From Clostridia bacterium (GTDB lineage Bacteria > Bacillota > Clostridia > Oscillospirales > Acutalibacteraceae): 52,635 bases of DNA. A model generated the notes under the pieces. It was given only the letters and a program-made list of their open reading frames with translations, had not been told where the DNA came from and searched no databases. Made by a program: the position numbers and the translations under genes. The DNA is taken from positions 100,732 to 153,366 of the forward strand of contig JAFQKB010000047.1 of the NCBI GenBank assembly GCA_017397125.1, written 5' to 3'. Shown here one piece after another: positions 1 to 52,635 of the stretch. Numbering within the stretch: the stretch's first letter is position 1; each line of letters starts with the position of its first letter.

Positions 1-344
1 TCATTGCCCCGGGACAGACGCACCATGGTATCGTAGTTGGCGGCGTCGCCGTGGGGATTGAGCTTCATGGTTTCGCCGGCGATGCGGGCGGATTTTACGA
101 GGCCGCCCTTGAGCAGGCCCATGGTATACATGGTATACAGTACCTTACGGTGAGAGGGCTTGAAGCCGTCGATCTCCGGGATGGCGCGGGACATAATGAC
201 GCTCATGGCGTAGGGCATATAGTTCTCCCGCAGGGTATCGGTGATGATCTGCTGCTCCACCTCGCCGGCACCGGTGATGTGGGCGTTGGTGGGCAGTCCC
301 TTCTGGGGCTTCTGGGGTTCTTTTTTGCTTTTTTTCGTAGCCAT
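1..344 (-). CDS. Type IIA topoisomerase subunit A, N-terminal part (gene runs off the left edge)
   Basis: This is the first ~114 residues of a GyrA/ParC-type subunit, the DNA-breaking half of an ATP-dependent type II topoisomerase. After a Lys-rich start (MATKKSKKEP) the sequence reads PYAMSVIMSRAIPEIDG and then KPSHRKVLYTMY, which are hallmarks of the GyrA/ParC winged-helix region. The quinolone-region segment reads NPHGDAANYDTMVRLSRGN, with Ala where E. coli GyrA has Ser83 and Asp kept at position 87. The catalytic Tyr lies beyond the window. The ATG at 344 is chosen because AGGAGG lies just upstream. The gene follows the B subunit by 12 bp, so the two are co-transcribed. GyrA versus ParC cannot be settled from this fragment. 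Confidence 0.9.
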   Translation of the reverse strand, partial: MATKKSKKEPQKPQKGLPTNAHITGAGEVEQQIITDTLRENYMPYAMSVIMSRAIPEIDGFKPSHRKVLYTMYTMGLLKGGLVKSARIAGETMKLNPHGDAANYDTMVRLSRGN

Positions 345-356
345 TCTCCCACCTCC

Positions 357-2330
357 TTATGCCAGATCCAACATATCGAGATATTCGGCGCCGTGCTCGG
401 CGATGATGCGCTTACGGCCGTCCAGATCGTCACCCAGCAGCACGTCGAACACCCGGGCGGTCTCCTCCACGTCGGTGGGATTGACCTTGACCAGGCGACG
501 GGTCTGAGGATGCATGGTGGTCAGGGACATCATCTCCGGCTCGTTTTCACCAAGTCCCTTGGAGCGCTGGATGGTGTATTTCTGTCCGTCGATCTCCTCC
601 AGGATCTGCGCCTTTTCCCGATCGTTGTAAGCAAAATACGTATCCGACTTGGTGGTGATCTCGTACAGCGGGGTCTCGGCGATGTAGACGTATCCCTTTT
701 CGATGAGGGTCGGGGTCAGCCGGTACAGCATCGCCAGTATGAGGGTGCGGATCTGGAAGCCGTCCACGTCCGCATCGGTGCAGATAACGATCTTGTTAAA
801 ACGCAGCAGGTTCAAATCAAAGGTAGCCAGGTTTTTGTTGGACTTGGAACGCACCTCCACGCCGCAACCCATCACCTTGAGCAGGTTAACGATGATCTCG
901 CTTTTGAAGATCTTGTCAAACTCTGCCTTAAGGCAGTTGAGGATCTTACCGCGGACCGGGATGACCGCCTGGAATTCGGAATCACGAGCCTGGACCACAG
1001 CGCCCATAGCGGATTTACCCTCTACGATAAACAATTCGCGCTTGGACACGTCCCGGCTGCGGCAGTCCACAAAGCCGGCCACACGGGAGGCCAGGTCGTT
1101 GCCGGTCTGCAGGGTCTTTTTGAGGTTCAGGCGGGTGGTCTCCGCCTTTTCACGGCTGCGCTTGTTGATGAGCACCTGCTCGCACAGCTTGTCCGCGTCC
1201 ATCTTATTCTCGATGAAATACACCTCAAGATTGTGCCGCAGAAAATCGGTCATTGCCTCCTGGATGAACTTGTTGTTGATGGCCTTTTTGGTCTGGTTCT
1301 CGTAAGAGGTCTGACCGGCGGTAGAGAAAGAAGAAGAAACCAACACCAAACAATCTTCTATATCCTGGAAAGTGATCTTGGACTCGTTTTTTAGGTACTT
1401 GCCCGCCTTTTTGAGATAGGCGTCGATCTGGGACACAAAGGCGCTCTTGACCGCCTTATCGGGGCTGCCGCCGTGCTCCAGCCAGCTGGAGTTGTGATAG
1501 TATTCCAACAAGCTGACCTTGTTGGACACACACATGGCCACGTTCAGCTTGACCTTATACTCCGGCTTGTCCTCCCGGTCACGGCCCACACGCTCCGCCG
1601 ACCAGCTCTGCACCGAGGTCAGGGCCTGCTCCTCGGCGATCTCCTTTACGTAGTCGGCGATGCCGTTTTCGTAGACGTAGTCGGTGGTGTTATAGCTGCG
1701 GCCCTCCTGGTTACGGAACTGGAACAGCAGGCCGGGGTTAACGATGGCCTGGCGGCGCAGCACGTCATCAAAATACTCCAAGGGTGCGGCAATATCGGTG
1801 AACACCTGAATATCCAGCTTAAACCGGATCTTGGTACCGGTATCCTTTTTGGCGTAGGGCTCTTTCTGAAGGCCGCCTACGTTCTCACCGTGCTCAAAGT
1901 GCAGGGTGTAGATAAAGCCATCCCGCTTGACCTCCACGTCCATATACTCAGAGGCGTACTGGGTGGCGCAAGCACCCAGACCGTTGAGGCCCAGGGTATA
2001 GTCGTCGGTATCGTATTTACCGCCTGCGTACAATTCGCAGAAGATCAGCTCCCAGTTAAAGCGCTGCTCCTTTTGGTTAAAGTCCACCGGGATGCCACGA
2101 CCGAAGTCCTGTACCTCAATGGAGTGGTCCTCGTAGCGGGTGATGAGGATCTTATTGCCGTAGCCGGCACGGGCCTCATCCACCGAGTTGGACAATATTT
2201 CAAATATGGCGTGCTGACAGCCTTCGAGACCGTCGGAGCCAAACATAACACCCGGACGCTTACGCACGCGGTCCGCGCCCTTGAGCGCGGTTATGCTCTC
2301 ATTTCCGTAGGTGGGTTTCTTGGTCGCCAT
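357..2330 (-). CDS. Type IIA topoisomerase subunit B (ParE/GyrB-like, atypical TOPRIM)
   Basis: This 657-residue protein is the ATPase subunit of a gyrase/topoisomerase IV-type enzyme. The N-terminus has the GHKL nucleotide site: the RPGVMFG segment, the ILSNSVDEA helix, DFGRGIPVD, and the glycine-rich lid LGLNGLGA. A QTK triplet (ENQTKKAI) marks the transducer lysine. The TOPRIM domain has VEGKSAMG, where most GyrB/ParE proteins have EGDSAGG, and TDADVDGFQIRTL, where most have DADVDGAHI. The catalytic Glu and the DxD pair are kept. Length is within the usual 630-660 range. It is the first gene of a two-gene operon with the A subunit, behind a consensus promoter. By family knowledge such variants occur in Clostridia beside a canonical gyrase. 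Confidence 0.9.
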   Translation of the reverse strand: MATKKPTYGNESITALKGADRVRKRPGVMFGSDGLEGCQHAIFEILSNSVDEARAGYGNKILITRYEDHSIEVQDFGRGIPVDFNQKEQRFNWELIFCELYAGGKYDTDDYTLGLNGLGACATQYASEYMDVEVKRDGFIYTLHFEHGENVGGLQKEPYAKKDTGTKIRFKLDIQVFTDIAAPLEYFDDVLRRQAIVNPGLLFQFRNQEGRSYNTTDYVYENGIADYVKEIAEEQALTSVQSWSAERVGRDREDKPEYKVKLNVAMCVSNKVSLLEYYHNSSWLEHGGSPDKAVKSAFVSQIDAYLKKAGKYLKNESKITFQDIEDCLVLVSSSFSTAGQTSYENQTKKAINNKFIQEAMTDFLRHNLEVYFIENKMDADKLCEQVLINKRSREKAETTRLNLKKTLQTGNDLASRVAGFVDCRSRDVSKRELFIVEGKSAMGAVVQARDSEFQAVIPVRGKILNCLKAEFDKIFKSEIIVNLLKVMGCGVEVRSKSNKNLATFDLNLLRFNKIVICTDADVDGFQIRTLILAMLYRLTPTLIEKGYVYIAETPLYEITTKSDTYFAYNDREKAQILEEIDGQKYTIQRSKGLGENEPEMMSLTTMHPQTRRLVKVNPTDVEETARVFDVLLGDDLDGRKRIIAEHGAEYLDMLDLA

Positions 2331-2376
2331 GAGAACGCATCCTCCTTTTCTTCAATATACTGTATTCCAACTATGT

Positions 2377-2406
2377 ATTTTAACCCATATATTGGGGTTC
2401 TGTCAA
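2377..2406 (-). promoter_or_regulatory. Sigma-A-type promoter of the topoisomerase operon
   Basis: On the minus strand TTGACA (2406-2401) is followed by 18 bp and TAAAAT (2382-2377, 5 of 6 to consensus). This lies about 47 bp upstream of the subunit B start. Confidence 0.7.
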
Positions 2407-2469
2407 GTGATTTATCCGGGCCATCGCACCATATCATACATAATATTGCTCCGTTTATGCAACAAAATA

Positions 2470-2498
2470 TTGACAGAACAGGCAGAACAATGTAATAT
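2470..2498 (+). promoter_or_regulatory. Promoter of the CNNM/CBS gene
   Basis: TTGACA (2470-2475), a 17-bp spacer and TAATAT (2493-2498). An overlapping TATAAT at 2496-2501 would give a 20-bp spacer. The start codon is at 2535. Confidence 0.6.
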
Positions 2499-2534
2499 AA
2501 TATGGATGAATTATAGAAAGGGGATTATTCCCAC

Positions 2535-3893
2535 ATGGATCCTGACCCTGCCAGTATGAATGTTGCCGTTATTCTGATTTCCGTTATTTTGTTGCTGCTG
2601 TCGGCGCTGTTCCACCTGTGTGACGAGGCCTTTTTCGCCCTGGGCGAGAATCGGCTGGGAGAGCTGGCGGAGGACGGCAACCGCAAGGCGCGCCGCATCC
2701 GCAAATACATTGACAAGGAGCGCCAGTTCACCGCCCGCATCCGGCTGAGCACCCTGTTCTTTGGCGGTCTGGCCGCCACACTGCTGACCGTTAAGTTCGA
2801 TACCTATATCTGCGCCTGGCTGTACAATATCACCGCCGGCCACGTTCACCCCTGGATCATTTACACCTTTGTGTGTGTGGTGATCACTCTGGTGACGGTG
2901 TTCCTGTTTGGTTTTGCGGGGTGTATTCTCCCCCGCCGCCTGGTGTTCCTCAACCCCGAAGCGGTATCCCTCAAGATGGTTGGGCTGTTCTCCTTTTTCT
3001 ATGTCCTGCTTTATCCCATCTACGGTCTATGCGCCCTGGTGTCCGCTCCCCTGCTGCGGTTAGCGGGCATCGACCTCAATGAGGACCCCGATCCGGTCAC
3101 CGAGGACGATATCCGCCAGCTGATGGATGAGGGCGAGGAGATTGGCGCCATCGAGGGTGTACAGAAGGATATGGTGAACAACATCTTCGAGTTTGATGAT
3201 ACCACCGCCGCCGAGATCATGACCCCCCGCATCGACGTGATCGCCGTGGACGTAGAGGACTCTCTGCCGGAGGCTCTGACTCTGGCTGTGGAGCACGGCT
3301 ACTCTCGTCTGCCGGTATATGAGGAGGACATTGATCACATCATCGGTATTCTGTATATAAAGGACCTGCTACCCTACGTAGGACGCACCCTACCCAAGTC
3401 TGTCACCATCCGCAGTCTGCTCCGGGATACTCTGTTTGTTCCAGACACGAAAAAGTGCGACGAGCTGTTTGAGAATATGAACGAAAAGCACCTGCAGATG
3501 TGTATTGTGGTGGACGAATACGGCGGCGTGGCCGGTATCGTCACAGTCGAGGACCTGCTGGAGTCCATCGTGGGCAATATGCAGGACGAATTCGATAACG
3601 AGGAGGAAGAGGTCACCCAGCTGGACGAGGACTCCTTCGAGGTGGACGGCTCGCTGAATATCGACGAGCTCAGCGAGCTGCTGGACGTGGAGCTGCCGGA
3701 GGGCGACTACGACACCGTGGCCGGCTTTATCCTGGATCAGTTGGGCCACATCCCGGAGGAGGACGAGGAGACCGTGCTGGAATACGAAAACCTCACCTTC
3801 ACCGTGCAGCAGATGGATGACCGCCGCATCGAGCAGCTGCTGGTGCGCCGCCACCCCACCGGCGAGGATGAGAACACGCCGGATACCGAATAA
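2535..3893 (+). CDS. CNNM/CBS-domain membrane protein (HlyC/CorC family)
   Basis: This 452-residue membrane protein belongs to the CNNM (DUF21) / CBS pair / CorC-HlyC C-terminal family. The family is linked to Mg2+/Co2+ or Na+ coupled divalent-cation efflux and is often mislabelled hemolysin. Hydrophobic segments at about residues 6-28, 75-98, 107-132 and 143-172 form the CNNM membrane part. MTPRIDVIAVD opens the first CBS motif and VVDEYGGVAGIVTVEDLLE the second. A CorC_HlyC domain (DSFEVDGSLNIDELSELL) ends the protein. The ATG at 2535 follows GAAAGGGG. A short acidic, poorly conserved tail (GEDENTPDTE) follows. The gene ends at a strong terminator and stands alone. Confidence 0.9.
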   Translation: MDPDPASMNVAVILISVILLLLSALFHLCDEAFFALGENRLGELAEDGNRKARRIRKYIDKERQFTARIRLSTLFFGGLAATLLTVKFDTYICAWLYNITAGHVHPWIIYTFVCVVITLVTVFLFGFAGCILPRRLVFLNPEAVSLKMVGLFSFFYVLLYPIYGLCALVSAPLLRLAGIDLNEDPDPVTEDDIRQLMDEGEEIGAIEGVQKDMVNNIFEFDDTTAAEIMTPRIDVIAVDVEDSLPEALTLAVEHGYSRLPVYEEDIDHIIGILYIKDLLPYVGRTLPKSVTIRSLLRDTLFVPDTKKCDELFENMNEKHLQMCIVVDEYGGVAGIVTVEDLLESIVGNMQDEFDNEEEEVTQLDEDSFEVDGSLNIDELSELLDVELPEGDYDTVAGFILDQLGHIPEEDEETVLEYENLTFTVQQMDDRRIEQLLVRRHPTGEDENTPDTE

Positions 3894-3899
3894 CCGCAA

Positions 3900-3926
3900 A
3901 CGCCGCCGGGCTCCGGCGGCGTTTTT
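3900..3926 (+). terminator. Intrinsic terminator after the CNNM/CBS gene
   Basis: A 10-bp perfect GC-rich stem (3900-3909 with 3913-3922, three-base loop) is followed by five T. The T-tract ends one base before the queH ribosome site AGAAAGGA. Confidence 0.85.
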
Positions 3927-3942
3927 AGAAAGGATCTCCCCT

Positions 3943-4581
3943 ATGGCTGAGAACTATCAGTTGAAACTGGATATAGAGCTGGAGCGCATCGCCGCCGCCG
4001 GTAAAAAGCCGCGGCTGTTGCTGCACAGCTGCTGTGCGCCCTGCTCCAGCTACGTGCTGGAGTATCTTAGCCGGCATTTCGCCATTACGGTGTATTATTA
4101 CAATCCCAACATCTCCCCTGTTGAGGAATTTGCCCATCGCGCTCAGGAGCAGCAGCGGCTTATCCACGAGATGCCGCTGGAGAACCCGGCGGATTGCATC
4201 GTGGGCGACTACGATCCGGCCGCCTTTGCAGCGGTAGCCGCCGGCCACGAGCAAGACCCCGAGGGCGGTGAGCGCTGCACCGGGTGCTATCGCCTGCGCC
4301 TGGAGAGCACCGCCAGAACCGCCGCAGAGGGTGGGTTTGACTATTTTACCACCACCCTGTCCATCAGCCCCCTCAAGGACGCCGTGCGGCTGAATACCAT
4401 CGGCGGGGAGCTGGCACAGCAGTACGGTGTCCCCTATCTGTATTCCGATTTCAAAAAGCGCGAGGGATACAAGCGATCCATCCAGCTATCCGCCGACTAC
4501 GGCCTGTATCGGCAGGAATATTGCGGGTGTGTGTATTCCAAGCGGGATGTCCAAAAGCGCAGACAAAACCAAAAAGAATAG
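3943..4581 (+). CDS. queH: Epoxyqueuosine reductase QueH
   Basis: QueH (formerly DUF208) reduces epoxyqueuosine to queuosine in tRNA anticodons with an Fe-S cluster and a second iron. It is the non-homologous replacement of QueG in many Firmicutes. The 212-residue protein has the expected cysteine sets: HSCCAPCSSY near the N-terminus, RCTGCYRLRL mid-protein and EYCGC near the C-terminus. YYYNPNISP and FTTTLSISP are also typical of the family. The ATG at 3943 is preferred over longer in-frame extensions because AGAAAGGAT lies 8-9 bp upstream and because the family start aligns here. The upstream terminator separates it from the preceding gene. No strong own promoter was found, so readthrough or a weak promoter is possible. 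Confidence 0.92.
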   Translation: MAENYQLKLDIELERIAAAGKKPRLLLHSCCAPCSSYVLEYLSRHFAITVYYYNPNISPVEEFAHRAQEQQRLIHEMPLENPADCIVGDYDPAAFAAVAAGHEQDPEGGERCTGCYRLRLESTARTAAEGGFDYFTTTLSISPLKDAVRLNTIGGELAQQYGVPYLYSDFKKREGYKRSIQLSADYGLYRQEYCGCVYSKRDVQKRRQNQKE

Positions 4582-4582
4582 G

Positions 4583-4611
4583 TTGCAATTCGGTTGCAAA
4601 TGTGCTATACT
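4583..4611 (+). promoter_or_regulatory. Promoter of tRNA-Leu
   Basis: TTGCAA (4583-4588), exactly 17 bp, then TATACT (4606-4611). It begins two bases after the queH stop codon, 33 bp before the tRNA 5' end. Confidence 0.65.
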
Positions 4612-4643
4612 ACAGGTTGCCTGCGGTGGTGGGCGACCAATAT

Positions 4644-4725
4644 GCGGGCGTGGTGGAATGGCAGACACGCTGGTCTTAGGAGCCAGTGCTCATGCGTGCG
4701 AGTTCGAGTCTCGCCGCCCGCACCA
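4644..4725 (+). tRNA. tRNA-Leu (anticodon UAG)
   Basis: An 82-nt class II tRNA. The acceptor arms GCGGGCG (4644-4650) and CGCCCGC (4715-4721) pair perfectly. The anticodon loop CTTAGGA lies between CTGGT and GCCAG and gives anticodon TAG. There is a long variable arm. The T arm GCGAG-TTCGAGT-CTCGC is perfect, and CCA is encoded at 4723-4725. It reads CTA/CTN leucine codons. Confidence 0.97.
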
Positions 4726-4727
4726 CG

Positions 4728-4763
4728 AAAAACGACAAGTTTCGACAGAAACTTGTCGTTTTT
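4728..4763 (+). terminator. Intrinsic terminator of tRNA-Leu
   Basis: A perfect 16-bp stem (4728-4743 with 4748-4763, loop GACA). The 3' arm ends in a T tract, and the 5' arm starts with A's, so it may work in both directions. Confidence 0.85.
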
Positions 4764-4768
4764 CAATG

Positions 4769-4935
4769 ATATCCGTTCTTTCCGGAACGGGTGATATATC
4801 TTCGATATGATATCCACCTTCGGTGGATGATATATGCCTGCGGCATATGAAGGAACGGATATTATATCATGCTTGCGAAGCAAGTATATCATACGGCAAC
4901 GCCGTATATCATATCACGTCAGCGATATATTATTT
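4769..4935 (+). repeat. Array of short triloop palindromes separated by ATATCAT-like spacers
   Basis: About 165 bp are almost entirely made of small inverted repeats. They are ATATC-ttc-GATAT (4796-4808), ATCCACC-TTC-GGTGGAT (4812-4828), ATATGCC-TGC-GGCATAT (4832-4848), TGCTT-GCG-AAGCA (4870-4882) and ATACGGC-AAC-GCCGTAT (4891-4907), ending in a looser ATATC...GATAT pair. The first part is enclosed by a 14-bp inverted pair with one mismatch (4769-4782 and 4849-4862). The arms differ but the design is constant: a stem of 5-7 bp, a 3-nt loop and an A/T spacer containing TATATCAT. It looks like a REP/BIME-like or MITE-derived palindromic element, or a structured RNA. No protein is encoded. Confidence 0.7.
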
Positions 4936-5000
4936 ATGCGAGAGTTCGAAGTCATACACAAAACTGCCGAAAATATCTTTTTTATAGTCCCTTTACAAAA

Positions 5001-5035
5001 CAAAGGATACCCCGCCTGGGGTATCCTTTGTTTTT
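5001..5035 (+). terminator. Intrinsic terminator downstream of the palindrome array
   Basis: A 13-bp perfect stem (5001-5013 with 5018-5030) is followed by TTTTT. No gene ends just before it. It could end a transcript that crosses the palindrome array, or serve as back-up terminator of the tRNA unit. Confidence 0.75.
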
Positions 5036-5262
5036 ACGCTGGTGGTGGATGGAATCCCTCGACGAGCCTAGTTTTGCCGCAGGCAAAACGACAAGGTTTT
5101 GGCCGAACCGCCACCTAACGGCGACGATGGCACTCCCCTCGGCCACAAACCGGAGTTCAAGTCTCGCCTCCCGTCACACCCCCGATGCTTAATTACTATA
5201 ATCTCGCAAATTTTCTCTTCCCAATGCCAATATAGGGATAAGCGAAACCCAAAAAACACACA
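5036..5262. other. Structured noncoding stretch with a possible degenerate tRNA-Leu 3' end
   Basis: No credible gene lies here. GTTTTGCC-GCA-GGCAAAAC is a hairpin at about 5071-5089. A GGTTT..GGCCGA segment near 5095 can pair with TCGGCC..AAACC near 5140. The segment GAGTTCAAGTCTCGCCTCCC (about 5155-5174) closely resembles the T-arm and acceptor end of the intact tRNA-Leu at 4701-4720. The 5' T-stem half has lost pairing and the CCA end is disrupted. The stretch AAAACGACAAG also recurs from just after the intact tRNA. It could be a tRNA remnant, an attachment-site scar or part of a dispersed repeat. Confidence 0.4.
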
Positions 5263-5291
5263 TTGCCGTTCCCGTTTTTTCTTGCTATAAT
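5263..5291 (+). promoter_or_regulatory. Promoter of the AGE epimerase gene
   Basis: TTGCCG (5263-5268), a 17-bp spacer and a perfect TATAAT (5286-5291), with the start codon 36 bp further on. Confidence 0.7.
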
Positions 5292-5326
5292 AGAGTTATA
5301 CAATTCAGGGAAAGGTGGTCAAAACC

Positions 5327-6553
5327 ATGTGCAAGCATGCTGAAAAAGCGAAAGAATATCAACAGTTTTATCGCGATCAAATTCTCAACAACGTGATGCC
5401 CTTCTGGCTGGACAGCGACCTGGTGGACAAAACCTACGGCGGCTACATCTCCTCTGTGGACCGGGAGGGCCGCTGCTACAACGAGGATAAATCCGTATGG
5501 TTCCAGGGCCGCTGTCTGTGGACCTTCTCCGCCCTGTGCAATCAGTACGGCATTCGCCCCGAGTGGCAAGAGGCCGCCGACCTGGGCAAGCCTTTCCTGG
5601 AGAAGTACTGCACCGACGAGGACGGCCGTATGTTCTTCACCGTCACCCGGGACGGGCAGCCCCTGCGCAAGCGCCGCTATATGTTCTCCGAGAGCTTCTA
5701 CGTCATCAGTATGGCCGAGTACGGTCTGGCCTTTAATGACGCCGACGCCATTGCTAAGGCGGAGGCCTGCTATGAGAAGATGCTGGCTATGTACCACGAT
5801 CCGGCGTCCGACCCCTTTAAGATCACGCCCAAGGGCTATGCGGAGACCCGCAGCGAGCGCTCTGCCGCTGTGCCGATGGTACTGGTCTCTGCCGCGCAGA
5901 CCCTGCGGCGCTGTGACCCCGCCAAGGCGGAGTATTACACCGCGGTGGCTGATGAGATGGCGGACGATATCCTCACCTATCACTATCAGCCCGAGCTGAA
6001 ATGCACCCTGGAGAACGTGCTGCCGGACGGCAGCCACATCGACAACCCCGCCGGCCGCACCATCAACCCCGGCCACTCCAGCGAAAACGCCTGGTTCCTG
6101 ATGAGCCAGGCCGCCTATACCGGCGACAAGGAGCTGCTGAATAAGGCGCTCAATATGTTCGACTGGGCCTTTGAGCGCGGCTGGGACAAGGAGCACGGCG
6201 GTATGCTGTACTTTGTGGACGTGGACGGCCGCCCCTGCGAGCAGCTGGAGTGGGATATGAAGCTGTGGTGGGTGCACAACGAGGTGCTCATCGCCTCTCT
6301 GATGGCCTACGGTATGACCGGCGACGAGAAATACTGGGAGCGGTTCGAGCTGGTGCACGAATACGCCTTTTCCCATTTTGCCGACCCCGACCACGGCGAG
6401 TGGTACGGCTATCTGCACCGCGACGGCACGGTGTCCCACACCCAGAAGGGTTCTCTGTGGAAAGGCCCCTATCACCTGCCCCGCTGCCTGATGCTGTGCG
6501 ACCGCCTGCTGGGCCTCATCGCCGAGGGCAAAGAGATGCAGCCCCTGCTGTAA
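5327..6553 (+). CDS. AGE-family sugar epimerase/isomerase (N-acylglucosamine 2-epimerase-like)
   Basis: This 408-residue cytoplasmic protein belongs to the N-acylglucosamine 2-epimerase superfamily, an (alpha/alpha)6 barrel. Members interconvert GlcNAc/ManNAc, cellobiose/glucosylmannose or mannose/fructose. Conserved active-site blocks are visible: YGGYISSVDREG and WFQGRCLWTFSAL near the N-terminus, INPGHSSENAWFLM with the catalytic His, WWVHNEVLIASL, and KGPYHLPRCLM at the C-terminus. The ATG at 5327 is preferred over a GTG at 5315 because AAAGGTGG at 5311-5318 then has normal spacing. It has its own promoter and two terminators and is convergent with the long glycan operon. The epimerase substrate cannot be told apart from sequence; an N-acyl-hexosamine or a disaccharide would both fit. 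Confidence 0.88.
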   Translation: MCKHAEKAKEYQQFYRDQILNNVMPFWLDSDLVDKTYGGYISSVDREGRCYNEDKSVWFQGRCLWTFSALCNQYGIRPEWQEAADLGKPFLEKYCTDEDGRMFFTVTRDGQPLRKRRYMFSESFYVISMAEYGLAFNDADAIAKAEACYEKMLAMYHDPASDPFKITPKGYAETRSERSAAVPMVLVSAAQTLRRCDPAKAEYYTAVADEMADDILTYHYQPELKCTLENVLPDGSHIDNPAGRTINPGHSSENAWFLMSQAAYTGDKELLNKALNMFDWAFERGWDKEHGGMLYFVDVDGRPCEQLEWDMKLWWVHNEVLIASLMAYGMTGDEKYWERFELVHEYAFSHFADPDHGEWYGYLHRDGTVSHTQKGSLWKGPYHLPRCLMLCDRLLGLIAEGKEMQPLL

Positions 6554-6566
6554 AAAAACACGAAAC

Positions 6567-6608
6567 AGACCCCGCCGGACGCCCAAAACGCCAGGTGGGG
6601 TCTTCTTA
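6567..6608 (+). terminator. Terminator of the AGE epimerase gene
   Basis: AGACCCCGCC (6567-6576) pairs with GGTGGGGTCT (6594-6603), with one G-T pair, followed by a T-rich stretch. Confidence 0.65.
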
Positions 6609-6611
6609 TAC

Positions 6612-6652
6612 AAAAAAAGCAGGAGACTGTACGGAACAGTCTCCTGCTTTTT
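6612..6652. terminator. Bidirectional terminator between convergent genes
   Basis: A 15-bp perfect stem (6616-6630 with 6636-6650) has A's on its left and T's on its right. It would end both the epimerase transcript and the long minus-strand operon whose last gene stops at 6657. Confidence 0.85.
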
Positions 6653-6656
6653 AACG

Positions 6657-7943
6657 TTATTCTTCGTTCAGGCCGCGAACCTTTCGCTGGTACCGATAAA
6701 ACTGCTCGTACAGTGTCTCGGTCTCTTCCAGGCCAAGTTGTTTCGCGTTCTTTCCAGGCTCGTTGAGCATACCCGTGTACTGATAGCCGTAGACCTGCTC
6801 CAGCATATCGTAGTCATGGATCTCCTTGAGCAGACCCTCGAAATCCTTGGGACGCAGAGCACCGTTATCAAAGGGGAACTGGAAGATCTCCATATCCACC
6901 CAGAAATGCACGTCCCACTTCTTACACATCTCCGCGATCTGGGGGATGTTGTTTTCGCTCCGGGCGAAGGCAAAGGGGATGAGAATATCCAGATTCTGCA
7001 TGATCCCCTTCCACTCCTCCTGGTAGAGGTGCATATCGATGTTGTTGGGGGCCAGAGCCACCGGCTTGGTGGGAGCCAGCCGATGAGCAAAAGCGGTAAA
7101 CTCGCGGAAGAAATTCTGAATATCCTTATACTTCTCGTCCGGTACCGGAGGGTAGCCGTAATACAAGGCGCCCATAATCTCCTCAGAGACGTAGAAACCG
7201 TAAAAGGAGTGGTGATGGCCGTACCTCTCAAACAACTCGGTGGCCACCCGCTTGTGCCATTTCAGGGACTCGGGAGAGAAATCGAACCAGGCGTACAGAC
7301 CCACACCGGGGAACACCGCCATACCACACTCGTCCGCAGCGGACAGAATGGCCTCCAGCGGATCATTCTCCTTCATATTGGGGCGGCGAGGCGCATACTG
7401 GCTATCGTAAAATGCTTCACCGTCGTAGGTATCCGCCGTCATATCGTGCTGGTGCACGTAGTGGGTGCTGTCAAACATATTCTGGATCAGCACGGTGGTG
7501 ATGCCCAGACGGTGCATGGAGAATACGTGCTCTCGCCAATCCTCGTCGGTCATCAGCTCCAGCCCGTCCTTAAAATACCGGGACTCCGTGGGACTCCAAT
7601 GGCGGATGCTGATCCAGCAGCCATCCAGCAGACAGGTGGAGTGAACGTCCGACTGCACGATCTCGTAGGGCTGGCGGAGCACCTCCACCGTCTCCCCCAG
7701 ATCGTTCTCAAAACTCAATTCCCATTCGAACTGGCCGAGGAAGCCCTCGGTGCTGGGATAGGCCTTCACCAGCTCCAAAGCGGGCTTTACCTCGTAATGA
7801 CCAACCTCGACACGGCGGCCGTCCGGCCAGACAGCCGCCACGCGGACCTGACGGCAGTTGTCTGCCGCCAGGCGGAATTCCACCCGCCCATTACTGGATA
7901 CGCGGCGGGAGGGAACCGGGGTAAAATAACACTGTGTTGTCAT
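6657..7943 (-). CDS. DUF4434-type putative TIM-barrel glycoside hydrolase-like protein
   Basis: This 428-residue protein has no signal peptide and is probably cytoplasmic. Residues ~1-100 form a beta-rich domain (FTPVPSRR..., with an FEWELSFEN strand). Residues ~105-420 look like a TIM barrel of the DUF4434 type, with LDGCWISIRHW, LGITTVLIQNMF, GVGLYAWFDF, HSFYGFYVSEEIMGALYYG and VALAPNNIDMH. In DUF4434 proteins the FYGFYVSEE strand end carries acidic residues placed like those of retaining glycosidases. No biochemical role is established for the family. It is the last gene of the 12-gene operon, 17 bp after the binding-protein gene. A role in hydrolysing the imported oligosaccharide is inference. 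Confidence 0.7.
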   Translation of the reverse strand: MTTQCYFTPVPSRRVSSNGRVEFRLAADNCRQVRVAAVWPDGRRVEVGHYEVKPALELVKAYPSTEGFLGQFEWELSFENDLGETVEVLRQPYEIVQSDVHSTCLLDGCWISIRHWSPTESRYFKDGLELMTDEDWREHVFSMHRLGITTVLIQNMFDSTHYVHQHDMTADTYDGEAFYDSQYAPRRPNMKENDPLEAILSAADECGMAVFPGVGLYAWFDFSPESLKWHKRVATELFERYGHHHSFYGFYVSEEIMGALYYGYPPVPDEKYKDIQNFFREFTAFAHRLAPTKPVALAPNNIDMHLYQEEWKGIMQNLDILIPFAFARSENNIPQIAEMCKKWDVHFWVDMEIFQFPFDNGALRPKDFEGLLKEIHDYDMLEQVYGYQYTGMLNEPGKNAKQLGLEETETLYEQFYRYQRKVRGLNEE

Positions 7944-7960
7944 AGAGTGTTTACGTCCTT

Positions 7961-9262
7961 TCAGAGCAAAGCGTTGGCGTCATCCAGCATCTTTTGATAG
8001 TTGGTTTCGTACTCACCGATAACCTTGTTGATATCCTCACCCTGACGGACATACCACAGCAGGTAGAAGGCGCCGAAGCCCTGCTCCAGGACACCGTCCG
8101 TATAGGAAGGAATGAACAGATCCTGAGCCAGAGTCTCGTACAGCTCTTTGCTGCCCTCGGCCAGCAGATCGTCCTTAGAGCCCTCATCCTCGTGCTGATA
8201 CTTGCCGATCAGATCGATCAGCATACCGGCGGTATAGGGCGCGTCGGTGCCGCTGGAGATGGCAAAGCCGGTGGAGTGACCGAAATTCTTCTTTTCCGGG
8301 TTATTGGGGCCATACGGGAAGGGAGCCACGCCAAAGTCCAGAGAGATGTCGCCGGCGTTTTTCAGCGCGGTAAAATCGTCCTCCTCATAGGCGTAGGCAC
8401 CGTGGAACACGGCACGGCCCTTGAGGAACTTGTTCTGTCCGGTGACGTAGCCAACACCGCAGACGGGGTTGGTGTAGAAAATATCCTGCACCAACTCCAG
8501 AGTCTTGCGCATCTCAGGGGACTTGATGTTCAGCTTATACTTGCCGTCCACAAAATCCACAGCGGCGCACATATTGGTGGCCTGGAACACCTCGTCAAAC
8601 ATATTCTCGATACCGACGACGTTCGCCTCTTCGTCGTAGCACTCGCGGCAGATCTCCACAAACTTATCCCAGGTCCAGTTGCCGGCCTTGTACAGGTCCA
8701 TAGGCTCATCCGCACCATAGCCATTGTTAATGAGCAGGTCACGGTTGTAGTACATCACATAGGCAGTGGCGGTCACGTGACCGGCATAATACTTGCCGTC
8801 AAACTTGACATAGTCGTCCATTACGGAGATCTGATGCCAGGGCTGGGTCAGATCGATGTACTCATCCACAGCCTTCATATAGCCCTTCTGATACATATTC
8901 AGATATTCGCTGATGGAAACGTAGAACACGTCGATGGGGTCCTTAGCCGCAACCTGGGCAGCCACCTTCTGGCTCCAGGTCTGATCGCCCACGGCCTGCA
9001 TGATCTCGACCTCTTTGCCGTACTTGGTCTTCAGCTCGTTGATTGCCTTGTAATAGGGGCTGTTCTCATCAGTGCCGTCGTAGCCGGGCACGATAAAGCT
9101 GATGGTCTTGGGCTCCGCCAGAATCTTGGCGTCGCGGTCAGAAGCGGACAGACCCGGGTTGCCTGCAGGCTTGTCATCGGGATCGCCGCCACAGGCGCAG
9201 AGACTCAACAGCATCAGGACAGAGAATAAAACAGCCAACCAACGTTTTGCTTTCAATTTCAT
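7961..9262 (-). CDS. Sugar ABC transporter substrate-binding lipoprotein (family 1)
   Basis: This 433-residue extracellular binding protein has signal peptide MKLKAKRWLAVLFSVLMLLS followed by lipobox LCAC-G, Cys24 being the lipid attachment site. The body has typical family-1 features: DVFYVSISEYLNMYQKG, YYAGHVTATAYVMYYNRDLL, and AGNWTWDKFVEIC, a signature seen in sugar-binding proteins. The ATG at 9262 is preferred over a longer frame because GGAG lies upstream and the signal peptide starts here. It sits 35 bp after the glycosidase-like lipoprotein gene. It is likely the partner of the permease pair at 10771-12608. The two orphan binding proteins at 35082 and 37875 share the W-x-WD-x-F signature, so related ligands are possible. 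Confidence 0.88.
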   Translation of the reverse strand: MKLKAKRWLAVLFSVLMLLSLCACGGDPDDKPAGNPGLSASDRDAKILAEPKTISFIVPGYDGTDENSPYYKAINELKTKYGKEVEIMQAVGDQTWSQKVAAQVAAKDPIDVFYVSISEYLNMYQKGYMKAVDEYIDLTQPWHQISVMDDYVKFDGKYYAGHVTATAYVMYYNRDLLINNGYGADEPMDLYKAGNWTWDKFVEICRECYDEEANVVGIENMFDEVFQATNMCAAVDFVDGKYKLNIKSPEMRKTLELVQDIFYTNPVCGVGYVTGQNKFLKGRAVFHGAYAYEEDDFTALKNAGDISLDFGVAPFPYGPNNPEKKNFGHSTGFAISSGTDAPYTAGMLIDLIGKYQHEDEGSKDDLLAEGSKELYETLAQDLFIPSYTDGVLEQGFGAFYLLWYVRQGEDINKVIGEYETNYQKMLDDANALL

Positions 9263-9297
9263 TATGCTCGCTCCTTTTTCGTATATATTCAAACCTG

Positions 9298-10764
9298 TCA
9301 ACCAGCCAACTGGGTGATCAGGTAGGCTGCCATACAAACCTTCGCCGCATCGGCATTATACAGAGGATAGGCGTGGCGCTTCATGACCTTTTCGTAGAGA
9401 GACATATAAGTCTTTACGCGGTCTATATCCCCCATCATCGCCGCTGTATACACATTAGAACCCCAATAGAAGGTATCCGGAATATTGAAATTCTCCCAAT
9501 CGTAATGCTGACAGAAGCTGTCGTACAGATCATTGGCACGGTCGCCGGAGGGATCGATCAGACCGTGGATGATCGGGAACAGCTGGCAGGTGGCCGAGGG
9601 GTAGAAATTGCTCCAGCTAAATTTATAGGCGATCTCGCCGCCCTCTCCCAGAGCCGGTTGGTAATATTCGCCGCTCTTATTCCACATCTGCTCTTCAATG
9701 CAGCGGGCCACATCGGCGGCGCCCTTTTCCAGCTTGTCCTGGGTGGTTTTTGCCTCCGGATAGGCAGGGACCAACACATCCTTAAACAGCTTGGCGCCCG
9801 CCACCATACCCTCGTATACCTCACAGTTGTCCATCAGGTATTTGATGCGGTAGTCCGGCTTGGCCAGGGTCAGGCCGTTCGCCATAGTGGCGAACATGGC
9901 CGAAACAATGCGCTCGATGTCTTTATAATTTTCCTTGATGTACTTGGTGTCGCCGGTCTTTTCCACATACTTCTGCAGTACCATCAGGAATGTGGCCGCA
10001 TAGGAGTCGGTGGAGTCGTAAGACTTTTTGCCGTTTCCATCCAACAGGATCGTCTCGCCGGTCACTTTACCGCCGGACACGTGAACGTAATAATCGTAGA
10101 TGGTGCCATCCACGCCGTTATGATCGGTTCTGGCGGTGTTGAGATGCTCAAAGTGCCAATCCATATACCGCTTGACCACGTCCGCGTACAGATCCGCCTG
10201 GTTCAGCAGCGAAAGGGCAACAAAATCAGAGAAATAGGGCGTAACCTTGACCTGGCCATTCTTCTCGGCCGTCATCGGCAGAGCACCGTTATCCAGCTGC
10301 ATCGAGGCAAGCCAAGCGTTTTCGCTATCCACAATCGACTGATACCAGGCCATCTCACTATCCTCCAGATGAATCGTCTTACCCGTAGTGGTGGTGGTAG
10401 GCTTTTGCGTGGTAGTAGAGGTGGTCGGCTTGGTCGAGACAGTGGTATTGGTGGTGCTGCTGGCGGACGGCACTTTTGTGCCGGATGTGGTGGTCTCGCT
10501 CGTTGCAGAGCCTGTGGTAGCGGAGGTGTTCGTCCCCTGGGTGGTGGTCTGCACATCGCCGGTCTGAGTCACACCCGGGCCATCCCCAGTATCCGTGGTG
10601 GTATCGTCGGACGGTAGCCCGGACGTACCCGACGTACTGTCCGTGGAGACGTCAGAGCCATCGATGCTCACATCCCCCACCGAGCTGTCCGTATCGGGCT
10701 TCGGCTTACCGCAGGCGGACAGAACAAGAGAGAAAGCCAGCAAAACAAGCAATAATCTTTTCAT
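9298..10764 (-). CDS. Lipoprotein with Thr-rich tether and (alpha/alpha)-toroid glycosidase-like domain
   Basis: This 488-residue surface lipoprotein has a signal peptide ending LVLSAC-GK (Cys18). A ~105-residue Ser/Thr/Asp-rich tether containing GDVSIDGSDVSTD and KPTTSTTTQKPTTTTT follows. From ~residue 125 a mainly helical domain begins (MAWYQSIVDSENAWLASMQ, DSTDSYAATFLMVLQKYVE, SWSNFYPSATCQLFPII, DTFYWGSNVYTAAMMGD). This helix-hairpin pattern with D-x-x-DS-Y resembles six-hairpin glycosidases, although no exact family could be assigned. The ATG at 10764 is chosen because GGGG lies 9 bp upstream; the ATG at 10770 is too close. It would be displayed on the outer face of the membrane next to the transporter. 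Confidence 0.7.
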   Translation of the reverse strand: MKRLLLVLLAFSLVLSACGKPKPDTDSSVGDVSIDGSDVSTDSTSGTSGLPSDDTTTDTGDGPGVTQTGDVQTTTQGTNTSATTGSATSETTTSGTKVPSASSTTNTTVSTKPTTSTTTQKPTTTTTGKTIHLEDSEMAWYQSIVDSENAWLASMQLDNGALPMTAEKNGQVKVTPYFSDFVALSLLNQADLYADVVKRYMDWHFEHLNTARTDHNGVDGTIYDYYVHVSGGKVTGETILLDGNGKKSYDSTDSYAATFLMVLQKYVEKTGDTKYIKENYKDIERIVSAMFATMANGLTLAKPDYRIKYLMDNCEVYEGMVAGAKLFKDVLVPAYPEAKTTQDKLEKGAADVARCIEEQMWNKSGEYYQPALGEGGEIAYKFSWSNFYPSATCQLFPIIHGLIDPSGDRANDLYDSFCQHYDWENFNIPDTFYWGSNVYTAAMMGDIDRVKTYMSLYEKVMKRHAYPLYNADAAKVCMAAYLITQLAG

Positions 10765-10770
10765 AAACAT

Positions 10771-11691
10771 TTACCCCACAATACCTGTTCTCTCAATGCC
10801 TTCTGTGAAATGCTTCTGAACCAGTACATAAACGGCCGTGATGGGCAGCACCACGATGAGGCAGGCTGCCGCCAGGATGGATGCGCGCAGGATCTTAAGG
10901 TCGGCGCTGATGGCCTGGCCGGTGAGATACTGCATATTGGAATCCAGCGTGGTACCCACCGAGGTGATGGCCACCGACAGCGGATAATTGCCGTTGAGCA
11001 ACATACCAAACATAGAGAAATCGTTGTAATACCAAACCAGGGACAACACCGACACGGTGAGAATGGCCGATTTGATATTGGGTACCATCACCCGCAGAAA
11101 GGTCTGCAGCGGATTACAGCCGTCGATAAAGGCAGCCTCCTCCAGCTCCTTGGGCATGGTGCGGAAGAACTGGCGGATGATGAATATGTACAGTGCGGAA
11201 CGGATGCCCACGCCAAACAGCGCCTGGATGTAGAACTGCCAGACGGTATTGATGAGCTTGAGCTCCGACATCAGCACATACACCGGAATGATATAGCAAT
11301 CCGACGGCACGATGATGTTGAACAGCAGCAAAGCAAACAAAATGGGTAGACCGGGCAGCTTGAAGCGGGCAAAGCCATAGGCAATAAACACGCAGGACAC
11401 TACCTGCAGAGCCACGCAGGGCAAAACCAGCACCAAGGTGTTTTTGAGCGCCTCGCCATAGTTCATCAGGTCAAAGGCTTTTTGAAAATTGAACCAGTTC
11501 ATACCGGTGGGCAACCACACCACGGTAGCGTCCAGGGTGTCGGACACCGACATAAACGAGGAGGAGATCATAAACAGCAGCGGATAGAGGGTCACATAAC
11601 CGACACCCAGCAGAAAAACAGTGCGAATCAATCCGCCTCCGATACGAAGCAAATGCCGCTTGTACAATACAGATCTTCTAGACCAGTCCAT
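10771..11691 (-). CDS. Carbohydrate ABC transporter permease (MalG type)
   Basis: This 306-residue inner-membrane permease has about six membrane helices. The EAA loop reads ELEEAAFIDGCNPLQTFLRVMVP, matching the EAA---G---------I/L-P consensus that contacts the ATPase. PLLFMISSSFMS near the N-terminus is typical of the MalG/CUT1 class. AAGGAGG lies 7 bp before the ATG. It sits 20 bp after the MalF-type gene, its heterodimer partner. The locus has no ATPase, so a shared MsmK/UgpC-type ATPase elsewhere is expected. Confidence 0.92.
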   Translation of the reverse strand: MDWSRRSVLYKRHLLRIGGGLIRTVFLLGVGYVTLYPLLFMISSSFMSVSDTLDATVVWLPTGMNWFNFQKAFDLMNYGEALKNTLVLVLPCVALQVVSCVFIAYGFARFKLPGLPILFALLLFNIIVPSDCYIIPVYVLMSELKLINTVWQFYIQALFGVGIRSALYIFIIRQFFRTMPKELEEAAFIDGCNPLQTFLRVMVPNIKSAILTVSVLSLVWYYNDFSMFGMLLNGNYPLSVAITSVGTTLDSNMQYLTGQAISADLKILRASILAAACLIVVLPITAVYVLVQKHFTEGIERTGIVG

Positions 11692-11711
11692 GGATGACCC
11701 TCCTTTCCGTT

Positions 11712-12608
11712 TTATTCAGAAGAATAGAATGCAACACGGGACATGATCCAGCTGACCAGTCCCACCACCGCCAGCACACAGATACAATAGATCATACCCA
11801 CCGTGGCGCTGTAAGCGTAGTTGTTGTCGGTGTAATAGCTATTGATGGTCTGTATGATGAGGTTATCGTAATCGGTAAACCCGTCGATGAGCGTATAAAT
11901 GATGACCACAACCAGCGTGGGCGACAAGGTGGGCAGCGTGATCTTCCAGAATTTTTCCCACGCCGTGGCGCCCTCCATCATGGCCACCTCATAGAAGCTG
12001 CCGGGGATGGTGTTCAGCGCAGCCAGCATCAGCAATATCTGCACACCGGATTTCCACATCAGATCGAATATCTCGTTGATGATGGAGGTGATGCTCTCCA
12101 ATATCTTCTCCGGCACACCCAGATCTGCAAAAACCAGAGTCAGATCCGGCGCCTGGAATAGGTAGGTGGTGGTTTCGGCGCCCACAGAGCCATTCATCAT
12201 CACCTGATTCTCTAATATGCTGATGACCGGGCCGGAGGCAATGATGACCGGGAGAAAGAACACCGCACGGGCCAGCCCCCGCATGGGAAATTCGGCCCGC
12301 AGCACCAGCGCGATCATGGTGCTGAAGGTTATGATGAGCAGGGTGCTGGGAATGGTCTCCAGCAACGAGGTGACCAGATTATTCAGGAAGTACGAATCCT
12401 TGGTAAAAAAGTGCAGATAGTTCTCAAAGCCAACCGGGTTGGCCTCAAAGCCGTCAGCGCCCACAACCAGCTTGCTGAAGGAGTATATGCCGGTCTGGAT
12501 CATAGGCCACAAGAAAAACACGGCAATGCCCAACAGCCAGGGCGCCAGAAAGATCCAGCCCCATCTGGAGCGCTGCTTTTCCAACGATCGAAATGCGCTT
12601 TTTCTCAT
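11712..12608 (-). CDS. Carbohydrate ABC transporter permease (MalF type)
   Basis: This 298-residue permease is of the CUT1 MalF class. WGWIFLAPWLLGIAVFFLWP is the usual first membrane segment. The EAA loop is FYEVAMMEGATAWEKFWKITLP. The ATG at 12608 follows GGAGGAACGAACCG; longer in-frame starts lack a ribosome site and read through the preceding gap. The family commonly precedes its MalG partner, as here. It is the second MalF/MalG pair of the operon, and the other lies at 17036-18869. Confidence 0.92.
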   Translation of the reverse strand: MRKSAFRSLEKQRSRWGWIFLAPWLLGIAVFFLWPMIQTGIYSFSKLVVGADGFEANPVGFENYLHFFTKDSYFLNNLVTSLLETIPSTLLIITFSTMIALVLRAEFPMRGLARAVFFLPVIIASGPVISILENQVMMNGSVGAETTTYLFQAPDLTLVFADLGVPEKILESITSIINEIFDLMWKSGVQILLMLAALNTIPGSFYEVAMMEGATAWEKFWKITLPTLSPTLVVVIIYTLIDGFTDYDNLIIQTINSYYTDNNYAYSATVGMIYCICVLAVVGLVSWIMSRVAFYSSE

Positions 12609-12634
12609 CGGTTCGTTCCTCCTTTCCTTTTGGA

Positions 12635-14890
12635 TCAATAGCCGCCGGTGACAAATCCGCCGGCCGGTATCTGACTCTCGCCCGCAGCATACGCCGCATC
12701 CGTGTAGTTGACCAGCGCCCACGCACCGTTCTCAAACTCGGTGCGATACACTCCTGCAGACAACTCCTGGTGTGAGGTTACGGCCTGACCGCTGACGGCG
12801 GCCAGGTACGGAGCCAGCTGTACGTATTGGTCGGCCGCCCGGTCCAGCCAATGGGCCGCCGTGATGTAGTTGTATTGCTCGCCGGCGGTATTCTTCAGCT
12901 GGGTGGTGTTCTGCCAGCCCAGCGTGTAGGTCAGGCCGATACCGCTCTCCACCGCCTGCAGCACACGGATATTCCCCTCGCCGTCGTTGACGGGAGGTAC
13001 ACTCATATCCACCAGTCCGTGCAGCGCAATGGCGTAGAACGGAACCGCCCGTTCCTCGCAGAGGAATCGGCTGTGCTCCACCGGCACGCTCTGCACCGTG
13101 GTGGCATACGGCAGGGCGTAGGCATTGGCCCCATTCAGCAGCAGACCGTTCTCCGCCTGGGCGGCTACAGCCGCTATGGTCTTTTCCCACATAGCCTGGG
13201 CAGAGCCGCGGTCCAGGGGATCGTCGCCAAAGTGGGAATAGATGGTCTCTCCCATGCCGCGCAGAGACAGCCCGGTCATACCGGCAGGCTGCCACCGCTT
13301 GGTATACTTAGCGGTCCAGCGGTCCACCAGTTCGGTCAGACGCACCGGATTGAGCATAAAGATTTTGTCCGTATCGGTTCTCAGCCGATAGGTGCTCAGA
13401 TAAAAATTCTGCCGAGTCAGCGGCTCCTTTTTGACGTTCTGGGCCGTGGAATACAGGGTGGAATAACCGGGCTGATTGTGCATCAGTTCGGTAAAATTCA
13501 AATCGAAGTACAGGGACACGCCGTCCGGCAAGCTGCTGAGCAGCTTCTGCAGGCCGGACCGGCCACCCAACCGGGTCTCCGCCTTCATATCCGAGGTAAG
13601 ACGGCCCTCTGTGCCGTCTTTATACCAATAGAGATAGTCCAGAGACAGTTCATCGACGCCTCGCTCCCGGAGAGCCGCAATCAACGACAGGGTATCCGCA
13701 TAGGTGGTCACGGGCAACACCCGGTCCACCGGGATACCGAGGATGCTTTCCTCGTGCATCACGCCGCCGATCACCTGCACCTGCAGGGCCGAAGAATCGG
13801 CAGAAGCAGTCATACCCTTTTCGTCCAGCAGATACTGGCGGTAGGCATTGGCCATACCCACATAATCCGCTGTCTCCGGCATACGGTATTCCATCATGAA
13901 CGCATCCAGCTGACAACTGGCCGGCTCAAACATATTGGCCTGGGTGGACTCAAAGGTGCGCTGCCCCACGTCCACCAGCAGCCGCTCACGGTAGATAAAC
14001 TCCGCATACACCGTGGTAAAGGGAGAGCGTTTGGTAGCCGTCTCGGCAGCCACACGGGCACGGGCGTCGCCCTGGGTGATGATACCCAACACCGCTGCGT
14101 TGGTGTTGGTCACACCAAACACCGGCAGACGGGCGATCTGGGTAGGTGCCTTGCCGGTAGACTGTCCCACCGCCACATCGTCGCCGTAAATACGCTGGCT
14201 GTAATTGGCCAGACCGTACTCAAAGGGTATGATCGCGCCGCTGCCGTCCGGCACCAGCACGTAGCCGTCTGTCTGAACCGGGCCGGCGCCAAAATTGGGC
14301 AGGGGCAGGATCTCAGTAAGCTTGATGGAAGGTGTGGACTCCTGAATATCCGCCAGAGGCACGCGCACACGCAGTCCCTGGTCACCCAGGGTCAGCTCCA
14401 GCGGAACCAAAAAGCCCTCGTTGGCAAAATGAAAATCATAGCGAACACCGTCGGTGATCGTTTTGGCAGCAAAATTGCCTCTGGTCACACAGCCTGCAGC
14501 GCTGTTGACCTCCGTGATGTTGGAATCGCGATCGGCATACCGGATATTGAGCATAGAGGACAGCTCTAATCTGGCTGCATTCTTCAGGTCGGGCATATCC
14601 TCCATGCCCTCAGGACGACTGCTGATGTACGCACCGTCCGCTTTGCGCTCCAACCGGATGGTGGGGTCACAGAGATTAGCGTACAGTATATAGGTGTCGT
14701 TTTCCGCCACCTTTTCCAGTGCGTCCGTCTCCCCTACCTGTGCGGTGAAAGAGATCGGAACCTTTTCTTCCTTCTGTGCCGCATCCAGATCACCGGTGCG
14801 GGACGCCATAGACAGCATCACCGCCGCCAGCGCCACCACCGCAACACCCACAATGGCGCGGGGGATTATGGATTTCCAGTTTAGTTTCAT
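12635..14890 (-). CDS. DUF5696-type membrane-anchored protein
   Basis: This 751-residue protein has a single N-terminal membrane anchor (about residues 13-31, IVGVAVVALAAVML) and a large extracytoplasmic body. Residues ~45-330 are beta-rich (RLERKADGAYISSRPEG, VPDGSGAIIPFEYGL). Residues ~380-680 look like a (beta/alpha) barrel: ELSLDYLYWYKDGTEGR, VSLYFDLNFTEL, LSLRGMGETIYSHFGDD, GLLLNGANAYALPYA and VPFYAIALHGLVD. The layout fits DUF5696 proteins, which by family knowledge are found beside sugar ABC permeases in Paenibacillus and Clostridia but have no assigned activity. An extracellular glycoside hydrolase role is an inference from the barrel-like pattern and acidic strand ends. It is followed after 26 bp by the MalF-type gene. 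Confidence 0.7.
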   Translation of the reverse strand: MKLNWKSIIPRAIVGVAVVALAAVMLSMASRTGDLDAAQKEEKVPISFTAQVGETDALEKVAENDTYILYANLCDPTIRLERKADGAYISSRPEGMEDMPDLKNAARLELSSMLNIRYADRDSNITEVNSAAGCVTRGNFAAKTITDGVRYDFHFANEGFLVPLELTLGDQGLRVRVPLADIQESTPSIKLTEILPLPNFGAGPVQTDGYVLVPDGSGAIIPFEYGLANYSQRIYGDDVAVGQSTGKAPTQIARLPVFGVTNTNAAVLGIITQGDARARVAAETATKRSPFTTVYAEFIYRERLLVDVGQRTFESTQANMFEPASCQLDAFMMEYRMPETADYVGMANAYRQYLLDEKGMTASADSSALQVQVIGGVMHEESILGIPVDRVLPVTTYADTLSLIAALRERGVDELSLDYLYWYKDGTEGRLTSDMKAETRLGGRSGLQKLLSSLPDGVSLYFDLNFTELMHNQPGYSTLYSTAQNVKKEPLTRQNFYLSTYRLRTDTDKIFMLNPVRLTELVDRWTAKYTKRWQPAGMTGLSLRGMGETIYSHFGDDPLDRGSAQAMWEKTIAAVAAQAENGLLLNGANAYALPYATTVQSVPVEHSRFLCEERAVPFYAIALHGLVDMSVPPVNDGEGNIRVLQAVESGIGLTYTLGWQNTTQLKNTAGEQYNYITAAHWLDRAADQYVQLAPYLAAVSGQAVTSHQELSAGVYRTEFENGAWALVNYTDAAYAAGESQIPAGGFVTGGY

Positions 14891-14929
14891 ACCGATCTCC
14901 TCCTTTCCACAAAAATCAGTACAGACTTA

Positions 14930-17014
14930 TTACCGCAGGCGGAACTCACTGTAAAGCGTGCTGACAAACGAAACTAGCTGAACAAACAGGCTGTAGCCAA
15001 TGGTGATCAGCAACAACAGCAGATAGATACCCAGCACGGAGCCGCCCAGCAGCAACAAGGTCTTACCGGCGCCGTACTGGTGCACCTCACGGGTAGCCAC
15101 AAACAACTGGACCGCCGTCCAACCGTATACCACCACCCACAAAACGCCCATAAAGGCGGCCTCTTCCAGTGCAAACAGATGGGTCAGTCCGGTCAGAACC
15201 AGACTGCAAACACTGAAGGACACCAATGCGTAATTGGTGAAAATAAAGATCTCTTTGAGCTTTCCCTCGCCGTCTGCCAGGGTGCTGACCGCCCAGTTGC
15301 ACAGCACAAACAGCACCAACAGACCCACGGTGGAGCCCAGGACCAACAGAATGTTAAAATTATCCTTCACCCCGGTGGTGAAATGGAAGGCTGTGAATTG
15401 CTCGCGCACCACACCGGCAAAAAAGAACAAAAGGGTAGAGAGACACGCCAGCAGCATAGAGCCCTTTTTGTCCACCTTCAACTCATAGTAAGCCTTAAAA
15501 GGATGGGCTATGCAGTGCAGAGGATACCTCCACTTGGTCACCTGGATGTCGTAGTCACTCTTGCGATAGCGCTCGGACAGGTTGAGAGCCACCACAATAC
15601 CCAGCAGCAGAAGCACCACACCGCCCAGAATGAGAGCAAAGTGCTCACGCACCCAGAGGTCCCGCACCTCGGCAAAGCAGGAGGAATAACTGACCTTGTC
15701 ATTGCCCAGCTTGTAGTATTCCATGGCCATCTCGTACTCACCGGCCTCCTCATAGGCCGCGCCCAGTCCGATATTGGCCAGCTCGTAATAAGCGTCTGTC
15801 TTGAGCACCTCGGCCCAGTAATCGCCGGCCTCGGTGTACAGGCCCTCGTTATACAACACCGTGGCCCGGCGCACATTCTGCGCAAACAGTGTGGGCGACA
15901 GCACCGACACAGAGCCGTAATCCTGGTCCAATACCAGGATGTTATCTCCGCAAAGCTCCACCGCTACTGGACTTTTGAACGTGCCATAGCTGGTGCCGCT
16001 GCCGCCAAAAGCATACAGCAGATGGGCAGAGTCATCGTACTGAAGCAACCGATTGTAGGTATGATCCAGCACCGTCACGAAGCCATCGTCATCGGCAACC
16101 AGATCCACCAGCGAGGAGGCTACTGTGACGTTATTAACCGAATCAAAATAAGTATCCTGATCGCCGAACATACCCGGTTCGCCATTGTCGTCAAAAAGAA
16201 TATTGCCGCCCAGCGTGTTCAGCCGGCGAACCTGGCCCACACCGGAGCCGTCGCCGCCCTTGAGGGTGTAAATAAAATTTTGGCTGTCGATATCCAGGCG
16301 GATGATGGAGGTGGGCACATTCCGTTTCAAGCCGGAGGCCGCCTCGTCGGACAGGATGTTCTTCCACAATTCACGGAGCAACACCTCCGCCGTGACCGTC
16401 ACCTGCTCCGAGCCGTAATAACCCAGATATTCGTAATTTTCGCTGTACTGCAACGCGCCGTTGTAGGCGCTGGAAGAAATAACGTAAATGATTCCGGCCG
16501 TATCCACCACCACGCTGATGGGGGTATACTCGAACCCGTCCTCCACCTTATCGGCAGGGGGCGCGTCCACGGTACCGGTTACCTGACCGTCAGGAGTAGC
16601 GACATAGACCGTGCGGGCATCCTTATCCGCAATATAGAGCGTGCCGTCTGCGGTGACAAACAGACCCTGCGCAGCCTCAAACAGCAGCGGCTCTCCGCCA
16701 CGGCTAAAGCGAATCTCCCGCTGGAATCGGCCTGTCTCGTCCAGCACGACCACGCGGTCGTTACCGTCGTCCAGAATGTAGATCTGCTGTTGATCCGTCA
16801 CGTACAGATCGGTGGGACGGGACAGCGCCAAGCCACCATAGGTCTCCTCCCCTACCCAGAACGCCGTGGCCTTGTAGGGCTCGGACACCGACATAGCGTT
16901 ATCCCAGGAGTCGTATACGTACGAGTGGGACGTGCCCTCGGCGGCCACACCAACTCCGGAGCCGACCAGAATCAAGCAAAGCAGCAGGGCTGCGATTCGT
17001 TTCAGTTGTTTCAT
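14930..17014 (-). CDS. NHL beta-propeller / TPR / YIP1-like membrane fusion protein
   Basis: This 694-residue protein carries three fused parts. After signal peptide MKQLKRIAALLLCLILVGSG and an AEG cut region, residues ~55-375 hold repeated NHL/SMP-30-like blades (RPTDLYVTDQQQIYILDDGNDRVVVL, GLFVTADGTLYIADKDARTVYV, SPVAVELCGDNILVLDQDYGSVSVL). Residues ~385-460 contain TPR-like helices (YNEGLYTEAGDYW, IGLGAAYEEAGEYEMAMEYYK). A membrane helix at about 470-490 is followed by a cytoplasmic link and five or so membrane segments (~525-690) resembling YIP1-family bundles. The ATG at 17014 has GAAAGGGG 8 bp upstream; a GTG three codons earlier is too close. It could scaffold surface glycan enzymes to the two permease pairs, but this is inference. 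Confidence 0.72.
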   Translation of the reverse strand: MKQLKRIAALLLCLILVGSGVGVAAEGTSHSYVYDSWDNAMSVSEPYKATAFWVGEETYGGLALSRPTDLYVTDQQQIYILDDGNDRVVVLDETGRFQREIRFSRGGEPLLFEAAQGLFVTADGTLYIADKDARTVYVATPDGQVTGTVDAPPADKVEDGFEYTPISVVVDTAGIIYVISSSAYNGALQYSENYEYLGYYGSEQVTVTAEVLLRELWKNILSDEAASGLKRNVPTSIIRLDIDSQNFIYTLKGGDGSGVGQVRRLNTLGGNILFDDNGEPGMFGDQDTYFDSVNNVTVASSLVDLVADDDGFVTVLDHTYNRLLQYDDSAHLLYAFGGSGTSYGTFKSPVAVELCGDNILVLDQDYGSVSVLSPTLFAQNVRRATVLYNEGLYTEAGDYWAEVLKTDAYYELANIGLGAAYEEAGEYEMAMEYYKLGNDKVSYSSCFAEVRDLWVREHFALILGGVVLLLLGIVVALNLSERYRKSDYDIQVTKWRYPLHCIAHPFKAYYELKVDKKGSMLLACLSTLLFFFAGVVREQFTAFHFTTGVKDNFNILLVLGSTVGLLVLFVLCNWAVSTLADGEGKLKEIFIFTNYALVSFSVCSLVLTGLTHLFALEEAAFMGVLWVVVYGWTAVQLFVATREVHQYGAGKTLLLLGGSVLGIYLLLLLITIGYSLFVQLVSFVSTLYSEFRLR

Positions 17015-17035
17015 TCCGGTCACCCCTTTCGTAGA

Positions 17036-17908
17036 TCAATCCTTCATACCGGATGTGGACATGGTTTCGATCACCTGGTTCTGACAACAGATAAAGAGAA
17101 TCAGCGGCGGTGTCATCAGGATGAGCCCCATCACCGAGCCCACACCCGAACGGGCTGTACCGCCAGCCACCACCTGGGATAATAACGAAGAGATCATCTT
17201 GATCTTCTCGTCGTACACCAGGGTGGTGCTGATGGTGGCACCGCTGGAATTCCAGATGGTCTGGAATGCAAAAATCATAACCGTCAGCCACGCGGGCTTG
17301 ATATTGGGCATCACGATGTTGAAGTAGATCTGATGCTCCTTGGCGCCGTCTACGCGGGCCGCCTCCAGCATCGCCTCCGGTATCTGGAGCATAAAATTCT
17401 GCAGCAGATACAGACCCAGCGCCGCCTGGACCTGGGGCAGGATGAACGCCCAATAGGTGTTGATGATCTGGAGCTTAGACATCACTATGTACTGGGGAAT
17501 GAGCATCAGCGCCGTGGTGAACAGCAGAGAAAGACGCACCACACTGCTGATAAAATTCCGGCCGGTGAAATTGAGCCGGGCCAGCGGATACGCCGCCAGA
17601 CTGGACAGGAGCAGGTGTCCCAGGGTGACAACGGTGCAGATAAACACCGTATTGAATACATAGCGGGACATAGGAATCCAGAAGCCCTCAAACAGCAGAC
17701 TGATCTGCAGGAAATTCTCCAGTGTGGGGCTGTGCGGGAAGAAATGAGGAGGGAATACATAGATCTCGCTGATGGGCTTAAAGGCCGTGCTGACAGTGTA
17801 CACCATCGGCAGCAGCATAAAGACCGACATAAGCGCAATCAGAATAAAGATCACGATATTACCGCCCAGGGATCGATTCAATTTTCGGGTTCGCACGCGA
17901 AGCTTCAT
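17036..17908 (-). CDS. Carbohydrate ABC transporter permease (MalG type), second pair
   Basis: This 290-residue CUT1 permease has about six membrane helices. The EAA loop is MLEAARVDGAKEHQIYFNIVMP, and the N-terminal LLPMVYTVSTAFKP segment is MalG-like. The ATG at 17908 follows AGAGGAATCGGA; longer starts have no ribosome site. It lies 40 bp after its MalF-type partner and 21 bp before the NHL fusion gene. It is clearly diverged from the permease at 10771, so the two pairs are not a recent tandem duplication. Confidence 0.92.
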   Translation of the reverse strand: MKLRVRTRKLNRSLGGNIVIFILIALMSVFMLLPMVYTVSTAFKPISEIYVFPPHFFPHSPTLENFLQISLLFEGFWIPMSRYVFNTVFICTVVTLGHLLLSSLAAYPLARLNFTGRNFISSVVRLSLLFTTALMLIPQYIVMSKLQIINTYWAFILPQVQAALGLYLLQNFMLQIPEAMLEAARVDGAKEHQIYFNIVMPNIKPAWLTVMIFAFQTIWNSSGATISTTLVYDEKIKMISSLLSQVVAGGTARSGVGSVMGLILMTPPLILFICCQNQVIETMSTSGMKD

Positions 17909-17948
17909 TCCGATTCCTCTCCTTTCTTCGTCATATACCGGGCTAGGA

Positions 17949-18869
17949 TCAGCCCGCGCTAAAGCGCCTGAGCAGGTGGGTGACCACAAAATTCACAAAC
18001 ACCATCATCAGGAACAGGAAAGTAGCGATGGCCGAGGCATATCCCATCTCAAAGCGCACCGTACCCACATCCAGCATATAGGTCAGCAGGGTATCCGCCG
18101 CATAGTTGGTGGTGGGGAAACCGGCAAGTGCCTGCACGATCTGACCCACCGAGAAGCAGGCGCCGATCTGCTGCACAGCGCTGAATATGAGCTGGGGAGC
18201 CATGGAGGGCAGGGTGATGTACCACAGCTCCTGCCACCGGTTGTGTATACCGTCAATGGCGCCGGCCTCGGACAGGCTTCGGTCCATATTCTGGAATCCG
18301 GCGATAAAAGCCAAAAAGCTGACGCCAAAGCTGGACCACAGCTGAATGATAATCAGACAGCCCATCATGGTCTTGGGGTCGCTGAGCCACTGCACCGGAG
18401 CATCCACCAGCCGAAGATTGAGCAACAGGCTGTTAAGAATACCGTATCGGTCACCGGAAAAAACATAGGTCCAGGTGAAATACAGATTGCCGGTCAGGGT
18501 CGGAGAATAAAACGCCAACGTAAATATCGAACGGATGGAAGGCGGAAATTCGCTGATGAGCCAGGCGCTGAGAAACGAGATACAATAGCTGACCGGGCCG
18601 GTGATCAGCGCGAACAGCAGCGTGTTCTTGAGCACCTTGGGGAAAACGTCGTCATCCAGGAACATACGGATATAATTCTCCAGGAAGATGAACTTGGGCG
18701 GCTCCAGCATATTGAAGTATGTAAAGCCCAGGGCAATCGCTGTCACAACCGGGATAACTGTCAGGATAAGAAAAGGAATCATATACGGCGCCATCATACC
18801 GTAGGCGGTCAGATTCACTGCCGCTTTAGAAGATAACGGTCGACGTCTTCTCTGTAAGGGGTTCGCCAT
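17949..18869 (-). CDS. Carbohydrate ABC transporter permease (MalF type), second pair
   Basis: This 306-residue CUT1 permease has an N-terminal Arg-rich cytoplasmic segment (LQRRRRPLSS) and about six membrane helices. A variant EAA loop reads LSEAGAIDGIHNRWQELWYI followed by TLP. It follows the large binding-protein gene by 23 bp. In CUT1 systems the order binding protein, MalF, MalG is typical, which pairs this permease with the 959-residue binding protein at 18893-21772. Confidence 0.92.
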   Translation of the reverse strand: MANPLQRRRRPLSSKAAVNLTAYGMMAPYMIPFLILTVIPVVTAIALGFTYFNMLEPPKFIFLENYIRMFLDDDVFPKVLKNTLLFALITGPVSYCISFLSAWLISEFPPSIRSIFTLAFYSPTLTGNLYFTWTYVFSGDRYGILNSLLLNLRLVDAPVQWLSDPKTMMGCLIIIQLWSSFGVSFLAFIAGFQNMDRSLSEAGAIDGIHNRWQELWYITLPSMAPQLIFSAVQQIGACFSVGQIVQALAGFPTTNYAADTLLTYMLDVGTVRFEMGYASAIATFLFLMMVFVNFVVTHLLRRFSAG

Positions 18870-18892
18870 ATTCCTCTCTCCTTTCTAACGGA

Positions 18893-21772
18893 TTATTCCA
18901 GCTCCAGGCGCTTGCGCTCCAGCTCGCTGTTAATGATCTCCACTTGCTTTTCAAATACTTTACGGGGGTTTTCGCCGTCGTAGATGACGCTACGGAATGC
19001 ATTATCCAGGCAGCGGGAGGTGTAATAGCTGCCAGGGATCTCAGGGATCTCACGGATCCACTCCCGCTGGGCTCTCAGGGCCGCTTTTTCCTGGCTGCTC
19101 CAGTTGAGCAGCTCCACCGCGGCCAGGTTGGCGGACGCGTAGCGGGCGGCTTCGCCCAACTGGTTCTCCAGTCGGTTGCCGTAGTCTGCCTGGATATCCT
19201 TACGGGTGAACCACTCCAGGAATTGCCAGCAGGCATCCGGGTCCTTGGCATCCCGCAGGATCACAATGGCGGAGCCGGACGCACCGGCGCTGCGGTTGAC
19301 AGAGCCATCCTCCTGCACCGTGCCGGGCAGCGTGGTCATCTCCCAACAGCCGCGGATCTCGGTGGCCACAGCCGACAGAGTGCCGTACATGGGATAGGCG
19401 GTGATGCACAGCGGCATCTCGCCGCTGCGGAACAAGGTAGCAAAATCATAGCTCAGATCAAAGCCGTAATCGGTATAGAAGCCGAGCCAGGTCTCAAAGG
19501 CATCCAGCGCCTGTTGATTGTCCAGCGCCGTGGCGGTCAGGTCATCCAGATAGAAGCTGCCTCCCCCCTGCATCAGCAGAGTGGGATACAGATCCTTGGC
19601 GCCCACGCCCACCTCCACCGCGCCGGCGGCGGTGATGGCTGTATAAGGCAGGCCAACCTTCATATTGTTGCGTTGCAGGACCGCCGCCACCTCCATAAAC
19701 TGCTGCCAGTTCTCGGGAACCTTCAGCTCCAGCTCACGGAATATATCGGTGCGATAGAACATCATCTGATAGGTCTGGGTCATAGGTAGCGCATACACGC
19801 CACTCTTGTAGGAATACGGGAGCAGCGCATCGTCCGTAAAGCGCTCGCGCACAGCGGACAGATCGTCGAAGCGGGTCAGATCCATCAGGGCGCCGCGGGA
19901 CGCCAGGTTGACCGGCTGTCCGCGCGCTACATTGACTGCCACATCCGGTGCCGTACCTGCCAGCACCGCCTCGATCAGACCGCCCTGCACCAGATTCACG
20001 TTGACAGCGATATTGGTATCCGAGGTGAAGCTGTCGGCGATCATATCCTTCATGATGGTGGCCTGGTCACGGCCATCGCTGATCCAGGCGGTGATGACCT
20101 TTTGCTCACCACCGTCGCCATACTCCTCCAGGGACGCATAGTCCGCAGAAAAAGTGGCCAGGAACAAGCGAAGCGAAAAAATGAAATTGGTCCACCAGTG
20201 ACCGGTGGCAGAGGGAATCTTTGCCCCCGCACTGTGCACCATAAAATAATCCAGTTCCAGAGGCTGCTCCTTGTTATTGAGCAGCCAGTCGGTCAGGGCG
20301 GTGATCTTCTCACGAAAGGTAGCCAAGCCCTTGGGAATCTTTTCCGGCTTTTCGGCAAACACCAGCATCTGGTCGGCTACGGTGCGCAGCACCGCCGACT
20401 GCTGGGAGGGGCCGTCGTTGATCTCTTCGTATCGGTCGGCGTATTCGTTGGCCCGTCGGGCCATATCCGCCAGCATATCCTCCAGACCGCGGATCTCGCT
20501 GGTCAGAAAATAGTCACGCAGGGTGTCCGGCGAGGTGCTGGTCACCATAATGATGCGGCGGTAGAGATCGTTCATTTCCTTGGCCAGAGCATCCACGTCC
20601 ATCAGAATCGGAGCGCAGACGCCGGTGGTGGTCTCCATCCGGATGGTGTTGGGGCCTTTATTCAGCCTGACGTACAAGGGCTGTCCGTCCGCCGTCTGCA
20701 GGGTCACATTGGACCAGCGGAAGGAGAATGGGAACTCCACATCCTCAAACTCTGCGTAGGGGATCACGTCATTGACGTAAATATCCCGGTACACGGTGGT
20801 GTCCATCGAGATGTTCTGGCGGTACTTAAGGGTCAGAACGTACAGCCCATCCTCCGGTACATTCACCTCGTAGGTGATCCATTCACCGGCTTCTTTCCAG
20901 TTGGTGCCGCCGATCACATTGCGCTTGATCAGGCCGGGCACGCTGGGAACCGTGGCCGCGTGGCCCAGGTCATAGGTGGGGAAAATAGTGCGGTCGGACT
21001 TGAGCAGGGTGGTCTCCGCCGCATAGGTCAGCGGCTCGATCGCAACCGGCTTGAGTCCCTCAGCCTGCCATCCGGCCAGCACCTTTTCGTAGGTCTCCAG
21101 CTGCTCCTCATAGCCGAGTGTAACACCGGCCAGATACAGCGGATAGTCGCCCGCCATCAGGCGGAGGGTGTGGGTGCCGGCGGTAAAGGCTATCAGGTAT
21201 GCGTCATTGGTATAGCCAGTAATGTCGATCAGGGCAGCCTGCTGCCAGGCCACCACCTCCTGCTGCTCCGGCACCAGGTCATTTCCGTGGGAATCCTGCT
21301 GGATCCCGGTGGCATCCTGCCACAGGCGCTTGAGCGTCAGTCCGGTAGCCTCGCGGAATGGATATTCACCATCAACCGTCAGCATCACTTCCAGGATCTG
21401 GCCAACGTTTGCCTCTGCTGCATAATCCAGTTCAACGCGATACGTGGCGTCGGCGGGGATATCCACCGTCCACTCCACATAGCCGGACGGGGACAGTCGG
21501 ATAGCCGTTTTATCCTGGTACTCGCCGGAGGCGGCACTCTCTGCAGACAACGCCGCAGCATCCACAGCCAATTCAATGGACGCACCGGCCGGAGAGAAAG
21601 AAGCGGCTTTTCGATAATCGTAATAGGTGGGCAGAGAAAGTGTGTCGGTAGAGCCGGAAAGAGGCTCCGGTGCAAGCTCTTCCGCTGCCGTGTGAATCGA
21701 AGGGACGCCGGCCAAAAGCATAACCGTTGCCAGCAGCAACGATACCACTCTCCGCTTACTCAAACACATCAT
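18893..21772 (-). CDS. Large extracellular solute-binding protein with two N-terminal jelly-roll-like modules
   Basis: This 959-residue secreted protein has a signal peptide (SKRRVVSLLLATVMLLAGVPS) but no lipobox Cys; cleavage near HTAAEE by signal peptidase I is expected. Two beta-rich, galactose-binding/CBM-like modules follow (~45-230 with GYVEWTVDIPADATYRVELDY, and ~265-400 with WITYEVNVPEDGLYVLTLKY). A helical linker covers ~405-560, and a family-1 binding protein the remainder (APDVAVNVARGQPVNLASRG, YALPMTQTYQMMFYRTDIF, PENWQQFMEVAAVLQ, CWQFLEWFTRKD). The usual family length is 420-450, so half of it is extra. The ATG at 21772 is preferred because AAGGGGAG precedes it; a GTG at 21778 overlaps the upstream stop. 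How it stays near the permeases is unclear. Confidence 0.82.
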   Translation of the reverse strand: MMCLSKRRVVSLLLATVMLLAGVPSIHTAAEELAPEPLSGSTDTLSLPTYYDYRKAASFSPAGASIELAVDAAALSAESAASGEYQDKTAIRLSPSGYVEWTVDIPADATYRVELDYAAEANVGQILEVMLTVDGEYPFREATGLTLKRLWQDATGIQQDSHGNDLVPEQQEVVAWQQAALIDITGYTNDAYLIAFTAGTHTLRLMAGDYPLYLAGVTLGYEEQLETYEKVLAGWQAEGLKPVAIEPLTYAAETTLLKSDRTIFPTYDLGHAATVPSVPGLIKRNVIGGTNWKEAGEWITYEVNVPEDGLYVLTLKYRQNISMDTTVYRDIYVNDVIPYAEFEDVEFPFSFRWSNVTLQTADGQPLYVRLNKGPNTIRMETTTGVCAPILMDVDALAKEMNDLYRRIIMVTSTSPDTLRDYFLTSEIRGLEDMLADMARRANEYADRYEEINDGPSQQSAVLRTVADQMLVFAEKPEKIPKGLATFREKITALTDWLLNNKEQPLELDYFMVHSAGAKIPSATGHWWTNFIFSLRLFLATFSADYASLEEYGDGGEQKVITAWISDGRDQATIMKDMIADSFTSDTNIAVNVNLVQGGLIEAVLAGTAPDVAVNVARGQPVNLASRGALMDLTRFDDLSAVRERFTDDALLPYSYKSGVYALPMTQTYQMMFYRTDIFRELELKVPENWQQFMEVAAVLQRNNMKVGLPYTAITAAGAVEVGVGAKDLYPTLLMQGGGSFYLDDLTATALDNQQALDAFETWLGFYTDYGFDLSYDFATLFRSGEMPLCITAYPMYGTLSAVATEIRGCWEMTTLPGTVQEDGSVNRSAGASGSAIVILRDAKDPDACWQFLEWFTRKDIQADYGNRLENQLGEAARYASANLAAVELLNWSSQEKAALRAQREWIREIPEIPGSYYTSRCLDNAFRSVIYDGENPRKVFEKQVEIINSELERKRLELE

Positions 21773-21774
21773 TC

Positions 21775-22761
21775 TCACTCCCCTTCCTCTGTGTGATCGG
21801 TAGGTTTTGCAACCTCTTGCGGTTGCTCACCGGATGCGTCCGACCCGGCTGGGCCGGCCGCTCCCTTTTGGGCAGCCTGCTGCCGCAAAAATGCGGTAGG
21901 CGAACAACCCATCGTTCTCTTAAAAGCTTTGCTGAAGGACTGCACCGTCGCATACTGCAGACGGTTGGAAACCTGCACCAGCGACAGCTTTCCGCAACAC
22001 ATCAGCTCGATGGCCTTTTGTATCTTGCGGTTGCTGATATATTGGCGGATGGTGATGCCGTTGCACCGGCAGAAGGCGTCGGATAAATACGAATAGTTAT
22101 ACCCGATCTTCTGGGCCAGCTGCTGCACATTGATGTTTTCGAAAATGTGCTTGTCGATGTATTTGGCAACCGCATACATGGACTGGCTAATGTTCTTTTC
22201 GGACACCGGTGGGAAATACTCACTCTTGGGCTGTGCCTCAAAGCAGCGGTACACCAGCACCAGCATCTGCAGCAGATACGCCTCCACCATCTTGTTAAAA
22301 AAGCTCTCCTGCCCGTACAGCTCATCCAGGTTGCGGAACAGCGGGACAATCAGATTGCGGGTGTCGGTGACCTTGTAATACGCCAGCTTTTCGTAGTATT
22401 CCTTTAGCTCCTTCAGGGTCTCGTCCCGATCTGCCTCATCGTTGAAAAGGAAGCCGATATACGCATAGCGCAGATCCGATCCATTAGCGGTGCGGATAGC
22501 GTGTGTTTTACCGGCCGGGCAGAAATGAATATCCCCCTCCACCAGCAGATCGGTCTCATTATCGGTGGTAAAATACCCCTCGCCACTGATCACATAACTG
22601 ATCTCGTGGCACCACTGGGTATGGGAGGGGATCTCATAGCCGTCAACGCAGGATACGTCGCCGGCCTGATACAGATTGACAGCACCAAAGCATCGGGCCT
22701 CTCCGCCCTCATTGCTCTCGTACAGTTTATCAAACTGAAATCTTTTTCCGCTTATGGACAC
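21775..22761 (-). CDS. AraC-family regulator with cupin sensor domain
   Basis: This 328-residue transcription factor has an N-terminal cupin-like ligand domain (about 40-105: HTQWCHEISYVISGEGYF, VEGDIHFCPAGKTHAI). A C-terminal double helix-turn-helix spans about 190-295, with INVQQLAQKIGYNYSYLSDAF and a second helix pair at VSNRLQYATVQSFSKAFKR ending TMGCSPTAF. A ~33-residue Ala/Gln/Glu-rich tail is unusual. It is encoded 40 bp after the surface-protein gene without a terminator, and its stop lies 2 bp before the large binding-protein start, so it is inside the operon. It is a likely local regulator of this operon and possibly of the promoter at 28481-28509. Confidence 0.9.
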   Translation of the reverse strand: MSISGKRFQFDKLYESNEGGEARCFGAVNLYQAGDVSCVDGYEIPSHTQWCHEISYVISGEGYFTTDNETDLLVEGDIHFCPAGKTHAIRTANGSDLRYAYIGFLFNDEADRDETLKELKEYYEKLAYYKVTDTRNLIVPLFRNLDELYGQESFFNKMVEAYLLQMLVLVYRCFEAQPKSEYFPPVSEKNISQSMYAVAKYIDKHIFENINVQQLAQKIGYNYSYLSDAFCRCNGITIRQYISNRKIQKAIELMCCGKLSLVQVSNRLQYATVQSFSKAFKRTMGCSPTAFLRQQAAQKGAAGPAGSDASGEQPQEVAKPTDHTEEGE

Positions 22762-22801
22762 GAGTGTCCCCCCTCTATTTTCTCAGTAAAACCTTTAGGG
22801 C

Positions 22802-23950
22802 TTAGGCCTTTTTCTTTTTCAGAACCACAAACACGACAACACCGGCAGCAGCCAGAACTACGACTGCGCCAATGATGATGAAGGGCAACGCATTTTTGGG
22901 CTGATCGTCATCATTTCCGTCCACGGACTCTTTATCCGCACCGCCGTCGTCCTCGGTGGGCTCAGAAGCATCCTGGCTCACATCGGAATTGTCGCCGGTG
23001 GGATCGGTGGCCTGATCGTTTTCGGTGGTGTCACCGGACACATCACCCAGAGTGGTGGCATCGCCGGACACGTCACCCAGAGTGGTGGCGTCGGAAGAAA
23101 CGTCACCGCCAACCGTAGCAGAGGTGCTGCCATTGGTCTTCAGAGTGGAGCCAGTGGTGCCATCCGCCTTGGTGGTGGTAGCGGTGGTCGTGGTGCTATT
23201 ATCCGCCTTGGTGGTGGTTGCAGTGGTCGTGGAGGTGTTTTCCGCCTTGGTGGTGGTGGTGGTAGTGCTCTCGGTGGTTTTGGTAGCTTCCTTCTGGGCG
23301 GCCAGTTCAGCATAGGAGACAAACTTATCCTCTGCGCTGATGGTGGGGGCGGCCACGTCGCTGCCCATGTAGATCTTGATCGTATCAATGGCAACGTTCC
23401 AAGGCACATCGTTGGCCTCGGTGCAGCCATTGAGCTGGATCTTGATGTACTTATAGCCGGAGGGGATCTTGGACTTGTTCATCAGAGTGGACTGATGCCA
23501 ATAAGCCTTGTCAAAATTGATATAGATATCCTCATCATAGACGTATTTGGTCGCCTGGGTCTTTACCTGCTGCCAGGAGCCCTCGGTACCATTCTTGGAG
23601 ATGAACACGCTGATATCCTCCAGCGGATCGCCCAGACCGGCGCAGCACATCACAGAGAATTCAAAACCAGCAATATTCTTGTCCATTTTGTAGGTGATGT
23701 ACTCATCCCACTTGGCATCACGGGGCGCTGCCGCTTTGATCAGCAGAGTAGCGCCCAGATCGGGGTTGTTTTCGAACGCGATCTTATGGCTGTTGTTCGG
23801 ATCCTCGCCAACACTGGAGAACTCTACTACCTTAGCGTCAAAGCCGTCCACGATCTCATCCACAAAGGTGTCGGTTACAGCAGCGGCAGCAGGCAGGGAC
23901 AAAGTCAAGAGCAGAGCAAGAGACAAAAACAAAGCAATACTTTTCTTCAC
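22802..23950 (-). CDS. Membrane-anchored surface protein with Thr-rich stalk (first gene of the long operon)
   Basis: This 382-residue protein has signal peptide KKSIALFLSLALLLTLSLPAA and a folded module at ~35-205 (EDISVFISKNG, GYKYIKIQLNG, VAIDTIKIYMG). A ~140-residue low-complexity stalk (TTTTTTKAENTSTTTATTT and repeated GDVSGDATTL) follows, then acidic residues, and finally a C-terminal membrane helix with KKKK stop signal (LPFIIIGAVVVLAAAGVVVF). The module matches part of the 1384-residue protein at 24268-28422 (EDIKFFVSKDG, YNYVKVQLN, TVMDGVRIWY). The start is the GTG at 23950, because AGGAGGA lies 7 bp upstream; the longer frame starts before the ribosome site. Its function is unknown; a carbohydrate-binding surface role is inferred from the beta-rich module and operon context. 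Confidence 0.78.
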   Translation of the reverse strand: MKKSIALFLSLALLLTLSLPAAAAVTDTFVDEIVDGFDAKVVEFSSVGEDPNNSHKIAFENNPDLGATLLIKAAAPRDAKWDEYITYKMDKNIAGFEFSVMCCAGLGDPLEDISVFISKNGTEGSWQQVKTQATKYVYDEDIYINFDKAYWHQSTLMNKSKIPSGYKYIKIQLNGCTEANDVPWNVAIDTIKIYMGSDVAAPTISAEDKFVSYAELAAQKEATKTTESTTTTTTKAENTSTTTATTTKADNSTTTTATTTKADGTTGSTLKTNGSTSATVGGDVSSDATTLGDVSGDATTLGDVSGDTTENDQATDPTGDNSDVSQDASEPTEDDGGADKESVDGNDDDQPKNALPFIIIGAVVVLAAAGVVVFVVLKKKKA

Positions 23951-24006
23951 AACAGTATCCTCCTTTTGATTTGGTGGAAACAACAGCCCACCATACTAGC
24001 GTTTAC

Positions 24007-24035
24007 ATTATACCATTATATTTCTCTTTTGCATA
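24007..24035 (-). promoter_or_regulatory. Promoter of the surface-protein gene / 12-gene operon
   Basis: On the minus strand a perfect TATAAT (24012-24007) lies 17 bp from a poor -35 TATGCA (24035-24030). The weak -35 suggests activator dependence. A small 5'-UTR inverted pair TGGTGG (23972-23977) / CCACCA (23988-23993) lies between promoter and start. Confidence 0.6.
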
Positions 24036-24061
24036 GTGCTATCGTTTAGTTTGTAGTTGTC

Positions 24062-24076
24062 TCAATTTTGTTTTTT
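24062..24076 (-). promoter_or_regulatory. Shared upstream motif, copy 1
   Basis: Minus-strand AAAAAACAAAATTGA lies with its first base 64 bp before the first base of the -10. An identical 15-mer lies at exactly the same distance from the -10 of the gene at 24268-28422. Confidence 0.55.
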
Positions 24077-24220
24077 GCCTACTAATTCAAAATATTTTCA
24101 GCATCGTTTACCAATTTCTATCGTTTTTGAGCGGATTTATACACAGAAGTGCCCAAAAAGATTTTGCTTTCGCCCGATATTGAAACAACACAAAGAAGCT
24201 TTGCCCCCCTATCTCTGGGC
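24077..24220. other. Noncoding gap between the surface-protein promoter and the upstream terminator
   Basis: AT-rich intergenic DNA. Nothing beyond the promoter-proximal motif and the flanking terminator is supported here. Confidence 0.6.
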
Positions 24221-24255
24221 AAAAGAAAACCGCCCGACGGATTTCCGTCGGGCGG
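24221..24255 (-). terminator. Terminator of the 1384-residue surface phosphoesterase gene
   Basis: A 12-bp perfect GC-rich stem (24230-24241 with 24244-24255) is followed on the minus strand by TTTTCTTTT. Confidence 0.85.
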
Positions 24256-24267
24256 CAGGTGCAAAGA

Positions 24268-27200
24268 TTAGTTGTTTACACGCTTTTTATTGGTGATGAC
24301 CAGAGTCATCGCAGCGCCAGTCAGAGCAACCAGAGCCAACAGGACACCGAAGACGCTGTCGCCGGTATCGGGACTCTCGGGCTTCTCGGGATCAGCAGGC
24401 TTCTCAGGATCAGCAGGCTTCTCAGGATCAGCGGGCTTCTCAGGATCAGCCGGCTTCTCGGGATCAGCAGGATCCTCGGGATCGGTGGGATCCTCGGGCT
24501 CCACAGGAGCATCCGGGATCTCCAGGCCTTCCTCCAGGTACCAGATGCGGACGCCGTCCATAACGGTGGACCAGTTGACACGCTGGGTCTCAACGCCGTT
24601 CTCATCCAGAGCCATGCCGAACTTGTTCAGCTGAACCTTGACGTAGTTGTACTCGCCGTCGATCACAGCGGTCAGAGTGGTCTCGTTCCAATAAGCGGTG
24701 ATCGCGTTGGGAACAGGCTCAGAGGCAGTGAAGGCCGCCTCGACCCAGTTCTCGCCGTCCTTAGACACGAAGAACTTGATATCCTCAGTGGTGTAGTCCT
24801 TATCGTAGACGGAGATGCCCAGAGCATCCAACTGAATCTCAGTAACGTTGCCGGGCAGCTTGTAAGTCACGAAATAGTCCGCGTCGTTGTTCTGCTTGGA
24901 CACCAGGGTCTTCTTGATCTCGGCGTTGTTCTCCCACTGGAGGCCGGCGTAAGCAGAGCTGGTGTGGACCTTAGTGAAGTTGTCGAACAGATCCTCGAAC
25001 AGAGTGTAAGGAGCCTTGGCGTCGTACTTCATCAGAGCGATCAGCAGATCGTTGGCCTCAGCGATGTGCTCGTCGGCAATAGCCTCGGTCAGAGCAGAGC
25101 TGTTCAGAGCCAGATCGATCTTAGCCATCAGGCCGTCGATGGCCGCGATGTCCTCGGCCTTCATAGCATCGGACTTCACGTTGTACAGAGCCAGCCACTT
25201 CTGATACAGAGCGTTGATGTAGTTGTCGTTCTTAACAGCATCCATAGCCGCCTTAACGTCAGCCTCATCAAACACACTGGTGTAAACGCGGGCATTGGCA
25301 ATGTGGCCATAGAACACGTAAGCAGCGTTACCGGCAGCATTGACGTTAGCACCGATGGTCAGGAAGTTAACGGCAGAGTTGAACTTAACAGTACCGACAG
25401 ACTCAACCTCGCCAACCTTCTCGCCGTTCAGGTACAGAACAGACTTAGCACCGTTGAAGGTGTAAACCATGTGGTACCAGGTGTCCGCCTCCAGAGCCTC
25501 GGGAGCCTGGATGTACTTGTAGCCGCCGCCGATATGGGCACCGACCTGGAACACACCGGCACCGGTGTACTCAACGGTCAGACCGCCGGACTCGGGGTTG
25601 CCGAACAGGCACTGACCGGCCGTGATAGGATCCTTGGGAGACTTGAAGGTGAGCTCAACGGTAAAGGCGTCGGTGATCTCCTTCAGGTTGCCCTGAGAGA
25701 CCGGATAGTTGACCCAGCCGCCCATGTAAGCGACCTGACGGTCCAGCTCCTCATCGTAGAGCAGCTTGATGGGATGAGACTTAACGTAAACGCTGTAAGC
25801 GCGGCGATAGGGAGAGCTATCCACAAAGCCCACAGCGGTGTTCACATCCAGGAAGTCGGCAACGTTGTGGCCGACGCTGGGAGTGGTGATGGGGGTGGTA
25901 GCGGTCTCGGCAACCAGCGGCTCGCTGGTCTTGCCGAAGGACTCGATAGCGGTCACGTTGATGTTGATCTTGGTATTGCTGGGCAGGCCCTCCAGATCCA
26001 CAGCGTACTCTTTCGCCTTGTCGCCCAACAGATAGAAGTCGGAGACAAAATACTTGCTCAGCAGAACCTCGCCAGCCGTATCGGTCACAATGACATTGTA
26101 AGCGTGTACATAGTCGTCGTGAGAAGCAGCGGGGAACTTAACAGAGAGGGATGCGCTGGTGATGTTGCTGACCTCGATCTTGGCGCCGTCAGCAAAGGTG
26201 GGAGCCACACGGCCCTCCGCACGGGCGGCGGTGTAGGTAAAGGTCTTCTTGCTCAGAGGCAGATTCAGAGTCCAGAGATCCTTGACCTCGACAGCCTCAT
26301 ACTCGTGTGTATCGGAATTCTTCTCGTAAGACTTGCAGCGCTGGATGTCCATAGTCTTGGAATCGCCGTCGATATCCAGGATCAGATAGTTCTGATAGGT
26401 ATAGCAGGTAGCCACAGAGCCAACGCCGGTCTTATCGAAGATGTTGTCGGTCTCGGTGGAGGTGTACTGCATAGAGGGAACGTCGATGCAGGTGAAGTCC
26501 TTCTGCATGATGGACTTCTCGTTGGTGAAGTCAAAGTGGGAGTGACCGGCCAGATAGACGACCTGGGGATAATAGCGCAGCACATCATACAGAGAGGCGG
26601 TAGCGCTGGAGCCCCAGTTGGAGCCGTAGGTGGTGCCGGCCAGAGTCTGGTGGCACATCACGATGATGGGAGCATAGGGATCGTCAGCCTTGGCGATATC
26701 CAGCTGCTCCTCCAGCCAACCAGTGGTCTCCAGGGTGTACTGGCCGTCCACCAGATGGTTCTCAGAGTTGATACCGATGATGTGGATGCCGTTGACAACC
26801 TCGTGGAAGTTGGCCTCGTCATAGCCGAAGGCATCCATATAATCCTGCAGCAGATCGTCATAGGTCTCGCCGCGGAAATACACGCCCTCAAACTCGTGGT
26901 TACCGGTGATGGTCAGACGCTTGGGAGCGCTGGCCGCATCGGTGAAGACGCTGTCCCAGATGGAGATGAACTTCTCATACTCCTCGGCAATACCGGTATT
27001 GACCAGGTCGCCGGTGAACAGGACGGCGGAAACGCCCTGCTCCTTCATGGAGGTCAGAGCAGCCTTCAGGGCATAGTCAGCGGCAGTGGAGCCGGTCTGC
27101 AGGTGAATATCGGACATAACGCCGATCTTCTGGCTCTGATACACAGCCAGAGCGGGATCCAGCTCGGTCTTCTCGTACTTGTCGGGATTGCCGGCCAGAA

Positions 27201-28422
27201 TGTCAGCGGGGACAGTAACCTTGATGGAGTCCACAGCCAGCTGTACACCGGAGGTGAACAGACCGATGGCGCCGGTCTCACACAGGTCAGCGGGATCCCA
27301 CTTGGTGGTATCAACGTCCATCTCATAACCCTCCAGAGCAGGATCACCCTTCAGGAAGTAAGTCTCCCACCAGTCGCCGTTGTTGGGGCCCATATCGCCG
27401 CCGAACTGCTCCTGCTCATAGGACTTGTAAGCATCCAGAGTGTAGCGATCGCCGGAGTTGGTGACCTCCCAGGTCACCATGTAGCCCTCGCCCTTCCAGT
27501 CGGGGTCGACGGACTCAGCGGGCTTGTACCAGGGGCTGGGCTGCTGGTTGGGATCCCAGTGCTCCACGGTGCAGTCAGGACGACTCCAGGCACGGGTGGC
27601 GCCAATGGGGAAAGGCAGCTTGGCGTCGGTCTTGTTGGTCGCATTATCGATGCGGGCCAGAGAAGTCAGACGCATACCGTCGGCACCGGTGGTGGCGCGG
27701 CGGATGAAGATGCGATAGCCGTGCAGAGGATGAGCGCCGGTGGTCTCAGAACGATCACCACGGGTGACGATACCGCCCGCACGCATGTTGTTGTTCACCC
27801 AAGTCTGAGCCATATCCACGGTGACACGATAGTCGCCGAAGGAATCCAGGAACTCGGGCAGCCACACATAGTTGTAGTTGTTGTTGGCGCCGTTACCGAT
27901 GTACAGCACGCCGTCCTTGACCTGAGAATTGGCGATGTAGTTGGGGAAGTTGGCCTGAGCGGCCTCGTCCGCCACCACGTCGGCGTTCTTGAACTCGGTC
28001 CAACCCTCGGGCAGTTTACCGTTCTCAACGTTGGTAAAGTCCTCAGCGTACAGGACATACTCGGTCTCGTCGGCGTTCTTGGTGACAACGGTAACGGTAC
28101 CGGTGTTACCGTCGGCATCCTCCACCTCGAGAGTAAAGGTACCCTTTTCGGTAACCATCAGGATACCGCCGCCGATCAGAACGGCTGCGTCGCTGCTGGT
28201 CCAGGCAACATCCTTGCCGGACAGAGCAACACCGTTGACCACAACGGAAATGTCACCCAAGTCGACCTCTTGGTCCACATTGAGGAACAGGTTGCGATTG
28301 TTCTCGGTGATGGTGAAATACTCGCCGGCCGCACTGGAGGAGAAGCCAAGAGCGGAGAAGGCAGTAATACCCATCGCCAAGCAACAGATCAGAGCTAACA
28401 GTTTTTTGCAATTGTTTTTCAC
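24268..28422 (-). CDS. Wall-anchored multidomain metallophosphoesterase (SPDTGD sorting signal)
   Basis: This 1384-residue exported protein has a signal peptide (LLALICCLAMGITAFSALG), an Ig-like segment to ~115 and a beta-rich segment ~120-410. A calcineurin-like phosphoesterase follows with all metal motifs: GVMSDIHLQ (~432), LFTGDLVN, TGNHEFEG (~507), VMCHQTL and LAGHSHFD (~626). Then come a fibronectin-like stretch (~750-850), a LamG-like lectin fold (~905-1057, DTWYHMVYTFNGAKSVLYLNG) and a module shared with the protein at 22802 (~1145-1297). The C-terminus has DPEKPA repeats, then SPDTGD, a hydrophobic helix and KKRVNN, which is a sortase-type sorting signal. The GTG at 28422 is preferred over a GTG at 28431 because AAAGG then has workable spacing. 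It probably hydrolyses extracellular phosphodiesters or phosphomonoesters; the substrate is unknown. Confidence 0.85.
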   Translation of the reverse strand: MKNNCKKLLALICCLAMGITAFSALGFSSSAAGEYFTITENNRNLFLNVDQEVDLGDISVVVNGVALSGKDVAWTSSDAAVLIGGGILMVTEKGTFTLEVEDADGNTGTVTVVTKNADETEYVLYAEDFTNVENGKLPEGWTEFKNADVVADEAAQANFPNYIANSQVKDGVLYIGNGANNNYNYVWLPEFLDSFGDYRVTVDMAQTWVNNNMRAGGIVTRGDRSETTGAHPLHGYRIFIRRATTGADGMRLTSLARIDNATNKTDAKLPFPIGATRAWSRPDCTVEHWDPNQQPSPWYKPAESVDPDWKGEGYMVTWEVTNSGDRYTLDAYKSYEQEQFGGDMGPNNGDWWETYFLKGDPALEGYEMDVDTTKWDPADLCETGAIGLFTSGVQLAVDSIKVTVPADILAGNPDKYEKTELDPALAVYQSQKIGVMSDIHLQTGSTAADYALKAALTSMKEQGVSAVLFTGDLVNTGIAEEYEKFISIWDSVFTDAASAPKRLTITGNHEFEGVYFRGETYDDLLQDYMDAFGYDEANFHEVVNGIHIIGINSENHLVDGQYTLETTGWLEEQLDIAKADDPYAPIIVMCHQTLAGTTYGSNWGSSATASLYDVLRYYPQVVYLAGHSHFDFTNEKSIMQKDFTCIDVPSMQYTSTETDNIFDKTGVGSVATCYTYQNYLILDIDGDSKTMDIQRCKSYEKNSDTHEYEAVEVKDLWTLNLPLSKKTFTYTAARAEGRVAPTFADGAKIEVSNITSASLSVKFPAASHDDYVHAYNVIVTDTAGEVLLSKYFVSDFYLLGDKAKEYAVDLEGLPSNTKININVTAIESFGKTSEPLVAETATTPITTPSVGHNVADFLDVNTAVGFVDSSPYRRAYSVYVKSHPIKLLYDEELDRQVAYMGGWVNYPVSQGNLKEITDAFTVELTFKSPKDPITAGQCLFGNPESGGLTVEYTGAGVFQVGAHIGGGYKYIQAPEALEADTWYHMVYTFNGAKSVLYLNGEKVGEVESVGTVKFNSAVNFLTIGANVNAAGNAAYVFYGHIANARVYTSVFDEADVKAAMDAVKNDNYINALYQKWLALYNVKSDAMKAEDIAAIDGLMAKIDLALNSSALTEAIADEHIAEANDLLIALMKYDAKAPYTLFEDLFDNFTKVHTSSAYAGLQWENNAEIKKTLVSKQNNDADYFVTYKLPGNVTEIQLDALGISVYDKDYTTEDIKFFVSKDGENWVEAAFTASEPVPNAITAYWNETTLTAVIDGEYNYVKVQLNKFGMALDENGVETQRVNWSTVMDGVRIWYLEEGLEIPDAPVEPEDPTDPEDPADPEKPADPEKPADPEKPADPEKPADPEKPESPDTGDSVFGVLLALVALTGAAMTLVITNKKRVNN
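24380..24471 (-). repeat. 18-bp tandem repeat encoding DPEKPA
   Basis: About five near-perfect 18-bp units (GGATCAGCAGGCTTCTCA on the plus strand, with few substitutions) encode Asp-Pro-Glu-Lys-Pro-Ala. They form a rigid wall-spanning stalk just before the sorting signal. Copy number is prone to slip. Confidence 0.85.
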
Positions 28423-28480
28423 GCTGTTCACACCTTTCTAAAGATTATGTTATTCCGAGCGAGAAAATCTCCTCAATGGT

Positions 28481-28509
28481 ATTATAGTACAAAGTGCTGC
28501 AACTGGAAA
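28481..28509 (-). promoter_or_regulatory. Promoter of the surface phosphoesterase gene
   Basis: Minus-strand TTTCCA (28509-28504), exactly 17 bp, then a perfect TATAAT (28486-28481). The 5' UTR is about 58 nt. Confidence 0.65.
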
Positions 28510-28535
28510 GTGGCTTTTTTTGGTTTTCTGTGGCT

Positions 28536-28550
28536 TCAATTTTGTTTTTT
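28536..28550 (-). promoter_or_regulatory. Shared upstream motif, copy 2
   Basis: Minus-strand AAAAAACAAAATTGA is identical to 24062-24076 and has the same distance to the -10 (first base to first base 64 bp). A C-x-AAA match sits 21 bp further on in both copies, compatible with AraC-type half-sites. Confidence 0.55.
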
Positions 28551-28919
28551 TGAGCAATTAGCTACTATTTTGCCCTCTGGGCGGCCTGATTTCTGTGCAA
28601 AAATAGACAATAGACATTATACCCGACCCAAAATCAAAGCCAATGCGGATGCATCACGCAGATCCCCAAACAGGCTATCGGTCCATTCGAGAAGATGCTT
28701 TGTTACCGTCCATTTATTCCTTTACTATTCAATATGGTACGCTGCCACGGATACCATTTTCGCCCCATCCACCTCGTTGAATATACGATTATACATCGAA
28801 AATGTATATTTTTCCTTTCCATTTCCCGACAAATTTCAATTTTCGCCGGCATTGAGCAAAAAACCTCGCCCAAAACCCGATCAATTCAATTTTTGATAGA
28901 AAATTTATACAAATAACTG
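28551..28919. other. AT-rich noncoding gap between divergent surface-protein and amino-acid transporter genes
   Basis: Several hundred bases carry no supported gene, terminator or repeat. The only long frame here (plus strand from 28447) overlaps the mapped promoter and has no ribosome site or family resemblance. Confidence 0.6.
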
Positions 28920-28948
28920 TTGACAATATACAGATCGGTGTGTATACT
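28920..28948 (+). promoter_or_regulatory. Strong promoter of the amino-acid ABC operon
   Basis: Perfect TTGACA (28920-28925), 17 bp, then TATACT (28943-28948). The leader before the start codon is about 55 nt. Confidence 0.8.
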
Positions 28949-29008
28949 GTAACTGTTCTCGCCGTCGCAACGATGACGGACACACTATTTTGAAAGGAAG
29001 ATTCCATT

Positions 29009-29863
29009 ATGAAAAAGATTATTTCCATCGTTTTGTCCCTGACTCTTTTGATGGCCACCTGCTTTGCTCTGACCTCCTGCTCCGGTGACGCGGACGCCAT
29101 TCTTGTACATACCAACGCTTTCTTCGCTCCCTTTGAGTATTACGAGGGTACCGAGATCGTCGGCGTGGACGTGGACATCATGAACAAGGTCGCCGAGAAG
29201 ATGGGCAAGACTGTCACCTTCACCAACGTTGAATTCTCCGCCATCATCGATAATGTTGCTGCCGGCGAGGTGTGCGACGCCGGTGCTGCCGGTATCACCA
29301 TCACCGACGAGCGCAAAGAGAAGGTCAACTTCTCCACTCCCTATTATACCTCTGTCCAGTACGTAATTTATGCCGAGAACTCCGGCATCGCCACCAAGAC
29401 CGGCGCTAATGGCGACTACATCGTTTGGGAGGCTCTGAAGGACATGGCTATCGGCACCCAGACCGATACCACCGGCTGGATCTACACCGACGGCGAGATC
29501 AACGCCTCCGAGGACAACGAAGACTACGGTTATAACGGCGTACTGTATGGCACCAACACCGAGCTGAAGAGCTTTGACAACGCTCAGCTGGCCGCCGACG
29601 GCATCGGCAACCTGGTGGATGTGGTGATCATCGACGAGCTGCCTGCCAAGTTCATCGCCGAGAAGAACAGCGGTCTGAAGTGCCTGCCTCTGTACTACTC
29701 CGGCGACACCGACGCGGACGACGCCCCCGTAGAGGAGCAGTACGCCATCTGCGTGACTAAGGGTAACGACGAGCTGCTCACCGCCATCAACGAGGTGCTG
29801 GATGAGATGATGGAAAACGGCGAGGTCGAGGACCTGGTCATGCAGCACATGGGCATGGAATAA
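29009..29863 (+). CDS. Amino-acid ABC transporter substrate-binding lipoprotein
   Basis: This 284-residue family-3 (polar amino acid) binding protein has signal peptide MKKIISIVLSLTLLMATCF and lipobox ALTSC-SG (Cys24). FAPFEYYEGTEIVGVDVDIMNKVAEKMGK is the classic family opening with the ligand-loop residues. AAGITITDERKEKVNFSTPYYTS is the conserved mid-domain strand containing the substrate-carboxylate Arg. GAAAGGAAG precedes the ATG. It is followed by a hairpin and then the permease and ATPase genes. Binding of a polar amino acid or amino-acid-like ligand is likely; the exact ligand is unknown. Confidence 0.93.
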   Translation: MKKIISIVLSLTLLMATCFALTSCSGDADAILVHTNAFFAPFEYYEGTEIVGVDVDIMNKVAEKMGKTVTFTNVEFSAIIDNVAAGEVCDAGAAGITITDERKEKVNFSTPYYTSVQYVIYAENSGIATKTGANGDYIVWEALKDMAIGTQTDTTGWIYTDGEINASEDNEDYGYNGVLYGTNTELKSFDNAQLAADGIGNLVDVVIIDELPAKFIAEKNSGLKCLPLYYSGDTDADDAPVEEQYAICVTKGNDELLTAINEVLDEMMENGEVEDLVMQHMGME

Positions 29864-29883
29864 TCCTTGTAATCATCGATTTT

Positions 29884-29922
29884 ACGGAAAAAGAACGATG
29901 CGGCGCATCGTTCTTTTTCCGT
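29884..29922. terminator. Hairpin between binding-protein and permease genes (partial terminator)
   Basis: An 18-bp perfect inverted repeat (29884-29901 with 29905-29922, loop GGC) whose 3' arm contains TTCTTTTTCC. In transporter operons such hairpins usually stabilise or partially end the transcript, so the binding protein is made in excess of the permease. Confidence 0.6.
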
Positions 29923-29942
29923 GTGTATAGGCAGGTAATGAT

Positions 29943-30635
29943 ATGAATTTTTTTGAAGGTGTTTCTACACTTTTTTCCTCCGAGAAGTATATGGATCTCC
30001 TGATCGAGGGCTTTAAGAACACGTTTATAATTTCTATGGCCGCTACGGTTTTCGGCCTGATATTGGGAACCATCGTTGCACTGATTAATCTGGCTCCCAA
30101 CTCACCCTTGATGTGGGTACCCAAAGCAATATCCAAGGTGTACATCACCGTCATCCGCGGCACCCCTATGGCCCTACAGCTGTTCATTATGATTTTTGTT
30201 GTTTTTGCCATTCGCGGGTTTCCGCCCGTGGTAACAGCGATCATCGCCTTCGGCATCAACTCCGGCGCCTATGTGGCGGAAAACATCCGCGCAGGTATTC
30301 TGTCGGTTGACATCGGCCAAACCGAGGCCGGCCGCGCATTGGGCCTGAGCAACGGCACCACCATGATGAAGATCGTGATTCCCCAGGCAATCAAGAACGT
30401 CATCCCCGCCATCGGCAACGAGGTCATCGCTCTGATCAAAGAGACCTCCATCGTGGGCATGATCAGTATCACCGACCTGACGCAGAGCGCCAAGATCATC
30501 GGTGCCGGTAACAATATGGCCAGTTATCTGATCCCCATGAGTGTGGCGGCGCTGTTCTATTTAGCCATCGTGTACGCGCTGACATTGGTCATAAAGGTCA
30601 TCGAAAGGAGGTTGCGCGCCAGTGATAAACGTTAA
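29943..30635 (+). CDS. Amino-acid ABC transporter permease
   Basis: This 230-residue HisM/GlnP-type permease has about five membrane helices. The segment [16 protein letters not shown] matches the RGTPxxxQL signature of the polar amino-acid permease family. The EAA loop reads [20 protein letters not shown] then IPQA. The ribosome site is weak (CAGGTAATGAT). Its 3' end overlaps the ATPase start by 14 bp, which implies translational coupling. Confidence 0.94.
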
Positions 30636-31431
30636 GAACGTTACTAAGAATTTCCAAAGCGTTCAGGTGCTCAAAGGTGTTTCCTGCACAATTAAAAAAG
30701 GGGAACGCGTGGTTATCCTGGGACCCTCCGGCAGCGGTAAGAGCACCCTGCTGCGGTGTATGAACCTGCTGGAGACCCCCAACAGCGGTGAGATTTGGAT
30801 CGGCGACGACCTGATCACATCTATGGATCCCGCTCTGCACCCCGACCTGATAGACAAAAAAGCCGGAAAATCCGCCGTCCGCCGTGTTGCGAAAGCATAC
30901 GAGGCCGAGCATAAGACGGACATTAATCTTGCCAGACGGCAGATGGGCATGGTGTTCCAGCATTTCAATCTGTTCAATAACCTCACCGTGCTGCAGAATA
31001 TGACCCTCGCACCCATCCAACTTAAGCTGAAGACCAAGGAAGAGGCTGAAAAAACGGCTATGGAACTGTTGGAGCGCATCGATCTGCTGGACAAAATTAA
31101 CGTGTACCCCTCTACCCTATCCGGCGGTCAAAAGCAGCGGGTGGCCATCGTCCGGGCGCTGGCTATGAACCCCAAGGTCATGCTCTTTGATGAGCCCACC
31201 TCCGCCCTGGACCCCGAGATGGTGGGCGAGGTGCTGGACCTTATCAAGCAACTGGCGGACGAAGGTATGACCATGGTCATCGTCACCCACGAAATGGGCT
31301 TTGCCCGGGAGGTGGCGTCCCGTGTCCTCTTTATGGACGGCGGCAAGATCATGGAGCAAGGCACCCCCGAAGAGGTGTTTGATCATCCTCAGTGTCCCCG
31401 TCTGCAGGAGTTTCTAAGTAAAGTAATTTAA
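30622..31431 (+). CDS. Amino-acid ABC transporter ATP-binding protein
   Basis: This 269-residue GlnQ-type ATPase has Walker [11 protein letters not shown]-loop MVFQHFNLF, signature [15 protein letters not shown], Walker [15 protein letters not shown] and H-loop VTHEMG. Compared with the usual 240-250 residues there is a Lys/Ala-rich insertion (about residues 72-100, [20 protein letters not shown]) before the Q-loop. It starts with GTG at 30622, with AGGAGG about 10 bp upstream inside the permease gene. It is the only ABC ATPase in the window. Its family energises amino-acid permeases, so it is not the expected partner of the sugar permeases. Confidence 0.95.
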
Positions 31432-31451
31432 CTTGACAAGGAGTTTTGGCT

Positions 31452-33044
31452 ATGTATTTTAAAAGCTTGGGCGTTATGCTGGATTGCTCTCGCAATGCTG
31501 TTATGAAGGTAGATGAACTTAAGCGCTACATCACCGTATTAAACAAGATGGGCTACAACCAATTTCAGCTCTACACCGAGGAAACCTACGAGGTGGAGGG
31601 CGAGCCCTTCTTCGGTTATCACCGCGGCCGCTACACCGTCGAGGAACTGCAGGAAATCGATGCATTCTGCGCCTCGATTAACGTAGAACTGATTCCCAAC
31701 ATTCAGACGCTTGCTCATCTGTGGTCTGCGTTGCACTGGGATGCCTACGAAAAGATCCGGGATACCGGTGATATTCTATTGGTAGACGATGAGGCTACCT
31801 ACACGTTTATTGAAAACCTGTTCAAATCTTTACGCAAAGCATTCCGCAGCAACAAGGTGCACATTGGTATGGATGAGGCCCACGAGCTGGGCCGTGGCGC
31901 CTATATGGATAAGCACGGTGAGGTGGATCGTAGCGAGATCTTGCTCTCCCACCTCAAACGGGTATGCGCCATCGCAGAGAAGTATGGCTTTGAACCGATG
32001 ATGTGGAGCGATATGTTCTACCGCCTGGCAAACGGCGGCGAGTACTTTGTATCCAACGCCACCTTCAGCCCTGAGATCCGCGAGAAGATCCCGGAGAACC
32101 TGACTCTGGTATACTGGGATTATTACGGCACCAATCGCAAGAACTACGACGGTATGATCAAAGGACACAAGATGCTGTCCGACAAGATCGCTTTTGCCGG
32201 CGGCGCCTGGAAGTGGGCGGGTTTTGCCTCCCACAACACCTATTCCCTGCGTTCCACTAAGGCAGCTATCCCCTCTTGCATCGAAAACGGCATTAAGGAC
32301 GTAATCTTCACCTGCTGGGGCGATAACGGCGCCGAGTGCTCCGCCTGGGCCATCCTCCCCTCTCTGTGCTACGGAGCCTGCCTGGCACAGGGGATCACCA
32401 AAATGGCGGATGTAAAGGCCAAGTTCCAGGAGTGGACCGGCTACAGCTTTGATGATTTTATGATGCTGGATCTGCCGGATCGCCTGAGCGACGATCTCAC
32501 CATCAATCCCTCCAAATACACCCTCTACAACGACTGCTTTATGGGTCTGTTTGACCGCAACATCTCTGAAAAGGATGCCAAGGTGTACGCTACCAACGCC
32601 CGCCGTCTCAAAAACGCCGCCAAGCGCACCGGCGAGTACGCCTATATCTTTGAAAACCTGTCCAATCTCTGCTCCCTGCTGAGCATCAAGGTGGATCTGG
32701 GCATCCGCACCAAGGAGGCCTTTTTCTCCGGCAATATGGACGCTGTAGAAACCATCATCAAGGACTACAATAAGACCATCAAGAAGTTGGAGATCTTCTA
32801 CGATTCCTTTAAGACGCAGTGGTTCAAGGAGAATAAGCCCCATGGCTTTGACGTCCAGGACATTCGCCTGGGCGGCCTGATGATGCGCCTGCGGTCCTGC
32901 CGCGATCGCCTCATTGCTTATACAAAGGGCGAAATCGACGACATTCCCGAACTGCATGACGAAACTCTGGTATTCCGTCTGGATCGTCATATCAACTATA
33001 ACAACTGGGAGCACAGTGTTACCGCCAACCGTATGAACGGCTAA
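31452..33044 (+). CDS. Cytoplasmic GH20-type beta-N-acetylhexosaminidase
   Basis: This 530-residue protein lacks a signal peptide. Residues ~1-330 form a TIM barrel of glycoside hydrolase family 20: MGYNQFQLYTEETYE, LIPNIQTLAHL, VHIGMDEAHELGRG with the catalytic Asp-Glu pair, MMWSDMFYRL and FTCWGDNGAE. GH20 enzymes release terminal beta-linked GlcNAc or GalNAc by substrate-assisted catalysis. The C-terminal ~190 residues are helical. The ATG at 31452 follows AAGGAG; a TTG at 31446 is too close. It lies 20 bp after the ATPase gene and is presumably in the same transcript. That is an odd pairing with an amino-acid-type transporter and hints that the imported ligand might be amino-sugar-linked. 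Confidence 0.87.
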   Translation: MYFKSLGVMLDCSRNAVMKVDELKRYITVLNKMGYNQFQLYTEETYEVEGEPFFGYHRGRYTVEELQEIDAFCASINVELIPNIQTLAHLWSALHWDAYEKIRDTGDILLVDDEATYTFIENLFKSLRKAFRSNKVHIGMDEAHELGRGAYMDKHGEVDRSEILLSHLKRVCAIAEKYGFEPMMWSDMFYRLANGGEYFVSNATFSPEIREKIPENLTLVYWDYYGTNRKNYDGMIKGHKMLSDKIAFAGGAWKWAGFASHNTYSLRSTKAAIPSCIENGIKDVIFTCWGDNGAECSAWAILPSLCYGACLAQGITKMADVKAKFQEWTGYSFDDFMMLDLPDRLSDDLTINPSKYTLYNDCFMGLFDRNISEKDAKVYATNARRLKNAAKRTGEYAYIFENLSNLCSLLSIKVDLGIRTKEAFFSGNMDAVETIIKDYNKTIKKLEIFYDSFKTQWFKENKPHGFDVQDIRLGGLMMRLRSCRDRLIAYTKGEIDDIPELHDETLVFRLDRHINYNNWEHSVTANRMNG

Positions 33045-33055
33045 CATCATAAAAT

Positions 33056-33092
33056 AACGGCGTTGTGTCAGGCATAGACACAACGCCGTTTT
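33056..33092. terminator. Bidirectional terminator between GH20 and hpt
   Basis: A 14-bp perfect stem (33056-33069 with 33077-33090) has T's on the right and A's on the left, between convergent genes. Confidence 0.85.
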
Positions 33093-33094
33093 CA

Positions 33095-33643
33095 TTATTT
33101 CTCGTACACCTCACGCTTGAGAATGCCCACATAAGGCAGCGCACGGTATTTTTCATCATAGTCCAAGCCATAGCCCACCACAAACTCGTCCGGGATGACA
33201 CTGCCCACATAATCCGCCACTAGGTCCACCTCGCGCCGCTCCGGCTTATCCAGCAACGTGCAGGTACGAACACTGTGTACGCCCTTTAGCTTAAGGTACT
33301 TGGTCAGGTGAGACAGGGTGCGACCGCTATCAACAATATCCTCCACAATGACGATATCGCACTGATCCAGATCCTTGCGCAGCAGGTCCAAAATGATATT
33401 GATGCTGCCGGTGGTTTCGGTGCCAGCGCCGTAAGAGGAGACCCGCATAAAGTCGATCTCCACCGGCACGGTAATCTTTTTCATCAGCTCGCCCATAAAC
33501 ACCACCGAGCCCTTAAGTATGCACAGCAATACCAACCGCTTATCCGAACCGCTGTAATCCCGATCCAGTTCGGCCGCAATGCGGGTGATGATGGTATCCA
33601 GTTCCTTTTCCGACAGCAGAATACGCTCTAAATCCTTATGCAT
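33095..33643 (-). CDS. hpt: Hypoxanthine phosphoribosyltransferase
   Basis: This 182-residue cytoplasmic purine-salvage enzyme converts hypoxanthine or guanine with PRPP to IMP or GMP. The PRPP loop IVIVEDIVDSGRT and the upstream LLCILKGSVVFMGEL and VSSYGAGTETTG segments are diagnostic. It ends with the usual DYDEKYRALPYVGIL. The ATG at 33643 follows GGAGAAGG and gives the standard length; the longer in-frame extension has no matching family sequence. It is divergent from galE and has its own promoter. Confidence 0.96.
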   Translation of the reverse strand: MHKDLERILLSEKELDTIITRIAAELDRDYSGSDKRLVLLCILKGSVVFMGELMKKITVPVEIDFMRVSSYGAGTETTGSINIILDLLRKDLDQCDIVIVEDIVDSGRTLSHLTKYLKLKGVHSVRTCTLLDKPERREVDLVADYVGSVIPDEFVVGYGLDYDEKYRALPYVGILKREVYEK

Positions 33644-33751
33644 AATCCTTCTCCTTCTATCTTTTATTTCCACAGATTTGTGGGATAGACATCTCGTTCG
33701 GCAAGCTCCGCCAGGGCGACGGCGCAGTACACACGGATTATTTCTCCATAC

Positions 33752-33780
33752 ATTATACGCCAACTGTTTGCAAAAGGCAA
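33752..33780 (-). promoter_or_regulatory. Promoter of hpt
   Basis: Minus-strand TTGCCT (33780-33775), 17 bp, then TATAAT (33757-33752). The leader is long, about 100 nt. Confidence 0.65.
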
Positions 33781-33796
33781 GTAATATGATGGATTT

Positions 33797-33813
33797 TTGT
33801 AGCATCGCTGCAA
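33797..33813. promoter_or_regulatory. Palindromic operator-like site between hpt and galE promoters
   Basis: TTGTAGC-ATC-GCTGCAA is a 7-bp inverted repeat with one mismatch, lying between the two divergent promoters. It resembles a dimeric repressor site, but no regulator gene is adjacent. Confidence 0.3.
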
Positions 33814-33846
33814 CAAATTGCTATGGTGCTGACTAAAAAATTTGCG

Positions 33847-33852
33847 TATAAT
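33847..33852 (+). promoter_or_regulatory. -10 element of galE
   Basis: Perfect TATAAT; no convincing -35 is seen at 16-18 bp. Confidence 0.5.
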
Positions 33853-33893
33853 ATATACGATGTTATGAGGACTCACTTTTAGGGGGAACGGAT

Positions 33894-34910
33894 ATGGCCA
33901 TTTTGATCACCGGCGGCTGCGGATACATCGGCAGCCATACCTGCGTAGAGATGCTGAGCGCTGGCTACGACATTGTGGTAATGGACAATTATTATAACTC
34001 TAAGCCCGAGGCACTGGTGCGCATCAAAGAGCTGTCCGGTAAGGATTTTCCGTTCTATGAGTGCGACATTCGTGATGCCGAGGGTCTGCGCCGCATCTTC
34101 CGCGAGAACAAGATCGAGGCGGTCATCCATTTCGCCGGCCTCAAGGCAGTGGGCGAGTCGGTGCGCATCCCCTTGGCCTATTACGACAACAACGTAGGCG
34201 GCACCGTGGTGCTGTGTCAGGTTATGGCCGAGATGGGCTGCAAGCGGATGATCTTCTCCTCTTCCGCCACCGTATACGGCACCGGCAACCCTTCCCCGCT
34301 TAAAGAAGATATGCCCACCGGCGCCGTCACCAACCCCTACGGCCGCACCAAGCATATGATCGAGGGCATTCTGCAGGACCTGTGCGTATCTGACCCAGAG
34401 TGGTCTGTAATTCTGCTGCGCTACTTCACCCCCATCGGTGCCCACGAGAGCGGCCGCATCGGCGAGGATCCCAACGGCATCCCCAACAATCTGATGCCCT
34501 ACATCTCCCAGGTGGCCATCGGCAAGCTGCCCCGACTGTCCGTATTCGGCAACGATTACGACACCCCGGACGGCACCGGCGTGCGGGATTATATCCACGT
34601 AGTGGACCTGGCCTGCGGCCACGTCAGGGCTGTAGACTACGCTCTGACACACACCGGCGCACAAGCCATCAATCTGGGCACTGGCAACGGCTGCAGTGTC
34701 CTGGATCTGGTCAACGCCTTTGTTACCGCCAACCAAGTGGAGGTTCCCTACGTCATTGCGCCCCGTCGCCCCGGTGACGTGGCTGTGTGCTATTCCGATC
34801 CCACTAAGGCTGGCGAGCTGCTGGGCTGGACCGCCAACAGGGATCTGACGGATATGTGCCGCGATACCTGGCGCTGGCAGAACCAAAACCCCAGAGGCTA
34901 CGATAACTAA
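33894..34910 (+). CDS. galE: UDP-glucose 4-epimerase
   Basis: This 338-residue SDR enzyme interconverts UDP-glucose and UDP-galactose (some also UDP-GlcNAc/GalNAc). The NAD Rossmann start is ILITGGCGYIGSHTCVEML. MDNYYNSKPEAL binds the nucleotide, HFAGLKAVGESV and FSSSATVYG are conserved strands, and NPYGRTKHMIE holds the catalytic Tyr-x-x-x-Lys. YFTPIGAHESGRIGEDPNGIPNN is close to classic GalE (which usually has YFNPxGAH; here Thr replaces Asn). AGGGGGAAC precedes the ATG. It stands alone between its promoter and a terminator. Confidence 0.95.
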   Translation: MAILITGGCGYIGSHTCVEMLSAGYDIVVMDNYYNSKPEALVRIKELSGKDFPFYECDIRDAEGLRRIFRENKIEAVIHFAGLKAVGESVRIPLAYYDNNVGGTVVLCQVMAEMGCKRMIFSSSATVYGTGNPSPLKEDMPTGAVTNPYGRTKHMIEGILQDLCVSDPEWSVILLRYFTPIGAHESGRIGEDPNGIPNNLMPYISQVAIGKLPRLSVFGNDYDTPDGTGVRDYIHVVDLACGHVRAVDYALTHTGAQAINLGTGNGCSVLDLVNAFVTANQVEVPYVIAPRRPGDVAVCYSDPTKAGELLGWTANRDLTDMCRDTWRWQNQNPRGYDN

Positions 34911-34928
34911 ATCTTATTACAGAATGGC

Positions 34929-34960
34929 AAAGGCTCGGGCAACCCGCCCGAGCCTTTTTT
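34929..34960 (+). terminator. Terminator of galE
   Basis: A 12-bp stem (34929-34940 with 34946-34957) runs into a T tract. Confidence 0.85.
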
Positions 34961-35005
34961 GTTTTAGGCCCAATAAAAAGCCCTACACGATCCTTTAAAT
35001 AATTA

Positions 35006-35034
35006 TTGCATTTTTGCAAATTTTTTGTTATTAT
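35006..35034 (+). promoter_or_regulatory. Promoter of the first orphan sugar-binding lipoprotein gene
   Basis: TTGCAT (35006-35011), 17 bp, then TATTAT (35029-35034). TGCA-TTTT-TGCA overlaps the -35. No AraC-like direct repeat is present here, unlike the paralogue at 37875. Confidence 0.55.
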
Positions 35035-35081
35035 GAAAGATGGAGTAGATAATACTCTAAAAAATTTAAGGAGGAAACTCG

Positions 35082-36785
35082 ATGAGATCAAACAAAGCAT
35101 TAGTTCGGTCAACCCTCACCTCGTTGTTGGCTTGTTTGTTGGTTGCTGCTATGCTGTTGACCTCTGCTTGCGGCAAAAAGCCGGAGCCGGACACTTCCCT
35201 GCCCGGCGATGTAAGCACTGGCACCACCGACAACAGCGACAGCACCACCGACACCAGCGGCGACAGCACCACCGACGCTTCCGGCATCGATCCCACCGGC
35301 TCTAGCACGGGCGATGCAGTCAGCGACGGCACCGACACTACCGCTGATCCCATCGACAGCGACGCCACTGTTACGGATAACACTGTAACAAACAACGTTG
35401 ACGATACGGGCTCCGGTAGCAAAACCGCAGGTGGAAGTACCACCAGCAATACCACCAAGACCAGTAAGACTAGCAAAACCAGCAAGACAAGCAGCAGCGG
35501 TATTATCGTCACCAAACCCTCCACAAGCAGAAGCACCCACACAACCGCATCCACAACCCAGAAACCACCGGATCCCACCCGCAAGGAGAAGATACTGTCT
35601 CTGTTTGACGACTCTATGAGCGGCAAGACGGTCTCTTTCCTGATTCACTTTGTGGCCCATAGCGACACAAACAAGCTCCAGCAAATGTACGACGAGACCG
35701 GCGTCAAGATCAAGTTCCTGATTGCAGAATACGGCTCCCTTGGCACCCGTTTGTCTGCTATGATCAACGCCAACGCCTCTCCCGACGTGGTCTATTTCAG
35801 CCCCGAGCAGTACGCCCCCACGGTCAACAAGGGCGTTATGACGGATATAAACAAATACGACATCGATCTGTCCCTTGAGATGTTTGACCAGCAGCTGATG
35901 GATATTTTCACCTGGGAGGGTAAGCAATACGGTATTGCTACCAAAAACAGTAACGATGCCATCTTTACCGTCCTGTTCTACAACAAGGCTGTTTTCGACC
36001 GGGTCGGCGCCACCGACCCCGGCACCCTCTGGAAACAGGGCAAGTGGAACTGGGACACCTTTGTATCCTGTGCCCAGGCGGTTAACAACCCCGCCAACGG
36101 TGTATGGGGCTGCGAGCTGTACGATTCCTCCGTATACCTTTGCTCCGGCGGTGTCAGCATCATCACCATGGGCGACGGCGTTATCACCAACAATCTGTCC
36201 GACCAGCGCATCCTGAACGCCTGGACCTTCATTAACAAGCTGCACCATGAATACAAGGTTACCACCGGACTGGCGGGAGCTGACGTGAACTTCTCCACCG
36301 GCAAGAGCATCATGATGATGGGCGAAAGCTGGATGTGGGGCGCCAACGAGCCCGTAGCTCAGACAAAGGATGAATGGGGCGTTGTCCCGGCACCCCTGGC
36401 CCCCGGCGTAAAGCCTTCCGCCATCGTCACCCCCCGCGGCGCTTGCGTTCCGATCGGTGCCCGCAACCCGGAGATGGGTTTGGCGGCCTATACCTACTGG
36501 ACCAGCAACGACACCTATACCGATGAAGTAGAGCTGGAAGTGGACAAGGAGCTCTGCCCCTATCTGGATAAGGGCGCTCTGAAAAACTTCTACTCCGACC
36601 TCTGGGAGCTGCCCAAGATCGCTGACCTCTCCTACGGCGTGATCGAGTACGGCGGAGAATACACACGCTGGCAGTTCAGCTTTGACATATTCCAGGCGGG
36701 TATGTCCGGCATCAACTCCACCATAGACAAATGGAAGAGCGTCATCGACGTGTGCATCAAGCGCATTATGACCGAGTTCTCCTAA
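35082..36785 (+). CDS. Orphan sugar-binding lipoprotein A (tandem paralogue)
   Basis: This 567-residue protein has a signal peptide ending AMLLTSAC-GK (Cys30). A ~135-residue Thr/Ser/Asp-rich tether follows (LPGDVSTGTTDN, then TSKTSKTSKTSSSG), and from ~170 a family-1 binding protein. The binding domain has NANASPDVVYFSPEQYAP, KQGKWNWDTFVSCAQAV, FATGKS-like STGKSIMMMGESWMWG and GACVPIGARNPEMGLAAY. It is about 65% identical by eye to the gene at 37875 across the binding domain, down to the shared C-terminus VCIKRIMTEFS. No permease or ATPase is adjacent. It may feed a distant transporter or act as a surface glycan sensor. Confidence 0.85.
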   Translation: MRSNKALVRSTLTSLLACLLVAAMLLTSACGKKPEPDTSLPGDVSTGTTDNSDSTTDTSGDSTTDASGIDPTGSSTGDAVSDGTDTTADPIDSDATVTDNTVTNNVDDTGSGSKTAGGSTTSNTTKTSKTSKTSKTSSSGIIVTKPSTSRSTHTTASTTQKPPDPTRKEKILSLFDDSMSGKTVSFLIHFVAHSDTNKLQQMYDETGVKIKFLIAEYGSLGTRLSAMINANASPDVVYFSPEQYAPTVNKGVMTDINKYDIDLSLEMFDQQLMDIFTWEGKQYGIATKNSNDAIFTVLFYNKAVFDRVGATDPGTLWKQGKWNWDTFVSCAQAVNNPANGVWGCELYDSSVYLCSGGVSIITMGDGVITNNLSDQRILNAWTFINKLHHEYKVTTGLAGADVNFSTGKSIMMMGESWMWGANEPVAQTKDEWGVVPAPLAPGVKPSAIVTPRGACVPIGARNPEMGLAAYTYWTSNDTYTDEVELEVDKELCPYLDKGALKNFYSDLWELPKIADLSYGVIEYGGEYTRWQFSFDIFQAGMSGINSTIDKWKSVIDVCIKRIMTEFS

Positions 36786-36806
36786 TTCCATCCTAAACGA
36801 CAATAC

Positions 36807-36847
36807 AGCCCCGCGGCAGACACTCTGCCGCGGGGCTACTGCTATTT
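36807..36847. terminator. Repeated terminator, copy 1
   Basis: A perfect 14-bp stem AGCCCCGCGGCAGA (36807-36820) / TCTGCCGCGGGGCT (36824-36837), loop CAC, then a T-containing tail. It lies between convergent genes. Near-identical hairpins are at 39591 and 40683. Confidence 0.75.
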
Positions 36848-36865
36848 TATAAGATAATGTATCCG

Positions 36866-37672
36866 TCACGTGCGCGGGCGAACAGAGGACGGTGTCCGCC
36901 CCACTATGCTGCGATAGGTCCGCGAGAACTGCCCTACCCCATCAAACCCACAGGCATAACACACCTCGGTCACAGACATACCCCGCAGCAGCAGCGGCGT
37001 TGCCTTTTCGCACCGCACCGAGTTGAGATACGTAACAAAGCTCTGCCCGGTCACCTCATGAAACTTTCGCGAAAAATAGTAACGACTCAATCCCGCCACC
37101 ATCGCCGCATCGTCGAGAGATATACGCTGTGCATAATCGGACCGCAGATAACGGATCGCTTTTTTGATGCTGTCCGCAGCGGGGTCGGACTCTAAGATGC
37201 AGTCGCTGAGCCGGTAATTGTCGTACAGATATACCAGCAGATTAAGCACAGCAGAACGGATATGAGGCACCTTGAGCGGCACGTCCGATTGAAAACGGTT
37301 CGTTACTTCTCCAGCTAGCCGCAACGCCAGTGCATCCTGCTGTATCCAAGGACGCAGCCGGATACTCTCCGGCTCAAAGCCGTTTTCTGTCAAAAAGGAT
37401 GCATCCACGATCAGGCACTCGTGTGACATACCGGCACGATCCGCCACGTCGTGCAACTCGTTGGGGTTAACCAGGATCATATCGCCGGCCTTTGGAGAGT
37501 AGGTTTCGCCGGAGATGCGCACGCCGGCTGCATCGTTGTGGAATATCAGTATCTCCAGATGCTCGTGCCAATGGTAGGTGCTGAAATCCATCCGGCTCTC
37601 TTCGTAACAAGGATTGTATACAAAGGGAAGCTGTGGCAGTTTATATATATGGTGCTCGTAGTTTCCGTTCAC
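36866..37672 (-). CDS. AraC-family regulator with cupin-type sensor
   Basis: This 268-residue regulator has an N-terminal AraC arm/cupin (DFSTYHWHEHLEILIFH, SPKAGDMILVNPNELHDV). The C-terminal double helix-turn-helix has ISLDDAAMVAGLSRYYFSRKF and MSVTEVCYACGFDGVGQFSR, then TYRSIVGRTPSSVR. The start is taken as the GTG at 37672, because AAGGAGGA lies 7 bp upstream; an ATG 11 codons earlier would place this ribosome site inside the gene. It is divergent from the binding protein at 37875, whose promoter carries a 21-bp-spaced direct repeat, so direct activation of that gene is likely. Confidence 0.9.
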   Translation of the reverse strand: MNGNYEHHIYKLPQLPFVYNPCYEESRMDFSTYHWHEHLEILIFHNDAAGVRISGETYSPKAGDMILVNPNELHDVADRAGMSHECLIVDASFLTENGFEPESIRLRPWIQQDALALRLAGEVTNRFQSDVPLKVPHIRSAVLNLLVYLYDNYRLSDCILESDPAADSIKKAIRYLRSDYAQRISLDDAAMVAGLSRYYFSRKFHEVTGQSFVTYLNSVRCEKATPLLLRGMSVTEVCYACGFDGVGQFSRTYRSIVGRTPSSVRPRT

Positions 37673-37740
37673 GCCAGTTCCTCCTTGAAACACAATCAAT
37701 CGCAAAAAAACTCAAATAGCAGGCGCTTTTTTTTGCACAA

Positions 37741-37772
37741 AAAGCAAGATACGTTAACAATAGAGCAAGATA
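37741..37772 (+). promoter_or_regulatory. Direct-repeat operator, probable AraC-type activator site
   Basis: AAAGCAAGATA (37741-37751) and AGAGCAAGATA (37762-37772) are spaced 21 bp start to start, two helical turns. The second ends 4 bp before the -35. This is the classic geometry of AraC-family activator half-sites. Confidence 0.65.
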
Positions 37773-37776
37773 GACC

Positions 37777-37805
37777 TTGCCCATCGCCTAATAAAATAAT
37801 ACAAT
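37777..37805 (+). promoter_or_regulatory. Promoter of sugar-binding lipoprotein B
   Basis: TTGCCC (37777-37782), 17 bp, then TACAAT (37800-37805), directly downstream of the direct repeat. Confidence 0.65.
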
Positions 37806-37874
37806 AAGAATAGGAATTTTGCAAGACGAAATTCTTTTCAGCTAACGTGGATAAAGTGTAAGGAGTGAAACCGT

Positions 37875-39569
37875 ATGAAAACCACAAAAAAAGTACGATC
37901 CACCCTATCCTTGCTGCTGGTCTTTTTGGTAACAGTTTCTTTACTGCTGACCACCGCCTGCGGCAAGGAAAAGCCGGACACCTCTACTCCGGTCACCCCA
38001 GGTGATGTCAGCACCGATGTGAGCAACGACCCGGACAACTCCGACCACACCACGGACGTTTCCGGTGACACTACCGACATGTCCGCTGACACTACGGACG
38101 TTTCCGGCGACACCACCGCTGTGTCCGGCGACACCACCGCTGTGTCCGGCGACACCACCGGGACCACCGGCAGTAGCAACAAGACCACCAAACCCAGTGG
38201 TAACAAGACCACTAAACCCAGTGACAACAACACCACAAAGCCTAGTGGCAACAACACCACCAAGCCCGGCCCCGGAATTCTGAATACCACCAGTAAAACA
38301 ACTACGAGCAAAACCAATTCCACAACCGGTACCGCTGTAGGACCCACGATTGACAAATCCGTGAAAGAAAAGGTTCTGTCGCTGTTCAACGATTCTATGA
38401 AAGGAAAGACGGTCAGTTTTCTGATTCATTATATGGTACCTACCGAAAGCGACAAATTGACTAAATTGTACGAGGAGACCGGCGTTAAGATCAAATATCA
38501 GTTTGCGGAATATGAGACCTTTGGCGTCCGCCTCTCCGCTCTGATCAACGCTAGCGCTTCTCCCGATGTAGCCTATTTCCGGTCCGAGCAATATGCTCCT
38601 ATGGTCAATAAAGGTCTGGTCATAGACCTTAAGGAAACGGACTTCAATCTGGACCTGGACATCTTCGATACCGAATTGATGGACCTTTTCACCTGGAATG
38701 GTAAGCGTCTCGGTCTGGCCACCAAAAACAGCGCCGACGGCAACTTCACCGTGTGCTACTACAACAAGGCCATCTTTGACCGCATGGGTGCCACGGACCC
38801 CGGCACCCTGTGGCAGCAGGGTAAGTGGAATTGGGACACCTTCCTGCAGTGTGCGCAGGCGGTGAACGATCCTGCTGCCGGACGTTGGGGCTGCGAGATG
38901 TACGACTCCAGCGTATTCCTCTGCTCTGGCGGTGTAGGCATTATCTCTATGGGTGACGGATTCATCAAGAACAATCTGTCCGATCCCCGCATCATCGATG
39001 CTTGGACCTTTATCAACAAGCTGCACCATGAGTATAAGGTTACTACCGGTCTGGTCGGCGCAGAAGAGAATTTCGCCACCGGCAAGAGCGTTATGCTGAT
39101 CGGCGAAAGCTGGATGTGGGGCACCTCAAATCCCATCGCCACCACCAAGGATAAATGGGGCGTTGTGCCGGCTCCCTGTGCCCCCGGTGTGACCCCATCC
39201 GCCATCATCAACCCCCGTGGCGCCTGCGTTCCCATCGGCGCCCGCAATCCGGAGGCCGGTTTAGCAGCATACGTCTATTGGTCCAGCAACGATACCTTTG
39301 AGCCGGAGAAAGAACCGGAGGAAATCGATCGAGAACTCTATCCTCACTATGACAACGATATGCTCGATGCCTTCTATGCATCTCTGTGGGATATGCCTAA
39401 GATCCCCGATCTGTCTGCCAGTATTATCGAATATGGCGGAGAATACAGCCGCTGGGATTTTAGCTATGACATATTCCTGTCTGGTATGTCCGGCATCAAC
39501 TCCACCATGAACAAATGGAAGGGTGCCATCGATGTGTGCATCAAGCGCATTATGACCGAGTTTTCTTGA
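37875..39569 (+). CDS. Orphan sugar-binding lipoprotein B (tandem paralogue)
   Basis: This 564-residue protein has a signal peptide ending LLLTTAC-GK (Cys29). Its tether is made of two repeat types, VSGDTTA units and NKTTKPSG/NNTTKPSG units. From ~165 there is a family-1 binding domain with NASASPDVAYFRSEQYAP, QQGKWNWDTFLQCAQAV, ATGKSVMLIGESWMWG and GACVPIGARNPEAGLAAY. It is a clear paralogue of the protein at 35082, but the tethers have diverged almost completely. AAGGAGTG precedes the ATG. It is controlled from a promoter facing the AraC gene. No transporter components are adjacent. Confidence 0.86.
   Translation: MKTTKKVRSTLSLLLVFLVTVSLLLTTACGKEKPDTSTPVTPGDVSTDVSNDPDNSDHTTDVSGDTTDMSADTTDVSGDTTAVSGDTTAVSGDTTGTTGSSNKTTKPSGNKTTKPSDNNTTKPSGNNTTKPGPGILNTTSKTTTSKTNSTTGTAVGPTIDKSVKEKVLSLFNDSMKGKTVSFLIHYMVPTESDKLTKLYEETGVKIKYQFAEYETFGVRLSALINASASPDVAYFRSEQYAPMVNKGLVIDLKETDFNLDLDIFDTELMDLFTWNGKRLGLATKNSADGNFTVCYYNKAIFDRMGATDPGTLWQQGKWNWDTFLQCAQAVNDPAAGRWGCEMYDSSVFLCSGGVGIISMGDGFIKNNLSDPRIIDAWTFINKLHHEYKVTTGLVGAEENFATGKSVMLIGESWMWGTSNPIATTKDKWGVVPAPCAPGVTPSAIINPRGACVPIGARNPEAGLAAYVYWSSNDTFEPEKEPEEIDRELYPHYDNDMLDAFYASLWDMPKIPDLSASIIEYGGEYSRWDFSYDIFLSGMSGINSTMNKWKGAIDVCIKRIMTEFS
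38055..38163 (+). repeat. 21-bp tandem repeat encoding D-T-T-x-V-S-G in the lipoprotein tether
   Basis: Five 7-residue units occur, the last two or three nearly identical at DNA level (GTGTCCGGCGACACCACC). This points to recent slippage expansion of the surface tether. Confidence 0.75.
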
Positions 39570-39586
39570 TTCAATTGCATTAAGCA

Positions 39587-39625
39587 AAACAGCCCCGCGG
39601 TAGACATTCTGCCGCGGGGCTGTTT
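39587..39625. terminator. Repeated terminator, copy 2
   Basis: A stem AGCCCCGCGGTAGA (39591-39604) / TCTGCCGCGGGGCT (39608-39621) with one G-T pair, extended by AAAC/GTTT. It lies between convergent lipoprotein and XRE genes. Confidence 0.85.
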
Positions 39626-39629
39626 GTGT

Positions 39630-39836
39630 TTATTTCTTTTTATCTGAAATACCTAAAATATAATCCACAGATACGCCATGATACCGGGACAGGCGAATCA
39701 AAAGCTCCGTCGGAATATCCCTCTGCCCCAACTCATAATTACTGTACACCTGCTGAGAACAATGAAGAATATCCGCCATCTGTTTTTGTGTCAAATCCTT
39801 ATCCTCGCGCAAATCCCTAATCCGTTGGTACATCAT
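39630..39836 (-). CDS. Small XRE-family (Cro/CI-type) DNA-binding regulator
   Basis: This 68-residue single-domain helix-turn-helix protein reads RIRDLREDKDLTQKQMADIL, then CSQQVYSNYELGQRDIPTELL and YHGVSVDYILG, the standard XRE pattern. Three ATGs are possible (39842, 39836, 39833); 39836 is chosen for its distance from GAGGTG. It is divergent from a C39-type peptidase lipoprotein. The shared intergenic region holds a 9-bp palindrome and three GCAGTAT boxes, which suggests autoregulation and control of the neighbour. Codons are AT-richer than in surrounding genes. Confidence 0.85.
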   Translation of the reverse strand: MMYQRIRDLREDKDLTQKQMADILHCSQQVYSNYELGQRDIPTELLIRLSRYHGVSVDYILGISDKKK

Positions 39837-39850
39837 CCCCATCACCTCAC

Positions 39851-39937
39851 GGACAGTATACCCCACAACAAAATGCAGTATAACTATTTACCGCAAAATG
39901 CAGTATTGACATTATACCGCGTTTTGCAGTATAATGT
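39851..39937. promoter_or_regulatory. Divergent operator region with GCAGTAT boxes and a 9-bp palindrome
   Basis: AAAATGCAGTATA (about 39870), AAAATGCAGTATT (about 39894) and TTTTGCAGTATAA (about 39922) are direct repeats. ACATTATAC (39909-39917) and GTATAATGT (39929-39937) are a perfect inverted pair with an 11-bp spacer, covering the promoter. Confidence 0.6.
39906..39935 (+). promoter_or_regulatory. Promoter of the C39-type peptidase gene
   Basis: Perfect TTGACA (39906-39911), 18 bp, perfect TATAAT (39930-39935). It overlaps the palindrome, as expected for a repressed promoter. Confidence 0.75.
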
Positions 39938-39953
39938 TGGTGAGGTGATACCG

Positions 39954-40673
39954 ATGAATCTACATTCACGATGGGTTCCGATGCATGTTATTTGGCTGTC
40001 GATTTTTATCTTTCTAGGCGGATGCGCCTCAACGCCCATTTCTATCCCAGTAGAATCAAAAGAGGACAGTGCCCCCGCAACGGTTATTCTGGATGTCGAG
40101 CCCATATCTCAATATCCACTCTTCCCTACCGGCTGCGAATCGGTTGCGGCCGTGATGGCTTTGCATCACGCCGGCGTCTTGATTTCCGTAGAAGATTTCA
40201 TAGATTTTCATTTGCCATGCGACGATCACTTTTATTCGAGAAGCTTCAAGCGCTATGGACCGGATCCTTACTCGGTGTTTGTGGGCGACCCACGCACCAC
40301 CGCATCCTATGGCTGTATGGCACCGGTGATTCAAGCAGCCCTCATCTCGTGTCTTTCAAAAGATAAACAAGTGATTAACACCACTGGCACGTCTTTACAC
40401 GACCTTTGTCACGCCCATATAGATGAAGGAACCCCGGTGATCGTATGGGCCACTATGGATATGCGTGCGGTAGGAAAGGGAAACAAATGGTATTTTGAAG
40501 ATGGTACTCTGTTCACTTGGCCTGCAGGTGAACATTGCCTTTTGTTAGTGGGTTATAGCGAAACAGAATATTATTTCAATGACCCTCGTTACGGAAAAAC
40601 CGTTGCTTATGAAAAAGAATTGTCCGAATCTCGTTATGCCTCTATGGGTATGCAATCCCTAGTTGTTAGATAA
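39954..40673 (+). CDS. C39-like (papain-fold) peptidase lipoprotein
   Basis: This 239-residue protein has a signal peptide with lipobox LGGC-AS (Cys24). The mature part matches the Peptidase_C39_2 pattern: PLFPTGCESVAAVMALHHAG with the catalytic Cys61, GEHCLLLVGYSE with His194, and FNDPRYG with Asp210. Such domains are cysteine peptidases or acyltransferases acting outside the membrane; the substrate is unknown. The ATG at 39954 follows GAGGTG at 6 bp. A longer in-frame extension begins inside the XRE gene and is rejected. It sits divergently from the XRE gene under a strong palindromic promoter. Its AT-rich codons suggest acquisition together with the regulator. Confidence 0.82.
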   Translation: MNLHSRWVPMHVIWLSIFIFLGGCASTPISIPVESKEDSAPATVILDVEPISQYPLFPTGCESVAAVMALHHAGVLISVEDFIDFHLPCDDHFYSRSFKRYGPDPYSVFVGDPRTTASYGCMAPVIQAALISCLSKDKQVINTTGTSLHDLCHAHIDEGTPVIVWATMDMRAVGKGNKWYFEDGTLFTWPAGEHCLLLVGYSETEYYFNDPRYGKTVAYEKELSESRYASMGMQSLVVR

Positions 40674-40680
40674 TAGCAAA

Positions 40681-40718
40681 ACAGCCCCGCAGCAGACAAT
40701 CTGCTGCGGGGCTGTTTT
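40681..40718. terminator. Repeated terminator, copy 3
   Basis: AGCCCCGCAGCAGA (40683-40696) / TCTGCTGCGGGGCT (40700-40713), then TTTT. Relative to copy 1 one G-C pair has become A-T on both arms, a compensatory change. It serves the peptidase gene and, on the minus strand, polC. Confidence 0.85.
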
Positions 40719-40723
40719 CATTG

Positions 40724-43700
40724 TCAGAAGAAGGTCATCTGGCTGGTTTCGGGTATGCCGGCGGTGACCCCCAGGTCACGCAGGGACTGCAGCACCGCCT
40801 TGGTGATGCCGGTGCGATTTTGCAGCTCATCGCAGGAGATGTAGGGATCCGTCAGGTCCGCCTCGTCATACAGACTGCGGGCCGCCGCCTCGCCCAGGCC
40901 GGCGATGGCGCTGAAGGGCAGGCGGATCTTGCCGTCCTCCATACGGAACTGGTACCAGTGGGACTTATACAGATCCACCGGCAGAAACTCCACACCACGC
41001 AGCATAGCCTCGTACACCACGTGAAGCAATTCCGCTGTGTCCTGATCCTTCTGCGAGGCCTCCTTGCCCTGTTCCCGGATCATATACATCACCTGGCGGA
41101 CCCGGTCGATGCCTCCCTGCACCGTGGCGGCATCGAAATCGCCGCCGCGGCCGGTAAGGAACGCCGCATAGTATTCCGCCGGGTAATGGACCTTAAACCA
41201 CGCCACCCGCAGAGCCGCGATAACGTAGGCCGCCGCGTGGGCCTTGGGGAACATATACTTGATCTTCATACAGGAGTCGATGTACCACTCCGGCACGCCG
41301 TGCTCCCGCATGGCGGTCAGGTGCTCCTCGGTCAGCAGCTTGGTGGCCTTGCCCTTACGGACGATCTCCATGATCTTAAAAGCCATCTTGGGCGGCAGGC
41401 CCTTGTGCATCAGGTACACCATGATGCTGTCACGGGTGCCGATAACGGTGGAGATGGTGCAGGTGCCGTTGAGGATCAGATCCTGGGCGTTGCCCAGCCA
41501 CACGTCGGTGCCGTGTGACAGACCGGAGATCTGCATCAGGTCCGCAAAGGTCTGGGGCTTACAATCCAGCAGCATCTGACGGGTAAAGCCGGTGCCCATC
41601 TCGGGGATGGACAGGGTGCCGGTCTCGCAGCCCAGCTGCTCCACCGTCAGGCCCAACGCCTGGGGAGAGGTGAATAGGCTGTACACAGCCGGGTCGGACA
41701 TATCCACGTCCTTGATGGATACGCCGGTGTACTCCTCCAGATATTTGCATATCGTGGGGATGACATGACCCAGGTTATCCAGTTTGAGGATGGTGTCGTG
41801 GATGGAGTGGAAATCAAAGTGGGTGGTGAGGATGCCGGAATCCACCTTATCCGCCGGGTGCTGTACCGGACAGAAATCCTCGATCTCATAGTCGTCCGGC
41901 ACCACCACCATACCGCCAGGGTGCTGGCCGGTGGTGCGCTTGACGCCGGTGCAGCCGATGGCCAGGCGGTCGATCTCGGCCGGGCTGAACACGAGGCCGC
42001 GCTCCTCGGCATACTTTTTCACATAACCAAAGGCGGTCTTGTCCGCGATGGTGCCGATGGTGCCGGCCTTAAACACGTGGTCCAGACCGAACAAGGTCTC
42101 GGTGTAGCGGTGGGCGCGGTTCTGGTACTCGCTGGCAAAGTTCAGGTCGATATCCGGCGACTTATCACCGTCAAAGCCCAGGAAGGTCTCAAAGGGGATC
42201 TCCTGGCCGTCCCGGCCCAGGGGCAACCCACAATGGGGACAGTCCTTGGGCGGCAGATCAAAGCCGGAGCCCACCTCGCCGTTGACAAAGAACTCCGAGT
42301 GCTTGCAGGCGGGGTTGCGGCACACATAGTGGGGCTGCATGGGATTGACCTCGGAGATGCCCGCCATGTGGGCCACCAGAGAGGAGCCCACCGAGCCACG
42401 GGAGCCCACCAGATAGCCGTTGTCCACGGAGTTTTTCACCAGCTTCTGGGCGATCATATACAGCACCGCAAAGCCGTGCTTGATGATGGAGGAAAGCTCC
42501 TTTTCCAGGCGGGCAGCCACGATCTCCGGTACCGGGTCGCCGTACACCTCCCGGGCCCGATCCCAGCAGAGCTGCTGCAGCTCCTCGTCCGCACCCGCGA
42601 TGTGGGGCGGATAGGTGCCAAAGGGAATGGGGCGGATATTCTCCACCATATCGGCGATGCGATTGGGGTTTTCGATAACCACCTCCCGGGCCTTTTCGTC
42701 ACCTAAATAGGCGAACTCGCCCAGCATCTCGTCGGTGGTGCGGAAATAGAGCGGTGCCTGCTGGTCCGCATCGTCAAAGCCGCTGCCGGCCATCAGGATG
42801 CGGCGGTACACCTCGTCCTCCGGGTCCATAAAATGAACGTCGCAGGTGGCGCAGACGGGGATGCCCAGTTTTTCGCCCAAGCGCACGATGGTGCGGTTGT
42901 GGTTGATGAGCTCCTGCTCGCTCTTGCACAGAGGCGGCTCGATGACGCCGCCCTTGCCCTTGCTGGGACGCAGCATAAAGCCGTTGTTGCCCAGAGGCTG
43001 AATCTCCAAAAAATCGTAAAAAGAGGCAATATCGCACAATTCGCCCCAGGGCTTGTCCTCCAAAATGGCTCTGTACAGCTCACCGGCTTCACAGGCGCTA
43101 CCCACCAGCAGGCCCTCCCGATGCTCCATCAGCTTGGATCGGGTGATGCGGGGCTTGCGATAGAAGCACTCCAGATTGGAAAAGGTAACCAGTTTATACA
43201 GATTCTTCAGGCCCACCAGGTTGCGGGCGATCAGGATCATGTGATAATACTTAGCCTTTTTGGGGTCCACACCGGTGACGCTGGTGTTCACCTGCTGCAG
43301 AGTGGCGATCCGCTGGGCGGACATATCCTTGATGATGTGGGTGTAGATGCCCGCCAGCACCGCCGCATCGTCACAGGCGCGATGATGATTAAAGGGCGGC
43401 AGCCTCAGATAGGCGGCTACCGTATCCAGCTTATAGTTTTTAAGGCCCTTGTACAGTGTGCGGCTCAGCGGCACCGTATCCACCGAGGTGAACGCATAAG
43501 GCATCCCGCACCGATTGGCGGCGGCCCGGATAAAGGAGGTGTCAAAGCCGGCATTGTGGGCCACCAACACCCGGCAATCGCCGCAGAACTCGTAGAACAG
43601 GCGCAGCGCCTCCGCCTCTGAGGGGGCGTCCGCCACCATCGCGTCGGTGATGCCGGTCAGCTCAGTGATGCGGGGCGGAATAGGCTTGCCGGGGTTGGCA

Positions 43701-45133
43701 AAGGTATTGAAACTCTCCTTGACCTCTCCCCCGACCATACGCACCGCACCGATTTCGGTGATGCGCTCGGTCTTGGGGCTCAGTCCGGTGGTCTCAATGT
43801 CAAACACGATGCACTCGTCCGTCAGGGCCGCATCCTCGGCCCCCTCCACCGCCGGCACCATATCGTTGACGTAATAGGCCTCCATACCGTAGAGGACCTT
43901 GATATCCTTGCCATCCTTTTTCAGGTCGGCGGCGGTATTCATAATATCCGGGTAAGCCTGCACCACACCGTGGTCGGTGATGGCAATGGCCTTGTGCCCC
44001 CATTTGGCAGCCCGCTTGACCAGGTCCTTGGCCTCCGACACGCCATCCATAGAGGACATCTTGGTGTGCAGGTGCAGCTCCACCCGCTTTTCCGGTGCCA
44101 GGTCCTGCCGCTGATAGCGGGCAACCACCGACATGGAGCGGGGACGCAGCAGATTGCCTTTAACAAACTCGTCGTAGTCGTAGCGACCGGACACCACCAG
44201 ATTGTCCCCCACCTTTACGCCGGATACGGCGGCGATCTGCTCGGCATCCCGCTTTTTATCCAGCCAAAGGCTGAGGATCAGAGAGCTGGTCAGGTCAGTG
44301 ATGGAGATGGAATAACGGCACTTGGTGCCGTCCCGGTTTTCCCGGGATTCGATGCGGAACACCTGACCCCACACCGTCACCATAGAACCGTCCGCCTCCA
44401 GACCCTGGATAGGCACGGGCCGCTCGCTGATGGGGGCACCCATCAGCGGCTGGGCGGTCTCTAAGTATATCGGCAGACCGTCTGCCGGCGGCTTGGTGGG
44501 GTCGGCAGGCTTGCCGGGTCTGGCCGGCTCTCCATTGGAGGCCGGCTTGGGCATGGCGGCCATAGCCGCCGCACGGGCGGCAGCCTCCTCACGGGCGCGC
44601 TCGGCCGCCTCCTGCTCCGCCTGGGCCATCATTTTCTCGTACCGGTCGTCCTTGCTGGCCTCTTCCTCACCCTCAAACTCGATGGTCACACGCCGGTCAA
44701 ACTGCCGCAGAATGAGCTGCTGCAGCTGCCGGTCGGCACCGGTGGTCTTGAGAATGTTAATGCCGCCGTGGGACAAGGTCACCCGCAGCACATCGCCGTC
44801 AACCAGAAAACTGGCATCCTCAAAGGTGCCGTTGACCGCCACGTTCTCTTTTTTCAGATGCTGGATCAAATCCGGGCACACCATATCGGTAAAGGTGTCC
44901 GGCGGATACACCGGACACAGACCGACGCCGCTGATGTCCAACGTGCGGGCCAGCGTCAGCTCCAGTGCAAACAGCTCCCGGGCCGCAATGGGCGCAGAAA
45001 ATCGCACCACCGCCTCCATACGGCGGGTGGTGTGGTCCATCGACATATTTTCAACCAAGCCCTCGGCCAGCGCAGGGGGCAATTCCTCCGGAAACAAGGG
45101 GCCAAACAACGCCCCAAAAGACCGTTGATCCAT
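40724..45133 (-). CDS. polC: DNA polymerase III alpha subunit, PolC type
   Basis: This 1469-residue replicative polymerase of low-GC Gram-positives has a variable N-terminal domain with a Pro/Ala-rich linker, then an OB fold (VTVWGQVFRIESRENRDG). The PHP domain starts at LHLHTKMSSMDG and continues ITDHGVVQAYPDI. It is interrupted by a DnaQ-like proofreading exonuclease (VFDIETTGLSPKTERITEIG, VAHNAGFDTSFI, HHRACDDAAVLA). The polymerase core has PDIDLNFASEYQ, with the metal-binding Asp pair, and a zinc site (CRNPACKH...CPHCG). The tail ends SQMTFF. AGGAG precedes the ATG. It is the last gene of the pyrH-to-polC operon, 23 bp after ispG. Confidence 0.98.
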   Translation of the reverse strand: MDQRSFGALFGPLFPEELPPALAEGLVENMSMDHTTRRMEAVVRFSAPIAARELFALELTLARTLDISGVGLCPVYPPDTFTDMVCPDLIQHLKKENVAVNGTFEDASFLVDGDVLRVTLSHGGINILKTTGADRQLQQLILRQFDRRVTIEFEGEEEASKDDRYEKMMAQAEQEAAERAREEAAARAAAMAAMPKPASNGEPARPGKPADPTKPPADGLPIYLETAQPLMGAPISERPVPIQGLEADGSMVTVWGQVFRIESRENRDGTKCRYSISITDLTSSLILSLWLDKKRDAEQIAAVSGVKVGDNLVVSGRYDYDEFVKGNLLRPRSMSVVARYQRQDLAPEKRVELHLHTKMSSMDGVSEAKDLVKRAAKWGHKAIAITDHGVVQAYPDIMNTAADLKKDGKDIKVLYGMEAYYVNDMVPAVEGAEDAALTDECIVFDIETTGLSPKTERITEIGAVRMVGGEVKESFNTFANPGKPIPPRITELTGITDAMVADAPSEAEALRLFYEFCGDCRVLVAHNAGFDTSFIRAAANRCGMPYAFTSVDTVPLSRTLYKGLKNYKLDTVAAYLRLPPFNHHRACDDAAVLAGIYTHIIKDMSAQRIATLQQVNTSVTGVDPKKAKYYHMILIARNLVGLKNLYKLVTFSNLECFYRKPRITRSKLMEHREGLLVGSACEAGELYRAILEDKPWGELCDIASFYDFLEIQPLGNNGFMLRPSKGKGGVIEPPLCKSEQELINHNRTIVRLGEKLGIPVCATCDVHFMDPEDEVYRRILMAGSGFDDADQQAPLYFRTTDEMLGEFAYLGDEKAREVVIENPNRIADMVENIRPIPFGTYPPHIAGADEELQQLCWDRAREVYGDPVPEIVAARLEKELSSIIKHGFAVLYMIAQKLVKNSVDNGYLVGSRGSVGSSLVAHMAGISEVNPMQPHYVCRNPACKHSEFFVNGEVGSGFDLPPKDCPHCGLPLGRDGQEIPFETFLGFDGDKSPDIDLNFASEYQNRAHRYTETLFGLDHVFKAGTIGTIADKTAFGYVKKYAEERGLVFSPAEIDRLAIGCTGVKRTTGQHPGGMVVVPDDYEIEDFCPVQHPADKVDSGILTTHFDFHSIHDTILKLDNLGHVIPTICKYLEEYTGVSIKDVDMSDPAVYSLFTSPQALGLTVEQLGCETGTLSIPEMGTGFTRQMLLDCKPQTFADLMQISGLSHGTDVWLGNAQDLILNGTCTISTVIGTRDSIMVYLMHKGLPPKMAFKIMEIVRKGKATKLLTEEHLTAMREHGVPEWYIDSCMKIKYMFPKAHAAAYVIAALRVAWFKVHYPAEYYAAFLTGRGGDFDAATVQGGIDRVRQVMYMIREQGKEASQKDQDTAELLHVVYEAMLRGVEFLPVDLYKSHWYQFRMEDGKIRLPFSAIAGLGEAAARSLYDEADLTDPYISCDELQNRTGITKAVLQSLRDLGVTAGIPETSQMTFF

Positions 45134-45156
45134 ACAAAACTCCTATGTAAACAGCC

Positions 45157-46206
45157 TTACAGCTGCTCGATCTCTTTCATCAGTTCTTCCACCGCATCCG
45201 CCTCGTCCACGGTGCGCAGTACCTGCCCCTTGCGGAACAGAGCCACCTTGCCCTTGCCACCGGCGATGCCGATGTCCGCCTCACGGGCTTCACCGGGGCC
45301 GTTGACGATGCAGCCCATGACCGCCACGGTAATGGGCTTGTGCACCGCCTGCAGACGCTCCTCCACCTGGCCTGCAATGCCGATGAGGTCCACGGCGGTG
45401 CGGCCGCAGGTGGGACAGGACACCAGCCGCGGACGGTCGTGCCGCAGACCGGTGGCCGCCAGCAGCTCCTGGCCCGCCAGCACCTCACGCTCCGGGTCCG
45501 CCGTCAGGGACACCCGGATGGTGTCACCAATGCCGGCGGTCAGCAGAGAGCCGATGCCCACAGCCGACTTGATCAGACCCATACGCTCGGTGCCTGCCTC
45601 GGTCACGCCCAGGTGCAGCGGATAGTCGCAGGCCTCGGCGGTGAGCTGATAGGCTCGAATCATGGTGGGCACGTCCGAGGACTTGATGGACAGCACGATA
45701 TTGTCAAAATCGTATTTTTCCAGCAGGGATGCGTGGTACAGGGCGCTGTCCCGCATGGCCTCCGGGGTGGGATGGCCGTATTTGGCCAGAATTTCCTTTT
45801 CCAATGAGCCGGAGTTGACCCCAATGCGGATGGGGATGCCCCGGCGGCGGCACTCGTCCGCCACCGCCTTGACCCGGCTCTCGTCACCGATGTTGCCGGG
45901 GTTGATGCGGATCTTGTCCACCCCGGCCGCCGCCGACTCCAGGGCCAGCGTATAATCAAAATGGATGTCCGCCACCACCGGGATGGTGAGGGTCTCCTTC
46001 AGGGCGGCAATAAGCGCCACCGCCTCTTTATCCGGCACGGCAGCGCGGATGATATCACAGCCGGCGGACTGCAGACGCAGAGCCTGGGCCACGCTGCCCT
46101 GTATGTCGTGAGCCGGCACGTTCAGCATAGACTGCACCGAAACAGGGGCACCGCCGCCCACGGCGACCTTACCCACCATAACCAGCTTGCTGTTTCGTCT
46201 ATTCAT
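45157..46206 (-). CDS. ispG: 4-hydroxy-3-methylbut-2-enyl diphosphate synthase
   Basis: This 349-residue Fe-S enzyme of the MEP isoprenoid pathway converts MEcPP to HMBPP. VAVGGGAPVSVQSMLNV opens the TIM barrel. VADIHFDYTLAL and KIRINPGNIGDE are conserved strands. The 4Fe-4S ligands lie in SCPTCGRTAVDL and MGCIVNGPGEA. The ATG at 46206 is preferred over one at 46215 because AGAGGA then has 8-bp spacing. It follows rseP by 22 bp. With dxr and uppS nearby, the operon groups isoprenoid and lipid-carrier synthesis. Confidence 0.97.
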   Translation of the reverse strand: MNRRNSKLVMVGKVAVGGGAPVSVQSMLNVPAHDIQGSVAQALRLQSAGCDIIRAAVPDKEAVALIAALKETLTIPVVADIHFDYTLALESAAAGVDKIRINPGNIGDESRVKAVADECRRRGIPIRIGVNSGSLEKEILAKYGHPTPEAMRDSALYHASLLEKYDFDNIVLSIKSSDVPTMIRAYQLTAEACDYPLHLGVTEAGTERMGLIKSAVGIGSLLTAGIGDTIRVSLTADPEREVLAGQELLAATGLRHDRPRLVSCPTCGRTAVDLIGIAGQVEERLQAVHKPITVAVMGCIVNGPGEAREADIGIAGGKGKVALFRKGQVLRTVDEADAVEELMKEIEQL

Positions 46207-46228
46207 GCCGACCATCCTCTCTTTTTCG

Positions 46229-47368
46229 TTATCCGAATAGTTTTGTAATATCGCTGTAGGTGACCACCAGCATCAGCAACAATAGCAGCACGATGCCGGC
46301 AAAATGCACCACCGCCTCGTATTTTTGCGGAACGGGCCTACGGGTGACACCCTCCCAGACCAGGAATATCAGCCGACCGCCGTCCAGAGCCGGCAAGGGC
46401 AGCAGGTTGAACACACCCAGATTGACGGTGATCATGATCATCAGATATACAAGATTCCGCCATCCCTCCAACGGATTGGGTCCGGCGGCGCCCCCCACCG
46501 CGTCTGCGATGATGTCCACCGTGCCCACCGGGCCGGACAGATCGTTGACACCGTAGTTGCCGCGCAGCAGATCCACCAGGGTGCGCCACACGACGGTGGC
46601 CACGGACACCTCCTGCTTAAAGGAATGGGAAAAGGTATTCCAAAAGGTCCGGGGTACGCCCAGAACGGAAAACTCGGGCCGCAGGTACTGGCGCCCGGTC
46701 TCCTCGTCCACGGCCTGTGGAAATGTGACGCCGTCCAGCGTCACCTTTTGCTGGGTGCCGTCCACCTGGCGGCGGACCACCATATCCAGCACACCATCCG
46801 CATCGTTCTGCATCTCCATGGTCAGGTCGGTATCCATCAGGATACGGCGGCCGTTGACCTCGATGATGGTGTCGCCGGGACGCAGGCCGGTCTGATAAGA
46901 AGAACTTTCTTCATCCAGCGAAGCAATGGTGGTGGTGCGAAACAGCACCTTTCCGTAGGTTTCATGGGGCTCCTGAAGAAGTCCGTTGTATACCAGCAGC
47001 AGCAAAAATCCGAGTAAGAGGTTCATCGCTGCACCGGCCACCACGATCAGCACCCGCTGCCACACCTTTTTGTTGGCAAAGGAGCGATTGGGCTCGATCA
47101 CCTCGTCCAGCTCCCGGTCGGCGTTTCCGCCCAGGGCCGACGGGGTGGGTGCACCCTCGTCCTCACCCTCCATGGCGCAGAAACCGCCGATGGGCAGGGC
47201 ACGGATGGTGTAAAGTGTCTCCCCTTTACCCCACTTAAGCAACTTCGGCCCCATACCGATGGCAAATTCATTGACTTTTACGCCGCACAGCTTCGCCACA
47301 ATAAAATGGCCGAACTCGTGAATCATCACCAGTACGTTCAGCACCAGCAGTGCGGACAGGATTCTCAC
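46229..47368 (-). CDS. rseP: RseP-type site-2 intramembrane protease (M50)
   Basis: This 379-residue membrane zinc protease has HEFGHF in the first helix (Zn-binding His pair and catalytic Glu) and LPALDGGRL in the last helices (third ligand Asp). A PDZ-like domain lies between (TGLRPGDTIIEVNGR). It cleaves membrane-bound anti-sigma factors or signal-peptide remnants. The only standard start is GTG at 47368, which has no clear ribosome site. Eight codons upstream an ATC (47392) sits 7 bp after GAGGG, so a rare start codon cannot be excluded. It lies 34 bp after dxr. Confidence 0.94.
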   Translation of the reverse strand: MRILSALLVLNVLVMIHEFGHFIVAKLCGVKVNEFAIGMGPKLLKWGKGETLYTIRALPIGGFCAMEGEDEGAPTPSALGGNADRELDEVIEPNRSFANKKVWQRVLIVVAGAAMNLLLGFLLLLVYNGLLQEPHETYGKVLFRTTTIASLDEESSSYQTGLRPGDTIIEVNGRRILMDTDLTMEMQNDADGVLDMVVRRQVDGTQQKVTLDGVTFPQAVDEETGRQYLRPEFSVLGVPRTFWNTFSHSFKQEVSVATVVWRTLVDLLRGNYGVNDLSGPVGTVDIIADAVGGAAGPNPLEGWRNLVYLMIMITVNLGVFNLLPLPALDGGRLIFLVWEGVTRRPVPQKYEAVVHFAGIVLLLLLMLVVTYSDITKLFG

Positions 47369-47402
47369 AATTGAAGAAAAGAATTCAGTGATAGGTCAAC
47401 CC

Positions 47403-48575
47403 TCATTTCATCGTATCAATACGGCGGCGGGTACGCTTCCGCACCTCGCTGTCTGCCGCAAACACATCCTCCACCGAGGCGGGCGTGGGCAAGGACATCT
47501 CCAGGGCCTCCGCCGCCAACCGGGTGATGGCGGTAAAGCCGATCCTGCCGGCAATAAAGGCACCCACCGCCACCTCATTGGCGGCATTGAGTGCAGCCGG
47601 GTACAGACCGCCCATGGTCAGGGCGCTGCGGGCCAAATTCATAGCCGGGAACGCCTCGTTGTCCGGAGCGTAGAAGGTCAGATTCTTCCAATCCTCCAGT
47701 CGCAGCTGCCTGGCCGGGCAAGGCAACCGATCGGGATAGGTCAGCGCGTACTGGATAGGCACCCGCATATCCGGTGTGCCCAACTGGGCCAGCACCGCGT
47801 TATCATCGTATTCCACCAGAGAGTGAATAATGCTCTCCCGGTGCACCACGATATCAATCTTATCCGGAGTCATACCGAACAGCCAGGCGGCCTCGATGAG
47901 CTCCAGGCCCTTATTCATCATAGTAGCGGAGTCGATGGTGATCTTCTGCCCCATGCTCCAGTTAGGATGCTTCAGCGCATCCGCCAGGGTGACGTGCTCC
48001 AACTCAGCTATGCTGCGCCCGAAAAAAGGCCCGCCCGACGCAGTCAGGATCAGCCGCTGGATGCGGCGCTGGGGCGGACAGCCCTGTAAGCATTGGAAAA
48101 TAGCGCTGTGCTCGCTGTCCACCGGCAACAGCTTGACGCCGGTGCGGCGCACCGCATCCATCACAAAGGCGCCACCGGCCACCAGGGTCTCCTTGTTGGC
48201 GAGAGCCACGTGCTTGCCGGCGTTGACAGCCGCCAGGGTCGGGCGCAGGCCCACCATACCGACGACGGAATTGAGCACCATATCGGCGTCCGACATGGTG
48301 GCCAGCTGGCACAGGCCGTCCATACCGCCCATCACCCACACAGGCAGATCCGCCACCCGCTTGCGCAACTCGGCGGCGGCAGACTCGTCGTACATGACCG
48401 CCATATCCGGGCGATACTTGCGGATCTGCTGCTCCAGCAGGTCCACCTGCCGGGCTGCCGCCAGGCCTACGATGCGATAGCCGGCCTGCTCCGCCACCTC
48501 CAGGGCCTGGGTGCCGATGGAGCCGGTAGAGCCGAGTATAACCAGGTTTTTGGTTGGTCCGGGTACAGTACACAT
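47403..48575 (-). CDS. dxr: 1-deoxy-D-xylulose 5-phosphate reductoisomerase
   Basis: This 390-residue NADPH enzyme catalyses the committed MEP-pathway step. The nucleotide site is LVILGSTGSIGTQALEV. ANKETLVAGG, PVDSEHSAIFQCLQG and ILTASGGPFFGR are signature blocks around the substrate and metal site. PNWSMGQKITIDSATMMNKGLE holds further ligands. The ATG at 48575 is used because GGAGG is 8 bp upstream; ATG 48581 and TTG 48590 are too close to or upstream of it. It is co-transcribed with cdsA (40 bp upstream) and rseP. Confidence 0.97.
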   Translation of the reverse strand: MCTVPGPTKNLVILGSTGSIGTQALEVAEQAGYRIVGLAAARQVDLLEQQIRKYRPDMAVMYDESAAAELRKRVADLPVWVMGGMDGLCQLATMSDADMVLNSVVGMVGLRPTLAAVNAGKHVALANKETLVAGGAFVMDAVRRTGVKLLPVDSEHSAIFQCLQGCPPQRRIQRLILTASGGPFFGRSIAELEHVTLADALKHPNWSMGQKITIDSATMMNKGLELIEAAWLFGMTPDKIDIVVHRESIIHSLVEYDDNAVLAQLGTPDMRVPIQYALTYPDRLPCPARQLRLEDWKNLTFYAPDNEAFPAMNLARSALTMGGLYPAALNAANEVAVGAFIAGRIGFTAITRLAAEALEMSLPTPASVEDVFAADSEVRKRTRRRIDTMK

Positions 48576-48615
48576 CAGCATATCCTCCAAAAGAAAAATT
48601 GAATATACAGATTCA

Positions 48616-49524
48616 TCAGCGAATACCGATCACACGCAGCCAATCCATTATTACATCCTGGTTAATAAAAATAAGATACATCAGCGGCGCGATGAATATC
48701 ACGCTGTCAAAGCGATCCATCACACCACCGTGACCCGGCATAATGTTGCCATAATCCTTAATGCCGGTATGACGCTTGATGAGAGACGCCAACAGATCGC
48801 CACACACAGACAGCGGGGCCAGCACAAAAGCGATAATGGCGTTGGTCGCCGCACTGAAATACAGCCCTTGATCATTGAGCAGAGCGTTGCAGATCACCGC
48901 AAACAGCGCCGCACAGCCCACCGAAACCAACCAACCGCCGAAAAAACCCTCCCAGGTCTTTTTGGGGCTGATGACCGGCGCCATCTTATGCTTGCCAAAG
49001 AAATAGCCGGTGAAGTAGGCGCCGGTGTCGCTCATCCACGGAATGATAAGCACCAGCAGAATAACGATCAGACCGTCCAAATCACTGTCAAAAACACGCA
49101 GAGCCGCCAGAGAGCCGAAACCGGCGGCAGCATACAGCGTCATCAAATAGCCGTAGCAGGCATCGGTGAAGGATACCTTTTTGCGCACGATCAGCCAGCA
49201 GATAAGAGTCAGCACGCCCAAGGCCAGCGGCACAAGACAGACGCCACTTAAAACCATCTGCTCATAAGAGCGCAGCGTGGTGCCGTAATAGCTGTCAGCG
49301 GAGAGCCGGTGCAGATAGGCAAGACCCACGCCCACAGCGGCGCACACCATATTCACGATCACAAGCAGCTTGCTCTGTACCTTTCCGGTATTATAGCACA
49401 GCTCCCATACCGCCAGCGCCGCCAGAACGGCCGCCGCCAGAGCAAACACCCAGGTCCAGGGGCAGATCAGAACACCCACCAAAACTACTATGCCCACCAG
49501 GGCAGACAGAATACGCACTTTCAT
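48616..49524 (-). CDS. cdsA: Phosphatidate cytidylyltransferase
   Basis: This 302-residue multi-helix membrane enzyme makes CDP-diacylglycerol for phospholipid synthesis. The C-terminal signature GDLLASLIKRHTGIKDYG, then MPGHGGVMDRFDS, is diagnostic, and SPKKTWEGFFGGW is the conserved loop before it. Eight or so membrane helices are visible. It lies 25 bp after uppS. Confidence 0.96.
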   Translation of the reverse strand: MKVRILSALVGIVVLVGVLICPWTWVFALAAAVLAALAVWELCYNTGKVQSKLLVIVNMVCAAVGVGLAYLHRLSADSYYGTTLRSYEQMVLSGVCLVPLALGVLTLICWLIVRKKVSFTDACYGYLMTLYAAAGFGSLAALRVFDSDLDGLIVILLVLIIPWMSDTGAYFTGYFFGKHKMAPVISPKKTWEGFFGGWLVSVGCAALFAVICNALLNDQGLYFSAATNAIIAFVLAPLSVCGDLLASLIKRHTGIKDYGNIMPGHGGVMDRFDSVIFIAPLMYLIFINQDVIMDWLRVIGIR

Positions 49525-49549
49525 GTTCCTTGCTCCTTTTCAGGCTTTT

Positions 49550-50290
49550 TTATACGCCGCCAAAACGGCGGTCGCGGCGGGCAAACTCCTCGAATGCCCG
49601 ATCCAGATCCCCTTCTTTGAAATCCGGCCACAGAATGTCGTCCATAAACACAAACTCCGCATAAGCCGACTGCCAAATAAGAAAATTGGACAGCCGGTAC
49701 TCGCCGCTGGGGCGCAGGATCAGGTCTACCGGCGGCTGATCCCCGGTATAGAGCTGCTGCTCCAGCAGCTTTTCATCAATGGCGGCAGGGTCCAGCTCTC
49801 CGGCAGCCACATTCTGAGCCAGACAACGGGCGGCGGCGGTGATCTCCTGCTGTCCACCGTAATTAAGGGCAATGTTCAGCGTCATACCGGTTTTGTGAGC
49901 CGTAGACGCCTCTGCCTCCTGGATCAGCTGAAGGATATCGCCTGCCAGCTCATCCCGGCTGCCAATAAAGCGCACCACGATATTCTCCTGCTGAAAGTCC
50001 GCCAGAGATTCCTTGAGATACTGGCGCAACAGGTTCATAATGGCCTCCACTTCATCCTGGGGGCGGCGCCAATTCTCGGTGGAAAAGGCGTACACCGTCA
50101 GATAACGGACACCGCATTTTTCGCAGTATTTGGTGATTTTACGGAATACCTGGGCGCCGGTGACATGACCTGCCTGCCGGGGCAGGCCCCGTTTCTTGGC
50201 CCAGCGGCCATTGCCGTCCATAATGATGCCCAGATGCACCGGTATCTTGCGCACCGCCGCGGCGGGTTGCTTTTTGCGACCGAACAACAC
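49550..50290 (-). CDS. uppS: Undecaprenyl diphosphate synthase (cis-prenyltransferase)
   Basis: This 246-residue enzyme elongates farnesyl diphosphate with isopentenyl diphosphate to the C55 lipid carrier of the cell wall. HLGIIMDGNGRWAKKRGLPR carries the catalytic Asp and phosphate-binding Arg. YLTVYAFSTENWRRP, LNIALNYGGQQEI, DLILRPSGEYRLSNFLIWQ and the final DFKEGDLDRAFEEF are all family blocks. The start is the GTG at 50290, because GAAGGAGG lies 8 bp upstream. A longer frame from 50353 would begin within the spacer after frr and exceed the family length. Confidence 0.96.
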   Translation of the reverse strand: MLFGRKKQPAAAVRKIPVHLGIIMDGNGRWAKKRGLPRQAGHVTGAQVFRKITKYCEKCGVRYLTVYAFSTENWRRPQDEVEAIMNLLRQYLKESLADFQQENIVVRFIGSRDELAGDILQLIQEAEASTAHKTGMTLNIALNYGGQQEITAAARCLAQNVAAGELDPAAIDEKLLEQQLYTGDQPPVDLILRPSGEYRLSNFLIWQSAYAEFVFMDDILWPDFKEGDLDRAFEEFARRDRRFGGV

Positions 50291-50389
50291 TGCGTCAGCC
50301 TCCTTCGGAACAATAATTGCCGTTATAGAGCACGAAAAGTCTTCGCCGCCCACCGATAATGAGCAGCGAAGACCTATTCCGCACGCAAG

Positions 50390-50944
50390 TTAGATCTCCA
50401 TGATTTCCTTCTGCTTGGCCTCGGCCATCTTGTCCGCCTCTTTCACAAAGCGGTCGGTGAGATCCTGCATTTTCTTCTCCGCGGATTTCATATCATCCTC
50501 GGTGATCTCGGATTTTTTCTTTTTGTCCTTCAGCTTATCCATCGCATCACGGCGGATGGAGCGAACAGCCACCTTGCACTCCTCGCACATACGGCCGATG
50601 TCCTTAGACAGGTCGCGGCGACGCTCCTCGGTCATGGGCGGGAAGATCAGCCGCAAGGCGGTGCCGTCGTTCTGTGGGTTGATGCCGATGTCGGAGGTCA
50701 GGATGGCACGCTCGATAAGACCCAGCGTGGTCTTATCCCAGGGGGTGATCATCAGGCAGCGGGGCTCCGGAACAGACACTGCGGCCACCTGGTTGATGGG
50801 AGTGGGGCTGCCGTAATAGTCCACAGACAGCTTATCCAGCACACCGGGATTGGCGCGGCCGGCGCGGATAGAGCCAAACTCGGAAGACAGATTGTTGAGG
50901 CTCTTGTTCATCTTGGTTTCAGCAGTAGCAAAAATCTCATTCAT
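50390..50944 (-). CDS. frr: Ribosome recycling factor
   Basis: This 184-residue protein splits post-termination ribosomes with EF-G. MNKSLNNLSSEFGSIRAGRANPG, DYYGSPTPINQVA and DIGINPQNDGTALRL are the family blocks, with a helical C-terminus rich in Lys. AGGAGAA precedes the ATG. It is second in the operon, 24 bp after pyrH. Confidence 0.98.
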   Translation of the reverse strand: MNEIFATAETKMNKSLNNLSSEFGSIRAGRANPGVLDKLSVDYYGSPTPINQVAAVSVPEPRCLMITPWDKTTLGLIERAILTSDIGINPQNDGTALRLIFPPMTEERRRDLSKDIGRMCEECKVAVRSIRRDAMDKLKDKKKKSEITEDDMKSAEKKMQDLTDRFVKEADKMAEAKQKEIMEI

Positions 50945-50968
50945 AGGACAATTCTCCTTTTCAAAATA

Positions 50969-51673
50969 TTAGTCAACAACCGTGCCGATGGTCTCACCGC
51001 GAACGGCACGGACGATATTCTCCGGATCTTCCAGGTTGAACACCAGCAGAGAGATTCCATTGTCACGGCACAGGGTGGCGGCGGTAGAATCCATCACCTT
51101 CAGGTCCTTGTTCAGGACATCCGTGTATGTCAAGTGATCGAACTTTACAGCGTCGGGGTTCTTGTGGGGGTCGCTGTCGTAGATGCCATCCACCATACTG
51201 GCCTTAAAGATGACGTCTGCCTCAATCTCGGCCGCCCGCAGAGCCGCCGCCGTATCGGTGGAGAAGAAGGGATTGCCGGTGCCGCAGCCAAAGATGACGA
51301 TGCGACCCTTTTCCAGATGGCGCACAGCCCGGTTGCGGATATAGGGCTCGGCGATCTCGTTCATGGCGATGGCGGTCTGCACACGCACCTCGCAGCCCAG
51401 CTGCTCCAGCGCATCCGCCAGCCCCAGTGCGTTGATGGTGGTGGCCAGCATACCCATATGGTCCGCACGGGTGCGGTCCATCTTGCCGCTGGAGCGACCG
51501 CGCCAGAAGTTGCCGCCGCCCACGACGATGGCGATCTCGGAGCCGCAGGCCGCCGCCTCTTTTACATATTTGCAGATGTTGAGGACCGTGTCAAAATCCA
51601 GGCCCACGTGGGCAGGGCCGGCCATTGCCTCGCCGCTGAGCTTGAGCAGAATACGCTTATATTTCGGTGCCAT
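50969..51673 (-). CDS. pyrH: UMP kinase
   Basis: This 234-residue bacterial-type UMP kinase has [13 protein letters not shown] (phosphate loop), [33 protein letters not shown] and [20 protein letters not shown]. It phosphorylates UMP to UDP. The ATG at 51673 follows GGACGGAGAG; an earlier in-frame ATG adds 17 residues without family support. It is the first gene of the operon running to polC. Confidence 0.97.
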
Positions 51674-51731
51674 CTGACTCTCCGTCCTTTCTCTTTGCGG
51701 CAGTATTTGCACCCGCCGCATCATCTATACT

Positions 51732-51760
51732 ATTATACTTGAAAAGGGTGTATCTGTAAA
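51732..51760 (-). promoter_or_regulatory. Promoter of the pyrH-frr-uppS-cdsA-dxr-rseP-ispG-polC operon
   Basis: Minus-strand TTTACA (51760-51755), exactly 17 bp, then TATAAT (51737-51732), about 60 bp before pyrH. Confidence 0.8.
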
Positions 51761-51797
51761 GACATAAGTACAGAATTTTATAATTTTTTTTACAGAT

Positions 51798-51836
51798 AAA
51801 AAGGACGGTGTGACCGTCGGTCACACCGTCCTTTTT
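51798..51836 (-). terminator. Terminator after tsf
   Basis: An 18-bp perfect stem (51798-51815 with 51819-51836, loop GTC) ends in T's on the minus strand. It separates tsf from the pyrH operon. Confidence 0.9.
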
Positions 51837-51846
51837 GGTTCAGAAC

Positions 51847-52635
51847 TTATTTCACCATAGCGGCGACTTCGCTGGCGAAGTCGTCCTCACGCTTCTGGAT
51901 GCCCTCGCCCTTCTCAAAGCGGACGAAAGAGGTCAGAGCCATGGCGCCGCCGGCAGCCTTAGCCTGCTGCTCCACATACTGAGCAACGGTCAGGTTGCCG
52001 TCCTTAACGAAGGCCTGGTTGACCAGGCAGTTCTCCTCGAAGTACTTTCTCATCTTACCGATGATCATCTTCTCCAGAACAGCCTCAGGCTTGTTGGCGT
52101 TCTTGGGATCGTTCTTGATCAGAGCCAGCTGAACCTCCTTCTCGTGCTCCACCACGTCGGCGGGCACAGAAGCCTCGTCCAGATAGGCAGCGTTCAGAGC
52201 AGCGATCTGCATCGCTACGTCCTTACCGCACTCGATCAGAGCCTCGCTGCCGGAAGCGGCGGCGTCAGCCTCGAACTTGACCAGCACGCCGATGCGGCCG
52301 CCGCCGTGGACGTAAGCCACGCAGTCACCCTCATAGCGCACAAAACGGCGGATGCTCAGGTTCTCGCCGATGACCATAACCTTGTCGCGCAGCAGGTCAG
52401 CCACGGTCTGGCCGTTCACGTCGGCAGCCAGCAGGGCATCCACATCCGCGGGATTCTCGTTGATGATAACAGCAGCGATCTCCTTAACGAAGTTCACAAA
52501 GTTGTCGCTCTTGGCGGCAAAGTCGGTCTCGGAGTTGATCTCCACGACCACGCCCACCTTCTTGTCGTAATCGACGGTGGCGTAGGCCATACCCTCGGCG
52601 GCCACACGGGAAGCCTTCTTAGCCTGCTTGGCCAG
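51847..52635 (-). CDS. tsf: Translation elongation factor Ts (N-terminus beyond the right edge)
   Basis: 263 residues of EF-Ts, the guanine-nucleotide exchange factor for EF-Tu, are present. The partial N-terminal region reads KQAKKASRVAAEGMAYATVD. VVVEINSETDFAAKSDNFVNFV contains the TDF motif that contacts EF-Tu. DVAMQIAALNAAYLDEASVP and FVRFEKGEG are also family segments. The reading frame is open to the window end, so the true start, and probably rpsB, lie outside. Confidence 0.97.
   Translation of the reverse strand: MAKQAKKASRVAAEGMAYATVDYDKKVGVVVEINSETDFAAKSDNFVNFVKEIAAVIINENPADVDALLAADVNGQTVADLLRDKVMVIGENLSIRRFVRYEGDCVAYVHGGGRIGVLVKFEADAAASGSEALIECGKDVAMQIAALNAAYLDEASVPADVVEHEKEVQLALIKNDPKNANKPEAVLEKMIIGKMRKYFEENCLVNQAFVKDGNLTVAQYVEQQAKAAGGAMALTSFVRFEKGEGIQKREDDFASEVAAMVK

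Follow-up and report, generated by a model that had tools for sequence, protein, structure and literature searches.

Seven recurring genes in a clostridial operon join two CUT1 permease pairs to a GH129-related probable pseudo-glycosidase, DUF5696

The operon at positions 6657-23950 of the window (i.e., the whole 52,635-nucleotide stretch of clostridial DNA analysed here) contains in its middle a recurring unit of seven genes, which encode a large substrate-binding protein (SBP), the permeases F1 and G1, an NHL/TPR/Yip1 protein, a DUF5696 protein and the permeases F2 and G2. In importers that depend on binding proteins, a classical SBP is expected per permease pair. Here, we favour with modest confidence a double CUT1 importer in which the SBP serves pair 1, DUF5696, as a dead glycosidase, and NHL/Yip1 serve pair 2, and both pairs share one ATPase. 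Neither a description of this cassette nor a mention of DUF5696 was found in the literature searched, which omitted most subscription journals. The features of the operon are as follows.

6612-6652, minus strand: intrinsic terminator, a 17-bp hairpin with a T-run (-27.3 kcal/mol, z -8.2)
6657..7943, minus strand: DUF4434 protein, accessory (Pfam, 8.3e-42)
7961..9337, minus strand: binding-protein-like lipoprotein, accessory (by iterated profile alone; start probably near 9262, by eye)
9298..10770, minus strand: lipoprotein with a Ser/Thr linker, accessory (its domain has no Pfam match and is six-hairpin glycosidase-like by eye only)
10771..11691, minus strand: core gene 7, permease G2 with EAA loop (profiles, clade tree, alignment)
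11712..12722, minus strand: core gene 6, permease F2 with EAA loop (profiles, clade tree, alignment; likely start near 12608 by eye)
12635..14890, minus strand: core gene 5, DUF5696, a GH129-related probable pseudo-glycosidase with an N-terminal hydrophobic segment (Pfam, profile alignment)
14930..17023, minus strand: core gene 4, NHL beta-propeller, TPR, transmembrane segment and Yip1 membrane domain, 697 residues (Pfam)
17036..17989, minus strand: core gene 3, permease G1 (MalG-like) with EAA loop (Pfam, clade tree, alignment; likely start near 17908 by eye)
17949..18869, minus strand: core gene 2, permease F1 (MalF-like) with EAA loop (Pfam, clade tree, alignment)
18893..21778, minus strand: core gene 1, large SBP, 961 residues (Pfam and structure profiles)
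21775..22761, minus strand: cupin-AraC regulator, accessory (Pfam)
22802..23950, minus strand: surface protein with a Thr-rich stalk and a C-terminal hydrophobic segment ending in KKKKA, accessory (sequence inspection)
24007-24015, minus strand: extended -10 promoter box TGGTATAAT (motif inspection and count)
24229-24256, minus strand: terminator-like GC-rich hairpin separating the operon from the upstream gene

The ORF list agrees with the initial annotation in giving twelve co-directional ORFs, all on the minus strand. The gaps of 2-40 bp described there are approached (~2-40 bp) when later starts are picked by eye, whereas the ORFs as called are spaced by -88 to 40 bp. The terminator at 6612-6652, also described earlier, is absent from a simple hairpin scan and was recovered by a separate folding test; the remaining minus-strand terminator-like matches of the scan within 6657-23950 are all intragenic. 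As for the activator-type promoter that had been placed at 24007-24035, the extended -10 box is present, TGGTATAAT occurring four times in the window versus 0.74 expected, and no consensus -35 was seen by eye for the box at 24007-24015, so that an activator type is possible only.

Of 134 DUF5696 loci, 98 were labelled with the core order (97 distinct, as the duplicate L035/L131 stays within the 98), namely 35/54 loci of the window and its relatives and 63/80 named loci, a set that was drawn with a 6-row DUF5696 alignment and a single peptide pattern and is biased to one clade. DUF5696 relatives occur in at least 567 places in one scan of genome contigs, 80 of which were examined. The source genome carries three copies of the cassette, and the median gaps between neighbouring core genes range from 1 to 28.5 bp across the 98 cassettes. 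These counts leave out 36 loci without the exact label string: eight with a solo DUF5696 and no permeases, 16 cut at a contig or fetch edge, two rotated (L037, L058), two in which DUF5696 is split or an additional ORF intervenes (L137, L165) and eight with a permease absent from the string. On re-search of these last eight, five (L054, L057, L088, L099, L120) proved to have every permease at its usual position, while in L043 F1 is displaced behind G2, and L080 and L082 gave no G2 at E 1e-10. In L037, NHL-DUF5696-F2-G2 stay together, the pairs being assigned by clade profiles, and in L058 NHL-DUF5696 adjoins G1, apart from F2-G2. Ten neighbours from seven of the eight solo DUF5696 loci showed no common theme.

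The initial annotation had read the twelve genes as one dedicated machine for one glycan, a reading with which the single promoter-like box, the single terminator and the tight spacing agree. We consider it very improbable, since nothing beyond the seven core genes recurs: DUF4434 and the surface gene are labelled in none of the other loci among the 134, and a search of 60 genomes for the catalytic-like domain of the lipoprotein gave a single good relative (G024, 40% identity), the other matches lying in the Ser/Thr linker. Thus, of the partners expected to co-occur, DUF5696, NHL/Yip1 and the CUT1 permeases recur together and DUF4434 does not. A separate link between DUF4434 and DUF5696 was rejected, as 0/6 other over-threshold DUF4434 genes in the 60 genomes share a contig with a full-length DUF5696.

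The DUF4434 and AraC/cupin assignments of the accessory genes hold by Pfam. The binding character claimed for the lipoprotein at 7961..9337 was not confirmed, as it has no Pfam or NCBIfam match and only an iterated profile links it to binding proteins. Nor was the glycosidase-like character claimed for the other lipoprotein recovered, there being no significant family match (Mucin at 0.015 on the linker, and others at E 0.001 or weaker, far under the cut-offs). The sole other "GHlip" label in the 134 loci, in L037, marks a match confined to the linker. Of the three parts expected side by side in a Gram-positive polysaccharide utilisation locus, the window operon has importer and AraC regulator genes, and no proven glycosidase. 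The surface protein shares a ~150-aa domain with the upstream gene. We conclude that DUF4434, the surface gene and the gene for the unassigned lipoprotein are additions to the core made locally. Among the downstream proteins of other cassettes (93 of the 109 outside the window were searched), at least 15/93 match glycosidase families, and the end genes include GH130, GH76, GH95 and others. The variable end genes, represented in the window by the two lipoproteins and DUF4434, would fit the cassette to a particular glycan.

AraC and binding-protein-like genes adjoin some cassettes, not constantly. The AraC gene of the window operon and the AraC-profile matches beside some cassettes would also suit a glycan sensor, in which NHL/Yip1 and DUF5696 signal to the regulator while the permeases and SBPs alone transport; propellers, moreover, often mediate recognition. 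However, no constant regulator or signalling partner is labelled next to the core, and we rate a sensor as quite improbable.

Both permease pairs proposed initially are present. Pfam BPD_transp_1 covers the four permeases; F2 of the window (11712-12722) scores 23.6 and so misses the cut-off of 26.4. F1 separates cleanly from F2, and G1 from G2, in clades of 98 members each; therefore, the pairs are old and co-inherited. In the alignment, the EAA-loop Gly is kept in 97 or 98 of 98 members of each of the four permeases, and each pair thus has the two EAA-loop permeases of a CUT1 importer. A regular expression that recovered the loop in 31/98 F2 sequences had suggested its absence, which was rejected because the alignment shows the loop intact.

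The composite binding protein described earlier corresponds to the 961-residue ORF, with SBP_bac_1 at residues 574-864 (Pfam) and only weak CBM6/Golvesin-like matches in the N-terminal ~550 residues. The best solved match, to its C-terminal SBP domain, is Lin1841 (5ysb, profile E 2.2e-28), a protein whose ligand class is beta-1,2-glucooligosaccharide; 5x7g matches profile positions 309-410 (E 1.6e-7). The cassette SBP differs from Lin1841 (5YSB) in its length of ~1000 residues, in an N-terminal half without a clear family and in the rarity of a lipobox. The N-terminus of the window's SBP is hydrophobic and carries no lipobox; a strict lipobox pattern is found in 5/98 large SBPs vs 19/23 small ones, which served as positive control, and a relaxed pattern, added because the strict one misses LCAC/LCGC-type boxes, in 14/98 vs 21/23. 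The NHL/TPR/Yip1 protein may keep the mostly non-lipidated large SBP at the cell surface.

This fusion, as the initial annotation had it, is recognized by a Yip1 match (4.5e-10) and one NHL repeat barely above the cut-off (20.5 vs 20 bits; Pfam). In 11/98 cassettes, NHL and Yip1 are encoded cleanly by separate genes, and in two others they lie in pieces.

The DUF5696 assignment is firm (Pfam 1.9e-149), and the protein is homologous over the barrel and C-terminal region to GH129, e.g., the alpha-N-acetylgalactosaminidase NagBb (5WZN). Two DUF5696 alignments, the broader A1 (26 rows) and A4 (41 rows), were compared with four GH129-family proteins in hhalign, which gave 99%, E 8.8e-18 over 377 columns for A1 and 97.7%, 1.6e-12 over 218 C-terminal columns for A4 (pairwise, not database, E-values), vs 0.1% and 0.2% for control SBP and NHL alignments. 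A NagBb profile also matches DUF5696 at E 6.5e-5. By phmmer against solved structures, DUF5696, the GH-like lipoprotein and DUF4434 gave nothing significant.

Unlike in NagBb, the acids are mostly not conserved in DUF5696, which is encoded in a transporter operon. The GH129 column that we take to be the catalytic nucleophile Asp is acidic in 1/26 rows of A1 and 1/41 of A4 (in chain 5wzq, one of several changes puts Ala at this site). Two other acids, D517 and E561 (numbering of L178), are invariant in the four GH129-family sequences, and the columns that they mark hold acids in 5/26 and 2/26 (A1) and 0/41 and 2/41 (A4) DUF5696 rows. DUF5696 is thus a GH129 homologue mostly without the GH129 acids, and therefore probably a pseudo-glycosidase, as judged from sequence. 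The glycan trimming proposed earlier is unlikely for DUF5696 because these acids are mostly gone. Held at the membrane, it probably grips the glycan without cutting it.

Column 586, beside one GH129 acid column, is acidic in 9/26 (A1) and 26/41 (A4) rows and is N586 in the window; a one-place misalignment there could conceal a retained GH129 acid.

DUF5696 also keeps residues of its own, D215, D238, R561 and E648. Might it then be an active glycosidase of unknown mechanism, trimming glycans at the transporter mouth? The GH129 homology, the presence of D215, D238 and E648 in 41/41 rows of A4 and the acidic column 586 in 26/41 would speak for this, whereas few rows have an acid at any of the three GH129 acid columns, and D215, D238 and E648 are each absent from 3-4 of the 26 rows of A1; we therefore hold activity to be improbable. 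For the pseudo-glycosidase that we prefer, human 4F2hc (SLC3A2) provides an analogy, being a dead glycosidase fold that serves as an ancillary transporter subunit, although it is GH13-type and belongs with another transporter class, and its match to DUF5696 among PDB profiles is not significant (E 0.1).

Divergence covariation sorts the core proteins into two groups, one of SBP, F1 and G1 and the other of NHL/Yip1, DUF5696, F2 and G2. The partial correlations (bootstrap medians) are 0.25 for SBP-F1 and 0.35 for SBP-G1, 0.22 for DUF-F2 and 0.18 for DUF-G2, and 0.41, 0.19 and 0.32 for NHL-DUF, NHL-F2 and NHL-G2, with SBP-F2, SBP-G2 and SBP-DUF near 0. Two correlations cross the groups, NHL-F1 (0.29) and DUF-G1 (0.12). 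Accordingly grouped, pair 1 would work with the large SBP and pair 2 with DUF5696 and NHL/TPR/Yip1, the last of which may also contact pair 1.

Linkage alone could mimic two such groups, as adjacent genes may share history. The adjacent boundary pair G1-NHL has a correlation of 0.11, below those of the non-adjacent SBP-G1 and NHL-G2. Gene order in the rotated loci agrees with the grouping in L037 and speaks against it in L058, and the eight loci with DUF5696 and no permeases also speak against the double importer.

A simpler picture is that of two ordinary CUT1 importers side by side, in which pair 2 uses an ordinary lipoprotein SBP, with its gene close by or at another locus, and DUF5696 and NHL/Yip1 have no direct transport role. 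It would agree with the sharing of MsmX by several B. subtilis CUT1 importers, as given in excerpts of PMC5730181, and with a second binding-protein-like gene in 17/98 cassette stretches, the window's included. Nevertheless, we find it rather unlikely: all 98 labelled loci have NHL/Yip1 and DUF5696, in unchanged order, between the two pairs, both proteins covary with F2-G2, and 81/98 cassettes have no second binding-protein match within the stretch examined, though such a gene may be unlinked. Pair 1 has its family 1 SBP partner, and a linked second match is found in those 17 stretches only. A bolder form of the double importer can be offered tentatively, in which the seven proteins would stay assembled at the surface as a single complex containing two permease dimers, and a scaffold-held pseudo-glycosidase would replace the classical SBP of pair 2.

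A Pfam search of the twelve operon proteins at E 0.1 gave no ABC ATPase domain, confirming the absence reported initially. An orphan of the MsmX/UgpC type probably provides the ATPase in trans, which also supports the earlier proposal of sugar import with a shared ATPase. In the source genome and 59 relatives, an ATPase above the UgpC cut-off is present in 22/25 cassette genomes vs 15/35 others (p 4e-4). In a phylum sample of 299 genomes (E 1e-120), an orphan ATPase accompanies 25/26 genomes with the NHL/Yip1 marker, which stands in for a checked cassette, vs 104/273 without (p 3e-9). Within narrower groups the association loses significance, with p 0.13 for members of the order that belong to other families than the source genome and p 0.19 for members of its family that belong to other genera, and it may reflect CUT1 use in general. 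The three cassette genomes without an ATPase above the cut-off are the source genome, where the gene is split in two pieces at contig ends, G001 (a piece) and G059 (none; 86% complete). Around the ATPase, 20 stretches (7.5-13.5 kb each) were searched in 19 of the 25 cassette genomes; none has a CUT1 permease profile match, and one has a binding-protein match. The N-terminal piece of the source genome best matches the solved structures 7x0q and then MsmX 6yir. By eye, the MsmX contact residues D77, R104 and E110 are present in 19/19 and K154 in 18/18 of the sequences that cover them. One MsmX-type ATPase, encoded elsewhere, would drive both pairs.

The closest known systems are AraNPQ, CycB-GanPQ, YtcQP-YteP and YesOPQ of Bacillus subtilis, CUT1 importers that each combine an SBP with two permeases and share the ATPase MsmX (excerpts of PMC5730181 and PMC7658222). 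They differ from the cassette in that each has its own SBP; neither NHL/Yip1 nor DUF5696 is mentioned in the same excerpts, nor is a fixed cassette with two permease pairs.

If the double importer is correct, a dead glycosidase in the role of an SBP would change how glycan uptake is annotated in Gram-positive gut bacteria, and a function would be given to the common DUF5696 family and to the cassette Yip1 proteins. A pseudo-glycosidase on a propeller/Yip1 scaffold would then be a new way of feeding a type I ABC importer.

ORF calls and domain matches in the window, whose genome (G000) is 1.8 Mb, 86% complete and in 89 contigs, agree with the twelve minus-strand ORFs listed earlier at 6657-23950, and an ABC ATPase domain was matched in 0 of the 12 encoded proteins, as the initial annotation had it. 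The terminator it placed at the operon end is a strong hairpin (6612-6652) with an A-run on its opposite side, and it could act on both strands; an N-acylglucosamine 2-epimerase family gene (5315-6553, plus strand) converges on this end. The proposed promoter stands in part, with an extended -10 box at the operon start and a clear -35 absent. A large metallophosphatase/laminin-G surface protein with an xPxTG-like end (24268-28431, minus strand) shares a domain of about 150 aa with the operon's first protein (22802-23950, minus strand; 28% identity, E 2e-9). The lipoprotein at 9298-10770 has a Ser/Thr-rich N-terminal linker similar to those at ten other places in G000, and such shared linkers cause cross-matches in searches. 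A second glycan region lies at 31446-39569 on the plus strand, with an AraC-profile match between its two binding-protein genes:

31446-33044, plus strand, GH20C-type hexosaminidase
35082-36785, plus strand, family-1 binding protein with lipobox
37875-39569, plus strand, family-1 binding protein with lipobox

DUF5696 was searched for in 60 genomes (the window's and 59 relatives) and was matched in 38, in 36 of them over the cut-off. Stretches around full-length matches, together with 80 named loci, gave 134 loci, the ORFs of which were labelled with profiles grown from the window's own proteins. The recurrent order is large binding protein (SBP), permease pair 1 (F1, G1), the NHL/Yip1 membrane protein, DUF5696 and permease pair 2 (F2, G2), found as the exact label string in 98 of the 134 (one locus being counted twice) and complete in five of the remaining 36, where clade profiles recovered a missed permease. 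The other 31 comprise 8 solo DUF5696 loci, 16 cut by an edge, two rotated (L037, L058), two in which DUF5696 is split or an ORF has been inserted, two without a G2 match (L080, L082), and L043 (5653-13809), in which F1 has moved behind G2 (SBP-G1-NHL-Yip1-DUF5696-F2-G2-F1). The co-occurrence expected from the initial annotation was found for the seven-gene core, whereas no other locus of the 134 had a label for DUF4434 or for the surface gene; AraC and binding-protein-like genes lie beside some cassettes and are missing from others.

Record titles of related loci name mainly uncultured Clostridia and Oscillospiraceae, and the core order extends to Mahella and to Bacillus sp. FJAT-26390 and FJAT-28004, both of which we take to be Paenibacillus. 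The window's genome carries the cassette three times. In 6 of 7 proteins neither of the two further copies is the nearest relative of the window copy; in G2 one of them ties for that place. Another cassette of this genome is followed, after pair 2, by three lipoproteins in tandem, each about 560 aa long (L033, 12946-18227), 52-57% identical to the first, for which no significant Pfam match was found. Full-length solo DUF5696 genes, with no permease match nearby, occur at L053, L063, L066, L067, L069, L072, L075 and L084; the ten neighbours scanned, from seven of these eight loci, are either housekeeping or regulatory genes or unrelated ones.

For all 21 pairs among the seven proteins, partial correlations were computed from their pairwise divergences across the 98 cassettes; these link SBP with F1-G1, and DUF5696 and NHL/Yip1 with F2-G2; the only cross-group pairs with intervals above zero are NHL-F1 (0.29) and DUF-G1 (0.12, interval 0.02-0.21). 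Some of this covariation could come from linkage, as the core genes adjoin; yet G1-NHL, an adjacent pair, scores 0.11, below SBP-G1 (0.35) and NHL-G2 (0.32), which lie further apart. The rotated locus L037 supports the two-group split and L058 does so partly; the L043 arrangement splits pair 1.

With a 41-row DUF5696 profile the GH129 enzyme NagBb was matched at E 6.5e-5, and three chains belonging to two related proteins at E of about 0.002. Against four GH129-family proteins, a 26-row alignment gave 99% probability (E 8.8e-18, 377 columns) and the 41-row alignment 97.7% (1.6e-12, 218 C-terminal columns), versus 0.1% and 0.2% for SBP and NHL control alignments. The Asp of the NagBb LHLDGW stretch, taken as the catalytic nucleophile, faces a DUF5696 column of T, L, S, K and other residues, which is acidic in 1/26 and 1/41 rows. 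At two more positions where all four GH129-family sequences carry an invariant acid, the DUF5696 column is acidic in 5/26 and 0/41, and in 2/26 and 2/41 rows, respectively. DUF5696 is a probable pseudo-glycosidase, judged from these alignments. However, column 586, beside the last GH129 acid column, is acidic in 9/26 and 26/41 rows (Asn in the window protein), so that one GH129 acid could be kept under a one-place shift, and the conserved D215, D238, R561 and E648 would allow for some other activity.

A lipobox is present on the large SBP in 5 of 98 cassettes by a strict pattern and 14 by a relaxed one, versus 19 and 21 of 23 small binding-protein-like ORFs from the fetched stretches and the window; most cassettes would therefore need a non-lipid anchor, or the SBP would be released. 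A second binding-protein match lies near 17 of the 98. As to cargo, 93 downstream proteins were scanned in sets of 44 and 49, with counts taken from the 25 commonest families per set. Among the families listed, the first set holds at least three GH130, two GH95, one GH2 and one GH31, with three weak GH43 matches that may fall on the GH130 proteins themselves; the second holds at least four GH76, two GH123, one GH38 and one GH26, with GH88 and GH127 matches overlapping GH76. A glycosidase family occurs in at least 15 of the 93, mannose-type enzymes are recurrent, and GH76, GH38, GH26 and GH95 were confirmed by individual protein scans.

The EAA loop is kept in all four permeases, so an ATPase would be expected to dock at both pairs. 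Over the family cut-off, a UgpC/MsmX-type ATPase was found in 22 of 25 cassette genomes versus 15 of 35 others; the three exceptions are G001 (a piece), G059, which had no such match over the cut-off, and the window's genome (split in two, with pieces at two contig ends). In a phylum sample of 299 genomes, assumed the same for both searches, the ATPase (E 1e-120) occurs in 25 of 26 genomes with the NHL/Yip1 marker (E 1e-60) versus 104 of 273 others. Among 19 cassette genomes, 20 stretches around the ATPase gave no CUT1 permease profile match beside it; several of the stretches stop at contig edges, and one (L200) holds a binding-protein match. Contact signature residues of MsmX, as reported in PMC7658222, are conserved in these ATPases. 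Significance is lost when the comparison is confined to the order outside the window's own family (p 0.13) or to that family outside its own genus (p 0.19), which leaves shared ancestry and CUT1 use in general as confounders.

We modestly favor, as a whole, a double CUT1 importer in which pair 1 works with the SBP and pair 2 with DUF5696 and NHL/Yip1, served by an MsmX-type ATPase in trans; this confidence is slightly lowered by column 586 and by the number of lipoboxes that the relaxed pattern finds, and the confidences of the readings are not exclusive and need not sum to one. No mention of DUF5696 was found in the literature searched, nor any description of such a cassette among the papers listed for Yip1, NHL or pseudo-glycosidases with sugar transporters. 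The engine itself is of an ordinary kind; its arrangement is unusual and widely conserved, and the bold, testable point is that a dead glycosidase, DUF5696, may stand in place of a binding protein.
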